Below are positions 1-64,000 of a stretch of 64,000 bases of DNA, one piece after another; the stretch's first letter is position 1; the number at the start of each line of letters is the position of its first letter. The notes beneath the pieces are model-generated. The model saw nothing but the letters and a program-made list of their open reading frames with translations, was not told where the DNA came from and did no database searches. The stretch is from Crambe crambe. Lineage: Eukaryota > Porifera > Demospongiae > Poecilosclerida > Crambeidae. The position numbers and the translations under genes are program-made. The DNA is taken from positions 558,001 to 622,000 of the forward strand of contig OZ004584.1 in assembly GCA_963924555.1 (NCBI GenBank), read 5' to 3'.

Positions 1-861
1 TAATGAAGAACTCCTCCCTTTACTGAAGAGAGGACACAGGATGGAAAAACCTGACAACTGCTCATCAGAAATGTAAGACCAAATAACTTATATAGATCAG
101 ACATTTCTTTTAGCTATCAGTTCTAGGCATCTTGCTATTAATAATAACGTAATACTTTTAGGTACGACATTATGCTCTCTTGCTGGCATGAAGAGGCAAC
201 CAAGCGACCGTCTTTCTCTGAATTACAGGCCAAGTTTGACAGCATGCTGTCAACTCAAGGAAACAATCCTTACATCGACTTCTCCATCAATCCAGAGAAG
301 TTATGCTACACTGTCGAAGGTGATGAGCCTGGAAATCATCCGAATGGCCTCCTTCATTTACCTGGCACAGCAAATCGAAGAAGTCAACTATCTAATGGTT
401 TTGGCAGGCCTCTTTCTCTGTATATGAATCACTCCTCAACCAGAAATCTGGCCCAAGAAGGTGCAAATAATTCAACTCGAGACTTACGGAAGAGTTGCTC
501 TCCTTCGGAAGAAAAACCTCATGCGTCTAATCCACTTAATCTTATGCTGGAAAAAGAAGATGGCAGAAGACCATCCAGCATGATGCTTCTTCGCAATCGA
601 GACTCACGAAGCGGTAAAGAGGATGATGACAGATATGTAAAGGATCCTTCTGTGCTAGCCAATACAACCCTAGCCTTGCCTACTGAAGGACAAGTGATGT
701 CTGGTCTTGAGAGAGGAGGCAGTGTTCGTGTGACAAGTGGAAATCATGAGACTAACAATGTTAGATGGATTCGAGGAAGCCACGAAGCATTGAATTTGAC
801 ATCAGCAGCTCCCACTAATGTACCAATACCACCTCCAGAAATAGAAATCACTGAAAGCTGA
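1..861 (+). CDS. Gene A, RTK paralogue, 3' end only
   Basis: The last two exons of an RTK gene that starts before the window. Exon 1-72 ends ...EKPDNCSSE plus two bases and has donor gtaaga. The final exon, 162-861, follows a tttag acceptor and starts with the last base of a Met codon, then [18 protein letters not shown]. This is kinase subdomain XI with its invariant Arg. The C-tail repeats features of B and D: an [12 protein letters not shown] segment, a CYTVE tyrosine, [10 protein letters not shown], and the terminal EITES. Exon phases match genes B and D exactly. It is convergent with gene B; the two stop codons are about 340 bp apart. The catalytic part is outside the window, so its activity cannot be judged. 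Confidence 0.88.
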
Positions 862-1200
862 GAACTGACAATACACAATTAGTCAAGTCACTCACTCACT
901 CATTCATTTATTCATCAGGTTAAGAATATTCAGCTTAATTCAATTAGGTTTGCTTTAAAATCAGCTGCAGCATTAGAAATAATAATTATAGAGAACTGTG
1001 TGTTTAGCTATTTTCAATGATCATGATTGATTGCTTTTTGGAGTGCATATGATATGTAAATAATAGTTCATTCCAAATGAATGACTATCCAGTAGTATAC
1101 AGTAGTATACTGACTAGTATACAGTAGTATACGACTATGATTATTATTGTCTTTCTTAGTAGTGTTCAGTATTATGGCCAATAACAATTAAATATATTAT
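862..1200. other. Gene A/gene B convergent intergenic region
   Basis: Spacer between two stop codons. It must hold both 3' untranslated regions. A short tandem block of an agtagtatac-like unit lies at about 1088-1133, and a CACT/CATT repeat lies just after the gene A stop. No open frame and no clear AATAAA signal were seen on either strand. Confidence 0.6.
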
Positions 1201-4200
1201 CTAAGTTTCAGTAATCTCAACATCTGGAGTCTTAGTGAGCAGGGAAGGATCCTTCACATATCTGTCTTCATCCTCCTTGCCACTATGATGTGAGTCGTGA
1301 TTTTGAAGTAGCATCATACTGGACGGTCGCTTCTTGCCATCCACCTCTGCTGTAACATCAAATGTTGGAGAACAGCTCTTTCGTAAGTCTTGAGAAGAAT
1401 TAGTTGCGCTCCCTTGAAGCAGCTTTCTCTGTGAGGAATGAATCATATTCACTGAGAGAGGTCTACCCAAACCACTAGGGGTTTTGCTTTTTTTCTTGAC
1501 TGAAGGTAAGCGTAGATTGCCATGTGCACTGGGAGAACTCTCAGGCTCATCTGCTTCAACAGTGTAGCATAACTTCTCTGGGTTGATGGAGAAGTCGATG
1601 TAAGGGTTGTTTCCTTGAGTTGACAGCATGTTGTCAAACTTGGCCTGCAATTCAGGGAAGGACGGTCGCTTGGTTGCCTCTTCATGCCAGCAAGAGAGCA
1701 TAATGTCATACCTAAAAAGTATTATGTTATTGTTAATAGCAAGACTGCAAGAGGCCTAGAACTGATAGCTACAAGAAATGTCTGATCTAAGTTATTTGGC
1801 TTACATTTCTGATGAGCAGTTGTCGGGTTTTTCCATCCTGTGCCCCCTCTTCAGTAAGGGGAGGAGTTCTTCATTAGCAACTCCAGGATATGGGGCACCC
1901 CCTGTAATCAAAATGATAGCAACATCAGTGGGGGTGGGGAGAGTGCTGAGTGGTTTGTGTACCTAGAGTTCCAATTTCCCAGAGGACAACTCCGTAGGAC
2001 CACACATCAGAGAAAGAGGTGAATTCTCGTGCTGTGATGGACTCAATGGCCATCCATTTGTAAGGAACACGTCCTTTGCTTTTCTGGATGTATACTTCAT
2101 CTGTTTCACGCGACATACCAAAGTCAGTGATCTTCAGATCTTTTCCTTCATCAACAAGAATGTTACGGCAGGCGAGATCTCGGTGGACAATACCAATGCT
2201 GGAGAGATATGCCATTCCTGCTGCTGTTTGGTAGGCGAAGGAGATGAGATCGATAGGTGCGATCTGTCCCAGCTGCAAGTATGGGTCTTCTTCTTCACTG
2301 GCAGTGCCAGTTATGTACTGAAGAAGAAGTACAACGTTATTCAAGTACATATATTAAATTTATGTATCATTACTGTTTTCCTGTTGCTCCGCAGGTAAGA
2401 TAAAAGGTCTCCATGCTGGACAAACTCAATGACCAGACATAGTGGTTCCTGGACTGTCACACATCCCAACATTCCCACCACATGTGGACTGTGACCTTCA
2501 GACACCTTCTTCATCATCTCTATCTCTGATAAAAAGTCTCGTCTCTCACTTCCCTTGGCACTGTCTAGAGTTCAAACTTAATGTTAAAATGAGCATGGAT
2601 TAAAGTTATGAAAAATACCTTTGAGGAGTTTTATGGCAACGCTGACATGAACTGCCTTTCTGTAAGCAGGTTTGACTTTGCTGCATGTGATGGGTCCTTT
2701 TAGAAAACCTTTGTAGACAAGTCCAAAGGCTCCTTCCCCAAGTGAGTCGTCCACGATAATATCAGAAGGAGAGAGTTCCCAGTCATCCTGGGAAACAAGT
2801 GACTGATCAGCATTATGATTCACCAGAGTGGGCACCCTAGGTCCAAAGCCAACTGTGTTAAACATTGGATCATAGTGTGCTGTAGTCTGCAAGGAATGTA
2901 GAACATACTGTGAAGTCATTCCTATTAAATCATTACTTTAACTCACTTGACTCATTTTCCACAACTTTTTTCTCCTTCTGAGCGTTTTGAAACAGATGCA
3001 AGTGCACATGACACACAGTAATGTAACAATCACTGCAATGATTGCCCCAAATACGATGCCCAAAATAGGACCTGTTCCTAAACCACCTGCAACCAAACAT
3101 ACCGATCACCATCTACGTAAGATTAATTTTCCCACTCACACATTACTGACACTACGTAGCTAGCAACCACTTACTTCCTGCCATAGTTGGAGTTGATGTG
3201 TGAATCACCGATATTGCATGAGCTTCAGTCCAGTTACCACCAATGTACCTGTTATAGGCCCTAATCTGTAATTTATAAACACAATACACAATATCTTCAT
3301 ATACTCTAAGTCTTATACCAGTTAGTGGCAATTACTAACCTGAAGATAAAGAACCTGGTCATCATTAATAAGACTAAAGTTTGCACCAATCATAGTGACG
3401 CTGCTCTGTATAATGAAGAAATAATCATGAGTCTCATCTGATGACTATGAGTGATGCTCACCTGGATACCTTCCTTGCATCTGGAGTGACCTTCTTCATG
3501 ACCTTGTAGTGGAGTGGGTGTAACACACATGGTGTAGTTTTGAAGATTCCCGTTCACTTCAGCAGGAGGTTCCCAACTGGCCACAATCCTGACCTCACGG
3601 GACTGGACTTCATAGGACAACAGGGTGAAGTTCACTACTTCTGAAGGACGAGGTGACAAGGCATCGAGTGTGCAGCCATATATATATCGTGGTGGTGAGA
3701 ATAACGTGTTTCTCATATTCCAATTGATTGTCAGCTGTAGAGATAGGCATATATGAATCTAATGTTAAAGTGTAGATCTTCATACCTCAAGTCTGAAAAA
3801 GTCAGTAGGATCTGCTCGTGGGGCATAGACTCTTTGATAATTATCAATTTGACGTGAGTACTGTGATCTGTTTACCTGAAAAAACATACAATCAAAGGTC
3901 ATGTTTATAGAAATGAAACAGCCAATTAACTCACAATTGCACTGATAGGTGAAATACCACTTCCAGTTCTAAACACTGTTTCTCTAGGACCAAATCGTGG
4001 ATCTTCTATAACTCTGATCAGTTTAATAGCAAGAGTGAAATTGTCCGTGTAGTCACCATATGCTACATGTGGTGCTAGCAACCACGTCACATTGAAGGCA
4101 AAGTAATAAAGATTCAAGTCGCTGTATTTCCCAGATTTGGTGCAAAACAGATCAACATAATCATCAACTGATTCTGTAATTCAGTAAGAAAGGCAAACTG

Positions 4201-4382
4201 AAAAAGGCCATATGGACTATTTTCCCCCCTGGCATCCATAATCAGAGGTACCACTACCTCATAATACGAGGCCTTGTAACAGGAGACCTCATAACAGGAG
4301 ACCTGCCAAACTTACGTTCAGTGGCTACATATTCCTGAGATACTGAAGTATTCCCATCTTCACCAACTGAAGCAACCTGAGA

Positions 4383-4445
<63 letters not shown>

Positions 4446-7400
4446 GAATATGGAGCAGGAAATGATCTAGAGCTTGCTGTAGTTTCTGAGTCACATGCAT
4501 TCCATGATGTCCATGGCCCCATGGTCCCAGGGCTTACTGTTATCATATATCTGCAGCCCATCACTGGGAGTTGCCCACGAGTGGAAGCTGCCAACATCAC
4601 AGAGTAATGCTCAATCTCTGGATCCTGTCATAAAACAACATTAACAATAAACATGCATGCAGTCATAAGTTAATCACTAGCTTCGTTAGCTACATATAAT
4701 CTCACTCTCACATGATCAATAGATATTGAAAGAGAATCAGCTGACTGACACCATATTATGTTACTTGTGCTCTCCAATATCACTGTGAAATTGCTCAGGT
4801 AATTTGTTACTGCAAGAAGAAAAATGATATCAGTGATAGCATGTTATAGAAACAGGTAATTAGTCTTAATTGATACATGTTATTACTATTGAATGTTCAT
4901 TTCCTATACCCATAATGTGTACAACCTTTAATTAACTCTGATGGTTTATTCTTCTGTAATGACATAAATCACACACACTCTAAGAGTAGAATTTCATCCC
5001 ATGCTCTCTTATTAATTAATAGTGATTAGATTCGTGTTAAAGTTAGAAAAACAGGATAAAACAACTCCACAGTGGTCATAGCTAGTATCTTGCAGTTTCA
5101 CTAGCTTATCCGTAAACAGACAAAGTGGAATATTTGCCATATATTTAAATAATAGGTTTATGTAATAGTTTTTGCAACTTATAATATATTAACAGGTAGC
5201 TAACTGCAATTAAGCATGCCTGCATTACACATCCACATTGTGAAACAATGTATGGGTTGTAAAATTGCACCAGAAGCACGTCAGGAGAGCTCACTGTAGG
5301 CTAGCTATTAAATTCTTATTTACTTAGCTTGCAATCATTAGGCCACACAAACTAAAATCTTTGTTTCTCAGGCAATTCAATCTCATACGGAATGCGCCTT
5401 TTTATTTATGAAAATCACATCCACTTCCTACAGCCTCATACAAGTCAAGACTGCCAATCATTTCATTCTCATCCGGAACCTCCAATCTCTCTATACTTGT
5501 GACACTGCAGCCAAAAATTTTACTATAATAATAATATAAATGAATTCGCATGCAAATATCCTAATCACGTGACTGCAATCACCACATTGGTGTCATAATT
5601 CTGGACATTATTAATCAAGTGGGTGGGCCTGCCAATATACTAATCCAAATATTGCCGATTTATTTTGTGTGGTCTAATATTATGTGTACATGTAGTTGTG
5701 GTAAACTAACAACACCTGAAGAAATCAGTTAGTGTAGTTATAATCGTCGCCTGACTTAATTTTCATAAATTTTTTTGGTCTTACTCTGAGGACTTTGCCA
5801 AGTAATATTGACCATCACATGTTGAAAGAATCCAATTCTTCTGTCTTCACTATCTCTGATTTGGACATTCACTGGTGGAAGAGGTATCTGAAATGGGTCT
5901 ATAAGATTAGAAGTAGGAGAACAAATATAAATAACCCCAAGACTTGGCTATAAACTAACTAACCTCCAAATACTTCAAGTTCTACCACATCAGAGAAATT
6001 AGATGGTCCTGCACTGCTCACCACTGCAAACGATACTTCAATAGTTCGACACGCATGACTTGACAGGTCCAAATCTTCCCTTGGATCATGCTGTGTGTGG
6101 TATTATTAAGGCAGTAGCTAGGTTGAGGAATTTGAGAATCAATTTACCTGCCATATGTAGGTGATGTTGTCAGACATGTTGTCATAAATCTTGAAGAGGA
6201 AGCCAACGAGTGGAGGATTAGTTCCTGCAGGTGGCATGGCTTCAGTCAGATTGATGGAGTAGGCAGCAGCTCTGTAAGAGGACAGTGGACGGTTGTCCAG
6301 TGGAATGAGTCTTGGAGGAGCAAGAGGTCGAGTTGGAAGAACAGGCATTCTCATAGTAGTGATATCTTCACCTGCCTGGCATCCAATTTGACATTCTGCG
6401 AACTATAAAATATGCTACTGACACACTAACACATTTAACAGTTTGTTTAGTACATATATCATAGCTATACCCACCCTTATACAGTTGATGGTGCATCCAC
6501 TTCTGGCTATCCACAGGTCAATGGTGTCAAGATTTGCGCATGTGTCCCGACCATTACACTCAGTTCTGCAATCTGCTATCTATAGAGCCATATAATAGAA
6601 TCAATTGTCAAAATGTTGTGGTTTTCCAATTAAATAAATAAATGATGCCACTGAAATTATTTCCCACATAACATTTAAAACGTTTTGTGGCATGTCCATT
6701 TGGAAGTTAATTTTAGGAACTCACACAACCATGAATGCAGTTGACTATTGCATGATCTCTTTCTGAGGTGTTTGTTGGAGGGTTCTTGGTGATTGTCTCA
6801 TTCATGACCCACGTTCTGCAGCCTCGAGTACACTCATGGATCTACAAAAAGCATATTACAGCATGGTAAGTACCACAAGGGCAGAAACACCACAAGGGCA
6901 GAAACACCACAACAAAAGTGGGGGGCTAGTGGCACATAACCATGCACACTTGTTTTCTGGATGCTAGCAAAGTGATTGTGTGACTACGAATTTACACTAT
7001 ATAATTTCTTTGAAGTGTGATTGCACAAGCAGTCATACCACCACGCACTAATAATATTATTCAATACAGTCAAACCTTGGTTATCCAGATACCTTTATCT
7101 ACCTAACTTTTTTTCCAGGCTGCTGGATAAGTGCCAGATAAGTGAAATGCATTAGTGTTGTGGTTATGCTGTGTTGTGTAGTTTAATATTATGGGCTAGT
7201 ACTAACAGCCTAGAACAGTGTAGATACTACTGATTATATTGTTATGCAGTTGCTAATTATGTGCCTGTGCAAAGCACTCTCAAAAAAATTCTCAAACAAT
7301 TGTTAAAATCCATTAGAAAAGCTTGTAGTAAAACTAGGTTCTGGATAAACGAGGTGGGGATAAGGTTACACTGTATCATCTATGTAGTTTGTTTTTTTTG

Positions 7401-7714
7401 TTTTGTTTTTTTTTTGTTGTTTTTTTTTTTTTGAAATTACTAACTATATGGCGATTTTAGTTATGCAGAAATTAATTAAACATGAAAGCAAATTTAGAAG
7501 AAAAAATAAAAACAAAAACTAGAAAAACAACAACAAAGGTGGACAATATTATGGTCTATATTGCAGTATAATCACGTGCACAACAATTCACAACTAATTT
7601 TGTATACTACATAATTGAATGTAGGAAACTAGCAATGATTGTTTCCCCTGGATACATACTTCCTTATTAAGTCCAGGAACTCTATGATTCTTGATCACAC
7701 TTAAATGACTTCAG

Positions 7715-7806
<92 letters not shown>

Positions 7807-8350
7807 CTTTTGTTGCTCTTCACATGTTGAGTTATCATTTACAATAGCGAAAGGCCAAGTCTGGTATGTTCTGTACACTGTTCTCCTAACCTGAAATGTA
7901 TAAGAGAGTCCTTATCTACAACAAAATTAATCAAGCAGCTATAGCTAGTTAGCTATTTACAATTTAGTGAGTACAAATACCTAATAGTGAATATTTGACC
8001 TCAGGTTTAAGGCTAGGTATATAGCTACCATGGCATCTCACATATTCACTCAACATGGAAAAAAGAGCATTCTTTAGCTAGGTTTGGATCCTTATCATCT
8101 TTAATCATTAGTGAGATATAAACTATGACTGTATCCATATTGCAGCTCACACACTTACAACATGAGATCCACCTTCTCTGAGACAGCTCAAGTAACACCT
8201 TCCCTCAGTCAGCAAGAGAGCTCTATTTCCTGCTGTGGCATTCACTTCGTGGAGAGGCTGCGAGTATGGAGGTATATTGCATTCTACCTCCCCCGACGTT
8301 TGATGGATATGGACGATCGTAGAAAAAAGAAATAGTAAGAGTAAATACAT
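1201..8350 (-). CDS. Gene B, receptor tyrosine kinase
   Basis: Complete 21-exon single-pass RTK, 1186 aa. Exons (minus strand): 8350-8159, 7890-7807, 6841-6725, 6579-6475, 6402-6148, 6090-5964, 5898-5785, 4809-4712, 4624-4538, 4376-4316, 4173-3935, 3875-3786, 3734-3462, 3405-3340, 3265-3175, 3086-2947, 2886-2619, 2564-2374, 2317-1963, 1901-1805, 1711-1201. The start follows from a signal peptide ([13 protein letters not shown]). The cysteine-rich head with C-x3-C pairs spans about residues 20-185, and FN3-like modules run to about 665. The membrane helix is in exon 16 ([12 protein letters not shown]). The kinase has GEGAFG, VAIK (Lys about 799), alphaC Glu about 816, HRDLACRN (about 911), DFG and WMAIES, so it should be active. 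Tail motifs are DRYVKDPS and terminal EITET. The ligand is unknown. Confidence 0.88.
4381..4442. repeat. (AAAT)n microsatellite in gene B intron
   Basis: About 15 AAAT units immediately upstream (in gene B sense) of the acceptor of the exon at 4376-4316. Read on the gene strand it is (TTTA)n and stands in for the polypyrimidine tract. Confidence 0.95.
7712..7806. repeat. (TC)n(AC)n microsatellite at gene B exon 2 donor
   Basis: About 35 TC units followed by about 12 AC units. On the gene B strand the exon 7890-7807 ends AAAAG and the intron begins directly with (GT)n and then (GA)n, so the 5' splice site is the first unit of the repeat. Confidence 0.95.
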
Positions 8351-8965
8351 TGCCCTTCTCTGCTTCGCTCAATTTTTCGTAGAAGTGTTTACGGGATTGG
8401 AAACGGATCACGTGCTCTCGTTAGCAACTAACAACCGAGGCGCGTTGACAGCTGAATGACATAGCACTTTTGTCAAAGTTGCTGTTCTGACAAGATCCGT
8501 GAGGTAAGACTTATGCCAATGATACTATAATACACTAGGGCATAGATTTACTGTATGAAATAAATTTTAGCTCAGATTTTCAAGTTAATAATAATGAATT
8601 TAGCTATGTCTAATTTTAATACCAAAAGTCATTCTGGCCTTTCTTTCAAATCAATCACATAAAATTAATGTATAATGAGTAATGATAGGTACTCATAGTT
8701 ACAATTACAAGGAAAAAAGTTATGAATAATTAATAACTTCCTTCCTCAGACTCTCCAACTTCAACTCTCTGACTCTTCACTTCTTCAATACCTTCCCCTT
8801 AGCTTACTTGTACTATTCTGTGAGCTGTAGGGGCAGAATATCACTTTAACTGCCTTGAAAGGAGTGAATATTGATCTCCTTTCACGGCCATTAATGCTAC
8901 ATGCGCGTGCGCATCTGTCAACGCGCCTCGGTTGTGCAGTTCATTGGGCGTTTCCAATCCCGTAG
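8351..8965. promoter_or_regulatory. Gene B 5' flank with inverted-repeat arms
   Basis: This is the presumed promoter of gene B. On the gene B strand CCGTTTCCAATCCCG (8406-8392) lies 42 bp before the ATG, next to a CACGTG box. Roughly 8392-8450 recurs inverted at about 8925-8962 (CGTTTCCAATCCCG at 8949-8962, and a GTCAACGCGCCTCGGTTG block). Most of 8390-8745 also recurs as an inverted copy at 24845-25700. Whether this is promoter, transposon end, or both cannot be settled from sequence alone. Confidence 0.5.
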
Positions 8966-9402
8966 ACAAATTAGCGCATGGCGCACTGTATTCTCACGTG
9001 GCGCCAGGTAACTTGCTGTTTCTTGTGATGGCTGGCATAAGTGGTCACAAGAGGACCTGGAAGCTGCTCTTAATACTGTAAATGAGTCACTGGGGAAGCT
9101 GTCAGCAGATACAGTATTCCGAAATTACTATGATCTCCATGCACTTATCTCACACTGACACACACAGTCGCGTAGCCACCCGACCAGAAGTGACATTGAA
9201 ATAATTATGGTGGCCCAGAAGGGCTAGTCTCGCTAGCCAGCCGCACCTTTTTTTTTGCGAGGGAGGGGGGAAAAAAAGTACGTCTGGTAACAATTGCCAG
9301 GTAATTTTTTTTATTTTTTTATTTATTTATTTTTTTTAATGACAAATTATTTTTCAAATACAACAGTTACAAAGTAATAAAAGAGAGTGGGTTGTGGGTG
9401 TG

Positions 9403-10054
9403 TTAAATAGTTAATTGTCCTCCACTAGAAAGCCAGCTTCGGATTTGATGAGGGCTACTGGGGAATTCCTGATGGCATAACCTTCGGGCTGCCCTGATAC
9501 ATCTGATTGCTGATCGTAAGAGGGAGAACGTAAGCCTGCATCTCAGCCAAGACAATGTGCAGCTATAAGGATTGTCCCATTTGTTAGCTAGAAGGGTTGC
9601 CAGTCTTCCGTAGAAGATCTTTGTGCCACATGCCATACCACCAGATGCCGAGAAGACCAAAGGAGTAAATGAAGAGTGTTCCACCTCTCTCTCGTATTCT
9701 CCTTTCATAACAGTTTTTCTTTTCTCGCTCGTGTTTCCTGTAGCATGCCGATATGGTGGTAGTGCAATTTGATGGGGCGTGGGGGTTGAACACTCTGACA
9801 TCACAAAAAGTTCTTTCATGCCGGCTTCCCCAAAAGCCACTCATTGCTATATCAAGTCGTGCACCATCTTGAGTGTTTGTAGACTTCAGGTTAAAGCTTT
9901 CGTTTGTGATGGACTGTAGGTCAGGCTCAGTACTGACTTCATGACAGACCTCTGTTAGAAGGTTTGCAGTTAGGTCTCTTATTTCATTGTGGCGCAGAAT
10001 TGGAAAACCCCCTCTCTTGCCGGATAGAGCATGATCAACTGAAAAGCTTACCAC
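9403..10054 (-). pseudogene. Retroelement ORF C-terminus, frameshifted (relic 1)
   Basis: Two overlapping minus-strand frames, 10054 to about 9690 and about 9710 to 9403, together encode the end of a retroelement protein. The first frame has an HALSG knuckle remnant, RHNEIRD, and ARLDI...CDVRV. The second continues VEHSSFTPLVFSASGG and an Arg-rich end. The break lies in a GAGAGAGA run, so a GA-slippage frameshift is likely. An A-rich stretch on the same strand (9345-9305) follows the stop and resembles a retrotransposon 3' tail. From memory, similar ORF ends are common in cnidarian and sponge genomes downstream of a reverse transcriptase. No reverse transcriptase part is present here, so the copy is 5'-truncated and dead. 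Confidence 0.7.
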
Positions 10055-10502
10055 AAAAATTCAATAACGCGCGCGTGCGCGTGGCTCAAGCAATTACGTA
10101 CATACGGCCTGCCGGCCATGGCTAGCTGTGAGTGTCTCTACTCGGAGAGTTGTGTCAGTGCAGCAACCTCTGCTGCTGCCTACAAGTTGGGCTATTAAGC
10201 AAGCAAAATTTAGAGCTTTGTTTCGGGAAGCATTGTGTGTCTTCCAACAGGTAGGTAGGTCAGATAGCTAGCTATAGACTAGTTGGACTGCAAGACCTTT
10301 CTTGGCGCTTGAGTTGGCCATGCTACGCCTGAGTACGGCTCATAGGGTAGGTGTGGGTATTATGAGTCAGTCCCTATTATGGGTTCACCACTTGATAAGA
10401 ATCTACAAGAGTTGATACTTTAGATATGAAAACTTAATCATTTTTTGGTCTTTTGATCAAATAAAATCATCCAGAAAATGCCTTATTCATGCTTTAGCTG
10501 AG
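10055..10502. other. Spacer between retro relic 1 and exon-1 relic
   Basis: About 450 bp with a GC-rich start (acgcgcgcgtgcgcg at about 10068) and no coding signal. Nothing recognised. Confidence 0.4.
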
Positions 10503-10773
10503 ATATGTGCTAAAACTATGACTGTATCCATATTGCAGCTCTCACATACTTACATGAGATCCACCTTCTCTGAGACAGCTCAAGTAACACCTTCCCTCAG
10601 TCAGCAAGAGAGCTCTATTTCCTGCTGTGGCATTCACTTCGTGGAGAGGCTGCGAGTATGGAGGTACATTGCATTCTACCTTCCCCGACGTTTGATGGAT
10701 ATAGACAATCAAGGAAAAAAGAAATAGCGAGTAAATACATTGCCCTTCTCTGCTTCGCTCAATTTTTCCGTAT
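10503..10773 (-). pseudogene. Frameshifted copy of gene B exon 1
   Basis: Nearly identical over about 270 bp to gene B exon 1 with its 5' leader and start of intron 1 (about 8118-8375). The same ATG context is present (ATG at 10741-10739), but a 2-base deletion soon after the start shifts the frame, which ends at a TAG well before the donor. The donor area is also altered. It lies just beyond the 3' end of gene C and upstream of gene B, so it marks an old duplication in which the rest of the gene was lost. Confidence 0.75.
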
Positions 10774-10930
10774 TAGCATAGCTAAAACTAGTCTCGCGCA
10801 GACTTTCCTGATGGGCGTGGCTTCACGGAGAGGGTAGAACATTAATTGCCAACATTATTAGTATAATTTGCAGTCAATATAATAGCTACAGTGCTGTTGT
10901 GATTATCAAAAAAGTAAGTTTCACTCAAAA

Positions 10931-13900
10931 TTAGTTAGCTGATGTTGTTGTAGCCATGACAGTGGCATAAGACTCATTTCGATTCATGACCACATGTATG
11001 CCATCTCTATCACCACTACCAGCTTGAGGACTGATTGCATGCACTTCATTAATTACTTCATATTCCACGTCATCCAGTTCTGTGCCAGTGTGTGATGGGG
11101 AGGGTGCATCTTTGGTCCTGCGTCTATAACAGATGATTGATGTGAGAAAAAGTGCTGTGGTGAGTAAAGTTGCCATGAGGAAACTAACTATGCAGGATAT
11201 GACTGTAGTTGTTAGGCAGGAGCACCTTGCTGGTGTTATCTCTGCAAACAAACAAACAAACAAACAAACAAACAAATAAACAGATATCTCTGCAAAAACA
11301 AACAAATAAACAAACAAACAGATATCTCTGCAAACAAACAAACAAACAAACATTAGCTAGCCAAAATTATGGCAATAGCTAATTATGTGGATTATAAGAG
11401 TATAATGGCAGAAAAAGGCTTTAATTTGACATTTGAGGCATCATCATTAAATTTTGCAAGATTACTTTCTGTCATAGTTGGAGTATTCTGGTTTGGCACC
11501 AATATTGCATGAGCTTCAGTCCAGTTACTACCAATGTACCTGTTATAGGCCCTAATCTGTAATTTATAAACACAATATCTTCATAATAATTATATCTCTA
11601 AGTCTTAATAGCTACCACCCGTGTTAAACTTTGCGCGAGCAATCGCGTAATCTAGCGATGTTTGCGTAACTACGCGTATTTACATCAATTCACGTTGTTG
11701 TTTTTTTGTTTTTTTGTTTTTTTTTAGTTAATTTTTTTATTATTATTTTTTTTAATAATGGAATTCGATTATACAGACAAACAAACAAGTCCAAGTCATG
11801 GCACTCCATCTAGAGAGGGGGGGAGAGTTGGGAGGCGATGTAGCCATAAACAGGCGTTGCCACGCCACAGGGCGATGGCTAGTCGACCAAAGAGGTGCTT
11901 GGAAGAGTTGGAGGAATCTGTAGTACCCACTCTGTCTGCGATGGCCTTGCCAATGGAGCGAACAGTTTGAATTGTGTCGTCAGCAAGGCCCCCTAATGTT
12001 TCTGCTACCAGAGGAATGAAGTGCAAGCCTGCCGAGCGGCAAGCTGATAAAGAGGATGCTAGCTTGCGGTTCACTCCCACCTGAAGGGCATGGCCTGGGG
12101 TGAAGGAGGCTTCATTTAGAGTCTGCTGCTGCAGGGGGCTGATTACATGGACATCCAGAGCTGCAGGACGGCCCCCTTTCCAATTGGGTAGAAGGATATC
12201 AGCTGGGCGAGAGAGGGAGCTGGCAAGGAGGCCAGGGGTCTCCTTGGAAGGGGCCAAGGCTGCAGACTGGGCTGCAGAGAAGACCACGTCCCGTATGGCA
12301 TTATGCCGGGAAATGCGGTCACCGTTTCCACTACACCCAACCTGGTGATCACCAAAGATGTCAGCAGTGTCCCGGCATTCTGGGCAAGGAAGTGGATTAC
12401 TTTGGAGAGGAATTCCCAGCCAGTACCGCAGGCAGCATTGGAATTCTCTGTCTTGAAGGTGAAGACCCAGTGATGTTGATGGCACCACATTAAGCCAGTC
12501 CCCTGCATGAGGCAGACTTGAAGAGTATGCCAGAGCTCGTGAGCGGATGGTGGGGGCAGAAGAGAGTAAGTTCTGGAAGGAGGCCTCATCAATGCTGTGG
12601 GAAAGAGAGCGTTGCCGTAGAGGGACATCGATATCATCAATATTTTGCCAGTCAGAACGGGCTGCTGTGGTGGCAAGGGCCTTCACGGCAGGGACGGTGT
12701 GGAGTGTGGAGCTAGGCGGGTGACCAAGGATGCGCTCCACCAGATGCTTGGAGGCTGTGCTAGAGGCCAAAAAAGCAGCTGGAGCATGTAGTGAGGCACT
12801 GCGAAGATTAAGGCCACCATGACTGCTGGGGAGGCTTGCCTTAAGCCATGACCAATCAGACAAAGGACCACCCACAATAGATTCCAGGGTGTCACGGATG
12901 GCTTGGTCGAAATCACACGAGGATTGCTGTATATGGCTGGGAGGACAGGCTCGGAGGACAAAAGTATGGTGGCCGAGAAGGGTCACCCGCGACCGCTTCG
13001 CAAATATTCATTGCCGCCCGCGGTATCCACAATACCGCCCGTGGTTGGCGCGTGCATGCGCATGACATCGACAGATCCGGAGACCCTTTACCCAGTCATT
13101 TATACTACGTGTCAAGGTCGAATGGTGAGTATACAGCTTTACTGGCTGAGCCTATACTGATTTCTTTTATCTTTGTAGGTGTTGATGAGCTACTGACCGA
13201 ATATTTTTACTCTGGTAGGAGTTATCAAAGGATAGTGTATCGGCTTTAGGGTCTATCAAGAAGGTCCAAACCCAGAGCTAGTTTAATTCCATAAGGCAAA
13301 ACCAATTAATTTTCCTGTTTCTTATCAGCTCCCTCATTGATTTTTGCAAAAATTGAAACAAAACTTTTTCTTTGCTGTGCCAGTCTAATCATAAAGAGAC
13401 TCATTGTGAGTAATTTGTGACAGCTGCTTAAATTAGGCAACAAAAAAAAAATGCTCTTTTTAATGGCACACACACTAGCTAGTTTAGCTAGTTAGCAGCT
13501 TGTGTAGACCAAGTTAGCTAGGCTGGCTAGCTATTAAAATAATCTAGCTACATAACTCTGTGCAACTGGAAAGTCCTCGTGTATTTATTTTTGTTTTCGC
13601 ATGCAGAGGGAATTTGTATGGAAGTGTTGTTGCCATCAAGAAAATTGATGTAGCTATGTTCATTTTATTACAGAAGATAGCTATGAAATAGTATTTTGAT
13701 AGAGCAAGTCAGCTGCCTCATTTACTTCCACTATGGCCAGGTTTCCCTACCTATTATTTCGTAATTTTGCAGGTAGAACTGATGAAGCAGCATGGCCTAC
13801 TCACTGCAGTGGACAAGAGAGGAGGGGAATTGGCCCCTTACGTCTTCAATATAATATCATGAAGTAATACAATTATGTTTGAAGAAGCACAGCAAACATG

Positions 13901-16900
13901 CAACCAGTGATAAGGTAGCTATCATCTAGCGAAATAAAAATAGTAATTATAATGATGTCACTATTCTGTTCTCTTTTGTGCTAGATTGTTAGTGTGTGGA
14001 ACAGGACAAACTTTTAGTCATGAATCTATTCTTTCATTCTGAATAATAAATATACTGCAACAGAGATAATTATATATAAGGTGCAAAATTGTTTTAAAAA
14101 TGGATATGGAGGATTTAGGACTTGATGCATTTCTTTCGGCGTATCTCGGTGAAAAATATAGATGCAATTCAGTGCATCAATGACTGGGTAAAGGGTCTCC
14201 GGATCTGCAGCTCATGCACGATTGCGACACGTACGTACGTACACGTGGTACTGGGTAAAGGGTCTCCAGATCTGTCATGCATGCGCGCACGCCAACCGCG
14301 GGCAGTATGTACATGTGGGGGGTACCGCTGGCGGTATTATGGATACCGCGGGCAGCAGTGAATATTTGCGAAGCGGTCGCGGGTGACCCTTCTCGGCCAC
14401 CATAGCATAGTGGCCAGAATAACGCGCGTAATCCCGCGCTATCAGGCGTATCTTCGCGGTCATTTTGCACGCGATTTATCGTAATAATCCGCGTAAGCGC
14501 GCGCAAAGTTCAACACGGGCAGCTAGCTATAGTGGCGATTACTAACCTGAAGATAAAGAACCTGGTCGTCATTGGTAAGACCAAAGTTAGCATCAATCAT
14601 AGTGACGTTGCCCTGTATAATGAAGAAATAGAATTCTAATCATAGTAATCTGATTATGATTGATGCTCACCTGGATGCCTTCCTTGCATCTGGAGTGAGC
14701 TTCTTCATGACCTTGTAGTGGAGTGGGTGTGGTACACATGGTGTAGCTTTGTAAAATCCCGTTCACTTCAGCAGGAGGTTCCCAACTGGCCACAATCCTG
14801 ACCTCACGGGACTGGACTTCATAAGACAGCAGGGTAAAGTTCACTACTTCTGAAGGACGAGGTGACAAGGCACTGAGTGTGCAGTTGTACATAGAGTGTG
14901 GTGGTGGGAATAATGTGATTCTCATGTTCCAATTGATCGTCAGCTGTAGAGATAGGTATAAATTTGATTTATTATTGAAGTAGCTCTTCATAACTACCTC
15001 AAATCTGAAAAAGTCAGTAGGATCTTCTCGTGGGGCATAGACTCTTTGGTATTCATCAATTTGATGTGAGTACTGTGATGTGTTTACCTAATAAGACACA
15101 ATTATCAGGTCATGCTCATAGAAACAAAACAGCTAATTAACTCACAATTGCACTGATAGGTGGAATACGCTCCCCATTTTCAAGCACTCTTTCTCTAGGA
15201 CCAGATCGTGGATCTTCTGTAACTCTGATCACTTTAATGGCAAGAGTGAAGCTGTCCACGTAGTCACTATATGCTACATGTGGTGCTAGTGACCACGTCA
15301 CATTGAAGGCAAAGTAATAATTCCCAGTGGTGTTGTATTTTCCAGATTTGGTGCAATCACCAATAATTATTGATTCTGCAATATTAACAAGAAAGGCGAA
15401 CTGAAAAAGGCAACATGGACTGATTATTTCTGGCATCCATGGGAGGGATCATTTGCAACCGAAATCTTATATTTAGCCTCATACCTAAACCCTTTACCCA
15501 ACATGTATTGGATAGTGTCTGGCTATGTCTGATTAGTAAACTTACGTTGAGTGGCTTCATATTCCAGAGACACTGAAGTATTCCCATCTTTACCAACTGA
15601 AGCAACCTAGTGAGTTAACCAACCTTTATTAATCATGTGTATATCGTATAGGTAGAAATTCCTTTCTTAGTTTTGTGCATGGTTTTGAAAAATTAATACA
15701 CGAAACAAGAATTTATTTGATACCATGAAAATATCATACCATTAGCTAACATCAAAATAAAAAACTATGGGCATAAAACACAATGTCATTAATATCTGTG
15801 TACATGGCCCCAGGGCTTACTGTTATCATGTATCTGCAGCCCATCACTGGGAGTTGCCCACGAGTGGAAGCTGACAATATCACAGAGTAATGCTCACTGT
15901 CTGGATCCTGTAAGATTTATAGAGTCATTGGCTAATTAAGTCATGTACGAGAGGAGGCTAGAGGAATGGTCATAAACTCACACGATCAATAGTCTTCAAC
16001 AGAGGTTCAGAACGACACATTCCCCCATCGCTCAAATTCTCAACCAATATTGTATAATTATGTAGATAGAGAGAACCTATAATGTTTGATAATAATTAAC
16101 CTCGCTACCTCAAAACTTACGTAGCCAACAGGTAGTTTATCTATGGAAGTTATTTAGCTAGCTACATACTCCGAGGTCTTTGCCATGTGACATTGATCAC
16201 TGCATGTTGGAAGAATCTGATTCTTGTGTCTTCTCTGCCTGTAACTTGGACCCATTCTGGCGGAAGGGGAATTTGAGACTGATTTTTTGTATCTGGGAGG
16301 ATGAAAGATGAAAAGCCGGGGAATTTAAGAACTAGATGTATTATGTTGTGGTTTCAGGTATGGATTTAAGGGGATCTATATTATAGTTATTACTTCCAAT
16401 AATTATTATGAAAAACTTTTGGTTATACTCAAAAGACAATTAGCTATATACTGAGAAGTATTCCTTCTTCTAATATTGCTGGGGCTAAAGTACTTTCACA
16501 GTACAAAGCCTTAAGCATTTTCAGTATGGATTCGCTTATTAAAAACACAACCTTCAAGAATACCTGTGAGAGTAAATGGTTATCATTATCTGCTACTGCA
16601 GGAAAGAAGGGAGTGAAGTAGGAATAGTTACCTCATAATTGGTGATGGGTAAGGGGTTACTTGACTGAAGTTCACTCTCTTGTTGCTGAACTTTTTTGAA
16701 CTGCACACAGCCATCCCTACTTCTCTTTTTTATTTAGAATAAATATTTTTTTCCTTTTCTTGTTCATCATCTTTTTTGATGTAATGTTCTATTTTTTTTT
16801 ATTACAGGCAACTGGATGCTATCAAAGTTAAAGTTCATGTATTGTAGCTATGTAGTTTATTGCAGATTTCATCATAATATTGTATGAGCCGACTGATCTG

Positions 16901-19900
16901 GAAGATCTATACAGTTTTACAGTGGTGGATTCAGGATGTGAGAAAGGGGGTTGTGCGCGTTAGCGCGTGCGTGAAAATTTGGTGGCCATGCCCATTTTAG
17001 TTGACCACACCCACTTCTGAGGCTGACTGCTGTGACATCGTAAGACTTAGGCAGCTAAATTTTAATAGATATAACTAGATAGAGGTAATAGAAGATAAAG
17101 TGGATGAAATTAGTCTGCTTACATCTGAGCATGCTCAATAGGCACAGCGCGCTGCGCTGGTGGAATAGCGGCCCAAAGGGGATTTCAATGGAAACCTTCA
17201 AACCCCCCTGGATCCACCACTGGTTTATAATAAGATTGCCGTTGACATAATTTTGTAAGGTAAGGTGGCCTAATTTCGGACAGTTCCTAATCTCGGACAC
17301 CCAAAGCTACTGCAGCAGTGAGAAGGAGGTCCAAGCCAAAACCTGGTGCAGACAAAGTACTGCTCCTACTTAACTCCTGCAGCAACTCTTGAAGAATAGA
17401 TTCCTTTGATAGCTAACTCTAATTTTATTACGCGTAAATTTTAATGCAAAATGATGTCATCAATTTCAAAGGGCAATACAGTCCACCGGAAAGAAGAAAA
17501 GATCAGCAATAAAGTACCATAGACAGAGCGAGGGCTAGACTATTAGAGAGTGACTGAACCTTTCCAATTCATAGGTGATTCAGGTTGCTGTTAGCAAGTG
17601 TCCGGAATTAGGACACTCTGGTAATTTTGGAAGTTCTTAACCACCTTGATATTTAGTATTGCCAAGCAAGGGCGCCAGCATCTATGATTACTAAACTTGT
17701 GTTATGATAAAAGGAAAGGCTGGTCTTTATTTTGAACTTCACAGTAAGTCTGTAGCTGCTTCCAACCCAAAGTAGCGTTGAAAGTTTCCGGAAAGTGTCC
17801 GAGAATAGGCAACATTACCTTATATAATTTTTAAGGCCTTTACTGATACGTATGTACCTGATATACTGTTGCATTAAGGGTTGATTCATAACCAGACTAG
17901 TGCCTAGGGTTTACGCTCTGAGCATCGAGAGACCAACTCCAAGAGAGAAAGCCTTGGAGAAAGCTAATGACAGATTCACTAGTCAGTTGTGAGGTCGAAG
18001 TCCAAGAATCACGTGTTACGGGCGGGGCATAAAAATGTCTCTCATCATCATCATCGTCATCAAACAGCATATTTCAGAAATGGTTCATTCAAATGCTATA
18101 ATTCTTATACCAATCTACTCAGAAATGACTGCACTATAATCCTTTACCTTTAAATCGACATGTTCAAAAATAGCACGTCGTTTTCCAACTTGTTAGCTTT
18201 CAACCTACAACGAGGCATGATGAACGACTAGATGAAAACGGCGATTTTTGAAGTCGCTGTAAAATGATACTGCTTTGTTCTCTACTCTTCATACTCGAGT
18301 CCAAGCATGTTGAAGGTGTTCTGTCTTCAAGTTAGGAGTTGCTGACTGCAGGAGGTAAGTATTCTGGAGTTATGAAAGAAAATATCTAGTACTACTCTAA
18401 TGGAGCATCCATGCCATCCCTACTTAGAGAGTACTATCGTACTCTCTGATAAATAAATGGTATACTGTTTGCAAATGGACTCATTGGACTGTATACCGTA
18501 TAGTGGGAAACTTTCGAGGGAGAATACTTTCGCGAATTTTGCTGGTTTGCTGCAATCAGTGAAAGTTTTTTCCGCGAAATTCAATTAATTTGGTCAATTG
18601 CAAGCACGCTCCATGCACGTGCCATGCTCGATCGGCATATGCAGCTGTTTGTTCTTTGTTGCCATGTCTCTGCTCAAGTACTTCAAGAAAAATCCAACTC
18701 TTCCAAAGCCTGATGGACCACTGTCATCAGTAGTTCCTTCTTCTAGTATAGCAGCCGCTAACAAGGAGGTGAAACAGGTATTAGACTAATGGGAAGAAGA
18801 ACACAAAGTCCAAGATCAAAGCCCAGCGTGGAACGTATGAACAAAGACGATGTGTTGTGACGTGACGTACATAAGGCCTTGATTGATCGATCGATCGTGA
18901 AAGACTCTCCGCGAATTTTTCTATTCATGCTATTCGCGAAAGTATTCTCCCTTGAAAGTTTCCCACTATACGGTACTTCATCTCTCTGATGTGCATACAA
19001 ATAGAGTAGTCATGTTCATACACTCAAGAATGCTCTGGTGAATGGATGATTAGTGAATAGATTCCGTATCAGTCAGCCCGCCACCGGCAAAATATCCGGA
19101 AATTGATTTCCACAATGACGTCAGTTCACAAACATGCAAAAATTATTATCGGAGGTATAACTTCAGACTAGAAAACGGTACAAGTTCCAGGTTTTGGACG
19201 AGCAGAAGTGGTTTTGCAAGGTCTTTTTCTAACCGAGCGGAGACTGGCTCAGCTTCTAATTTCTCCTCGCTATAGCAACTTGAAGTGAATTGCGGTATAC
19301 AGAACTCAGTATACTAAAGCTTCCTAACAATTTGTGTTGCAGCATGCATTTCCAGGGGCTGACTGTATACTTAACATTGAATTCTACCATTCTACCTTTA
19401 TATACTTGTGTGGACAACTATTCTTTGAATGTCAATGTGTGGATATGTAAATATGCAACATGCTAAAATACCCTTGTAGCTTGCTTAGTAAACAAGTACA
19501 GAGGACAGAAACGATAAACAAAAATACATCAGTCATAAAATTTATTAATCACCTCCAAATACTTCAAGTGTCACCACATCAGAGAAATTAGATGGTCCTG
19601 CACTGCTCACCACTGCAAACGATATATTAACACTTCGACACGCATGACTTGATAAATCCAAATCTTCCCTTGGATCGTGCTGTATTGTTCCAGATATCAA
19701 TTTTAGTATAAAATAAACATGCAAGTGCAAGATAATAACAGTTATCACTAATCAACACAGTCCCAAATTTAATGTAAATAGACTAGCTATTTAGCCTCGT
19801 GGAGAGGAAGGCCTGGGAACGAGGCTACTAGCTATTGGTATTGGGACAGATCTTAAGGCAGTATACTGCCCTCAAACATATAGCATCCCAGGGATTAATC

Positions 19901-21057
19901 ATAGGGTCCAACTCCATGCATTAACATAATGTTAGTTACCTGCCATATGTATGTGATGTTACCAGACATGCTGTCATGAATCTTGAAGAGGAATCCAACG
20001 AGAAGAGGGTTAGTTGTTCCTGCAGGTGGCATGGCTTCAGTCAGATTGATGGAGTAGGCACCAGCTCTGTAAGAGGACAGTGTACGGCTGTCCAGTGGAA
20101 TGAGTCTTGGAGGAGCAAGAGGTCGAGTTGGAGAAATAGGCATTCTCATACCAGTGATATTTTCACCTGCCAAACATCCAAAGTGACACTCTATTCTCTA
20201 AATGCATATTGAAGATTCACAGCTTGAACAAGCAAAATTAACACACTTACCAAATGGCATTCGATTGTACAACCACTTCTGACTATCCAGAGGTCTATGG
20301 TGTCCTCATTTCTGCACACGTTCTCACCATTACACTCAGTTCTGCAATCCTCCATCTAAGACTCGGAAAGAAGAGTGAGAGAGAGAAAGAAAAGAGAGAA
20401 AGAAAGAAAGAGGGAAGAAAGAAAGACAGTTCCAACTCTAAAGCTTAATAGCTATTAAAGATTTATAGCTTTCTTAGTTAGCTATGAGATAATGTGTTCT
20501 ACTCACACAGTCAGTGATACACTGAGACACCATATTATGATCTCTTGTCATTGATGGATTATTGGTGATTCCTGCACTTGTAAGCCAAGCTCGACAGCCT
20601 CGAGTACACTCATGGATCTATATTGTCATAAAGCCAGCTAGTAATGATCAAGAGAATATGATTGTATAGCATGCTATCTTGCTAGCTCTAGCTATATTAC
20701 CTTCTGTTGGTCTTCACAGTTTGAGTCATTATCCACAATAGGAAAAGGCCAAGTCTCGTATGTGAGGTGTATTGTCCTTAGATCCTGGAGAGAAAAAATT
20801 TTTTTTACAGCTGTGCTACAGAGAAAGAAATGTTTTGCTAGTCCTATGCTTACATTATGAGGTCCACCATCTCTCAGACAGCTCAAGTAACATCTCCCCT
20901 CAGTCAGCAAGAGGGCTTTATTTTCTGGTGTAAGGTTCACCTCGTGGAGAGGTCGGGAGTAGAGAGGTAAAACGCATGTTTGTTGATCATAGGCAGCCAG
21001 ATACGAGTGAAGCAGTGCGATGAATATTGTGGAGATAAAAAGACACAGTGAAGACAT
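10931..21057 (-). CDS. Gene C, kinase-less RTK-like receptor
   Basis: Complete 16-exon receptor, 771 aa. Exons (minus strand): 21057-20854, 20784-20701, 20617-20507, 20355-20251, 20197-19940, 19679-19553, 16292-16170, 16076-15982, 15907-15821, 15606-15546, 15375-15146, 15087-14998, 14943-14671, 14612-14547, 11556-11466, 11241-10931. The first 15 exons match gene D with few changes: signal peptide [16 protein letters not shown], cysteine-rich head, FN3-like modules. The last exon is unrelated to D. It encodes a membrane helix (about 680-706), a YRRR stop-transfer, and a tail of about 64 residues with VEYEVI (Tyr 729, matching the ITIM pattern) and ESYATV (Tyr 760). No kinase exon follows; the next minus-strand feature is the exon-1 relic. 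Several introns are swollen by transposons. Likely an inhibitory or decoy partner of D, which is an inference. Confidence 0.85.
11242..11352. repeat. (CAAA)n with three acceptor-like repeats
   Basis: CAAA/CAAACAAA runs interrupted three times by agatatctctgcaaa-like units. On the gene C strand these give three TTTGCAG|AGATA acceptor copies, with exon starts at 11241, 11289 and 11327. The first is used in the model. The second would add 16 codons in frame. Confidence 0.8.
11796..12963 (-). pseudogene. Retroelement ORF C-terminal fragment (relic 2)
   Basis: One long open minus-strand frame of about 390 residues, truncated at its 5' end by the inverted-repeat element beginning at 12965. It has a zinc-knuckle-like CPECRDTADIFGDHQVGC, then RHNAIRD, then RPADI followed about 12 residues later by ALDV. 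This order (knuckle, basic motif, PD-(D/E)xK-like Asp pair) resembles the C-terminal endonuclease region of R2-type non-LTR elements; that comparison is from memory and not verified. It ends with KHLFGRLAIALWRGNACLW, shared with relic 3. A T-rich plus-strand block (about 11698-11757, A-rich on the element strand) follows the stop as a likely 3' tail. No reverse transcriptase domain is visible. Confidence 0.7.
12965..14404. mobile_element. Long-TIR foldback element
   Basis: The left arm (12965 to about 13105) begins tatggtggccgagaaggg. The right arm is its inverted complement, ending ccttctcggccaccata at 14404, with about 75 bp near-perfect and more beyond that (gggtaaagggtctccggatc). TA flanks both ends. 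The interior (about 13110-14160) has no convincing ORF. A single similar end (tatggtggcccagaagggct) stands alone at about 9207. Confidence 0.7.
16920..17222. mobile_element. MITE, CAGTGGTGGAT-ended
   Basis: Terminal inverted repeats cagtggtggattcagg / cctggatccaccactg enclose about 300 bp with no ORF of note. Same family as 40004-40171. Confidence 0.6.
17256..17822. mobile_element. MITE with TAAGGTAA ends
   Basis: Imperfect 26-bp inverted ends: taaggtaaggtggcctaatt at 17256 and its diverged complement ending acattacctta at 17822. Both ends continue into a ttcggac/gtccgag word. The interior is non-coding. Confidence 0.5.
18496..18973. mobile_element. TA-flanked Tc1/mariner-like MITE
   Basis: A 478-bp element with about 45-bp inverted ends starting ccgtatagtgggaaact and ending agtttcccactatacgg, flanked by a TA target duplication (18494-18495 and 18974-18975). 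It sits in gene C intron 6. The interior carries a short plus-strand frame (18658-18789; MSLLKYFKKNP...) that may be the remnant of a transposase-type ORF; the family was not confirmed. The gene D copy of this site has TA-CG-TA instead (30680-30685). Confidence 0.8.
18976..19552. other. Gene C intron 6, segment shared with gene D
   Basis: Non-coding sequence closely matching, in inverse orientation, gene D intron 6 (about 30105-30680). It contains the CCGGCAAAATATCCGG palindrome-like word and no ORF. Gene B's equivalent intron is 65 bp, so this material was gained before C and D separated. Confidence 0.6.
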
Positions 21058-21222
21058 AATTATCTTTCATTCATCGATCTCTGAAGTGTAATTAAGTTAG
21101 TGCGCATGTCAATAGCTCAATCAATCAATCAATCGATCATAATTAGCAATGTAAAGCCCAAAGGGCATATGCAAAATAAACGGGGAAAAAAAGGGCAAAA
21201 AATGTCAAGTGACTGAGGGAGG
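21058..21222. promoter_or_regulatory. Gene C 5' flank
   Basis: Only about the first 50 bp upstream of the gene C ATG resemble the gene D leader (tgaatgaaagataatt before the ATG; acttcagag further up). A (TCAA)n run lies at 21117-21137. The CCGTTTCCAATCCCG word found before genes B and D is absent here. Confidence 0.4.
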
Positions 21223-21614
21223 CTACTCAGGTGTAACATAAAAATGATTTATAACAAGTGATAAGTCAGGTTCTGATGATGACAGAGCAGAGAGGATCCT
21301 GTCCACATTCATGAGGGAGGAGTGAGTTGTGATATAGTGTTCAAAGTACGAATTGCCCTCCAAATCTGACACATCACATCGAGGGCGAGGGCTGGAACCA
21401 TATGAGGGCCTGGTCAGCTCCCTAAGGCAGTGGTGCCGACTGTGCCTCTATCCAGGGCTGCGTCCCAGAGTTTTATCCAGCTAGACTCCTTAGCAACCGC
21501 AGCTGCTATTCTGGTACTCGTGTGCTCTTGACAGGATGATAGTAGCAGTTCCATGTCTCTGTTAGTCACTTCACTCTTCAGCTCAGCTGTACACATCATC
21601 CCTAGGGTCTTCAC
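21223..21614 (-). pseudogene. Unknown coding-like fragment, frameshifted
   Basis: The minus-strand frame 21614-21414 (MKTLGMMCTAELKSEV...) continues after a frameshift near 21425 in a second open frame to a TAG at 21225-21223 (RELTRPSYGSS..., SSLMNVDRILSALSSS). The two parts read as normal soluble protein and join smoothly, so this looks like the C-terminal end of a broken gene or transposon ORF. No family recognised. Confidence 0.4.
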
Positions 21615-22655
21615 CGGTACCGCGCGCGCGTCTAAGCTAATTATCTAATTGAGCATGCGCAAAGTGAACTATAATCTGTACGTCTTCACTAATGATGAAA
21701 TCAACCCCATTTCCAATTATTGTTTAATGGTCAAAAAGACTTACAATTGCAATAATGTCAGAATTTCAGTCTCAAGACATAGTTAACCTCAAAATCACTA
21801 ATTTGATGATATCATTTATTGCAGGAATCACATGCAATCCAGTTGCCTTCTATTGTCGTTTCACATGCTGTACTCTAGTCATCACTATTATTGGACATGG
21901 AAATATTCCTTCCATCAGCTTTTCCTCTGACTGCAACATGTTCATTTCTACAAACATTCTTTCCCCCTCCCCCTTTTTAGCTCCTCTTGTTCTTGATCTT
22001 AACGAGGCCACCTTCTCCTTTTTTTTTTCTTTTTTTTTCTTTCTTTCTTTCCCTTTCAAGCCTCCTCCTCTCCTCATTTTCACGTTCTTTTTTCTTCCTT
22101 TCTCATTCTTTCTTCCGCTCCATCTTTCTTCCTCTATCTTCTCCTTAGCTGCTTTGTATGCTCTCCTGTCAAATGCGGGTACTAAATGATGTCATTAAGA
22201 CCCAAAGATTCCTCACAGGTAGCAATAGGACGACTGCCACAGCTGGTATGCTGCACTGATGGTTCTGAATCGGATATTTTCAACTTATTTAATACATCAG
22301 TTTCAACATCATAACTGGAAAACTTTTCGAGGAGCATTTGAAAAAGAGTTTAACCCTCCCTTGAAAAGTTTTACAGTTGTTGTATGGCTTCATCATACCC
22401 AACGACAGGCTGGTCTAGCAATAATTCTTTTACTGAAATGATGTGCTACCCAACCTTAAAATAATTCAGTGTTTATCCACCCATTGGATGAACATCCAAA
22501 AAATGCTCCTTTAACACAATTATGCGTGGTGAATCTTTCACTGGCAGATATTTCCATTGGTAGTATAGCCTGACCTGAGGCACTCATGGCACATAGTTGC
22601 TCTCTATAGTATTCCCAGTCACACCATAGACAGTGGTAGAATTTTTCATGGCTAT
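21615..22655. other. Intergenic, no gene recognised
   Basis: AT-rich sequence with a long C/T-rich tract (about 22008-22150, cttttttttctttcttt type) that produces spurious open frames on both strands. Nothing else supported. Confidence 0.5.
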
Positions 22656-24513
22656 ATGACACGGCCAGTGTTCAGATGCAGATGGAACTACGGTGGCCGG
22701 TAAGGGCCATTCAAACTTGATGTTTTCCATTTCCAAACTTGATGTTTGTCATTTCTAAACTCTTAGCTAGTCAGTTTAATTTGTCAAAGTACATATCACA
22801 GGGCATCAGAGGGAAACTGAAGTGGTGAGGCCATAATTAGCTAGCTCTACACCTGCGGTGCACAAAGTGCATCATTTAGGGGATCTTGAGGCATGCCCCC
22901 TTTGAAATAATAGGGATCAAGAGATGTTCAAACATGTGTATGCATAGGAGAGGCATGAGTGCTGCATCTTGAACTGTCTTCTGTCTAGGAGAGGCATGCA
23001 TGACTGTTGCCAGGCATGTAAAAATACATTAAAGAATTCTGCCGGTGTTATTGACCAGGATGGGGTAAGTTACGTCTTATAATAATAATTATGGTGACTT
23101 TCTTCGTATTAGCTAGTAGCTATCTTATGGCATCATTAAAGTTTGACAGAAGAATCAAAATTAGAAGTTTTAAACTTTGACAGTTTCATAGATTATAAAA
23201 GGCCAAGATTAGAAGTTTTAAAGTTTTGAAAAAAATTATTAGAAGTCGAAGTGGAAAATGTTGGGAAAACTTGAGTAATGAGTATTCAACCTTAGCTAGA
23301 GATGCATGGAAGCAATTAGTACGGTGGCTGGTAAGGGCCATTCAAACTTGATATTTTCCATTTCCAAATTTGATATATTCCATTTTCAAACTTGATGTTT
23401 ATCATTTCCAAACATTTCCAAACTTGACGTTTGTCATTTCTGAACTTGATATTTGTCAATATTTCCCATTTCCAAACTTAAATGTTTTTAATTTTCAAAG
23501 TACTACAGTGGCATCAGAATGGTAAGGATTATAAGATTCCGATGGAGTGCTTGAAAAAATCTTGTTCCATGTCTAGTTAGAGAGCATCATAGCTATAGCT
23601 AGCTACTGAAACATATACCTGAAAGACATACTGCTATGGTACTTTGATGGACATACGTACTGAGGAGAAAAATCTATGGATGAGATGATAGAATCTAGCT
23701 ACCAGTTGACTTACTATCTCCATGCCCCAAATTTTCATGTCGCCTTAACACTGTGGCTATCAACAAAATGAATCGTATCAATAATTCTCTTAATAATAAC
23801 AGCGAGCTAATAGCTCATTGCTTCCATGCATCTCTAGCTAAGGTTGAATACTCATTACTCAAGTTTTCCCAACATCTTCCACTTTGACTTCTAATAATTT
23901 TTTTCAAAACTTTAAAATTTCTAATCTTGGCCTTTTATAATCTATGAAACTGTCAAAGTTTATAAAACTTCTAATTTTGATCCTTTATAATTTATGAAAC
24001 TGTCAAAGTTTCTAATCTCGATTCTTCTGTCAAACTTTAATGATGCCATAAAATAGCTACTAGCTAATATGAAAAAAGTCACCATAATTATTATTATAAG
24101 ACATAACTTACCCTATCCTTATGGTCAGTACACTGGCAGAAGTCTTTTTTTATTTAATTAAAAAAATTTTTTTTGTATTTTTACATGCCTGGCAACAGTC
24201 ATCCTAGACCATGCCTCTCCTATGCATACACATGTTTGAACATCTCTTGATCCCTATTATTTCAAAGGGGGCATGCTTCAAGACCCCCTAAATGATGCAC
24301 TTTGTGCACCGCAGGTGTAGAGCTAGCTAATTATGGCCTCACCACCAGTTTCCCTCTGATGCCCTGTGGTATATACTTTGACAAATCAAACTGACTAGCT
24401 AAGAGTTTAGAAATGACAAACATCAAGTTTGGAAATGGAAAACATCAAGTTTGAATGGCCCTTACCGGCCATGCACCGTAGTTCCATCTGCATCTGAACA
24501 CTGGCCATGTCAT
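22656..24513. mobile_element. 1.86-kb foldback (palindromic) element
   Basis: The left arm, 22656 to about 23316, is the inverted complement of the right arm, about 23817-24513; a loop of about 500 bp lies between. The ends include the gatggaactacggt word and its complement, then a tggccggtaagggcc word and its complement. The arms carry repeated aacttgatgtttNtcatttcc units. The right arm has a small A/T-rich interruption (about 24130-24180). No ORF. Its end motif is related to the ggtggccgagaaggg ends of the element at 12965-14404. Confidence 0.75.
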
Positions 24514-24844
24514 CAGAGAGTGCGGTAGCACTCTCTAAGTAGGGATGGCAGGTCAAAGTCCATAGGACAGTATAAACTAAAAACTCTTCTTTCTCTTCTA
24601 CCCTTACTCTACAGGTTCTCAGAAGGCTACAGTGAATTATTATATCTACAAAGAAGAGAGGAGAATGTTCAAAAGCCAAAAATTCATTCGCTAACATAAG
24701 AAAAAAACGAGTTCTAAAATTGACCTTTCGTTCTTTTTCTTTATAATAATAATGTATAAGATCGACGTACCGACTTACTGGCTATAGTCATCAAAATTCT
24801 GCTTTGGCCATCTGTTAGAGCGGCACCTAGAGGCTGATCTTTTG

Positions 24845-25700
24845 CTATTAGTTAGAAGGAAGTTATTAATTATTCATAACTTTTTTCCTTGTAATTATAA
24901 CTATGAGTACCTATCATTGCTCATTATACATTAATTTTATGTGATTGATTTGAAAGAAAGGCCAGAATGACTTTTGGTATTAAAATTAGACATAAATTCA
25001 TCATTATTATAGCTAGATAATTTTGCCCCAAAGTTATCCGCCAGTTTCTGCTCAGTTCTCCCTCATCAGCATTATTGCAATACTTCCAGCTTTTGGCTGT
25101 TGGATTTTGACACCATCCACCTCAAGAATTCGGTTCAGTCAGCTGTCCTGTGGACCCTATGGATATTAGGGGGGAAATATAGTAAGCTTGCCATCTCCAT
25201 AGGATGACTATTGTATAGAAAACGAATGCACCAATTCCATTTACTGTTCTATCCTTTCCCTGAAATAACTAATACAGTTGCAATATTGTTAATCTATTTC
25301 TTGGGAGAGGGATTACAGTTTTAACACCACTTGCAAATGCTAGAGACAATATATGTAAGCTAATACAAAAACTAACATTACTATTCCATGTAGCTAAAGT
25401 TTACATGCCTTTTGATCAGAAAATGGGCAACAGCAATTGATTCTATCAAGCGTGAGAGGGATTATAGTCCCATTAACCACTACAGTAGTATTTGTAGGAT
25501 TAAACTTGAAAATCTGAGCTAAAATTTATTTCATACAGTAAATCTATGCCCTAGTGTATTATAATATCATTGGCATAAGTCTTACCTCACGGATCTTGTC
25601 AGAACAGCAACTTTGACAAAAGTGCTATGTCATTCAGCTGTCAACGCGCCTCGGTTGTTAGTTGTTAACGAGAGCACGTGATCCGTTTCCAATCCCGTAA
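24845..25700. repeat. Inverted copy of gene B 5' flank, split
   Basis: 24845-25010 is the reverse complement of about 8610-8745, and 25505-25700 is the reverse complement of about 8390-8587. About 495 bp (25011-25505) with no counterpart in gene B lies between them; no terminal repeats are visible there. The copy keeps CCGTTTCCAATCCCG (25683-25697) and the CACGTG box, but gene B exon 1 does not follow. Confidence 0.75.
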
Positions 25701-25717
25701 ACCTCTTATATCTACGG

Positions 25718-25760
25718 TGTAACCATAGATAGTATATTACCGCCCCGGGATTGGAAACGG
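25718..25760. repeat. Left arm of distant inverted repeat (with 28441)
   Basis: About 42 bp (taaccatagatagtatatta, then ccgccccgggattggaaacgg) is the inverse of 28441-28483, just upstream of gene D. The two arms bracket 2.7 kb containing a SINE-like unit, retro relic 3 and tandem repeats. Confidence 0.7.
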
Positions 25761-26123
25761 AACCAATTCCACGGGCAATCCGTGTTATGAAGTCAACGCG
25801 CGCGCGCTTAAATCTAATAATTATTACAGAACATACAGTGATAATGTGCAATACATACAGTGCATGCTACTAGTGATGTGATGGACTCTTCTTCCTCTCC
25901 TTATTCATCAGTCGAGAAGGCTACTACACAATAATTATACTACACAATATAATAATTACTTTCTGGCTCAGATAGATTTGCATGCACAAGTAAGTGATCA
26001 CAAAAATTGATGCAGAGTTGCTAATCTATATAATAATGTGCTTGTCAGTGCGTACATACGCACTACGTCACATTATGTCAAGGTATGCATCACAGTTAAT
26101 AATTGAGAAAGAAAAAGAAAAAA

Positions 26124-26198
26124 ACCTAATTGATTTGGGGCTCGAACCTGAGTCCTCGGACCTCGCCGGCCAACCCACTACTGCATGACTACAACGGC
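26124..26198 (-). other. tRNA-like SINE head
   Basis: Read on the minus strand, GCCGTTGTAGTCATGCAG begins a tRNA-sized unit with a box-A-like TAGTCATGCAGTAGTGGG and a good box B (GGTTCGAGCCC, 26148-26138). A T-rich stretch downstream could stop RNA polymerase III. The arms do not fold into a convincing canonical tRNA, so a tRNA-derived SINE is more likely than a real tRNA gene. Confidence 0.4.
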
Positions 26199-26219
26199 AA
26201 TGCTATCAATATTTGATTT

Positions 26220-26605
26220 TTTTAAAGGTATTGCAAATCAGATATGCTATTGTTGTTTTTTTGGTATAGTTTTTTGTTTTTGACTGAATTCTGATAAGAT
26301 AACACCAAAAGAGAAACAAATAAGGGACAAACAAAAAACAAAAACAGATCAGATATGCTGGGTTTTTTTTTAATTTTTTGTTTTTGATTGAATTCTGATG
26401 ATCATGATTGTGACCAAAAGAGGGACAAACAAAAAAACAAGTGAACAGAAACCAAAAGAAAAACAAAATAATTTTGCAGATCAGATATGCTGTTTTTTTT
26501 TTGTTGTTTTTTTTGATTGAATTCTGATGATATGAAACCAAAAGACAAACAAACAAGGGACAAGCAAAAAACAAGTGAACAAAAATCAAAAGAAAGATAA
26601 AATAA
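26220..26605. repeat. Three-copy tandem repeat, ~125 bp unit
   Basis: Three diverged units, each with gcagatcagatatgctg-like start, a T-rich block, ttgattgaattctgatga, then an A-rich accaaaagaNNgacaaacaa block. Long open frames across it are artefacts of the T/A-rich composition. Confidence 0.75.
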
Positions 26606-26629
26606 AACAACAAAAACACAACAGCAGTA

Positions 26630-26858
26630 AAATAAAGACCATCCAGTTCAGGGGGCAGGGTCGCAGCCATAAACTTGCATTCCCATGCCGAAGAGCAATG
26701 GCGACATGCCCGAAAAGGTGCTTGGTGGACGAGGTGGCATCATCCTCAACGAGGCCACCTAGAGTTTCAGCCACAAGCGGGATAAATTCAACTCCCACAG
26801 AGTAGCAAGATGAGAGATGGGAAGTCAGCTTGTGACGAATGTGCGCATACTTAGACAT
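26630..26858 (-). pseudogene. Retroelement ORF 3' end (relic 3)
   Basis: The minus-strand frame has FIPLVAETLGGL and KHLFGHVAIALRHGNASLWL, matching the last ~75 residues of relic 2. The rest of the element is missing. The tandem A/T-rich block at 26220-26605 begins directly after it on the element strand and may have grown from its 3' tail. Confidence 0.7.
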
Positions 26859-26884
26859 GACTGCGCATGCTCAGATTTAAATAC

Positions 26885-27115
26885 AATGGCGCGAAATTCA
26901 GGGAGAGAGAGGCAGAGTTGAAGTTCAGAAACTAGAAGATCAAGGGAGAGAGAGAGGCAAAGAAGTCAGAGAGCACATTTCACTGAAGATGAAAGAGCAA
27001 GGGAGAGAGAGGGAGAGAAGTCGAAGAACACACTTGACAGAAGATGAAAGAGCAAGAGAAAGAGAGAGGTACAGAGTGAAGGAGAGAAGGGAGAGAGAGA
27101 GAGAGAGAGTATTAG
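26885..27115. repeat. GA-rich minisatellite
   Basis: About three units of a ~57-bp GA-rich repeat (agggagagagaggcaaagaa, then agtc, ...cactgaagatgaaagagca), ending in a simple (GA)n run. Confidence 0.75.
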
Positions 27116-28440
27116 GAGAAAACTAACAGGGAAGAACAAAGACATATAGGCTAGGTGCTAATGAAACAAGCAGCACCTTGGGCCCATTGTCAAGTTTGAG
27201 GTTTGCAAGTGAAGCTCTCAACTGCTGTCACAATGGACTAGCTACCTCTTACTGATTATCCTTCTGCACTTAAAGAACTGTTTACTGGTTAAAATGAAAT
27301 TTGGGACAACTTGGAATTGATCACTAAAAGGATTTACTCCAGTTGAGAAATGGATTGAGTAACTAGCTAGCTATGTTGCACGTGAGAAAATCAATCCTTA
27401 TGCAAACACTTGCAACCCTCTATTGCAGGTTGTGGTACTTAATAAAGTCAGACTCACTACAGATTAATGCATGTGAAAAGGGAGAATAAACTCAAGCGTA
27501 CAAGTTAAAATCAAAATATTTGCACAATTAAATCTCGCTTAAAGTTTGCACATTACAATTAGTGGAATCTGACATGATAATGCCCTTGCAATAGTCTCAA
27601 ATAGACCTTTACTTGACATGCATAACTTGTACCCTTCATATAATTATGTCACTGGTAGCCACTCACTGCCAGTGAGTGGACACACACACATTCTGTGTGT
27701 AGAGTTTTTGCGGACGCAGGCATGCGCAGAGTTTCTGCGGGTACTCGCTAGTAATATAATATTATACCATCAAAATTATCAATGAACTTCAATGCCAAGA
27801 TGCAGTCATCAGAGTTACCAACACAATTTTGCTGGAATCAATCCGGCACAGTTACTAGAGAGACACAGGAGCTGCAATGCTGGAACAATTTTTAGGGTCA
27901 TGTTGCAATCTATAAATGATATTGACACTATTGATCATTTAATACTGGCATGAACTGTGGAGTGACCAGGATATCTGGAATGGAGTGCAGCAGTGGAAGT
28001 TACATGACTATTACTTTCTTGTACATAGCCGATGTTTCCTTCCTCCCATGAGTGCTCAAGTAATTGGTTTATATTTTCACCATTAATGCAGTAACATGTA
28101 TCTAATGCCACTCATTCTATAAAAGAAGGATGACTCTACTCACAAAACTAGATAATAAGCACAAACCTAAGTTATGAAGACTACCATTCCCCCGACAAAT
28201 TTTCTTCTAGTTTTCTATATCGCTAAAGTGTGGAATTTAGCCATTATACTAGTAGGAATAATTAAAATTGTGGATGCAAATTATAAATACTAACCGCCGC
28301 TTGCAGTTTCCCTGTGAAAGAGCAGCCACACGCCTCCTAGCGGACCGCTGCAGCCCGTTGCTACCCACGTAACTAAGTAAGTTTCTTGGTCGCAAACCAT
28401 AACACGGAGTGCCCGCGGAATTTTCAATTAGCCTATGCTA
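27116..28440. other. Intergenic, no gene recognised
   Basis: About 1.3 kb between the GA-rich minisatellite and the gene D upstream arm. Only short stop-rich frames are present. A small inverted word (cacacacacattctgtgtgt, about 27680-27702) is the one feature noticed. Confidence 0.45.
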
Positions 28441-28564
28441 CCGTTTCCAATCCCGGGGCGGTAATATACTATCTATGGTGTAACATAATAAATATCGCAA
28501 TTTTCCATTTTGACCAATTCGCTCGCTCGCCAATTACACTTCAGAGAATGAATGAGAGATAATT
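28441..28564 (+). promoter_or_regulatory. Gene D 5' flank
   Basis: Starts with CCGTTTCCAATCCCG (28441-28455) in gene sense, 110 bp before the ATG, followed by a ggcggtaatatactatctat stretch that pairs with 25718-25760. The last ~35 bp match the gene C leader. The same 15-mer lies 42 bp before the gene B ATG, also in sense. Confidence 0.5.
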
Positions 28565-31500
28565 ATGTCTTCACTGTGTCTTTTTATCTCCACAATATTC
28601 ATCGCACTGCTTCACTCGTATCTGGCTGCCCATGATCAACAAACATGCGTTTTACCTCTCTACTCCCGGCCTCTCCACGAGGTGAACCTTACACCAGAAA
28701 ATAAAGCCCTCTTGCTGACTGAGGGGAGATGTTACTTGAGCTGTCTGAGAGATGGTGGACCTCATAATGTAAGCATAGGCCAATTACTGGCTAGCAAAAT
28801 ATTTCTTTCTCTGTAGCACAGCTGTAAAAAAAAATTTTTTTTCTCCAGGATCTAAGGATGATACACCTCATATACGAGACTTGGCCTTTTCCTATCGTAG
28901 ATTATGACTCAAACTGTGAAGACCAACAAAAGGTAATATAGCTAGAGAGCTAGCAAGATAGCATGCTGTAGCTACACTCATATTCTCTTGATCATTACTA
29001 GCTGGCTCAGTATAGGCTAGCAACTCATTGTTTATTATTATAATGTAATATAGATCCAGGAGTGTACTCGAGGCTGTCGAGTTTGGCTTACAAGTGCAGG
29101 AATCACCAATAACCCATCAATGACAAGAGATCATAATATGGTGTTTCAGTGTATCACTGACTGTGTGAGTAGAACACATTATCTCATAGCTAACTAAGAA
29201 AGCTATAAATCATTTAATAGCTATTATAAGCTTTAGAGTTGGAACTGTCTTTCTTTCTTCCCTCTTTCTTTCTTTCTCTCTTTTCTTTCTCTCTCTTACT
29301 CTTCTTTCCGAGTCTCAGATGGAGGATTGCAAAACTGAGTGTAATGGTGAGAACATGTGCAGAAATGAGGACACCATAGACTTCTGGATAGTCAGAAGTG
29401 GTTGTACAATCGAATGCAATTTGGTAAGTGTGTTAATTTTGCTTGTTCAAGCTGTGAATCTTCAATATGCATTTAGAGAATAAAGTGTCACTTTGGATGC
29501 TTGGCAGGTGAAAATATCACTGGTATGAGAATGCCTATTTCTCCAACTCGACCTCTTGCTCCTCCAAGACTCATTCCACTGGACAACCGTACACTGTCCT
29601 CTTACAGAACTGGTGCCTACTCCATCAATCTGACTGAAGCCATGCCACCTGTAGGAACAACTAACCCTCCACTCGTTGGATTCCTCTTCAAGATTCATGA
29701 CAGCATGTCTGGTAACATCACATACATATGGCAGGTAACTTAACACATTATTCTAATAATTATCATTATGTCAATGCATGGAGTTGGACCCTATGATTAA
29801 TCTCTGGGATGGTATATTGTTTGAGGGCAGTATACTGCCTTAAGATCTGTCCCAATACCAATAGCTGGTCTATTTGATAGACACATTAAATTTGGGACTG
29901 TGTTGATTAGTGATAACTGTTATTATCTTGCGCTTGCATGTATACTAAAATTGATACCTGGAACAATACAGCACGATCCAAGGGAAGATTTGGATTTATC
30001 AAGTCATGCGTGTCGAAGTGTTAATATATCGTTTGCAGTGGTAAGCAGTGCAGGACCATCTAATTTCTCTGATGTGGTGACACTTGAAGTATTTGGAGGT
30101 GATTAATATAACATATTAAATTTTATGACTGATGTATTTTTGTTTGTCATTTCTGTCCTCTGTACTTGTTTACTATGCAAGCTACAAGGGTATTTTAGCA
30201 TGTTGCATATTTATATCCACACATTGACATTTAAAGAATAGTCGTCCACACAAGTACAGGTAGAATGGTAGAATTCAATGTTAAGTATACAGTCAGCCCC
30301 TGGAAATGCATGCTGCAACACAAATTGTTAGGAAGCTTTAGTATACTGAGTTCTGTATACCGCAATTCACTTCAAGTTGCTATAGCGAGGAGAAATTAGA
30401 AGCTGAGCCAGTCTCCGCTCGGTTAGAAAAAGACCTTGCAAAACCACTTCTGCTCATCCAAAACCTGGAACTTGTACCGTTTTCTAGTCTGAAGTTATAC
30501 CTCCGATAATAATTTTTGCATGTTTGTGAACTGATGTCATTGTGGAAATCAATTTCCGGATATTTTGCTGGTGGCGGGCTGACTGATACGGAATCTATTC
30601 ACTGATCATCCATTCACCAGAGCATTCTTGAGTGTATGAACATGACTACTCTATTTGTATGCATATGAGAGAGATGAAGTACGTATACAGTCCAATGAGT
30701 CCATTTGCAAACAGTATACCATTTATTTATTAAGCAAATAGCTGATAATGATAACCGTTTACTCTCACCGGTATTCTTGAAGGTTGTGTTTTTAACAAGC
30801 GAATCCATACTGAAAATGCTTAAGGCTTTGTACTGTGAAAGTACTTTAGCCGCAGCAATATTAGAAGAAGGAATACCTCTCAGTATATAGCTAATTGTCT
30901 TTTGAGTATAACCAAAAGTTTTTCATAATAATTATTGGAAGTAATAACTATAATATAGATGCCCTTAAATCCATACCTGAAACCACAACATAATACATCT
31001 AGTTCTTAAATTCCCCCGGCTTTTCATCTTTCATCCTCCCAGATACAAAAAATCAGTCTCAAATTCCCCTTCCGCCAGAACGGGTCCAAGTTACAGGCAG
31101 AGAAGACACAAGAATCAGATTCTTCCAACATGCAGTGATCAATGTCACATGGCAAAGACCTCGGAGTATGTAGCCAGCTAAATAACTTCCATAGATAAAC
31201 TACCTGTTGGCTACGTAAGTTTTGAGGTAGCGAGGTTAATTATTATCAAACATTATAGGTACTCGTTATCTGCGTAATTATACAATATTGGTTGAGAATT
31301 TGAGCGATGGGGGAATGTGTCGTTCTGAACCTCTGTTGAAGACTATTGATCGTGTGAGTTTATGACCATTCCTCTAGCCTCCTCTCGTACATGACTTAAT
31401 TAGCCAATGACTCTATAAATCTTACAGGATCCAGACAGTGAGCATTACTCTGTGATATTGTCAGCTTCCACTCGTGGGCAACTCCCAGTGATGGGCTGCA

Positions 31501-34500
31501 GATACATGATAACAGTAAGCCCTGGGGCCATGTACACAGATATTAATGACATTGTGTTTCATGCCCATAGTTTTTTATTTTGATGTTAGCTAATGGTATG
31601 ATATTTTCATGGTATCAAATAAATTCTTGTTTCGTGTATTAATTTTTCAAAACCATGCACAAAACTAAGAAAGGAATTTCTACCTATACGATATACACAT
31701 GATTAATAAAGGTCGGTTAACTCACTACTACATAAAATTGATATTACATTAGGTTGCTTCAGTTGGTGAAGATGGGAATACTTCAGTGTCTCTGGAATAT
31801 GAAGCCACTCAACGTAAGTTTACTAATAAGACATAGCCTCGTTCCCAGACACTATCCAATACATGTTGGGTAAAGGGTTTGGGTATGAGGTTAAATATAA
31901 GATTTCGGTTGCAAATGATCCCTCCCATGGATGCCAGAGATAATCAGTCCATGTTGCCTTTTTCAGTTCGCCTTTCTTGTTAATATTGCAGAATCAATAA
32001 TTATTGGTGATTACATTGATCTGTTCTGCACCAAATCTGGGAAATACAACAGCAACTCTGGGAATTATTACTTTGCTTTCAATGTGACGTGGTTGCTAGC
32101 ACCACATGTAGCATATAGTGACTACATGGACAACTTCACTCTTGCCATTAAAGTGATCAGAGTTACAGAAGATCCACGATCTGGTCCTAGAGAAAGAGTG
32201 CTTGAAAATGGGGAGCGTATTCCACCTATCAGTGCAATTGTGAGTTAATTAGCTGTTTCGTTTCTATGAGCATGACCTGATAATTGTGTCTTATTAGGTA
32301 AACACATCACAGTACTCACAGCAAATTGATGATTACCAAAGAGTCTATGCCCCACGAGAAGATCCTACTGACTTTTTCAGATTTGAGGTAGTTATGAAGA
32401 GCTACTTCAATAATAAATCAAATTTATACCTATCTCTACAGCTGACGATCAATTGGAACATGAGAAACACATTATTCCCACCACCACACTCTATGTACAA
32501 CTGCACACTCAGTGCCTTGTCACCTCGTCCTTCAGAAGTAGTGAACTTTACCCTGCTGTCCTATGAAGTCCAGTCCCGTGAGGTCAGGATTGTGGCCAGT
32601 TGGGAACCTCCTGCTGAAGTGAACGGGATTTTACAAAGCTACACCATGTGTACCACACCCACTCCACTACAAGGTCATGAAGAAGCTCACTCCAGATGCA
32701 AGGAAGGCATCCAGGTGAGCATCGCTCATTATCAGATTACTGTGATTAGAATTCTATTTCTTCATTATACAGAGCAACGTCACTATGATTGATGCTAACT
32801 TTGGTCTTACCAATGATGACCAGGTTCTTTATCTTCAGGTTAGTAATTGCCACTAGCTGGTATTAAGACTTAGAGATATATTATGAAGATATTGTGTTTA
32901 TAAATTACAGATTAGGGCCTATAACAGGTATATTGGTAGTAACTGGACTGAAGCTCATGCAATATCGGTGATTCACACACCAAACCAGAATACTCCAACT
33001 ATGGCAGGCAGTAAGTAATTGCTAGTGTCAGTCATGTGTGAGTTGATAGCTAGTGAGAAAATTAATCTTACGTAGATGGTGATTGATATATTTGGTTGCA
33101 GGTAGTTTAGGAACAGGTCCCATATTGGGCATCGTGTTTGGGGCAATCATTGCAGTGATTGTTGCATTACTGTGTGTGGTGTGCACTTGCGTCTGTTTCA
33201 AAATGCTCAGAAAAAGAAAGAAGATGATAAGAATGAGTCAAGTGAGTTAAAGTAATGATTTAATAAGTATGACTTCACAGTGTGTCCTACATTCCTTGCA
33301 GACTACAGCACACTATGATCCAATGTTTAACACAGTTGGCTTTGGACCTAGGATGCCCACTCTGGTGAATCATAATGCTGATCAGTCACTTGTTTCCCAG
33401 GACGACTGGGAACTCTCTCCTTCTGATATTATCGTGGACGACTCACTTGGGGAAGGAGCCTTTGGACTTGTCTACAAAGGTTTTCTAAAAGGACCCATCA
33501 CATGCAGCAAAGTCAAACCTGCATACAGAAAGGCAGTTCATGTCGACGTTGCCATAAAACTCCTCAAAGGTATTTTTCATAACTTTAATCCATGCTCATT
33601 TTAACATTAAGTTTGAACTCTAGACAGTGCCAAGGGAAGTGAGAGACGAGACTTTTTATCAGAGATAGAGATGATGAAGAAGGTGTCTGAAGGTCACAGT
33701 CCACATGTGGTGGGAATGTTGGGATGTGTGACAGTCCAGGAACCACTGTGTCTGGTCACCGAGTTTGTCCAATATGGAGACCTTTTATCTTACCTGCGGA
33801 GCAACAGGAAGATTGTATGTAATACAAGATAAATGGGGTGGGGGCAAGCTGAGTGAATCCCAATAAGAGAGTACATGCGTTGTGTTGCACTGAATTACAT
33901 TGCATACATAGGCGATGCTTCATAGACAAAGGCATATGAATGTTGAGGGAGCTGACTACCACAGTGTGCGTGAAAAGTGGGTGTCTGGCAGCCCCTTACT
34001 GATTATTTATTTTCATCCATTAACATATTATTAGCTATTACAAAACAGTAAAAAAATTAGCTATGGTTTAAAGCTTCTACATTTGTAAAAGTGGTAACCC
34101 TAACTATTTGTTTCAGTACATAACTGGCACTGTTAGAGAAGAAGAAGACCCATACTTGCAGCTGGGACAGATCGCACCTATCGATCTTATCTCCTTTGCC
34201 TACCAGATAGCAGCAGGAATGGCATATCTCTCCAGCATTGGTATAGTCCACCGAGATCTTGCCTGCCGTAATATTCTTGTTGATGAAGGAAGAGATTTGA
34301 AGATCACTGACTTTGGCATGTCACGTGAAACAGATGAGATATACATCCAGAAGAGCAAAGGACGTGTTCCTTACAAATGGATGGCCATCGAATCCATCAT
34401 GGCACGAGAATTCACCTCTGCCTCTGACGTGTGGTCCTACGGAATTGTCCTTTGGGAAATTGGAACTCTAGGTAGCTAGCTATTATGTGCTACTGAGTCC

Positions 34501-35433
34501 AATTAGATTTATTTTTTTTCCCAATTTCAGGAGGTGTCCCATATCCTGGAGTTGCTAATGAACAACTCCTTCCCCTACTAAAGAGGGGGCACAGAATGGA
34601 AAAACCCGACAACTGCTCATCAGAAATGTGAAAAAGTTTTAGTTACTGATTGTCAATCTTTGCTTATAATTGACCTTTATTTTAGGTACGACATTATGCT
34701 CTCTTGCTGGCATGAAGAGGCAACCAAGCGACTGTCCTTCTCTGAATTGCAAGCCAAGTTTGATAACATGCTGTCAACTCAAGGCAACAACCCTTACATC
34801 GACTTCTCCATCAACCCAGAGAAATTGTGCTACACTCTTGAAGCAGATGAATCTGAAGCTCCATTAACCAGTCACCTTCGCTTGCCCTCTGCAAGAACCG
34901 AATTCCCTAGTGATTTGGGGATACCTTCTTCCAGGAATACAAGTTGTTCCTCAGTTAAAAGTTTGCTCCAAAGAATGAATGATTCAGCTCGAAAGAGTTG
35001 CTCTCCTTTGCCTACGAGTGAAAAGCTTCATGCCTCTAATGCCACAAGTCTCAAGGTTGAAGGAAGGGTAACAGAAAGGCCATCCAGCATGACCCTACTT
35101 CACAATTACGAGTCACTTGATAACCGATATGTGAAAGATCCTTCTCTCTTCATGAAGACACTTGCTTCTGCAAGCGATGGCTATGTGATGTTGGTTGGTA
35201 ATGATGTAACAAATACCTGTGGTCATGTGACAAATCCCAGTGGTCATGTGACAGTTGGTGGTGGTACCGGTGGTGGTGGTGGTGGTGGTGGTGGTGATCA
35301 TGTGATGGGTGGGGGTGGGAGGAAAGGAGGAAGTGATGGAGTGCTGAACTTGACTTCAGGTGGTGCTATCGATATTTCAAATCCCCTTCCAGCTCTACAA
35401 CAGCTGCCAAAAATTGAAATCATAGAAAGTTAA
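28565..35433 (+). CDS. Gene D, receptor tyrosine kinase
   Basis: Complete 21-exon RTK, 1276 aa. Exons: 28565-28768, 28849-28932, 29054-29164, 29319-29423, 29477-29734, 29972-30098, 31043-31165, 31259-31353, 31428-31514, 31753-31813, 31992-32239, 32298-32387, 32442-32714, 32773-32838, 32911-33010, 33102-33241, 33302-33569, 33624-33814, 34117-34471, 34531-34627, 34686-35433. Signal peptide, cysteine-rich head to about 175, FN3-like modules to about 677, membrane helix in exon 16. The kinase is intact: GEGAFG about 775, VAIK Lys about 810, alphaC Glu 827, Thr gatekeeper, HRDLACRN about 922, DFG 942. The tail has YIDF, RYVKDPS, a Gly-rich run (35255-35330) and terminal EIIES. The ectodomain is almost the same as gene C, which is head-to-head 7.5 kb away. 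An AATAAA at 35627 may be its poly(A) signal. Confidence 0.9.
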
Positions 35434-35814
35434 TTAGCTAAACCATTAAACCAGATCAATAATTAGCTAGCTATTGATTATAAGAAATAGTAACTATAGC
35501 TCTTTAAGCATAAAGTGTGACTTTTGTTTTTATACTCTCAGGTACTAGGTGTGCTAATTTTTAATTTTATTTTTTGATTCAATCATATTCTGAACTGAAC
35601 TTTGATGCCCAACAAGGGGCAGAGGAAATAAATGAGCAAATAAACAACAATAACAATAACAACAAAGAAGTTAAGGATGATTTCATGATTTGTACAAACA
35701 CACAGCTACATACAATGTGTTCTCATCATCAATGCGCATGCGTATTCAATTCAGGTCACTGCGAAGTTCCGCCCAAAAACAACGGTGCACTACTAAGCTT
35801 CTAGATCAACAACC
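35434..35814. other. Gene D 3' flank and gene E promoter
   Basis: A tight 381-bp tandem spacing. AATAAA lies at 35627-35632. An AAC/AATAAC-rich stretch follows (35640-35668). The gene E start codon has a good context (accatgg). No motif in common with the gene B or D leaders. Confidence 0.5.
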
Positions 35815-38800
35815 ATGGCAGTAGATTTCCAGTGCATTTTCTGGATCTTTCTGTGCCTCCGTTTGGTGGAAGATGTGGCGAGCCAGAGGAGCGGGGTTGG
35901 GCTTACTCCTAGTTGTACGTCCCCTCCACACATCCCTCCTTCTAGACTCACCCCTCCTGCAAGTCTTGATTCCTTGCTTAGGGAAGGAAGGTGCAACTTA
36001 GGTTGTCTCCATCAGGAACCCAGTATTGTTGTAAGTCTATTTTATATAATATGAACAAGTCAGTACTAGCTGTGAACCACATTAATTAAAAATGGCATGC
36101 AAGCTAGATATAATATTTCCCTACACTATCTGAACCCACGAATACAGAGCCCTACATAACAAAACAGAATTAACTAAGAGTTCAAAGTTCATGGCCCTGA
36201 CAGTCCAGTCATCTGTGGAAAGTCCGTCATAAAATAGCTTTATATGCATTATTCAGATAAGAGACGACAGATACGCTGCCTGGCCTTTCATCAGATTCAG
36301 AAGGTCTAGTTGTGCTGATCATAAAGTGGTGAGTTATGACATTATGGAAACTGTAAATATAGCTAGCTAGCTACAGGTGTAATTATTAGAATATGCATTC
36401 AATACTTTGCTGCCGTTCTACGTACAGATTCATGAATGTACTCGTGGATGTTCTTTGTTGAGCACTTACACGTTTTCAGAGAGAAGAACTAGATTGACAA
36501 CATGTCCTCAAGATTGTGTAAGGCAAAGCTAGAAATGATCATTCATGGTGCATGGTATAAATACACCAACTCCTCAGAGCTATTCACTTAATTGAAGAGC
36601 CAGCCTTGTAATTTCATGGAAAAAATTACTTTTATGTTTGTCCATAGAATGTATTTTATAAGATAGTCATAACCAATAATGTAGAGAAACATTCTTATTT
36701 TCAAGATTCATGGAAGAACAGATGTTACTATTAGCATAAGTATGTGTAGCCTCTTAGATTGTGTGGCTAACTTCACTTCCTTTGTGGTGAGAAGACACTG
36801 AAACTGTATGTAATGAGACCACCACCTGCATGGTTGCCATTCACCCTCAAATGTATATATATATAGCCTTGAACCCAGCCTATTGGGTTTGACTTGAGAC
36901 CACACTTAATACAGTAACATATTGATGGCTAGATCATGTTTTTATAATGGCCTATAGCTAATACTGTGTGGGCATGCAACATCAAAGATTTCCACTAGCT
37001 ATAGTTCAAGTATAACATTTATACAAGGGAGTATTAGTAGTTCATGTACCTCGCACTGCAGAGTATATAGTACACGTATGCAACCTGTATAATTAGCTAT
37101 ATACATGGAAACTACAGCCTGCCCTTGGAGATAACTCATGCAGATTAGTCTCTCAAAAATCAATATATGTAACTATAGCCCTAAAAATACTGTAGGCAAT
37201 AATAACCACGCATCTGTTTTGCTCATCCTCTATATGTATACGTATGTAGGTAGGTGCCTGTAGAGAAGAATGTGGTGATCGAAACAAATGCAGCAACCCC
37301 GACCAAGCTGACCTGTGGATGAGGGAAGGTTGTCAGATCACATGTGTAAGTGCATATGAGTAGCTATAGACATCATTTTTAAATAAGCTTCATCATTCCG
37401 GTGACACCCTTGGGGACTTTATATCACAGGTAAGTGTCAAGAAAACATCCACTTGAGTGTTAAGAAATTAAGCATCTGTGAGTAGCCATCAAGGCAACAC
37501 TCAAGGATGTTCCAATACACTTGATGTCTAGTTTGCACAAGCTTCTAACACCCCATTAGCTACAGCATATAAAGCCACAGCTGTCGGAGCTGTGGCTTTC
37601 AAAATTTCTTGCTACTGCATAATTATTTTTAATTGCAGAATTCTAGGAATTGTGAAAAGGGTTGCAACCTTGTTGACTCCATATTCACTAACTCTTCCTC
37701 TGGTAGTATTATCGGTGAGCACACATATGTAGAACCACATGTAGTATACTCATAATAATGATTTGTTGTTTGTCATGCACTTGTATGCATGGGGAGACAG
37801 ACATTGGGAGTGGAGGGAACATTGTCAACACCTGGCAAGTCCCCTTGTCCCCAGTGGGTCCTCCATCGTTGACTGAGATTCCTTCCCATCAGCACGACTC
37901 CAGCTTGGCTAGTTTTTATGATATTGACCTTCGAAATGCTGTGCCCATGCTGGATGAATTGGAGAGCAGTTCCTCACTCCTCCCTGTGGCTTTTCTGTTC
38001 AGGGTATCTGACCATGTTACCCGCAATATCTCCTATATATGGCAGGTAAGAGTTGAAGAATGCTTTCATTTCCAGTGCATTAACGTACTGTGGAGCTTGA
38101 TCATTTCATAACTACCTAGCTGACTCACATACCACTCTAATAATACAATGTATAAGGGCTCATATTAAGGTCATCTCTCGAATTATGCTAATACTCTAAG
38201 ACTCGTGTGGGCCATAACATTAACCGTGCTGGCCTTCATGCACTTCTATGTACTGATTTTTTTCAGAGTGATCCAAGCACTCCTTTCCCTCTGATCCAAC
38301 ACTCTTGCCACAATGTGACTGTCACTTTTGCTGTGGTGAACATAAGGGGGACCTCTGCCTTCTCTCCGCCGCTCACCTTGTTAGTATCAGGAGGTACGTA
38401 TAATCTTAAGATTGGGTTCGTCTCTATCTACAGCTACATCGGCACATAGAGAGAAACATTTTGTGACATAGACTGAATTCTGAATATCAAACAATCAATG
38501 GATATATAGCTGATCATGTACTAGTTCTGATGGTGGTTATTTAAGATTCCATTCTTAATTATAAGTTCTATACATATCTCAGTTGTAATGTATGTACATA
38601 CGACATCGTTACTTTATGAAGATGGAAGATTTACCGAGAACGTAGATGGATCAATTCAGTAGTGTTTGTTTGTCCACTACCAAATTTCTTTTATGATGAG
38701 TGTGTTCAGGGTATGCATACTAGCTACTGGTATGGCTGTGTGTTCAGGTGGTGCTCTTTTTGCTAATGCATTGAAAAAATAGTTTTCTTTTTCTTTTGGG

Positions 38801-41800
38801 GACTGCTTTTAAAGTGATCTTAATATTTTGCATATTGTAACTAGACAAACAGCTTTAATTGGCCCAACAAATGTTTACTTTCAATGCATTGGCGTCATGC
38901 CAACAGTATGTAGCATGTACTGTTACAATAATCATCTTATAGCATCCATCAAACGCACACACATGCACACATTTTATATCTGAAAATGACACTGATTTTT
39001 TTGTGTATGACGTGTATGGACTTTGAAGATGAACGGGCAATTCCCCTTCCCGCACACGAGCTCAGCAATCAGTATGTAGAAGATACTCGTGTTGGATTCT
39101 TTGGACACTTTGTTCTGACATTAAATTGGCTGAGTCCTTCTGGTGAGGAATTTGTAGTAGGTTAATTGCACCCCCTCCCCCCCGCTGGTTACAGTAGATA
39201 GATAGGATAATGTCCTAAAGTAGAAGTGATTTGGGGGAATCTTTTCATTATGCCATTATAAATATTAACACATAGCTGTTGTCATATCCTATGCAGATAC
39301 TAGACACTTGGATAACTTCACAGTGTGTGTTAGGACAAGAGTTGGTGCAGTCAACAGGATGCTACAGCGTACAGTACGGCCATCTGTGAGTCAACTCCTT
39401 GGACATTCATTAGTTTGTGTACAGCTGCAGTTACTGAAACGCAAACCGATTGATGATGTGTTTTTAACCTGTTTATGAAAACAGAGGGGGAGGTAGCTTT
39501 AAGATGTAATATCCCTCTTTAGCTTTCATGATTTAGCTGCATCCATGGAGTGGCTACACATGCATAACTACCTGTGGTGCCAAATTAAGTCAATCACACA
39601 TTTCCACTTGCTCAATGATAACTTCACTTACTTTTCATTTATATTGAATGTTTAGTGGTATGTTATTAACATTGTAACTACAGTTAAGATAGTAACCATT
39701 AGCTACTGTAAGGCTATCTTCCTACATTAACTCCACCACTTTCTCATGTAATTACTTCATTAGCTGTACATAGCCATATGTATCATGCATAACCTTTTGA
39801 AACTCTATGATGAAATTCAAGGTGCATAATCACAAAAAAATATCATAGCTGTATGTATAGCTAGCTACAGGAAGATACAGCTGTAATGTGTAAGATAGAT
39901 AGCTAGTTGCAAAATGAGTAGTAGAGACTGTGTCATTGAAAGTGATAGCTTGGAAGGCAAGCCTTGTGTATAGCTATGTATATATGTTGGGGGGGGGGGG
40001 GGACAGTGGCGGATCCAGGATTTTCTAAAGGGTATACTTCTTTTTAGTGGATGTTGCATTACCACTCCCATAACCACACCCATTTTAATAGTTTCATTGC
40101 AAATGCTATGCAAGAATTAAGATGAGTACTTCTTAAGAAGTACATAAAAGAAACTTCCTAAATCTGCCACTATGTAGCTAATTAACGTATCAAGTGGAAA
40201 AATTAATTGACTGTTTATTCATAATGAAAGTGTATAATACATAATTGTGCTGACATTGCAAAAAATGTGTACACAATGCTGTAGCTATAGCTACGGAGGT
40301 AGCCAGCTAGCTAGCTAAGAAAATATGGTTGCTTGAGAAAGGACATGATGCATGGCCTGGCTCCATGCAGCCATTACAACTTCATTTAGGGAATAGGTTG
40401 CCATGAAAATGGCCATAGATACTTCTTTGAGGAACCATTAACTAGCTGTATCCTGTTTCAGATGAATGGAATGAATTCGATAGAGCTACGTTCAGAGGAA
40501 CCGTCATCAGGAGATGGCGTCCCTTTCATCATGACAAAAACTTACCTGCTGTCTGTAAGTAAGATAGTAAGATACCTCTCAATCAGTAGCTACGTAGTTA
40601 GAGAGCAACGAAAAAATATTATGATGTGGCTTATGATGACATTGAATTCCTGTTCCATATGGACCTTTACCTCTGTCCTTGATTACTGTGGTTCATCTAG
40701 ATCTCTTAGTTAGCCATAACTTTGTCAATTAACTTGCTGTGCCATATATCTTACTCTAGATTATATCTGTTGGAAGAGATGGGAAAGGTTACCTTAATGA
40801 TACTCTCGTCACTACTCAAGGTACTGTCAGTATTACGTATATAAGTGGAAATGGTCCACAGCACACTGTCACATTCACTAGTCTACCATACCTCATTAGC
40901 TATACATTATAATAGTCAAAAGTTTAGCTTAGAATCCGACTGGGTGCTTGCAAAGGTATATAGTACATCATGTAACAGTAGAAATAATTCCAGCCATAAT
41001 TATTAGAATATGACAATTCTCTTTTTTTTCCCAGCAATCAGCTATTCAATGTTCAACTTTATGTGCTCCAAACATTGGGATGGACAGAGATATTTCTCCT
41101 TCCAGTTGACTTGGATTCTTCCCCAACACTGGGCAAGCACCAATGTGGTGTCACATTTTACGCTGACTCTAGAAACCATTTCCCCTGCTCAGCTCTATGG
41201 GAGCTATCATGAAACGATGGTGGTTAGTCTTTTAAAGCTAAATGTTGGGAATGGAATACAAAAGAATCTGTGTAACTGTGTTTTCTTAATAGGGAAGAAG
41301 TATTAGGTCTGTTTTGAGGGGAGGGAGATGGAGTATGTAGTTAACTGGTTCAAAAGTGTAATTATAATGCAGTTCACCCTGTTATGAAGTTTGGCCATTC
41401 TCTCATATCCTGTATATATATTCCAGCTACAGAGAAGCCTGTAACCTGCCACTCCACCATGTCCCAACACTACTACATATAATGCATCGTAATCAATGTT
41501 AATCTTCATATGCAGAACAATAAAACACATTACAGTCGGATGTTTGATCATAGCAATGTCCAAGGAACAAGAGCTGAGCTATTCTACCGCCCAAAGTCAG
41601 ATCCAGATATACAAACTCGTTTTGAGGTCAGATGAGTTAGCTACATTGATCTGATTCACTAATGGGCCGGGTTCTCTATGCAGGCATGCACGTGTTCTGT
41701 TTGATGAGATTTATAGAGTTGGACATGTAATGTCTACCCAGATTAAATCTAATTATGAAGCATATCTTCTTCACTTTATAAGATAAGGGATGTGCATGCA

Positions 41801-43521
41801 CAGACCTACATGTCCAGGGTTGGATCCAGGTCATCAAATGTACTATAGCTAAACAGCTGCTTCACTGAACTAAATTAATGTGCATTGTCTTCTCTATCCA
41901 GTTAGCAATAAGTTGGAACCAGAGATGGATAACATTCACTCCACAAACATCGGCTTTTCACTGTCTAATAAACACCATTTCACCACCCCCTTCTCAAGTG
42001 AGAAACTTCTCAGTCGTCTCTTACGAAGTCCAGGACTCTTTTACACTCCTTGTGAGTTACAAGTGGACAGTTCCTTCCATTACTAATGGAGAGCTGAGCC
42101 AATACCACATGTGCATTTCGCTAATGCCTCTGGAAGAAGATGCAGAACCTGATACGTTATCAGGAAACGCCTTATGCACAATGCCAGAGGTAGGATACAG
42201 TACATAATGTATGGGAAGGGAGGGGCAGGACCCTCCCCCCCCCCCCTTTGAATTAATGATGTTTTATGCTGTAGGGAAGTACTTTATCTGTCAACCATAC
42301 TTGGAAATTTTTCACTGGACACTGTCTCTATTCTCAGGTGAGATTAGTTGTGTTCTGAGGCATGCCAGTGCATGCATTACATAGCCAGTACATTGGAGTA
42401 GTTGCCATGACAATTACTCTATGCATCCATAAATGCAGATTCGGGCCAGAAATGAATTTATCTATGGAAATTGGACAGAGCCGATTCTTCTTGAGCTAGG
42501 TATATATAAGTCAAGGCTCCAACTGGGGGTAGGCATGTCACATGGTTATCGCATGCATGTCACATGAGGCTGCATTGAGGGCATGAATATCGTGCTAAGT
42601 ATGTATAATCAAGGGGGCATGCATGTCACATGGTTATCACATGCATGTCACATGAGGCTGCATTGAGGGGGAAGGGGCATGAATATTGTGTTAGGCTACA
42701 GTCAAGGGATGCATATCACATGGTTATCGCATGATCAGCATGCATGTCACATGAGGCTGCACTGGGTGGTGGAGGGGAGATGAATATCATATGGGACAGC
42801 TCAAGTGTGCTGTTAGAGCAGGAATAAGTTATCATGATGTGATAAACCACATCTCTTCCTTGTGCAGTTCCTTCTTGTGGAGGAGTGGCACCAACGACTA
42901 CCTCAATGACACCCTCGATGACTCCCTCTCCTCTCAACGACACCTCTCCTCCCCTCCCTAGTGAGACGCCATTAGTCATCATCCTCTCTACAATCTTTGG
43001 AGTGCTTTTAGCGCTGGCAGTGGTGGTGTTAGTTGTCTGTGTCGTGGTTTGTTTGAGAATCCAGAAGAAGAGGAAGCTATTCTTCAGACGAACTGAAGTA
43101 CGCACTGAGAAAAATAATTCACACTAAGTCAGTCTTGTACACTGAATGTGTGCAAGTGTGTGTATGTGAATGATCTTGAATTTTTTGTCTTCATAGTTAC
43201 CAGATCCAATCTATTCTCTTCAACTTCACTCCTGCAAAGTGTTCACAGCTAAATACAATCTCTTACTTTTCTTTCTTTCCCTTTGTGGCATAGCTATGTC
43301 TCAGACAGAGAATGGACTTTCATAGTCGTGATGATCATGATGAATTGCATGTGTTTATACATACTAACTTATAGTCCATCCAATCTAACGAAACAACTAG
43401 CTAATTCATTCGAAGGTTAGAGGTAGCTACTTCACAAAGTATGCTAAGGTAAGCAGTTGAATGGATGCTTTTGTAAATGAGTGTATTTTCATTTATTCAT
43501 TTATTTATTATCTTTTAATTT

Positions 43522-43560
<39 letters not shown>

Positions 43561-43574
43561 TTATCTTTTAATTT

Positions 43575-43613
<39 letters not shown>

Positions 43614-46600
43614 CTTTCTCTCCTTTCACAGGCATACCCTCCAAATAATCTAATATTCAATGTTGGGCGTATGACTGGGAGGAGACAGGTTGCAACCACA
43701 CCCACTGCCGAACCCCTAATTCTGACAGATGAGTGGGAGGTACCCCCCAGTGAAATCATAGTTGGGAATTGCCTAGGGGAGGGGGCCTTTGGAGAAGTTT
43801 TCAAGGGAACTCTGAAAGGTCCCATTGCTTGTAGCAAAGTTCGGCCTGAGTTGAGGAAAGCTGTATTCAAAGAAGTTGCTATTAAACTTCTGAAATGTGA
43901 GTAACCCATAGTCATAAAAAAACCCTGAAGAAGGCTAGAGACCTAGCCGAAACGTAGGTTTCAAAAAGAGAAATTTTTAAGCTGAATATAAAAGAGAAAA
44001 ATAAAAGAAATCTAGAATGTCAGCTGATAATGGAACTATAAACCCATAGCTTTCATTTGTGGTAACCCTTTACCAAATGTAACTTTGACATTTGGTGATC
44101 CTTTACCAGCTTCAGCTAGAGGAAGTGAAAGACAGGACTTCCTATCAGAAATAGAGATGATGAAGAAGGTGTCTGAAGGTCACAATCCACATGTGGTGGG
44201 AATGTTGGGATGTGTGACCGTCCAGGAACCACTGTGTCTGGTCACTGAATTCGTCCAATACGGAGATCTCCTTTCGTACTTGCGAACTAACAGGAGAATG
44301 GTACGACCCTGTCATAAATTTCTTCCATAAGAGTAAACTTGATAGGTTAATGAGGAGACAGCATTTAAGAGTTTGTATGCACTTAAAATTTAAAGTCCTC
44401 TGGTGTCGAAGGACCCGATTGGCTGGATGTCATGTGATCCACACCTATCAGTATTAATGCGGCACAAATAACTAATTTTTCTTCAGTTCACAGGTGGTAT
44501 TCCTGAGGGAGATGGCAACCCGTACCTTTCGTTGGGAGAACTCTCGTCTGCTGATCTTATTTCCTTTGCATACCAAATAGCCTCAGGCATGGTGAGTGGG
44601 AAAGCATGAAAATAAGCTATTGTATAAGACATTTAAAATGGATGCTCAATATTCATAACAACAACAACTACAACAACAATAATAACAACAACAACAAAGC
44701 CATAATTATCATTATAATCATCATGTCCCCTATTAATTTTAGGAGTATCTTTCCAGCATTGGTATTGTCCACCGAGATCTTGCCTGCCGCAACATTCTTG
44801 TAGATGATGACAAAGTACTGAAGATCACTGACTTTGGAATGTCACGTGAGGCTGAAGAGATTTATGTGCAGAAAAGCAAGGCTCGAGTTCCTTTCAAGTG
44901 GATGGCCATTGAGTCTATTGTGACAAGAGAGTTCACTTCCGCCTCTGACGTGTGGTCCTATGGAATCACCCTATGGGAAATAGGAACTCTGGGTAATGTT
45001 TTACAAGCCTGCCAGACTTTAGTTACTAGCTAGTAGACGTTAGGTTGCTTGTATTGAGAGCGATTCAATGTTGGCATAATAATATTTTGTTAAGTATTTC
45101 TTGTGTGCACATACTGATCCATTTGACTGCACACCAAGAGCCACGTGGACACACTTCGAGCCACACCTGTGCTGCATGTAACACCCAGGCATATATATAA
45201 TATACAGATGCATACTTCTGCATAGTTCATAGTTCATAGTTCATAGTTTCTGATATGAGATTTCAGTGATAACACGTCACAGGTGGTGTCCCTTACCCTA
45301 CCATTGATAACACGGATCTCCTCTCTCTGCTCACTCAGGGCTACAGGATGGAAAAACCAGACAATTGCTCTCCAGAAATGTGAGAATCTTGCATAATGTA
45401 GTAGTATAACAGTGTTATTGCCCCCTCCAAATTGGAGCTTTATTGGCTGCAGAGTAAAGAATCTATAAAGTGCATTGATCCTGCATGATGCCTAGATATC
45501 AAATTTTTAATTTTTTATCCTGATGGATAACAAATGCAGTATATTATTCTCGACTTCATAGGTAATTTGTAATTATAGTGATGTTTGCATGGCGTCTTCA
45601 AGCAAATACATGTCATGCGTGCCTCAGTTTATTGCTTGGAATGGTGTAAACCCTGAGTCCCATACCAACATTATTCCGTCTCCAAGTAATAGCTGTACTA
45701 GCTATAATAGTTATAGGGTTTGGTGAGTTTACTACGTACTCGCAACAAAGAAGTACCATTTTATTTCGTGGCTAACATTCTAGGAACATATTCGAGACTT
45801 AGACATGTTTTAGAAGTCAATGTTTCATGTCTAGAATGGTTCTATTAAGTAGTACATGGTTAGTAGCTGTAACACGCCCTAAAATCACTTCATTACTTAC
45901 ATGGAATGCAACATGTATGCATGTGTTGTACTGTCTAGTGCTGAAAACTTAGACCAAAAAGATTTCGTATAGAAGCCCATAGAAGGTGATTGCCTAGTGT
46001 CTCAGAGCTGGTAAGGCTTCCTAAAACATCACTGTAAGCATGGTATGCTGTAAGCATCTTTAGCCATAACTCAATATTTGAACACCTTGGGCATTTGTGT
46101 CTGAGAGTGTAGAGGACATAATTAAATATACAAAGAATGGGAAATGCTGAATCATTATTTGCATGACACTTTTTAAAAGCGTGCTATAGTATTTAGTATC
46201 ACCATTATATGAAGAACAAGCCATCTAGAAGTAACTGAGATAATGATAATGTATAGCTATATAACTTTTAACTAATGTATGGAAGAAAAAAACTACCACC
46301 AAGACCAACACATGATTAACTAGCTATTCGCTGATCTCTGCAACTCAGAATTTAGTCCATGAATGCTCGAAGTGCCAAGTGATTGTATTAATACTGTGCA
46401 CACACCCTGAGCACTTTATTACTGTGCCTGTAGACTTAATGCCCTTTGGACTGTCTACAACTGTGGAAATGTGATAGCAGTAGACAATGTTTCATGAACA
46501 ATGGACCTCAAATCATTAATTTTGCTTGTGTAGTAGCTATTAGTGCATTAACAATATCACACCCAAAAGAGATGAACTTCATTAAACAACCATGTAGGCT

Positions 46601-49067
46601 AAACTATAGTCTGTAAGCTGTAGCTGTGGCACTGTCTCTCCTCTTGCTAGAAAGTTGGAACTTTCAGACAACATTGTAGAAAGCTCTTTTGATCCTATCA
46701 GTTGTTATGACCCCGTCATCACACCCTTTGCCCAATAACCCCACTTCACAAGACTCGACCATTCCAAACACATTTGGCACTCCATGCAATTTCAACACTA
46801 TCTCTTTGATGCTAGATTTATTCCAATTATGCTGTTAACAGATCAATTAAATCTAGTGTCTAAGGGATATGAATTTTTTTGGTGTGTGTTTGTGCGTTTT
46901 GTGCTAGCAGTCACTTTATGCTGGAAGCTGATCAATATTATAAACTTTATACTCTGAATCTGCAAGTTAATGACACTGTCTAAAAGCTACTGTATCCTAG
47001 CTGAGTGTGATGCTTCAATAAGAAACTTGGCATTACAAGTCCTATTAATTATGAATTGCTTGATGCAATCATTTGTATACTTCTTAACAGATAAAGTAGA
47101 TTGCATCCTGCTTTGAAGTTACTAGTTCAAAGGCTCATCACCCATAGAGTCTTGGAATAATTATGCATAGAATTCTTTTCTTTGTGACAAAGAGCGAAGA
47201 CAACAGTGAATGCTTGTAAATGCCTTCCATTCAAGAATGTCAGGCTTTATTCTCCCCAAACAATTAACAGTCCACCCAAGGTGAATCAATGCGCAAAATT
47301 GATCCTAAATAGATCTCAATTTTGATCTGATCCACTGTGATTTACAACTCCATAACCATCAATGTTGGAATGGAAAAATTTAAGAAAAAGAAAGACTGAA
47401 CAAAAGGCATAGATATAGACTCACTATTAATATGGATCCATGATGTGCAAAAACAGGAGACAATAGTGTATCATTCAGTGGAGCACTGCCCCTTAGTACG
47501 ATACAGGAACTGCATGCAATGTGCAAAAAGGGAAGACAATGATAGTCTTATGCCTTATGTAAAGTAGATAATGCTATACAGTAAAGCCCTACCCTACCCA
47601 TGCATGATACATACATGCATGCTTGGGTGCGGACAATCTGTGTAGTGTGGGAGACCTTACGTACTTAAGATGCAGTTGCTCTATGGAAATGCAGCCGCCT
47701 CCCTATTATGAAGAGAGTGGGTTACTTGTACTGGTCTAGACATGTCCTTAAATGTGTATATTGTGCATGCATCCACTTAGCATCCATAAAGGTTGGCATT
47801 GAATATCATATTAAATGATGTCCTTTGGCTGTCTCATCAAGTTCTCCACGTACTGATAAATCCATCATCCATTCATTGTGTGCTGCAGAATAGTTTATTT
47901 ATATATCAGGGTTAAACTGCAGGAGTTATAATAAAATAATAGATCAACCTCCTGTAGCTACCCAAGGGTAGAGCTGATCTGGTTTCATTATGATGATGTA
48001 CTTGTATGATTATATGTCACATGATGGTCCTTTTCACACATATTTGGTTCCAATTTTCCATTGACACATTTTTTGGTTCCTATCTTCCATAGACTCAATG
48101 TTTGGTTCCAATTTCTGTTGACATGTTCGGTTCCGTAGTTATAATTTTCCCACTCTCTAGCTATGATGTCATGCTCTCTTGCTGGCATGGAAACCCCCGG
48201 CAGAGGCCTAGTTTCACAGATCTGAGGAATACATTTGATCACATGCTCTTAGCAGGCAGAAAGGGAGACTACATCGAATTCAATTTTGACTTGACAAAAT
48301 CGTGTTACCAGTCCGAAGAAAACAATGAATCATCTGATAATATCCTTGGTCTGCTGAATATCTCCCAAATTCCTAGAAGACGAAGCCACATGTCAGAGAA
48401 TGAAGAGTCCATGCAACTTCTTCCAACTTTGAAATCCAGTGATTGTCAAGCAGCATCATCTGTTGCATGCAATGGTATCTCACGGTTCTCTCCTCTGAAA
48501 CACTCACCAAGGCAACAGTCACCACAGCATCAGTCACCCCGGCAACGCTCTCCTAACGATCGGTTATCTTTGAGTCAATCACCAAGGAAACAATCGTTAT
48601 CCGAAAGACAATCACCAAGGCCACCACACTCACCAATGCAGCTCTTTGTGGGACGGCATTCTTCAGAGAGTGTCTCTTCACACAGCCGGTCACCTTTCCA
48701 CGCCACCAATATGCTCTCATTGGAAACTGGAGCTGGAGGAGATCGAGAGAATCATCGTCCAACCAGCTTGTTCTTTACAAGGGATAGAGACCAAAGAAAC
48801 AGGAGGGAACTTTCTGATCGATATGTCAAGGAGCCCACAAAATTAGCCAATTTGAATCTTGCAGTTGATCAGATTCAGGGAGCAAGTCGGAGTACAGAGC
48901 TGACAGTGAATGGTGAGGTGCGTCATTTGAGGCTGCGTAGAGGAAGTGAAGGAATGTTGAATATGAACAGTGATGGTTACGTCTCCTTCATTGGAATGAA
49001 CGACAGGAGAGCGAACAGATCCTCACCCCAACCAGACATCCAAATCACAGTCACTGACGATTTATAA
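35815..49067 (+). CDS. Gene E, receptor tyrosine kinase with SP-rich tail
   Basis: Complete 23-exon RTK, 1343 aa. Exons: 35815-36030, 36257-36328, 36428-36517, 37250-37345, 37639-37714, 37801-38045, 38267-38393, 39029-39142, 39297-39385, 40462-40554, 40760-40820, 41035-41219, 41516-41626, 41902-42189, 42275-42337, 42439-42499, 42868-43097, 43632-43896, 44110-44300, 44487-44591, 44743-44992, 45283-45379, 48161-49067. Signal peptide, C-x3-C head, FN3-like modules, a Thr/Pro-rich stalk, membrane helix ([19 protein letters not shown]). The kinase is intact: GEGAFG, VAIK Lys 824, alphaC Glu 841, HRDLACRN 936, DFG 955. The tail has a run of SPRQ/SPRK repeats (48488-48640) and DRYVKEPT; the end is TDDL instead of EITES. 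It has two introns that B and D lack. The acceptor at 37250 is weak and less certain. Confidence 0.87.
36518..37249. other. Gene E intron 3
   Basis: 732 bp, AT-rich. No repeats or ORF of note. Confidence 0.5.
40004..40171. mobile_element. MITE, CAGTGGCGGAT-ended
   Basis: Inverted ends cagtggcggatccagga and tcctaaatctgccact around 168 bp, preceded by a G run. Same family as 16920-17222. It lies in the gene E intron 39386-40461, which is otherwise non-coding. Confidence 0.55.
42533..42793. repeat. Three-copy tandem repeat in gene E
   Basis: About 85-bp units, each with gcatgtcacatggttatcgc, then atgcatgtcacatgaggctg and a G-rich stretch ending in tgaatatN. It lies in the intron before the membrane-helix exon. 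Confidence 0.85.
43495..43613. repeat. (TTTA)n blocks before gene E exon 18
   Basis: Two TTTA blocks separated by tatcttttaatttt, ending just upstream of the acceptor of the exon at 43632. Gene B also has a TTTA repeat next to an acceptor (4381-4442), but in a different intron. Confidence 0.9.
43925..43954 (+). other. Hammerhead-like hairpin
   Basis: CTGAAGA (43925-43931), one extra A, GGCTAG-AGAC-CTAGCC (perfect 6-bp stem, tetraloop), then GAAACG. This resembles the CUGANGA-stem II-GAAA core of hammerhead ribozymes found in Penelope-like and other retroelement repeats. Stem III and a cleavage site are not evident, and the extra A breaks the strict core. Intronic in gene E. Confidence 0.3.
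45380..48160. other. Gene E last intron, 2.8 kb
   Basis: Longest intron of gene E, between the two final kinase exons. No ORF or complete element recognised. Near its end, 48030-48135 holds diverged copies of a ttggttccNattttccattgacac-type unit. Confidence 0.5.
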
Positions 49068-50156
49068 AAATAGCAGTTAACTCAATAGTAGCTAATCACA
49101 ACTCTCATACGTAGCTATGTGATTTTCTATAGTTTGTTGTGAAGCAATCATTCAATGATTAACTCTTCGTACTGAACACACTTTATAATTAACGTTTATC
49201 TATAGCTTTAGCATGGCTATATATAGCTATATAGCTAGTGCAGAGCTAAATTTTAAGACAGAATTATTTTTTATCCCAGATAATAATGATAGCTGACAGC
49301 TAGTTGTCACCATTACTGCTCTTGGTTTCCAGGAAAGACCTTGCTTGGTATTTGTAGCATTTTACTCATTAACTTCTGCAATTATCTAATATAAAAAATT
49401 TAACCACAATAGTATTATTTTGATTCCCATTCAATCCAAACTGATATGTGTACAGAGTTGGATCCCCTTTCTAACAAGACATTCACTGTTATTTCAGACA
49501 TTGGATGCAGGTGCCAACACACAGACGTGAGATAATGCTTTGTATACAACCACATTGTCCAATGACATACTCCCGGCCCTTCTGACGTTTAAAGCCTTCA
49601 ATGGTTGGTGAAAACTTAGTCAAAATAGGCAGTCCATCAAAAGCTGACCTTTCTTTTGATCCCTTGTGAGAGCCTATTCCAAGTCACAGTCTAAGAAGAC
49701 AACACATTGAAACTCGCATCTCTCACTCTGGTGCATAAGGGCATTAATTGTATCAATATTATGGTTGCTAAGTACAGTTAAGGAATTTTGATTGCTATTA
49801 GTAATAACTTAGTGGGTGTGGCGTATTAATACAAGCCTATTATGTATCAAGTGTGTTTTGTGGCCAAGATTGATTCTAATTGAAATGCCGGTGGCTGTCG
49901 CGCGAGTTCCATCCCATCCCATGCCCATGACGCCTGCATAGACTCCGCATTGCATTGGTGGAAGACTTAAAAATGTTCAAACAACATCCAGTGACTTCCA
50001 GCTTCAGTTATAAAAAGACACAGGTCTAGAGAGCTCCGGGCAAATGACACCAGCTGAAGGTCAGAAACAAAAGATCGAAAGGTAGCTAGATCGAGCTAGC
50101 TACTAATTGGTGGAGGCTACGTGAATTTTAGCTAGCTAGACAACAAGAGGAGAACA
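49068..50156. other. Gene E 3' flank and gene F promoter region
   Basis: About 1.1 kb without a gene. Nothing specific recognised. The gene F start is preceded by a purine-rich leader (aacaagaggagaacaatg). Confidence 0.5.
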
Positions 50157-53100
50157 ATGAAATCTCCTTCTTTCTTTGCCGTTTTGTTCCTGCTTGAGGC
50201 GTCGGTTTTCAGTGGATGGAGCGGTGCTCAGATGACCGGTGGAGAGGACTCCAGTGGGTCTGGAAACTGTGAAGATGATGCAGACTTCTGCAATTGTATA
50301 CCTCCTTCCGATCCTCCAGTGCTCCCCAGTTTGAAGGAGAGTGAAATAACTGCACTGATCCAATGTCATCATACATGCATCGATAAGGTATAATTCAGCT
50401 CTAGCTTGATGGATCAGTTGTTGAAATATTAGCACTGATTTGTTATACAGTTGTAAATAACTAGCCCCCTGGCTCCAGACCTTGAAGTTATTTTGTTATT
50501 TTTGTTATTTTGTTTGTTTGTTTTGTGCTAACCTCTAATTAACCTCAAATTGATTCCTCCATGATGTTAGCTTAGCTGCTGTACTGCTATAAGCTAGCCT
50601 AGACATGCCTGATGCTGTAGGATCATGCAATAGCTATCACTTGGAGTGTTGCCAGTCTGACAACAACAATAGATTGTCAAATTTGGTTGCAGCAGTATTG
50701 GCACTTTTTAATGCATTAGTGACAATTTGTAATAATACCGTGATTGTTAATTAAGTCCTAATTATTCTAATTGATGAATGGATCTATTAGCTAAATAATG
50801 CATAAGATACAGTAATGCCTTATGCAGCCACATATATGCAATATTATAGATCAAGGGATTAGCTTGCTGGCTGTTCATCAAAAGTCTTCGATTATTCTTT
50901 TTTTGCTGGATGATTGTAGCTACTAGCTAGCTAGCTATGTAGACTCGAGCTCTTTTCAAAAAAAATTCTTTTCCTGATGATTCATGCAAATGAAAAATTA
51001 GCTAACTAAATACTGCATCCACCATGCATGTAACATTCAGCTAACAGCATGCACCATGCATGTAACATTCAGCTAACAGCATGCACCATGCATCATTCAG
51101 CTAACAGCATGCATCAAAGCTATTTTGCAGACTGATTATTATAATTAACATGTTTCCTTTTCTTTTTCTTCTTTGCAGGTTTCTGAAGAAAGGAATATCG
51201 TATTACAGGTTAGCATTTTGTGCATAGATACATATACTATTAGCATTTTGTGTAAAAACACCAAAATTTAAAAGTCAATATCCATATGCAGAAAGTCTTA
51301 CTCCATTAAGTACAGACAATCTGTATAACCACTTGCTGAATGATCTCTATTCAAAAGGCATCAAAATGGGCAGGACTGATTGAGTCAGTAAAGAGCTCAG
51401 ATTTCTCAGTCAATCGCCTCTAAGAGTAACCATAGCAGCCTTCCTATTGTAACTTGGCTCATGTCCACATCTTATCCGTATATGAGTTCACTTTTTGTTC
51501 TGGGTACTTGAAAATGTCCACGAGGCATTTTGTGTGAAGACTGAATTGTGGAAGTGTTTTAATTGACTTAGTGGCTAAATGCCACACAACCCCTAACTAC
51601 ACCGTCCTATGAGGCAGAAATCTCAAATACGTAATGAATTAGCCATGTCCCAGACATGCTTCGGATGAAATTGTCCCAAACTTCTGTCATGTGTTCTATA
51701 ATGGTTGGACTATCTCAACACCAAATCTCAGCCCCAAGGCTACTAGTACTTATGAGTTATGGAGAGCTAAATGCAAAGAAGTGATACATACGTCTATGTT
51801 TTATTCCTGTGTGATTCACAGCATTGAATAAGCCTCCAGGCCAAGTCTCAGTGCATATAATATGTACATCCGATGTCTGCTTGTGTTCACACAACCATTA
51901 AATAGTCCCTATCACTTGATATGTTAACCACATCGGCTCCAATAGGCTTACCATGCTCCACTTGGCTTAGCTGTTGGAGAAATTAAAGAGAAACAAAAGG
52001 GTCCAGCGACTAGAAACATGCTCACCTTGAGCCAATAGATCTATGAGCATTATAGGCTACAAATCAGCACGGCTTTGAAGAACCAATTGATGTGTGGATG
52101 AGTAGCAAATGACTCTGATTGCTTGTGCATAAGGATTTTTCCTTCAGTGTGACTATATATACGCCACACCTCAAATTCTTAATAATAATTTTGTGTGTGT
52201 GTGATTACATGTAGGACATTATATGATTAAGACTACATATTGAATTATTCTCACCAAATCAGCCATGGAATTTGTGAAGTTGGTCTAGACTAAGTTGTGT
52301 AATGGTATTAGTGATAGCTGTTAATATGGGCAGTGTAATGCACACTAACTGTATATGCATAGCCTGGGCTGAGGTTCACTTTATTGAATCAGTGTTGCTC
52401 TAGTGACTACAACAATTGTGAATATAACTAATCGTCAACATTGTCTGATCATTTGTTTTATACTCCTTAAGCTCATGTATGTGCACACTATCTACAAATT
52501 CACACAACCTTCTGGGGTGTATACCTTCTGGGGTGTATGGGAAAGGGATTGTGTTGGGATAAAATGTAAGCTAGACTAAATATTCCAGGGATGAGATGAA
52601 GCACCTCAAAATGTACCCACATGGTGTAGGATTCCTATTATCTCTCATCACGACTGCTAGTATGCATAGATTCCTCCATACATTCAGGCCCACAGGAAAA
52701 AGCTCGTATTTGGGGGGATTTGCTTGATGCTATTTATGTTAAAGTCTGCATCCCTAGAATAAACAAATGCTAAATAATTGAGTTACCCTCTGCAAACATT
52801 GTCTGAGTAACGTGAGAGTGTTCCTGAAATGTCATGAGTGATGGTATGCAGTGGATAAAGGACACTCTGAAAGAGAGGACAAAATGATAATCCAGGAGTA
52901 CCTTTGTATATACAAAAATAACCTCCAAAAGAGGACAACCTCTCTACAAAAGACAAAAGGATGGGTCCCAAGTGTGTCTGCTAAAGAGGTAATTGGATAC
53001 AGGTTTAAAGTTCTAAGAAATTAAAAATGCGTAATAAATTACTTTTGAATGAGGACAGTCCCTTTCATGATGGATAATTTAATTAGCTAAAAAATTAATC

Positions 53101-56100
53101 AGCCATGACAAGGAATGAAGAAATCTTGGAAGGGGTCTCTTAAAAGGTTAGCTAGAACAAAATAAACAGGTGTTCTCTCAAAAATGACCTCTGTCCTTTT
53201 CCACCTAAACTTAATTAAGGACCTTACCTCCATAAGCAATGACGCTTCCTATCTGAATCATCAACATACTCAAAAACAAGAGTGTGTGTGTGTGCATATT
53301 ATGTGTGTATATATTCTTTCCAGCTTTTCTATGGCTGCATACAATTTTGGATACGTACATACATACAGACATACAGTGTGTCTGCCTATAAACATTCAAA
53401 TGAGCAGTTTGCAAACATATCCCACTCCTGCTAGGTCCTAATATACGCATCCAGTCACTGAGGCATGCAGCATATGGAGTATTGATAAGTGCACATTATG
53501 CAACAGACAGTTAACTCCTACTTGCATGGGACTCCTATTCATCCTTGGTTGTTGTTTTTTGTTGTTTTTTTTCCCTTGCATAATCATTTCCTGGAGGAAT
53601 CTGATTGCCTAATAATGTCCATACCAATTGAAGTGAAGTCAATGGATTCGTGTACACTTAGCAACCAATAGCATATTGTTAACATTCTTGTGGCAGTTTC
53701 TCTAAGTTCTTGAATCTTGAATGACAGTGAAAATTTACACAAGATCCTCTCCAAAATCGATAAAGCATCATAGTGTACCAATGGTAATGGCTTCTGATTT
53801 AGCCATGATACATAGACATGTGCCAATGGTGAGGTATGTGGTCTGGTTTTGATTCAGTAGCATTTACGTAATGGTAATGGCTTTAGCCATGACACATAGC
53901 CATGTGTCAATGGTGAGATTACTAGCTAGCTATGTGGTTTGGTTGATTCAGCTAACACAACAGGCTATTAACAGCTACATACCGAAAATCCCACGATAAC
54001 CCGAAGAGAGGCATTTAATATTTCACTTATTAGTTGTTATGATGTGTTCTAACATATAATGTGGTCTGATTTTGACTCAGGTGTCTAATAAATATGCCAT
54101 TTGGCCGCATATTCCTGACAGTGTCTTGGAGAGAGACTGCTCCTTTTATCAACAGGTAAGTGAGTATACAGATTTTTTGTTGATTTTGGAGACATAGCAA
54201 ATACACAATAACATTCTTTGATTTTTTTATGGGACTGATTTTTAAATTTCCTCTTATAATTGGAGCTGACTTCACTGCACAAGCTTTTAAAAAATTTTAT
54301 ACCACGAAACCAAATTATTTTGGCACTAACTTTTATCTCTTATAGGTTCAAGGTTGTAGGCTGGGCTGCTTCACAATGGCCAGTTCTCGCGGACGTTCAA
54401 TGAACATCACCTCTTGTGCATCCAGATGTGTGAGTGTGTAAAGGAATAGATTCAGTCTTTGATTCCTCATTTGAACTCCTTATGCCTCCATGGGTGGCTG
54501 TTAGCAACAAGAGTGGGCTTGAAATTGATTATGTTCGTAACTTGCAATTTAGTAAGGTAACTTTTGTTGAGCAGTTTTAGAGACAAGGTTGACGAAGCTT
54601 TGATGTATCTTCTTCAGTCTTGTAAAATTTATTCATATTAGTGACGTACAGTTCTGCATTAGCTGCATATGAATCCATTAAACTAAACTTGAAAAACCTG
54701 TTTCCATTATGACACAAAAACATAACTTACAAGACCCCAGTTTAATTTTAAAGCTCTAGATAAGTTAATTATTGGTACTGGAATTGCAGGTTAGAGAATG
54801 TGAGGTGGAGTGTACCAATTCAACATCATGTTCTCAAAATATCACCTGCACATGTGTAAGTTTCAGCCAGCCAAGTCTGTTTCTACTATGTATCTACCAT
54901 GACTCATCCATAAATTTATCTCTGTAGGACAATAACGATTGTGCTTCGGGCTGTGAGCTGTACTCCAATATCACATCACTCGAAATCAGTGAGTTTGAGT
55001 GCATGATAGAGGATGGGTTGCATGACTATGGAATGATCTCCCACAGACCAAGCATATGAGCTAGATTGCCGATGGTTTTGGCTAAATCGATGAATGCATT
55101 ATTCCCACCCAAAGTCATTGTGACTTTGGCACTAACAGTAGCCATGCCATAGAGTACTGGGACCTCTCTCCACTTTAACTGCAACTATTCTAAGAGGATT
55201 TGCTAGCTCCTCTACTTGTAGAAAACGACATGTTCAAGTCCCAGGTAGACATACTTGAATTCTTGAATTAGCCACTTCTCAAAATGTACAAAATCGTCCC
55301 AAACTTCTGTCATGTGTACATTCTATAATGGTTGGACTATCTCCACACCAAATTTCAGCTCCAAGGATACCAGTACTCATGAGTTATGGGAAATAGAATA
55401 TTTGGAAAGTAGGGTGTACTTTTGGTAAACTCATTAGTATGCTGTATCATAAGTTATGGGATATGTTTTGTTTTACGTTTTGGCAGTTTTTGGTGGTTGA
55501 GGCTTCAGTGCTAGTCAAAATGAATACTTGCAACCAAAGACAGGTCAACACTTGTTAGCTGAAGCATAATCAAGGCATATTGCTGTCAGGCCACATGAAT
55601 TTTTGTGGGGAAATTTTTCATGTATTTCGTATAGTCATTCTACTGCATGAAAATTTTACTCCACGAAAATTTTAAGTGTATCATGACTGTACTATTCATA
55701 ATGTGCTAGGTGGAGACATCCTCATAAGGCCTCGTTCGTCTCCCATTCTCACCGTTCCCATGGGAACTCGTAGAGCAGGACGCTACTTGATCGACCCTGG
55801 GAACACTACCCTGGGGACGGGGACTTCTCCTAGCAGTTTACATCACACCAGTTTCTTGTTCAGAGTCTTGCACTTTGGAGTGAATGGAATGAAGAATCTG
55901 AGGGCATTCTTCTGGCTGGTAAGAGATTACTCCCCCTCTCCCCAATACAGCTTCTAATGTTACAGAGGACCTAGACCTGAAATGTATAAAACAAAAAAAT
56001 TCAGCTCTTTCAGCTGGTCAGTTGGTCAGCTCTTTAATCAAGACACTTCTTAATACAATCATACATGATTAGGCATTTATCACGCCCAGTACCCCTCCAG

Positions 56101-59100
56101 TACACATACCTAGTCACCTCTCTAATAAAAGCACCTCTCTAATCAGGACACCTCTCTAATAAGGGCACCTCTCTAATCAGGACACCTCTCTAATCAGGAC
56201 ACCTCTCTAATAAGGTTGCCTTTCTAATCAGGACACCTCTCTAATAAGGGCACCTCTCTAATAAGGTTGCCTTTCTAATCAGGACACCTCTCTAATAGGA
56301 GTACCTACCTCTAATCAGGACAATAACTTTTCTGGTTTAGTTCTATCATGCTTCCATTTCCTTCCACTTTTTCGTACCTCCCTCTCAGAGAAGCCTGGAT
56401 GATGTTCTTGATTTGGAAGCCTTTGCTTGCATGGATGATGTACTTGTCAGCTACTTCGCTGTTAACCGGTTCGGGAAATCTATTGTATCCTTTCCAACAG
56501 AAATCCGCAGAGTCTATGGAGGTAAGTAGTCATGTGTCTCTCAGAAAAGTAAGACAGGCCATCATAATGTGACTGTCCAGATACATACTATAGGAATTCT
56601 TCTTGATTTAGCTCTTTATAAGTATCAAAGCATTAAAAACCACACGATAGATATAGTCACATTATCAATTTCCAAATTTCATGCAAACAAATTTTCACAT
56701 AGTCATGCTATGCATGCGTACTGCATATTATTAGGAGAAATAACTTAACCAGCTGCACATTCCTGGTTGATCTCTCTATTCCAACCTTTTAGATTATGAT
56801 CAGACACACCCTGACAACCCTGACCCCGAACGCATCCTATTTCACCAGACTCCTGACTCCAGAAATGAATACTGGAAGCATGCTGTCGTCAACATCACTT
56901 GGAGGAGGCCCAGGGGTGAGTGAGTGAGGTGGTGAGATTATGAAAGAGAAAAAAAAAAGCAGATGTGTCTACAATAAAGTGCATTTATGGAGAGGCTTTC
57001 ATGAATAGAGTCACAACATTGGTTTAGTACCAGTGGTATGGTATAGGTAGTATTGGGTTTTTAGATAGTTCTTTGTTGAGAGGTTTGTCCTCTTTCAGAA
57101 CTATTACTTATTACTACACACCATGTGAATTAGTCACAGGACTGTGCGTGCATTGAGGTACATACTGGCCTCATTTCAGGGGCAAAGATTTTTCACTCTT
57201 TTAGTCGTGCAATTAATTGTATGTCGGCACATGTACAGTACCTTTGTATATATGTACACTCTAATAATTAACCTCCAAAAGAGGACCACCTCTCTAGAGG
57301 GATGAGTTTCGAGTGTGTCCATTATTTGGAGGTTCCTCTGTAAATATGTACGTAGGTTGAACGAGCTAGCTTCAATCACTTTTTATTATGATTATAGGCT
57401 TCACTTTCCTGGCTAATTACCGCATCACGGTTGCCCCTAGAAATGGGAGGGAGGACTGTGGTCCCACAGAGAGACAACTCACCATCCCTAAAGTACGTAC
57501 ATCAGAGCTGATGTGCAGGAAAATTACTTCATTAATTGGATATCTATCATTTAAATTTTGGAACTTATAGGATAAGACATCAGCACTCATTTTGGCCTTG
57601 ACTCCACTGGATGGACCAGTAAAGGATTGTGACTATGATGTGAAGGTAAAATCGTTATGTATAATTCTATGCTTTACAAGAGTTTATAACATTTTGCTCC
57701 ATAAGACCCCATTTCTCAAGTACTATGTATCACAAATAATTATGATGACGTAATTACTTTTATTATTTTCAACAGGTAACTTCCATACCCTCATCTGGTG
57801 AACCATTACCAGCAACAGCAAAAATACTCAGGGTTCAAGGTGAGTGTAATAACTAAGAAGGTAGTGCGTAACCATGGAGTCCACTCCACCATTGAGGGGA
57901 TTCTAACTCTAGATACTGTGTAGTCTGGACTCCAAATAACTACTTGTCGCTTCTCACCATTTCCATGGATTCTGAAAGGCTGACAGATTTCAGTATTTCA
58001 GATACACACTCTGATTATGGGCACACTTGGGACCTATCCATTTATGCTTTGTAGAGGGACTGTCCCCTTTTCAATATAAGAGGTACTTTTAGATTATCCT
58101 TGTCCTCATCCTTTATTTGAAATTCCACTGTAACTTCATAATAATCACGATGTGTGTGACCAATTCACAACCAGTCAAAATCAGTAACTAAATCTCTTAC
58201 ATGATTTTCTGTAATCTGTTTGCTAATATTTCTTCTTCTTTTTTGTTCCAGTTAGCAATCCTGTCCCAATATCCTTCCAGTGCAGTCGCATGTGGAATGA
58301 AGAACACGGCACTTTTCAGTTTGGCATTTCCTGGACAATACCAAGATCCTCCTACCTGTTCAATGCGATCAGCAATTTCACTCTGCAGTCCAGACTGATC
58401 AGGCCTGGGATGACAGTGGAGAGACCACCTCAACTAGTAGTAGTTCCCTTTACCCGCCATACGCTGTCGTTCAATCAACTGCTGGATCCAGTCGACTACA
58501 TTGATGATGAAGAAGCTTACTATAGAGTTGAGGTAGTTTCATTAGCTTTGTAGGGATGCCATGATAAATTTTACCAGCTGATGATGGTTGGTACTAATGA
58601 ATGCCTATAATAGTAGAATGGTGGTGCAAATTTTTAGCCCCACCCCCATTTCTCTCTTTAACTCCCTCTTAAATCTATGCAGTTAAGAACCAATGCAAAC
58701 TCCAATACAAAAAGAATTCTCGTGCCAGGTCCGAGAGAGTGTGACCACCCAACGCTTGCCTTACCTCCTTTGCCTGTGGGTGAAGTCCGTTTGGATCTGG
58801 AGAGGATTCGATATGTGCGTCACAACCCTCGGCTCTTGCAGGCAGAATTAAGGGTCGCTGCATCGTGGAGCAGACCCAGAGGAACAGTGAACGGTTATCA
58901 AGTCCAGTTAGTTGATATGGCATCACCCAATGCTAGCAACAATGGAGAAATCTTTGCTACTAAAGACATCCAGGTATTTAGAAATTACTAATTTTGTTGT
59001 TGTTGTTGTTATTTGTTGTTGTTTGTTGTTATTTTTATTTGTTTTGTCATAATAGTCACAACTCTGTTGTAAATATGCAGGATGCCAATGAAACCAATCT

Positions 59101-62100
59101 TGTATTCATAGCCACAGTGCCTTCCGATATGCCCAATGACACATGTTTTTACCTCCAGGTACATATCTAGAATGTCATCTTATTCTTGCCTCATGATCTT
59201 TTTCTGTGTACAGGTGAGAACACGCAGTCCCTACATGGCATACAGTGAGTGGAATGTTTCCGAGTGTATTGAGACAGCAAACCTCGTGCTGCCCAGTGGC
59301 AATGCAACAACAGCCGAAGCTGATATCCGTAAGTCCTATCAATTACATGGATGCATGGATACTTTGAAAGAGTTTGTTTAGAAACCACCAAAGATGGCTG
59401 TTTTCCACTTTAGGAGGAACAGTCTTAGAGCTAGATAACCCTGATAAAGACACTCCAAAAGAGAACAAACTTCTTCTAAAAGAATAATAATACACTCTAT
59501 ACAAAAAGCTACAAAGGACAAAAGGCCGGGTCCCAAGTATGTCCATTATTCGGAGGTTCCATTGTTTTTTGGAGGCTTCAAAGTGGAGCAATGCATACAT
59601 GTGTTGTTTTTTATACTCTAGCCCTTAGGGCTATAGTATTTCCTAATCGTAGTGACATAATCCATATTTTGCCAGGTACAATAATAATAATAATGATATC
59701 CAGATGCAGACTTGCGTGCCATGATTGTCTATCTCATCCTTGGTCTTGGAGGTGGAATGGTAATCATCACATCCCTATTCATCATGGTGATGGCCTTGTC
59801 ACTCTTACGCCGACGGAAAGTGCAGACCTCACCTTTGGAATCACAGGCAAGCCTGAAGCATTAAATACTGCATCATGTACAAAATCTTTGCTCCCAGATA
59901 CCCTTAGCCCAGTTTCCATAAGCATGTTATTCAGGAGTTCCACCATATTGCGTAGCTAGCTATGCACATCCGGTTTAAATCTTTTGCTCTCGCGTACCCA
60001 TCTGTAGCCCAGTTTCCGTAAGCGGCTTCCCTTTGGGGCTGCTCCCACTGCATCTTCTTACCATCCCTTCAACTTCTCCAAGCAGGAGGAAGAGAGGACC
60101 TCCCCTACTGCCATTGTCAACTGGACAGCCGAAGAATGGGAACTGCATCCGAGTCAGGTGCTGATGGATACCAGTAAGAGGCTTGGACAGGGAAAATACG
60201 GGGACATTTATGAAGGTCTGGTGCGTGGAGGTGTGGGCTTGTACAAACTCAACGGCCCTCTCTGTAGGAACAGCGTGGCTATCATACTCCTCAAGTGTAA
60301 GTGTTGAGTAGCTAAATGGAGCAAATTACACTAGGTCTTCTCTAAATCAAGAAATTAGCATCACATGCACACATGACACAGTTAATTGTTACAAAATTTG
60401 TATAGTGTTATTGCAGGCAACATTACACAACTAGCTAGCTACTTGATTGTCCAGCTAAATTGATCAGATACACAAAAACCTTCTTTGGAGCCACTTGGCT
60501 ACTTCATGATGGAGCAATATACTTTTGTAGCTACGCAGAGCAATTGGAGATCAAAGCAACGTACCAGAGTCTCCCATGGCAATTCTCTTTTCAAGAATTG
60601 AACAATGGAGCTTTGAGTTTCCATGTTGCGTAGCCAGCTCAACACCTTTGGATCCCCAAAACACACAAAATTCCTCTCCAATGTCAATTTTCCTTTCACA
60701 TGGACAAAATGAATTCTTCTTAGGATCTCAGTCCAAACTGCTGAATGCAATGGCATAAATGATCCATTAACATTAGCATTATCAGTGAATCACATATATA
60801 GCTACAGGGTTCAAAGTGAATTATATGTGCATTTCCCATGCCCCATACTGGAACTAGCTATGTAATGGTCAGTGGTCACTTTAAATTTACGACCATTTTC
60901 ACAGTATTAACTAGCTATAAGGCATGGGGTGGGTCTGACTGAATCTTGCTCACAACTGGATTACTGATTCGGTTATGGCTGAATTACTGCTAGATTACTG
61001 ATTTATATGGCTGAATTATTGACTAGATTACTAAGTTTGTGATTAGATTACCGAGCTTATGGACTAGATCTCTCTTGGATGGCTACATAATTCACTGCAT
61101 GTTTGAGATAATGATTATCCTCTGCAGCTGCTGCCACTGATGAGAAGAGAGAGTCTTTCCTGAGTCACATTGAACAGGTCAAGATGATGAACAAAGGCCA
61201 GCCCAATAGACACATCGTGGGGATGATAGGATGCGTGACAGCTCATGAACCTATCTGCCTGGTGATGGAACTACCGGTGAATGGAGATCTCCTCTCCTAT
61301 CTGATTGCAGGCCGGAACAATGTAAGTCCAAGTCTTTTTTTTTTTGCATTCACTTGGTAGCTAATTTGATCATTTGCTACATCTGCCCTAACTTTCTCAA
61401 CTCTTGACCAAATCTCACATTTGAAATACCAGCAGAAAGCTGGTTTTTTGAAATGAGAAAGTTATAGTTCGTAGTTAATGATGATCAAGATTCTGCACAA
61501 TACAATCATGTGTAGTGAGATCACTGCTTTTCGTCTCCCTCACTCACTCACTTACTCACTCAGATGTTTGAAGCACATGCCCGGTCAATGGCCAGCCAAC
61601 CAGAATTGCCTGCAACTACTCCTGTGAGCAAAATTAGTTACTAGCTCAGAATGATATGTAAGGACAATCTCTGGATCCATGAAGTCATTGTGAAAGGAAA
61701 GGGGAGGGGGAGCAGAGGGGAGGGACGGGGGTGGGAGAGGAGGAGGGAGAGGGAGGAGGTGGGAACATGCAGAGGATCTACTTACCCTTGAGCTCGTCCC
61801 CTTCCCTAGATATGTACACACTTATCACTTGGCTTATATTACTGTGTAGAATAACGAAGGAAATCTTGAATATGAGGAGTCAAGTACCACTGAAAGGACA
61901 CAAGACAATGGCCACGTTGCATCTGCACCTGAAGGCAACAAATTAACAGCCAAAGAACTCTTCTCTTACGCCTTACAGATAGCAACTGGAATGGTACGAC
62001 ATGGCTACTGCTATTGTATAGCACCTTATAGCTTCTAGGCGAGCCTTGGAGGACATACATGTTCTGTTTAATGCCAATGATTTTTGTGATAATAATCATT

Positions 62101-63897
62101 CACTTGTAGGAGTATCTTTCAGCCATTGGTGTCGTGCATGGAGATGTATCGTGCCGAAATATGTATCTGGACAAACGAAAGCAGATAAAGATCTCAGACT
62201 TTGGCCTGTGCATGGGAGAGAGGGTGAGAGGGAAGTCCAGAATTTATCTCAGGACGGAGTCAAGTCGACTTCCCATTAAATGGATGGCACCCGAGGCATT
62301 ATCTGCTGGTCAGGTCTCGTGGTCATCTGATATTTGGTCCTTTGGAGTAACTTTGTGGGAAATAGTGACTTTAGGTGAATAAATAGCTAGCTATTCTGTA
62401 AAGTATAGGTCAACATCAAATTACTTCCATCAGTTATCTTGCCTTACGTCCTTCCCTCCCCTCCTTGTCCTCTACTTCCTCCCTGTCCTCATCTCCTTAT
62501 GTGTACCGCCTTCCCTCCTCCCTCCTCCCTCCCCCTCCCCTCCCTGCCTTCATCCCTTCTACAATTCCCTCCCCCCTCCTGATCTCCCCATAACCTGACC
62601 CTTTCTTTTGTACATATTATTATTAGGTGGTTATCCTTACAATGGGGTGCGAAATAAAGATGTCCTATACTACATCACAGAAGGAAACAGGCTAGAGAAA
62701 CCAGTCAACTGCTCCCAAGAAATGTGAGTGCTGTTACTACTGCTATATCAGAACTGGCTAATCTGTTGGGTCGTGTGACAACCATGTGACAGTCCCAAAT
62801 AGAATCAGGTTCTATTGTAGTCTAGAATTATAATTAGTCTTGTCTTCAGTCATTGCCTCCATTACATATACGTAGGTACGATGTCATGAATCAGTGTTGG
62901 GAGTGGGACCCTTCAAACCGTCCAAGTTTCAAGGCCCTCCACGACTCCCTTTCAGAAATCCATGTCACAGATAACAGCAGGTCCGCTATCTCCCTGGACA
63001 TTAATCCTGATACATATTACTACAAACTAGTCAGCAAATTCAAAGGGATCATCCCTAGTGATGATAATGATGACAGTCACGACCAAGAAGGGTGTGAGTT
63101 CACAGAGGTCCGTGCAGAAGTGGAAGTAGTGCACCCGGTCCTAGGAGGAATTGACACAGTAGCAATTAACCTCAACACAGGTTAGTGTGTGTTAATGCTT
63201 TTAAGCAACTGTTATTTTTACCGTATGCGAATACAAAGCAGTTTGTACATCCATACAGTGAATAATAGCATATGTACTTGGGACCCAGCCTTTTGTCCTT
63301 TGCAGAGAGGTTGTCCTCTCTTGGAGGTTTTTTTTATACACAAAGGTAGTTTTATATTGTGAGGTTTGTCCTCGTTGGAAGGGGGTTCCACTCTAATCAT
63401 TATTAGAGGCTCCACTTGGAACAATTTCTGCACTGTTTATTCCTACACCGATCATGGCATTTCCTTATTTATATGCACACAACATAACAGGTATGCTGGA
63501 CAAGTACTTGCCAAAAATAGAGGAAGACGAAGAAGGAGAAATTGAAGAAAGTCTGTGTGTATCAAACTTGAACACATCTCACAGTTCATCATCCAATGTT
63601 GGCTCAAGCCTCTCAAACCAATCCCTCCGAGATGTACAGGACCAAACGAGTGCTGATACGGTGATCATCATTGAAAGCAATGGAGTGGAAGGGGAGGGAG
63701 AAGCAGTGGATGAAGGGATAGCCAGCAATAGCGAGTGTACAGATCAACTCACTTTGGACTCTGAATCTTCAGGAGATGCAGAGAATGTTGACTTGGAGAC
63801 AACCGGTTATTCCTGTGACGATATGAATTCAAAGAAGACTTTGCCAAAATTAATGGAAGCGACTGAAGATCACTTACACAGTCATCCCATCTCTTAA
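50157..63897 (+). CDS. Gene F, RTK-family receptor with degenerate kinase
   Basis: Complete 25-exon model, 1304 aa. Exons: 50157-50387, 51179-51208, 54081-54155, 54346-54429, 54790-54855, 54928-54988, 55710-55918, 56389-56521, 56793-56915, 57398-57492, 57571-57645, 57776-57839, 58252-58532, 58683-58973, 59081-59158, 59214-59328, 59704-59846, 60008-60296, 61128-61321, 61564-61623, 61850-61993, 62110-62374, 62627-62723, 62876-63180, 63491-63897. Same plan as E. Membrane helix in exon 17 (MIVYLILGLGGGMVIITSL). The Gly loop GQGKYG is kept, but VAIK is VAII (Ile 811), alphaC Glu is His 828 and HRD is HGD (957-959). The catalytic Asp, Asn 964 and DFG (977) remain. The tail is acidic and lacks RYVKDPS. 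The intron after 59846 needs a GC donor (CAG|gcaagc); an alternative donor at AAA|gtgcag is also in frame. Confidence 0.83.
51020..51113. repeat. 31-bp tandem repeat in gene F intron 1
   Basis: Three units of caccatgcatgtaacattca gctaacagcatg type; the third is shortened. Confidence 0.85.
51209..54080. other. Gene F intron 2, 2.9 kb
   Basis: No ORF supported. 51665-51760 is a direct repeat of 55280-55385 (cccaaacttctgtcatgtg, then ataatggttggactatctc). 52917-52987 is one copy of a dispersed family (ataacctccaaaagaggaca; gggtcccaagtgtgtc) also seen at 57260-57342, 59450-59565 and, inverted, 63275-63395. 53790-53955 is a two-copy tandem duplication (catagacatgtgccaatggt type). Confidence 0.55.
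56110..56325. repeat. Minisatellite in gene F
   Basis: About a dozen units of 17-20 bp, cacctctctaatcagga or cacctctctaataaggg, lying in the intron before exon 56389-56521 and running up to near its acceptor. Confidence 0.9.
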
Positions 63898-64000
63898 AAT
63901 TGTACAATCTGCCTATACATGACCTGTAATTGCCTAGTTATGAAAAAAATGGGTCCTTTTGTTAATCTAATCATACATGGACAGACTGAATGAATACTTG
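63898..64000 (+). other. Gene F 3' flank
   Basis: Only the first 103 bp after the gene F stop are in the window. No poly(A) signal seen. Confidence 0.5.

What the first reader, a model, noticed from the sequence alone, without database searches (positions are those of the whole stretch)
10931..35433. Head-to-head paired receptors: same ectodomain, kinase tail (D) versus ITIM-like tail (C)
Genes C and D share nearly identical exons 1-15 in the same phases (exon 1 differs by about one residue in 68). D continues into an intact tyrosine kinase, while C ends in a different membrane/tail exon with a VEYEVI tyrosine motif. All 16 exons of C keep frame to a stop at residue 772, so C is not simply a truncated pseudogene. 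The arrangement copies the logic of vertebrate paired activating/inhibitory immune receptors, but here the activating member is itself an RTK. A role in ligand competition or self/non-self recognition is speculation.
Basis: partly seen in the sequence, partly recalled or inferred. Interest (0 to 1): 0.82.

Follow-up and report, generated by a model that had tools for sequence, protein, structure and literature searches.

The report
Kinase-less twin of a receptor kinase
Two neighbouring genes share almost the same outer (sensing) part, but one ends in a tyrosine kinase and the other in a short tyrosine-motif tail borrowed from a different receptor family; the same kind of swap shows up again elsewhere in this genome, so it looks like a recurring way of making paired receptors.

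Summary
D (28565-35433, +) is an intact 21-exon receptor tyrosine kinase of 1276 aa. C (21057-10931, -) is an intact 16-exon gene of 771 aa. Exons 1-15 agree in phase and are 95% identical in protein (635 of 668 aligned residues). C's homology to D stops 4 nt into intron 15. Beyond that C carries a transplanted 3' module whose relatives are a tail-deleted copy 59 kb away and the tail of an Ig receptor on another chromosome. Frame retention exceeds chance: 0 of 3 exon indels shift frame, against 11 of 15 in introns (p=3e-5). C's ectodomain shows no sign of being less constrained than D's.

The new result is recurrence. The tail belongs to a cassette family (YExPhi ... NE[A/S]Y). Ectodomains 68-89% identical in protein occur with either a kinase or such a tail in three further gene sets, two of them related. 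A clear SHP-2 relative is encoded.

'ITIM' is only partly supported: C fits the consensus, but 11 of 16 family tails do not. Inhibition is inferred; expression is untested. C is most likely a kinase-less docking partner that modulates D.

The parts
20854..21057 (-). C exon 1 (signal-peptide-like start, 68 codons)
   Evidence: 1 residue differs from D exon 1
20701..20784 (-). C exon 2
20507..20617 (-). C exon 3
20251..20355 (-). C exon 4
19940..20197 (-). C exon 5
19553..19679 (-). C exon 6
16170..16292 (-). C exon 7
15982..16076 (-). C exon 8
15821..15907 (-). C exon 9
15546..15606 (-). C exon 10
15146..15375 (-). C exon 11 (in-frame -15 and -3 nt relative to D)
14998..15087 (-). C exon 12
14671..14943 (-). 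C exon 13 (weak fn3 similarity, below Pfam cut-off)
14547..14612 (-). C exon 14
11466..11556 (-). C exon 15, last exon shared with D; phase-1 donor follows
10931..11241 (-). C exon 16: juxtamembrane, transmembrane segment and Tyr-motif tail of about 66 residues, stop
   Evidence: homologues
11132..11194 (-). C transmembrane segment (residues 685-705, mean Kyte-Doolittle 2.19)
11051..11068 (-). VEYEVI: fits the ITIM consensus; Y729
10958..10978 (-). NESYATV: second conserved motif, NxxY type; Y760
   Evidence: N, E, Y, T invariant in 9 tails
10839..11409 (-). transplanted 3' module: intron end, tail exon and downstream sequence, in pieces homologous to C6:627948-628226
11409..11462 (-). interval holding the breakpoint between RTK-derived and tail-derived DNA
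28565..33010 (+). D exons 1-15: 28565-28768, 28849-28932, 29054-29164, 29319-29423, 29477-29734, 29972-30098, 31043-31165, 31259-31353, 31428-31514, 31753-31813, 31992-32239, 32298-32387, 32442-32714, 32773-32838, 32911-33010
33102..33241 (+). D exon 16: transmembrane segment
33302..35433 (+). D exons 17-21 (33302-33569, 33624-33814, 34117-34471, 34531-34627, 34686-35433): juxtamembrane, tyrosine kinase (Pfam PK_Tyr_Ser-Thr 1.3e-86), C-tail
11611..14529 (-). insertion in C intron 14, absent from D, with a 403-codon ORF (11799-13007, no Pfam match) and 81-nt inverted repeats (12965-13045 / 14324-14404)

Best explanation
C is a chimeric, intact, kinase-less partner receptor of the receptor tyrosine kinase D. 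SHOWN: an inverted duplication gave C and D the same ectodomain exons 1-15; in C the kinase half is replaced by a phase-compatible membrane/tail exon of a tail family used by other receptors in this genome; the reading frame has been kept; and the same alternative (kinase or Tyr-motif tail on a similar ectodomain) recurs elsewhere. INFERRED: C meets the same ligand as D, or joins D in the membrane. Having no kinase, C lowers productive D-D pairing. D or another kinase phosphorylates C's tail in trans, and the two motifs dock SH2/PTB-domain proteins such as the encoded SHP-2 relative, so that C modulates D, most likely damping it. The sign of the effect is the least certain step.
For: C and D: 16 and 21 exons, open, same phases; 635/668 residues identical. 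Indels: exons 3, all multiples of 3; introns 15, 11 frameshifting; p=3.3e-5. Polarised with paralogue B: C 15 nonsynonymous/10 synonymous, D 11/5, so no sign that C is less constrained; C against a neutral site ratio p=0.036, D p=0.28. Tail: 50% identical to the tail of a C16 Ig receptor with the same phase-1 GCAG|AGA acceptor; 12 of 13 motif residues conserved against 12 of 43 outside, p=5e-5; NExYxT invariant in 9 tails; I/V/L/M at +3 in 37 of 77 Tyr versus 11.9 in shuffles, though the 16 tails are related and not independent. Recurrence: C16 tail receptor L040 versus RTK L043, 93% DNA identity over 1.3 kb ending after the Ig2 exon, 372/418 aa; C16/C21 set with 7 kinase and 27 tail places among 83 ectodomain matches carried over, RTK ectodomains 68-79% identical to the tail-gene query (one kinase checked in L050); C12 tail genes versus six C16 RTKs, ectodomains 74-81%. 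SHP-2-like gene: SH2, SH2, PTP in order on C18, PTPN11 best, E=1.4e-84.
Against: No expression evidence. Exon divergence (2.5%) is not lower than intron divergence (2.2%) and dN/dS is 0.57, so amino-acid constraint is modest in both genes; the no-stop result alone is not significant (P 0.14-0.40). The C exon-15 donor (GTAATC) looks weak by eye. Tail dN/dS against L040 is 0.77. Only 5 of 16 tails have a canonical ITIM. Promoters are not shared, so co-expression is not implied. In four other D-like paralogues no kinase-domain match was found within about 2.6-2.7 kb and two have a stop in the TM exon, so kinase loss by decay is common here. In the other sets 49 of 83 and 18 of 33 ectodomain matches led to neither ending, and at least 3 of the 27 tails and one of the 7 kinases of the third set carry stops.
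Confidence: 0.5

Rival explanations
1. The C tail is a general docking or endocytic tail (Src/Csk-type SH2 at YEVI, PTB or AP-2 at NESY), so C is an adaptor-type co-receptor that may activate or internalise rather than inhibit.
For: Family-wide conserved features are YExPhi and NE[A/S]Y, not the ITIM -2 residue; 11 of 16 tails lack a canonical ITIM. FGFRL1, a kinase-less RTK relative, is reported to bind SHP-1 and raise ERK phosphorylation (passages of PMC12026108). The motif-to-binder assignments are recalled.
Against: In C and its closest tail relative the -2 residue is V, giving the ITIM consensus in both.
Confidence: 0.35
2. C is a young chimera without function: an open frame kept by recency, on the way to decay like other cluster members.
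For: dS 0.039; 0 stops is expected by chance in 14-40% of neutral simulations; four other D-like copies lack a detectable kinase nearby and two carry a TM-exon stop; a 2.9-kb insertion sits in C intron 14.
Against: No frameshift in 2005 exon nt while the compared introns show 11 (p=3.3e-5); C 15N/10S is not more relaxed than D 11N/5S; a second, older pair (dS 0.106) of the same design is open in the 418 aligned codons.
Confidence: 0.2
3. C's main product is another isoform: a soluble ectodomain through retention of intron 15 (stop 24 codons past exon 15), or read-through splicing from 11466 to the phase-1 TM exon of the downstream same-strand kinase gene B (starting at 3086).
For: Donor GTAATC looks weak; in-frame stop soon after the donor; B lies downstream on the same strand with a phase-compatible TM exon.
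Against: Parts of the intron end, the TM start and the downstream sequence are conserved together in the C6:628 kb copy, and the exon and its acceptor in L040, which fits a working terminal exon.
Confidence: 0.12
4. Assembly artefact: C is an alternative haplotype of D placed head to head.
For: C and D differ by only about 2-4%; sponge heterozygosity can be high (recalled).
Against: Different 5' and 3' flanks, a private insertion, no N in the window, one 9.08-Mb contig; the same design recurs elsewhere in the genome.
Confidence: 0.03

Closest known systems
Vertebrate paired activating/inhibitory immune receptors (KIR, LILR, SIRP and others; recalled)
   Same: Linked genes with near-identical ectodomains and different cytoplasmic halves; C fits the ITIM consensus
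   Different: Activating member is itself a kinase, not a short receptor using an ITAM adaptor; no ectodomain relation found; inhibition not shown
FGFRL1, kinase-less relative of the FGF receptors (passages of PMC12026108)
   Same: RTK-like ectodomain without kinase; short tail with tyrosine motifs; reported SHP-1 binding and decoy action
   Different: No Ig domain found in C; C's tail is a transplanted cassette shared with other receptor families; C is a very recent copy of its own RTK
Botryllus fester co-receptors and Hydractinia allorecognition genes with ITIM/hemITAM motifs (passages of PMC12065747)
   Same: Invertebrate clustered receptor families with tyrosine-motif tails; alternative motifs on related ectodomains
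   Different: No RTK partner with the same ectodomain is described in the passages read
Geodia cydonium Ig-domain RTK (mentioned in a passage of PMC12018476) and the sponge adhesion molecules SAML/SAMS (recalled only; one search found no paper with my phrase)
   Same: Sponge RTK plus, by recall, kinase-less relatives with similar extracellular Ig domains

Membership tests
Receptor tyrosine kinase (gene D) | signal peptide, ectodomain, one TM, complete tyrosine kinase | tested here: met
   PK_Tyr_Ser-Thr 1.3e-86, positions 3-257/258; TM; signal peptide judged by eye
Receptor tyrosine kinase (gene C) | kinase domain | tested here: not met
   no kinase family in the 771-aa product
Paired activating/inhibitory receptors | linked, highly similar ectodomains with different cytoplasmic halves | tested here: met
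Paired activating/inhibitory receptors | activating member lacks own enzyme and uses an ITAM adaptor (recalled definition) | tested here: not met
   D carries its own kinase
Paired activating/inhibitory receptors | opposite signalling of the two members | not testable with these tools
   needs cell assays
ITIM-bearing receptor | S/I/V/L(T)-x-Y-x-x-I/V/L in the cytoplasmic tail (recalled consensus) | tested here: met
   VEYEVI in C, VMYEVI in L040
ITIM-bearing receptor | motif conserved as an ITIM in the tail's own family | tested here: not met
   5 of 16 tails
ITIM-bearing receptor | phosphorylation and SHP/SHIP recruitment | not testable with these tools
   SHP-2-like gene present, binding unknown
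FGFRL1-type kinase-less RTK paralogue | RTK-like ectodomain, no kinase, short Tyr-motif tail | tested here: met
   (architecture only)
FGFRL1-type kinase-less RTK paralogue | FGFR homology with Ig domains | tested here: not met
   only weak fn3 found, no Ig at E up to 1
SHP-2 (PTPN11) relative | two N-terminal SH2 domains then PTP; best match PTPN11 | tested here: met
   (only the SH2 part was compared with solved structures)

The most novel reading that the evidence does not exclude
This animal, probably a sponge, has a paired-receptor system built on receptor tyrosine kinases. In four ectodomain sets (two of them related) the genome keeps similar to near-identical outer parts on both a kinase and a modular tyrosine-motif docking tail. 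The kinase partner phosphorylates the tail partner in trans, recruiting SHP-2-type phosphatases, so the kinase supplies the switch for its own brake. The logic of vertebrate paired immune receptors would then have arisen independently, with an RTK as the activating member.
Probability: 0.3. Interest if true: 0.88.

Novelty: new variant of a known kind. Interest (0 to 1): 0.72.

Why it matters
If expressed, it shows a repeatable exon-level route by which an animal makes contrasting receptor pairs: copy an RTK ectodomain, splice on a stock tyrosine-motif tail. It gives concrete, sequence-defined pairs with which to test whether early animals used RTK/tail pairs for recognition, and whether paired-receptor logic evolved more than once.

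Tried and rejected
Rejected: 'C is a truncated pseudogene' (intact frames). 'Tail is random read-through' (homologous tail exons with the same phase and acceptor). 'Tail derived from D's or B's own TM exon': neither was among the listed matches of the tail searches nor of the C-D comparison. 'No-stop test proves selection': not significant alone. ITIM as a family property: not met. Pfam gave no convincing domain for the ectodomains of the third set (L015, L021, L050; one match in L015 far below its cut-off), for two of the fourth set (L012, L013), for the first domain of RTK L041, or for the tail; I therefore do not name that domain. Species: not identified. Related sponges, expression and polymorphism could not be tested. 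Literature searches; among the rows listed none was, by title and start of abstract, about RTK/ITIM-tail pairs in sponges. Papers were seen as search listings, and six of them as found passages; none was read whole.

Rows dropped before counts. I transcribed 83 of 151 ectodomain matches (C16 and C21, mostly complete; left out were most partial ones, those under about 61% identity and other chromosomes), 36 of 42 tail matches and 26 C16 kinase matches (4.97-6.05 Mb), all of them lower bounds; 49 of 83 had neither within 3 kb, some being the first of two tandem domains; one of the 7 kinase places rests on a 71-residue partial match; 33 of 150 matches; 12 kinase (6 at 74% identity or more), 3 tail, 18 neither; 16 tails taken from 20 loci (L009-L028); left out L011 (tail deleted), L026 and L027 (stops) and L028 (not this tail); 22 of 42 matches were not fetched as loci. 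Introns 6 and 14 left out. B exon 8 was not found, so one search uses 14 of 15 exons. Exon-13 copies: ten full or nearly full matches counted, two short or weak ones left out.
Full report
WHAT IS THERE. The window is G000:C6:558001-622000 of a 143-Mb, 119-contig genome and has no N. Gene D runs 28565-35433 on + in 21 exons; gene C runs 21057-10931 on - in 16 exons. Introns are GT-AG and both proteins are open (1276 and 771 aa). D has a complete tyrosine kinase (Pfam 1.3e-86; in the 60 of 134 solved chains shown, one EGFR entry comes first, the rest are RET and FGFR1-3). C has none.

THE DUPLICATION. C and D are arms of an inverted repeat, 93-96% identical in the larger blocks, introns included. 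Homology starts 33-36 bp upstream of the ATGs and ends at 11462/33014, four bases into intron 15 of C. B and D are homologous through this point and on into the kinase, so C is the member that lost the kinase half.

WHERE THE TAIL CAME FROM. C's exon 16 is homologous to three kinds of sequence. (i) C6:627948-628226, 59 kb away and on the same strand, just downstream of an ORF with a PQSTATT-repeat stalk: pieces of the intron end, the TM start and the 3' flank match C at 78-86%, while the tail-coding stretch is missing. Whether stalk and TM form one gene was not tested. (ii) C16:5032878-5033159, 50% protein identity, at the end of a receptor with two Ig-like domains (the second below Pfam's cut-offs), with the same phase-1 GCAG|AGA acceptor. 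(iii) More distant tails on C9, C12, C16 and C21. The breakpoint lies in 11409-11462. In C against (ii), 12 of 13 residues in the two tyrosine motifs are conserved versus 12 of 43 outside them (p=5e-5). In nine tails N, E, Y and T of NExYxT are invariant.

IS C CONSTRAINED? Exons: 50 substitutions and 3 indels in 2005 nt, all indels multiples of three. Introns (6 and 14 left out): 28 substitutions and 15 indels in 1285 nt, 11 not multiples of three; p=3.3e-5 for frameshifts. These counts take both lineages together. dN/dS is 0.57. With B as outgroup (14 of 15 exons), C has 15 nonsynonymous and 10 synonymous changes, D 11 and 5; against a neutral ratio p=0.036 for C and 0.28 for D. Against constraint: substitution rates in exons and introns are about equal, and the absence of stops alone would occur in 14-40% of neutral simulations. 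So the frame is kept, while amino-acid constraint is modest in both genes.

RECURRENCE. The ectodomain of the C16 tail receptor (L040) is 89% identical to C16:5429099-5430007, which precedes an open kinase in L043. DNA homology is 93% over 1.3 kb and stops after the second Ig exon; 372 of 418 residues match, both open, indels in threes, dS 0.106. A third copy (L044) has the first part only in the 4.5 kb seen. A different, unnamed ectodomain occurs on tail genes of C16/C21 and on RTKs of C16: among 83 matches that I carried over from 151, 7 lead to a kinase and 27 to a tail within 3 kb, 49 to neither; at least 3 of these tails and one of these kinases contain stops; L050 shows one full kinase. 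Three C12 tail genes share an ectodomain which, in the one used as query, is 74-81% identical to those upstream of six C16 RTKs; this set is about a third identical to the previous one, so the two are related subfamilies. Thus four ectodomain sets, two of them related, carry both endings.

INSIDE THE C/D FAMILY. Ten full or nearly full copies of exon 13 were found, plus two short or weak ones left out. Five have a kinase downstream (A, B, D, E and the 529-kb copy; E by its ORFs only). C has the tail. For the other four no kinase-domain match was found within about 2.6-2.7 kb, and two of these have a stop in the TM exon. Birth-and-death with kinase loss is therefore common, and C stands out by its intact frame and new ending.

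HOW IT PROBABLY WORKS. Shown: shared ectodomain, missing kinase, conserved two-tyrosine tail, and an SHP-2 relative in the genome (SH2, SH2, PTP on C18; its SH2 part matches PTPN11 best at 1.4e-84). Inferred: C shares D's ligand or dimer interface, is phosphorylated in trans, docks SH2/PTB proteins and modulates D. Damping is my first guess, since a kinase-less partner lowers kinase pairing and VEYEVI fits the ITIM consensus. But only 5 of 16 tails have a canonical ITIM, YEVI also resembles a Src-type SH2 site and NESY an NxxY site (recalled), and FGFRL1 with SHP-1 is reported to raise ERK. The sign is open.

KNOWN RELATIVES. Design: vertebrate paired receptors (recalled), FGFRL1 (passages), and tunicate and hydrozoan receptors with ITIM/hemITAM tails (passages). 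Sponge precedent: the Geodia RTK with Ig domains (passage); kinase-less Geodia adhesion molecules are recalled only. It works like these but is not shown to be a member: the activating partner is a kinase, and Pfam named neither C's ectodomain (weak fn3 only) nor the tail. I rate it a new variant of a known kind.

LIMITS. No transcripts, no second species, no polymorphism; genome counts are lower bounds from capped lists; the species is not identified.

Noticed in passing
L018/L042, C16:5594655-5597721: A tail exon lies about 1.9 kb upstream of a stop-bearing kinase copy on the same strand: ectodomain, tail exon, decayed kinase in one row, possibly a stage in a kinase-to-tail switch by an alternative last exon.
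   Followed up: partly
C6:539501-542500 and C6:544701-547700 (L045, L046): Two D-like copies share a stop inside or just after the TM segment and have no detectable kinase in the stretch seen: possible tail-less membrane forms or pseudogenes.
   Followed up: partly
window 11241-11350: Three near-copies of a T-rich tract followed by CAGAGATA, i.e. three acceptor-like sites in tandem just before the tail exon.
   Followed up: no
window 12965-14404: 81-nt inverted repeats (94%) bound a 1.4-kb stretch inside C intron 14; an adjoining 403-codon ORF (11799-13007, -) has no Pfam match.
   Followed up: partly
window 22656-24513: Large imperfect palindrome (arm pieces 81-99% complementary) in the region between the C and D start codons.
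   Followed up: no
window 8120-8381 and 10513-10772: Two 94% identical copies of a first-exon-like stretch upstream of gene B on the - strand.
   Followed up: no
C16:5787198-5870444: Many ectodomain matches sit in open frames of about 490-560 aa with neither kinase nor tail found within 3 kb downstream: a third type of ending or a secreted form.
   Followed up: no
L014 and L016 (C21): Tails with 3-4 repeats of a YVIESLSAGRE-like unit and, in L016, about five repeats of a QENEAYD-like unit: tandem multiplication of tyrosine motifs inside the tail exon.
   Followed up: no
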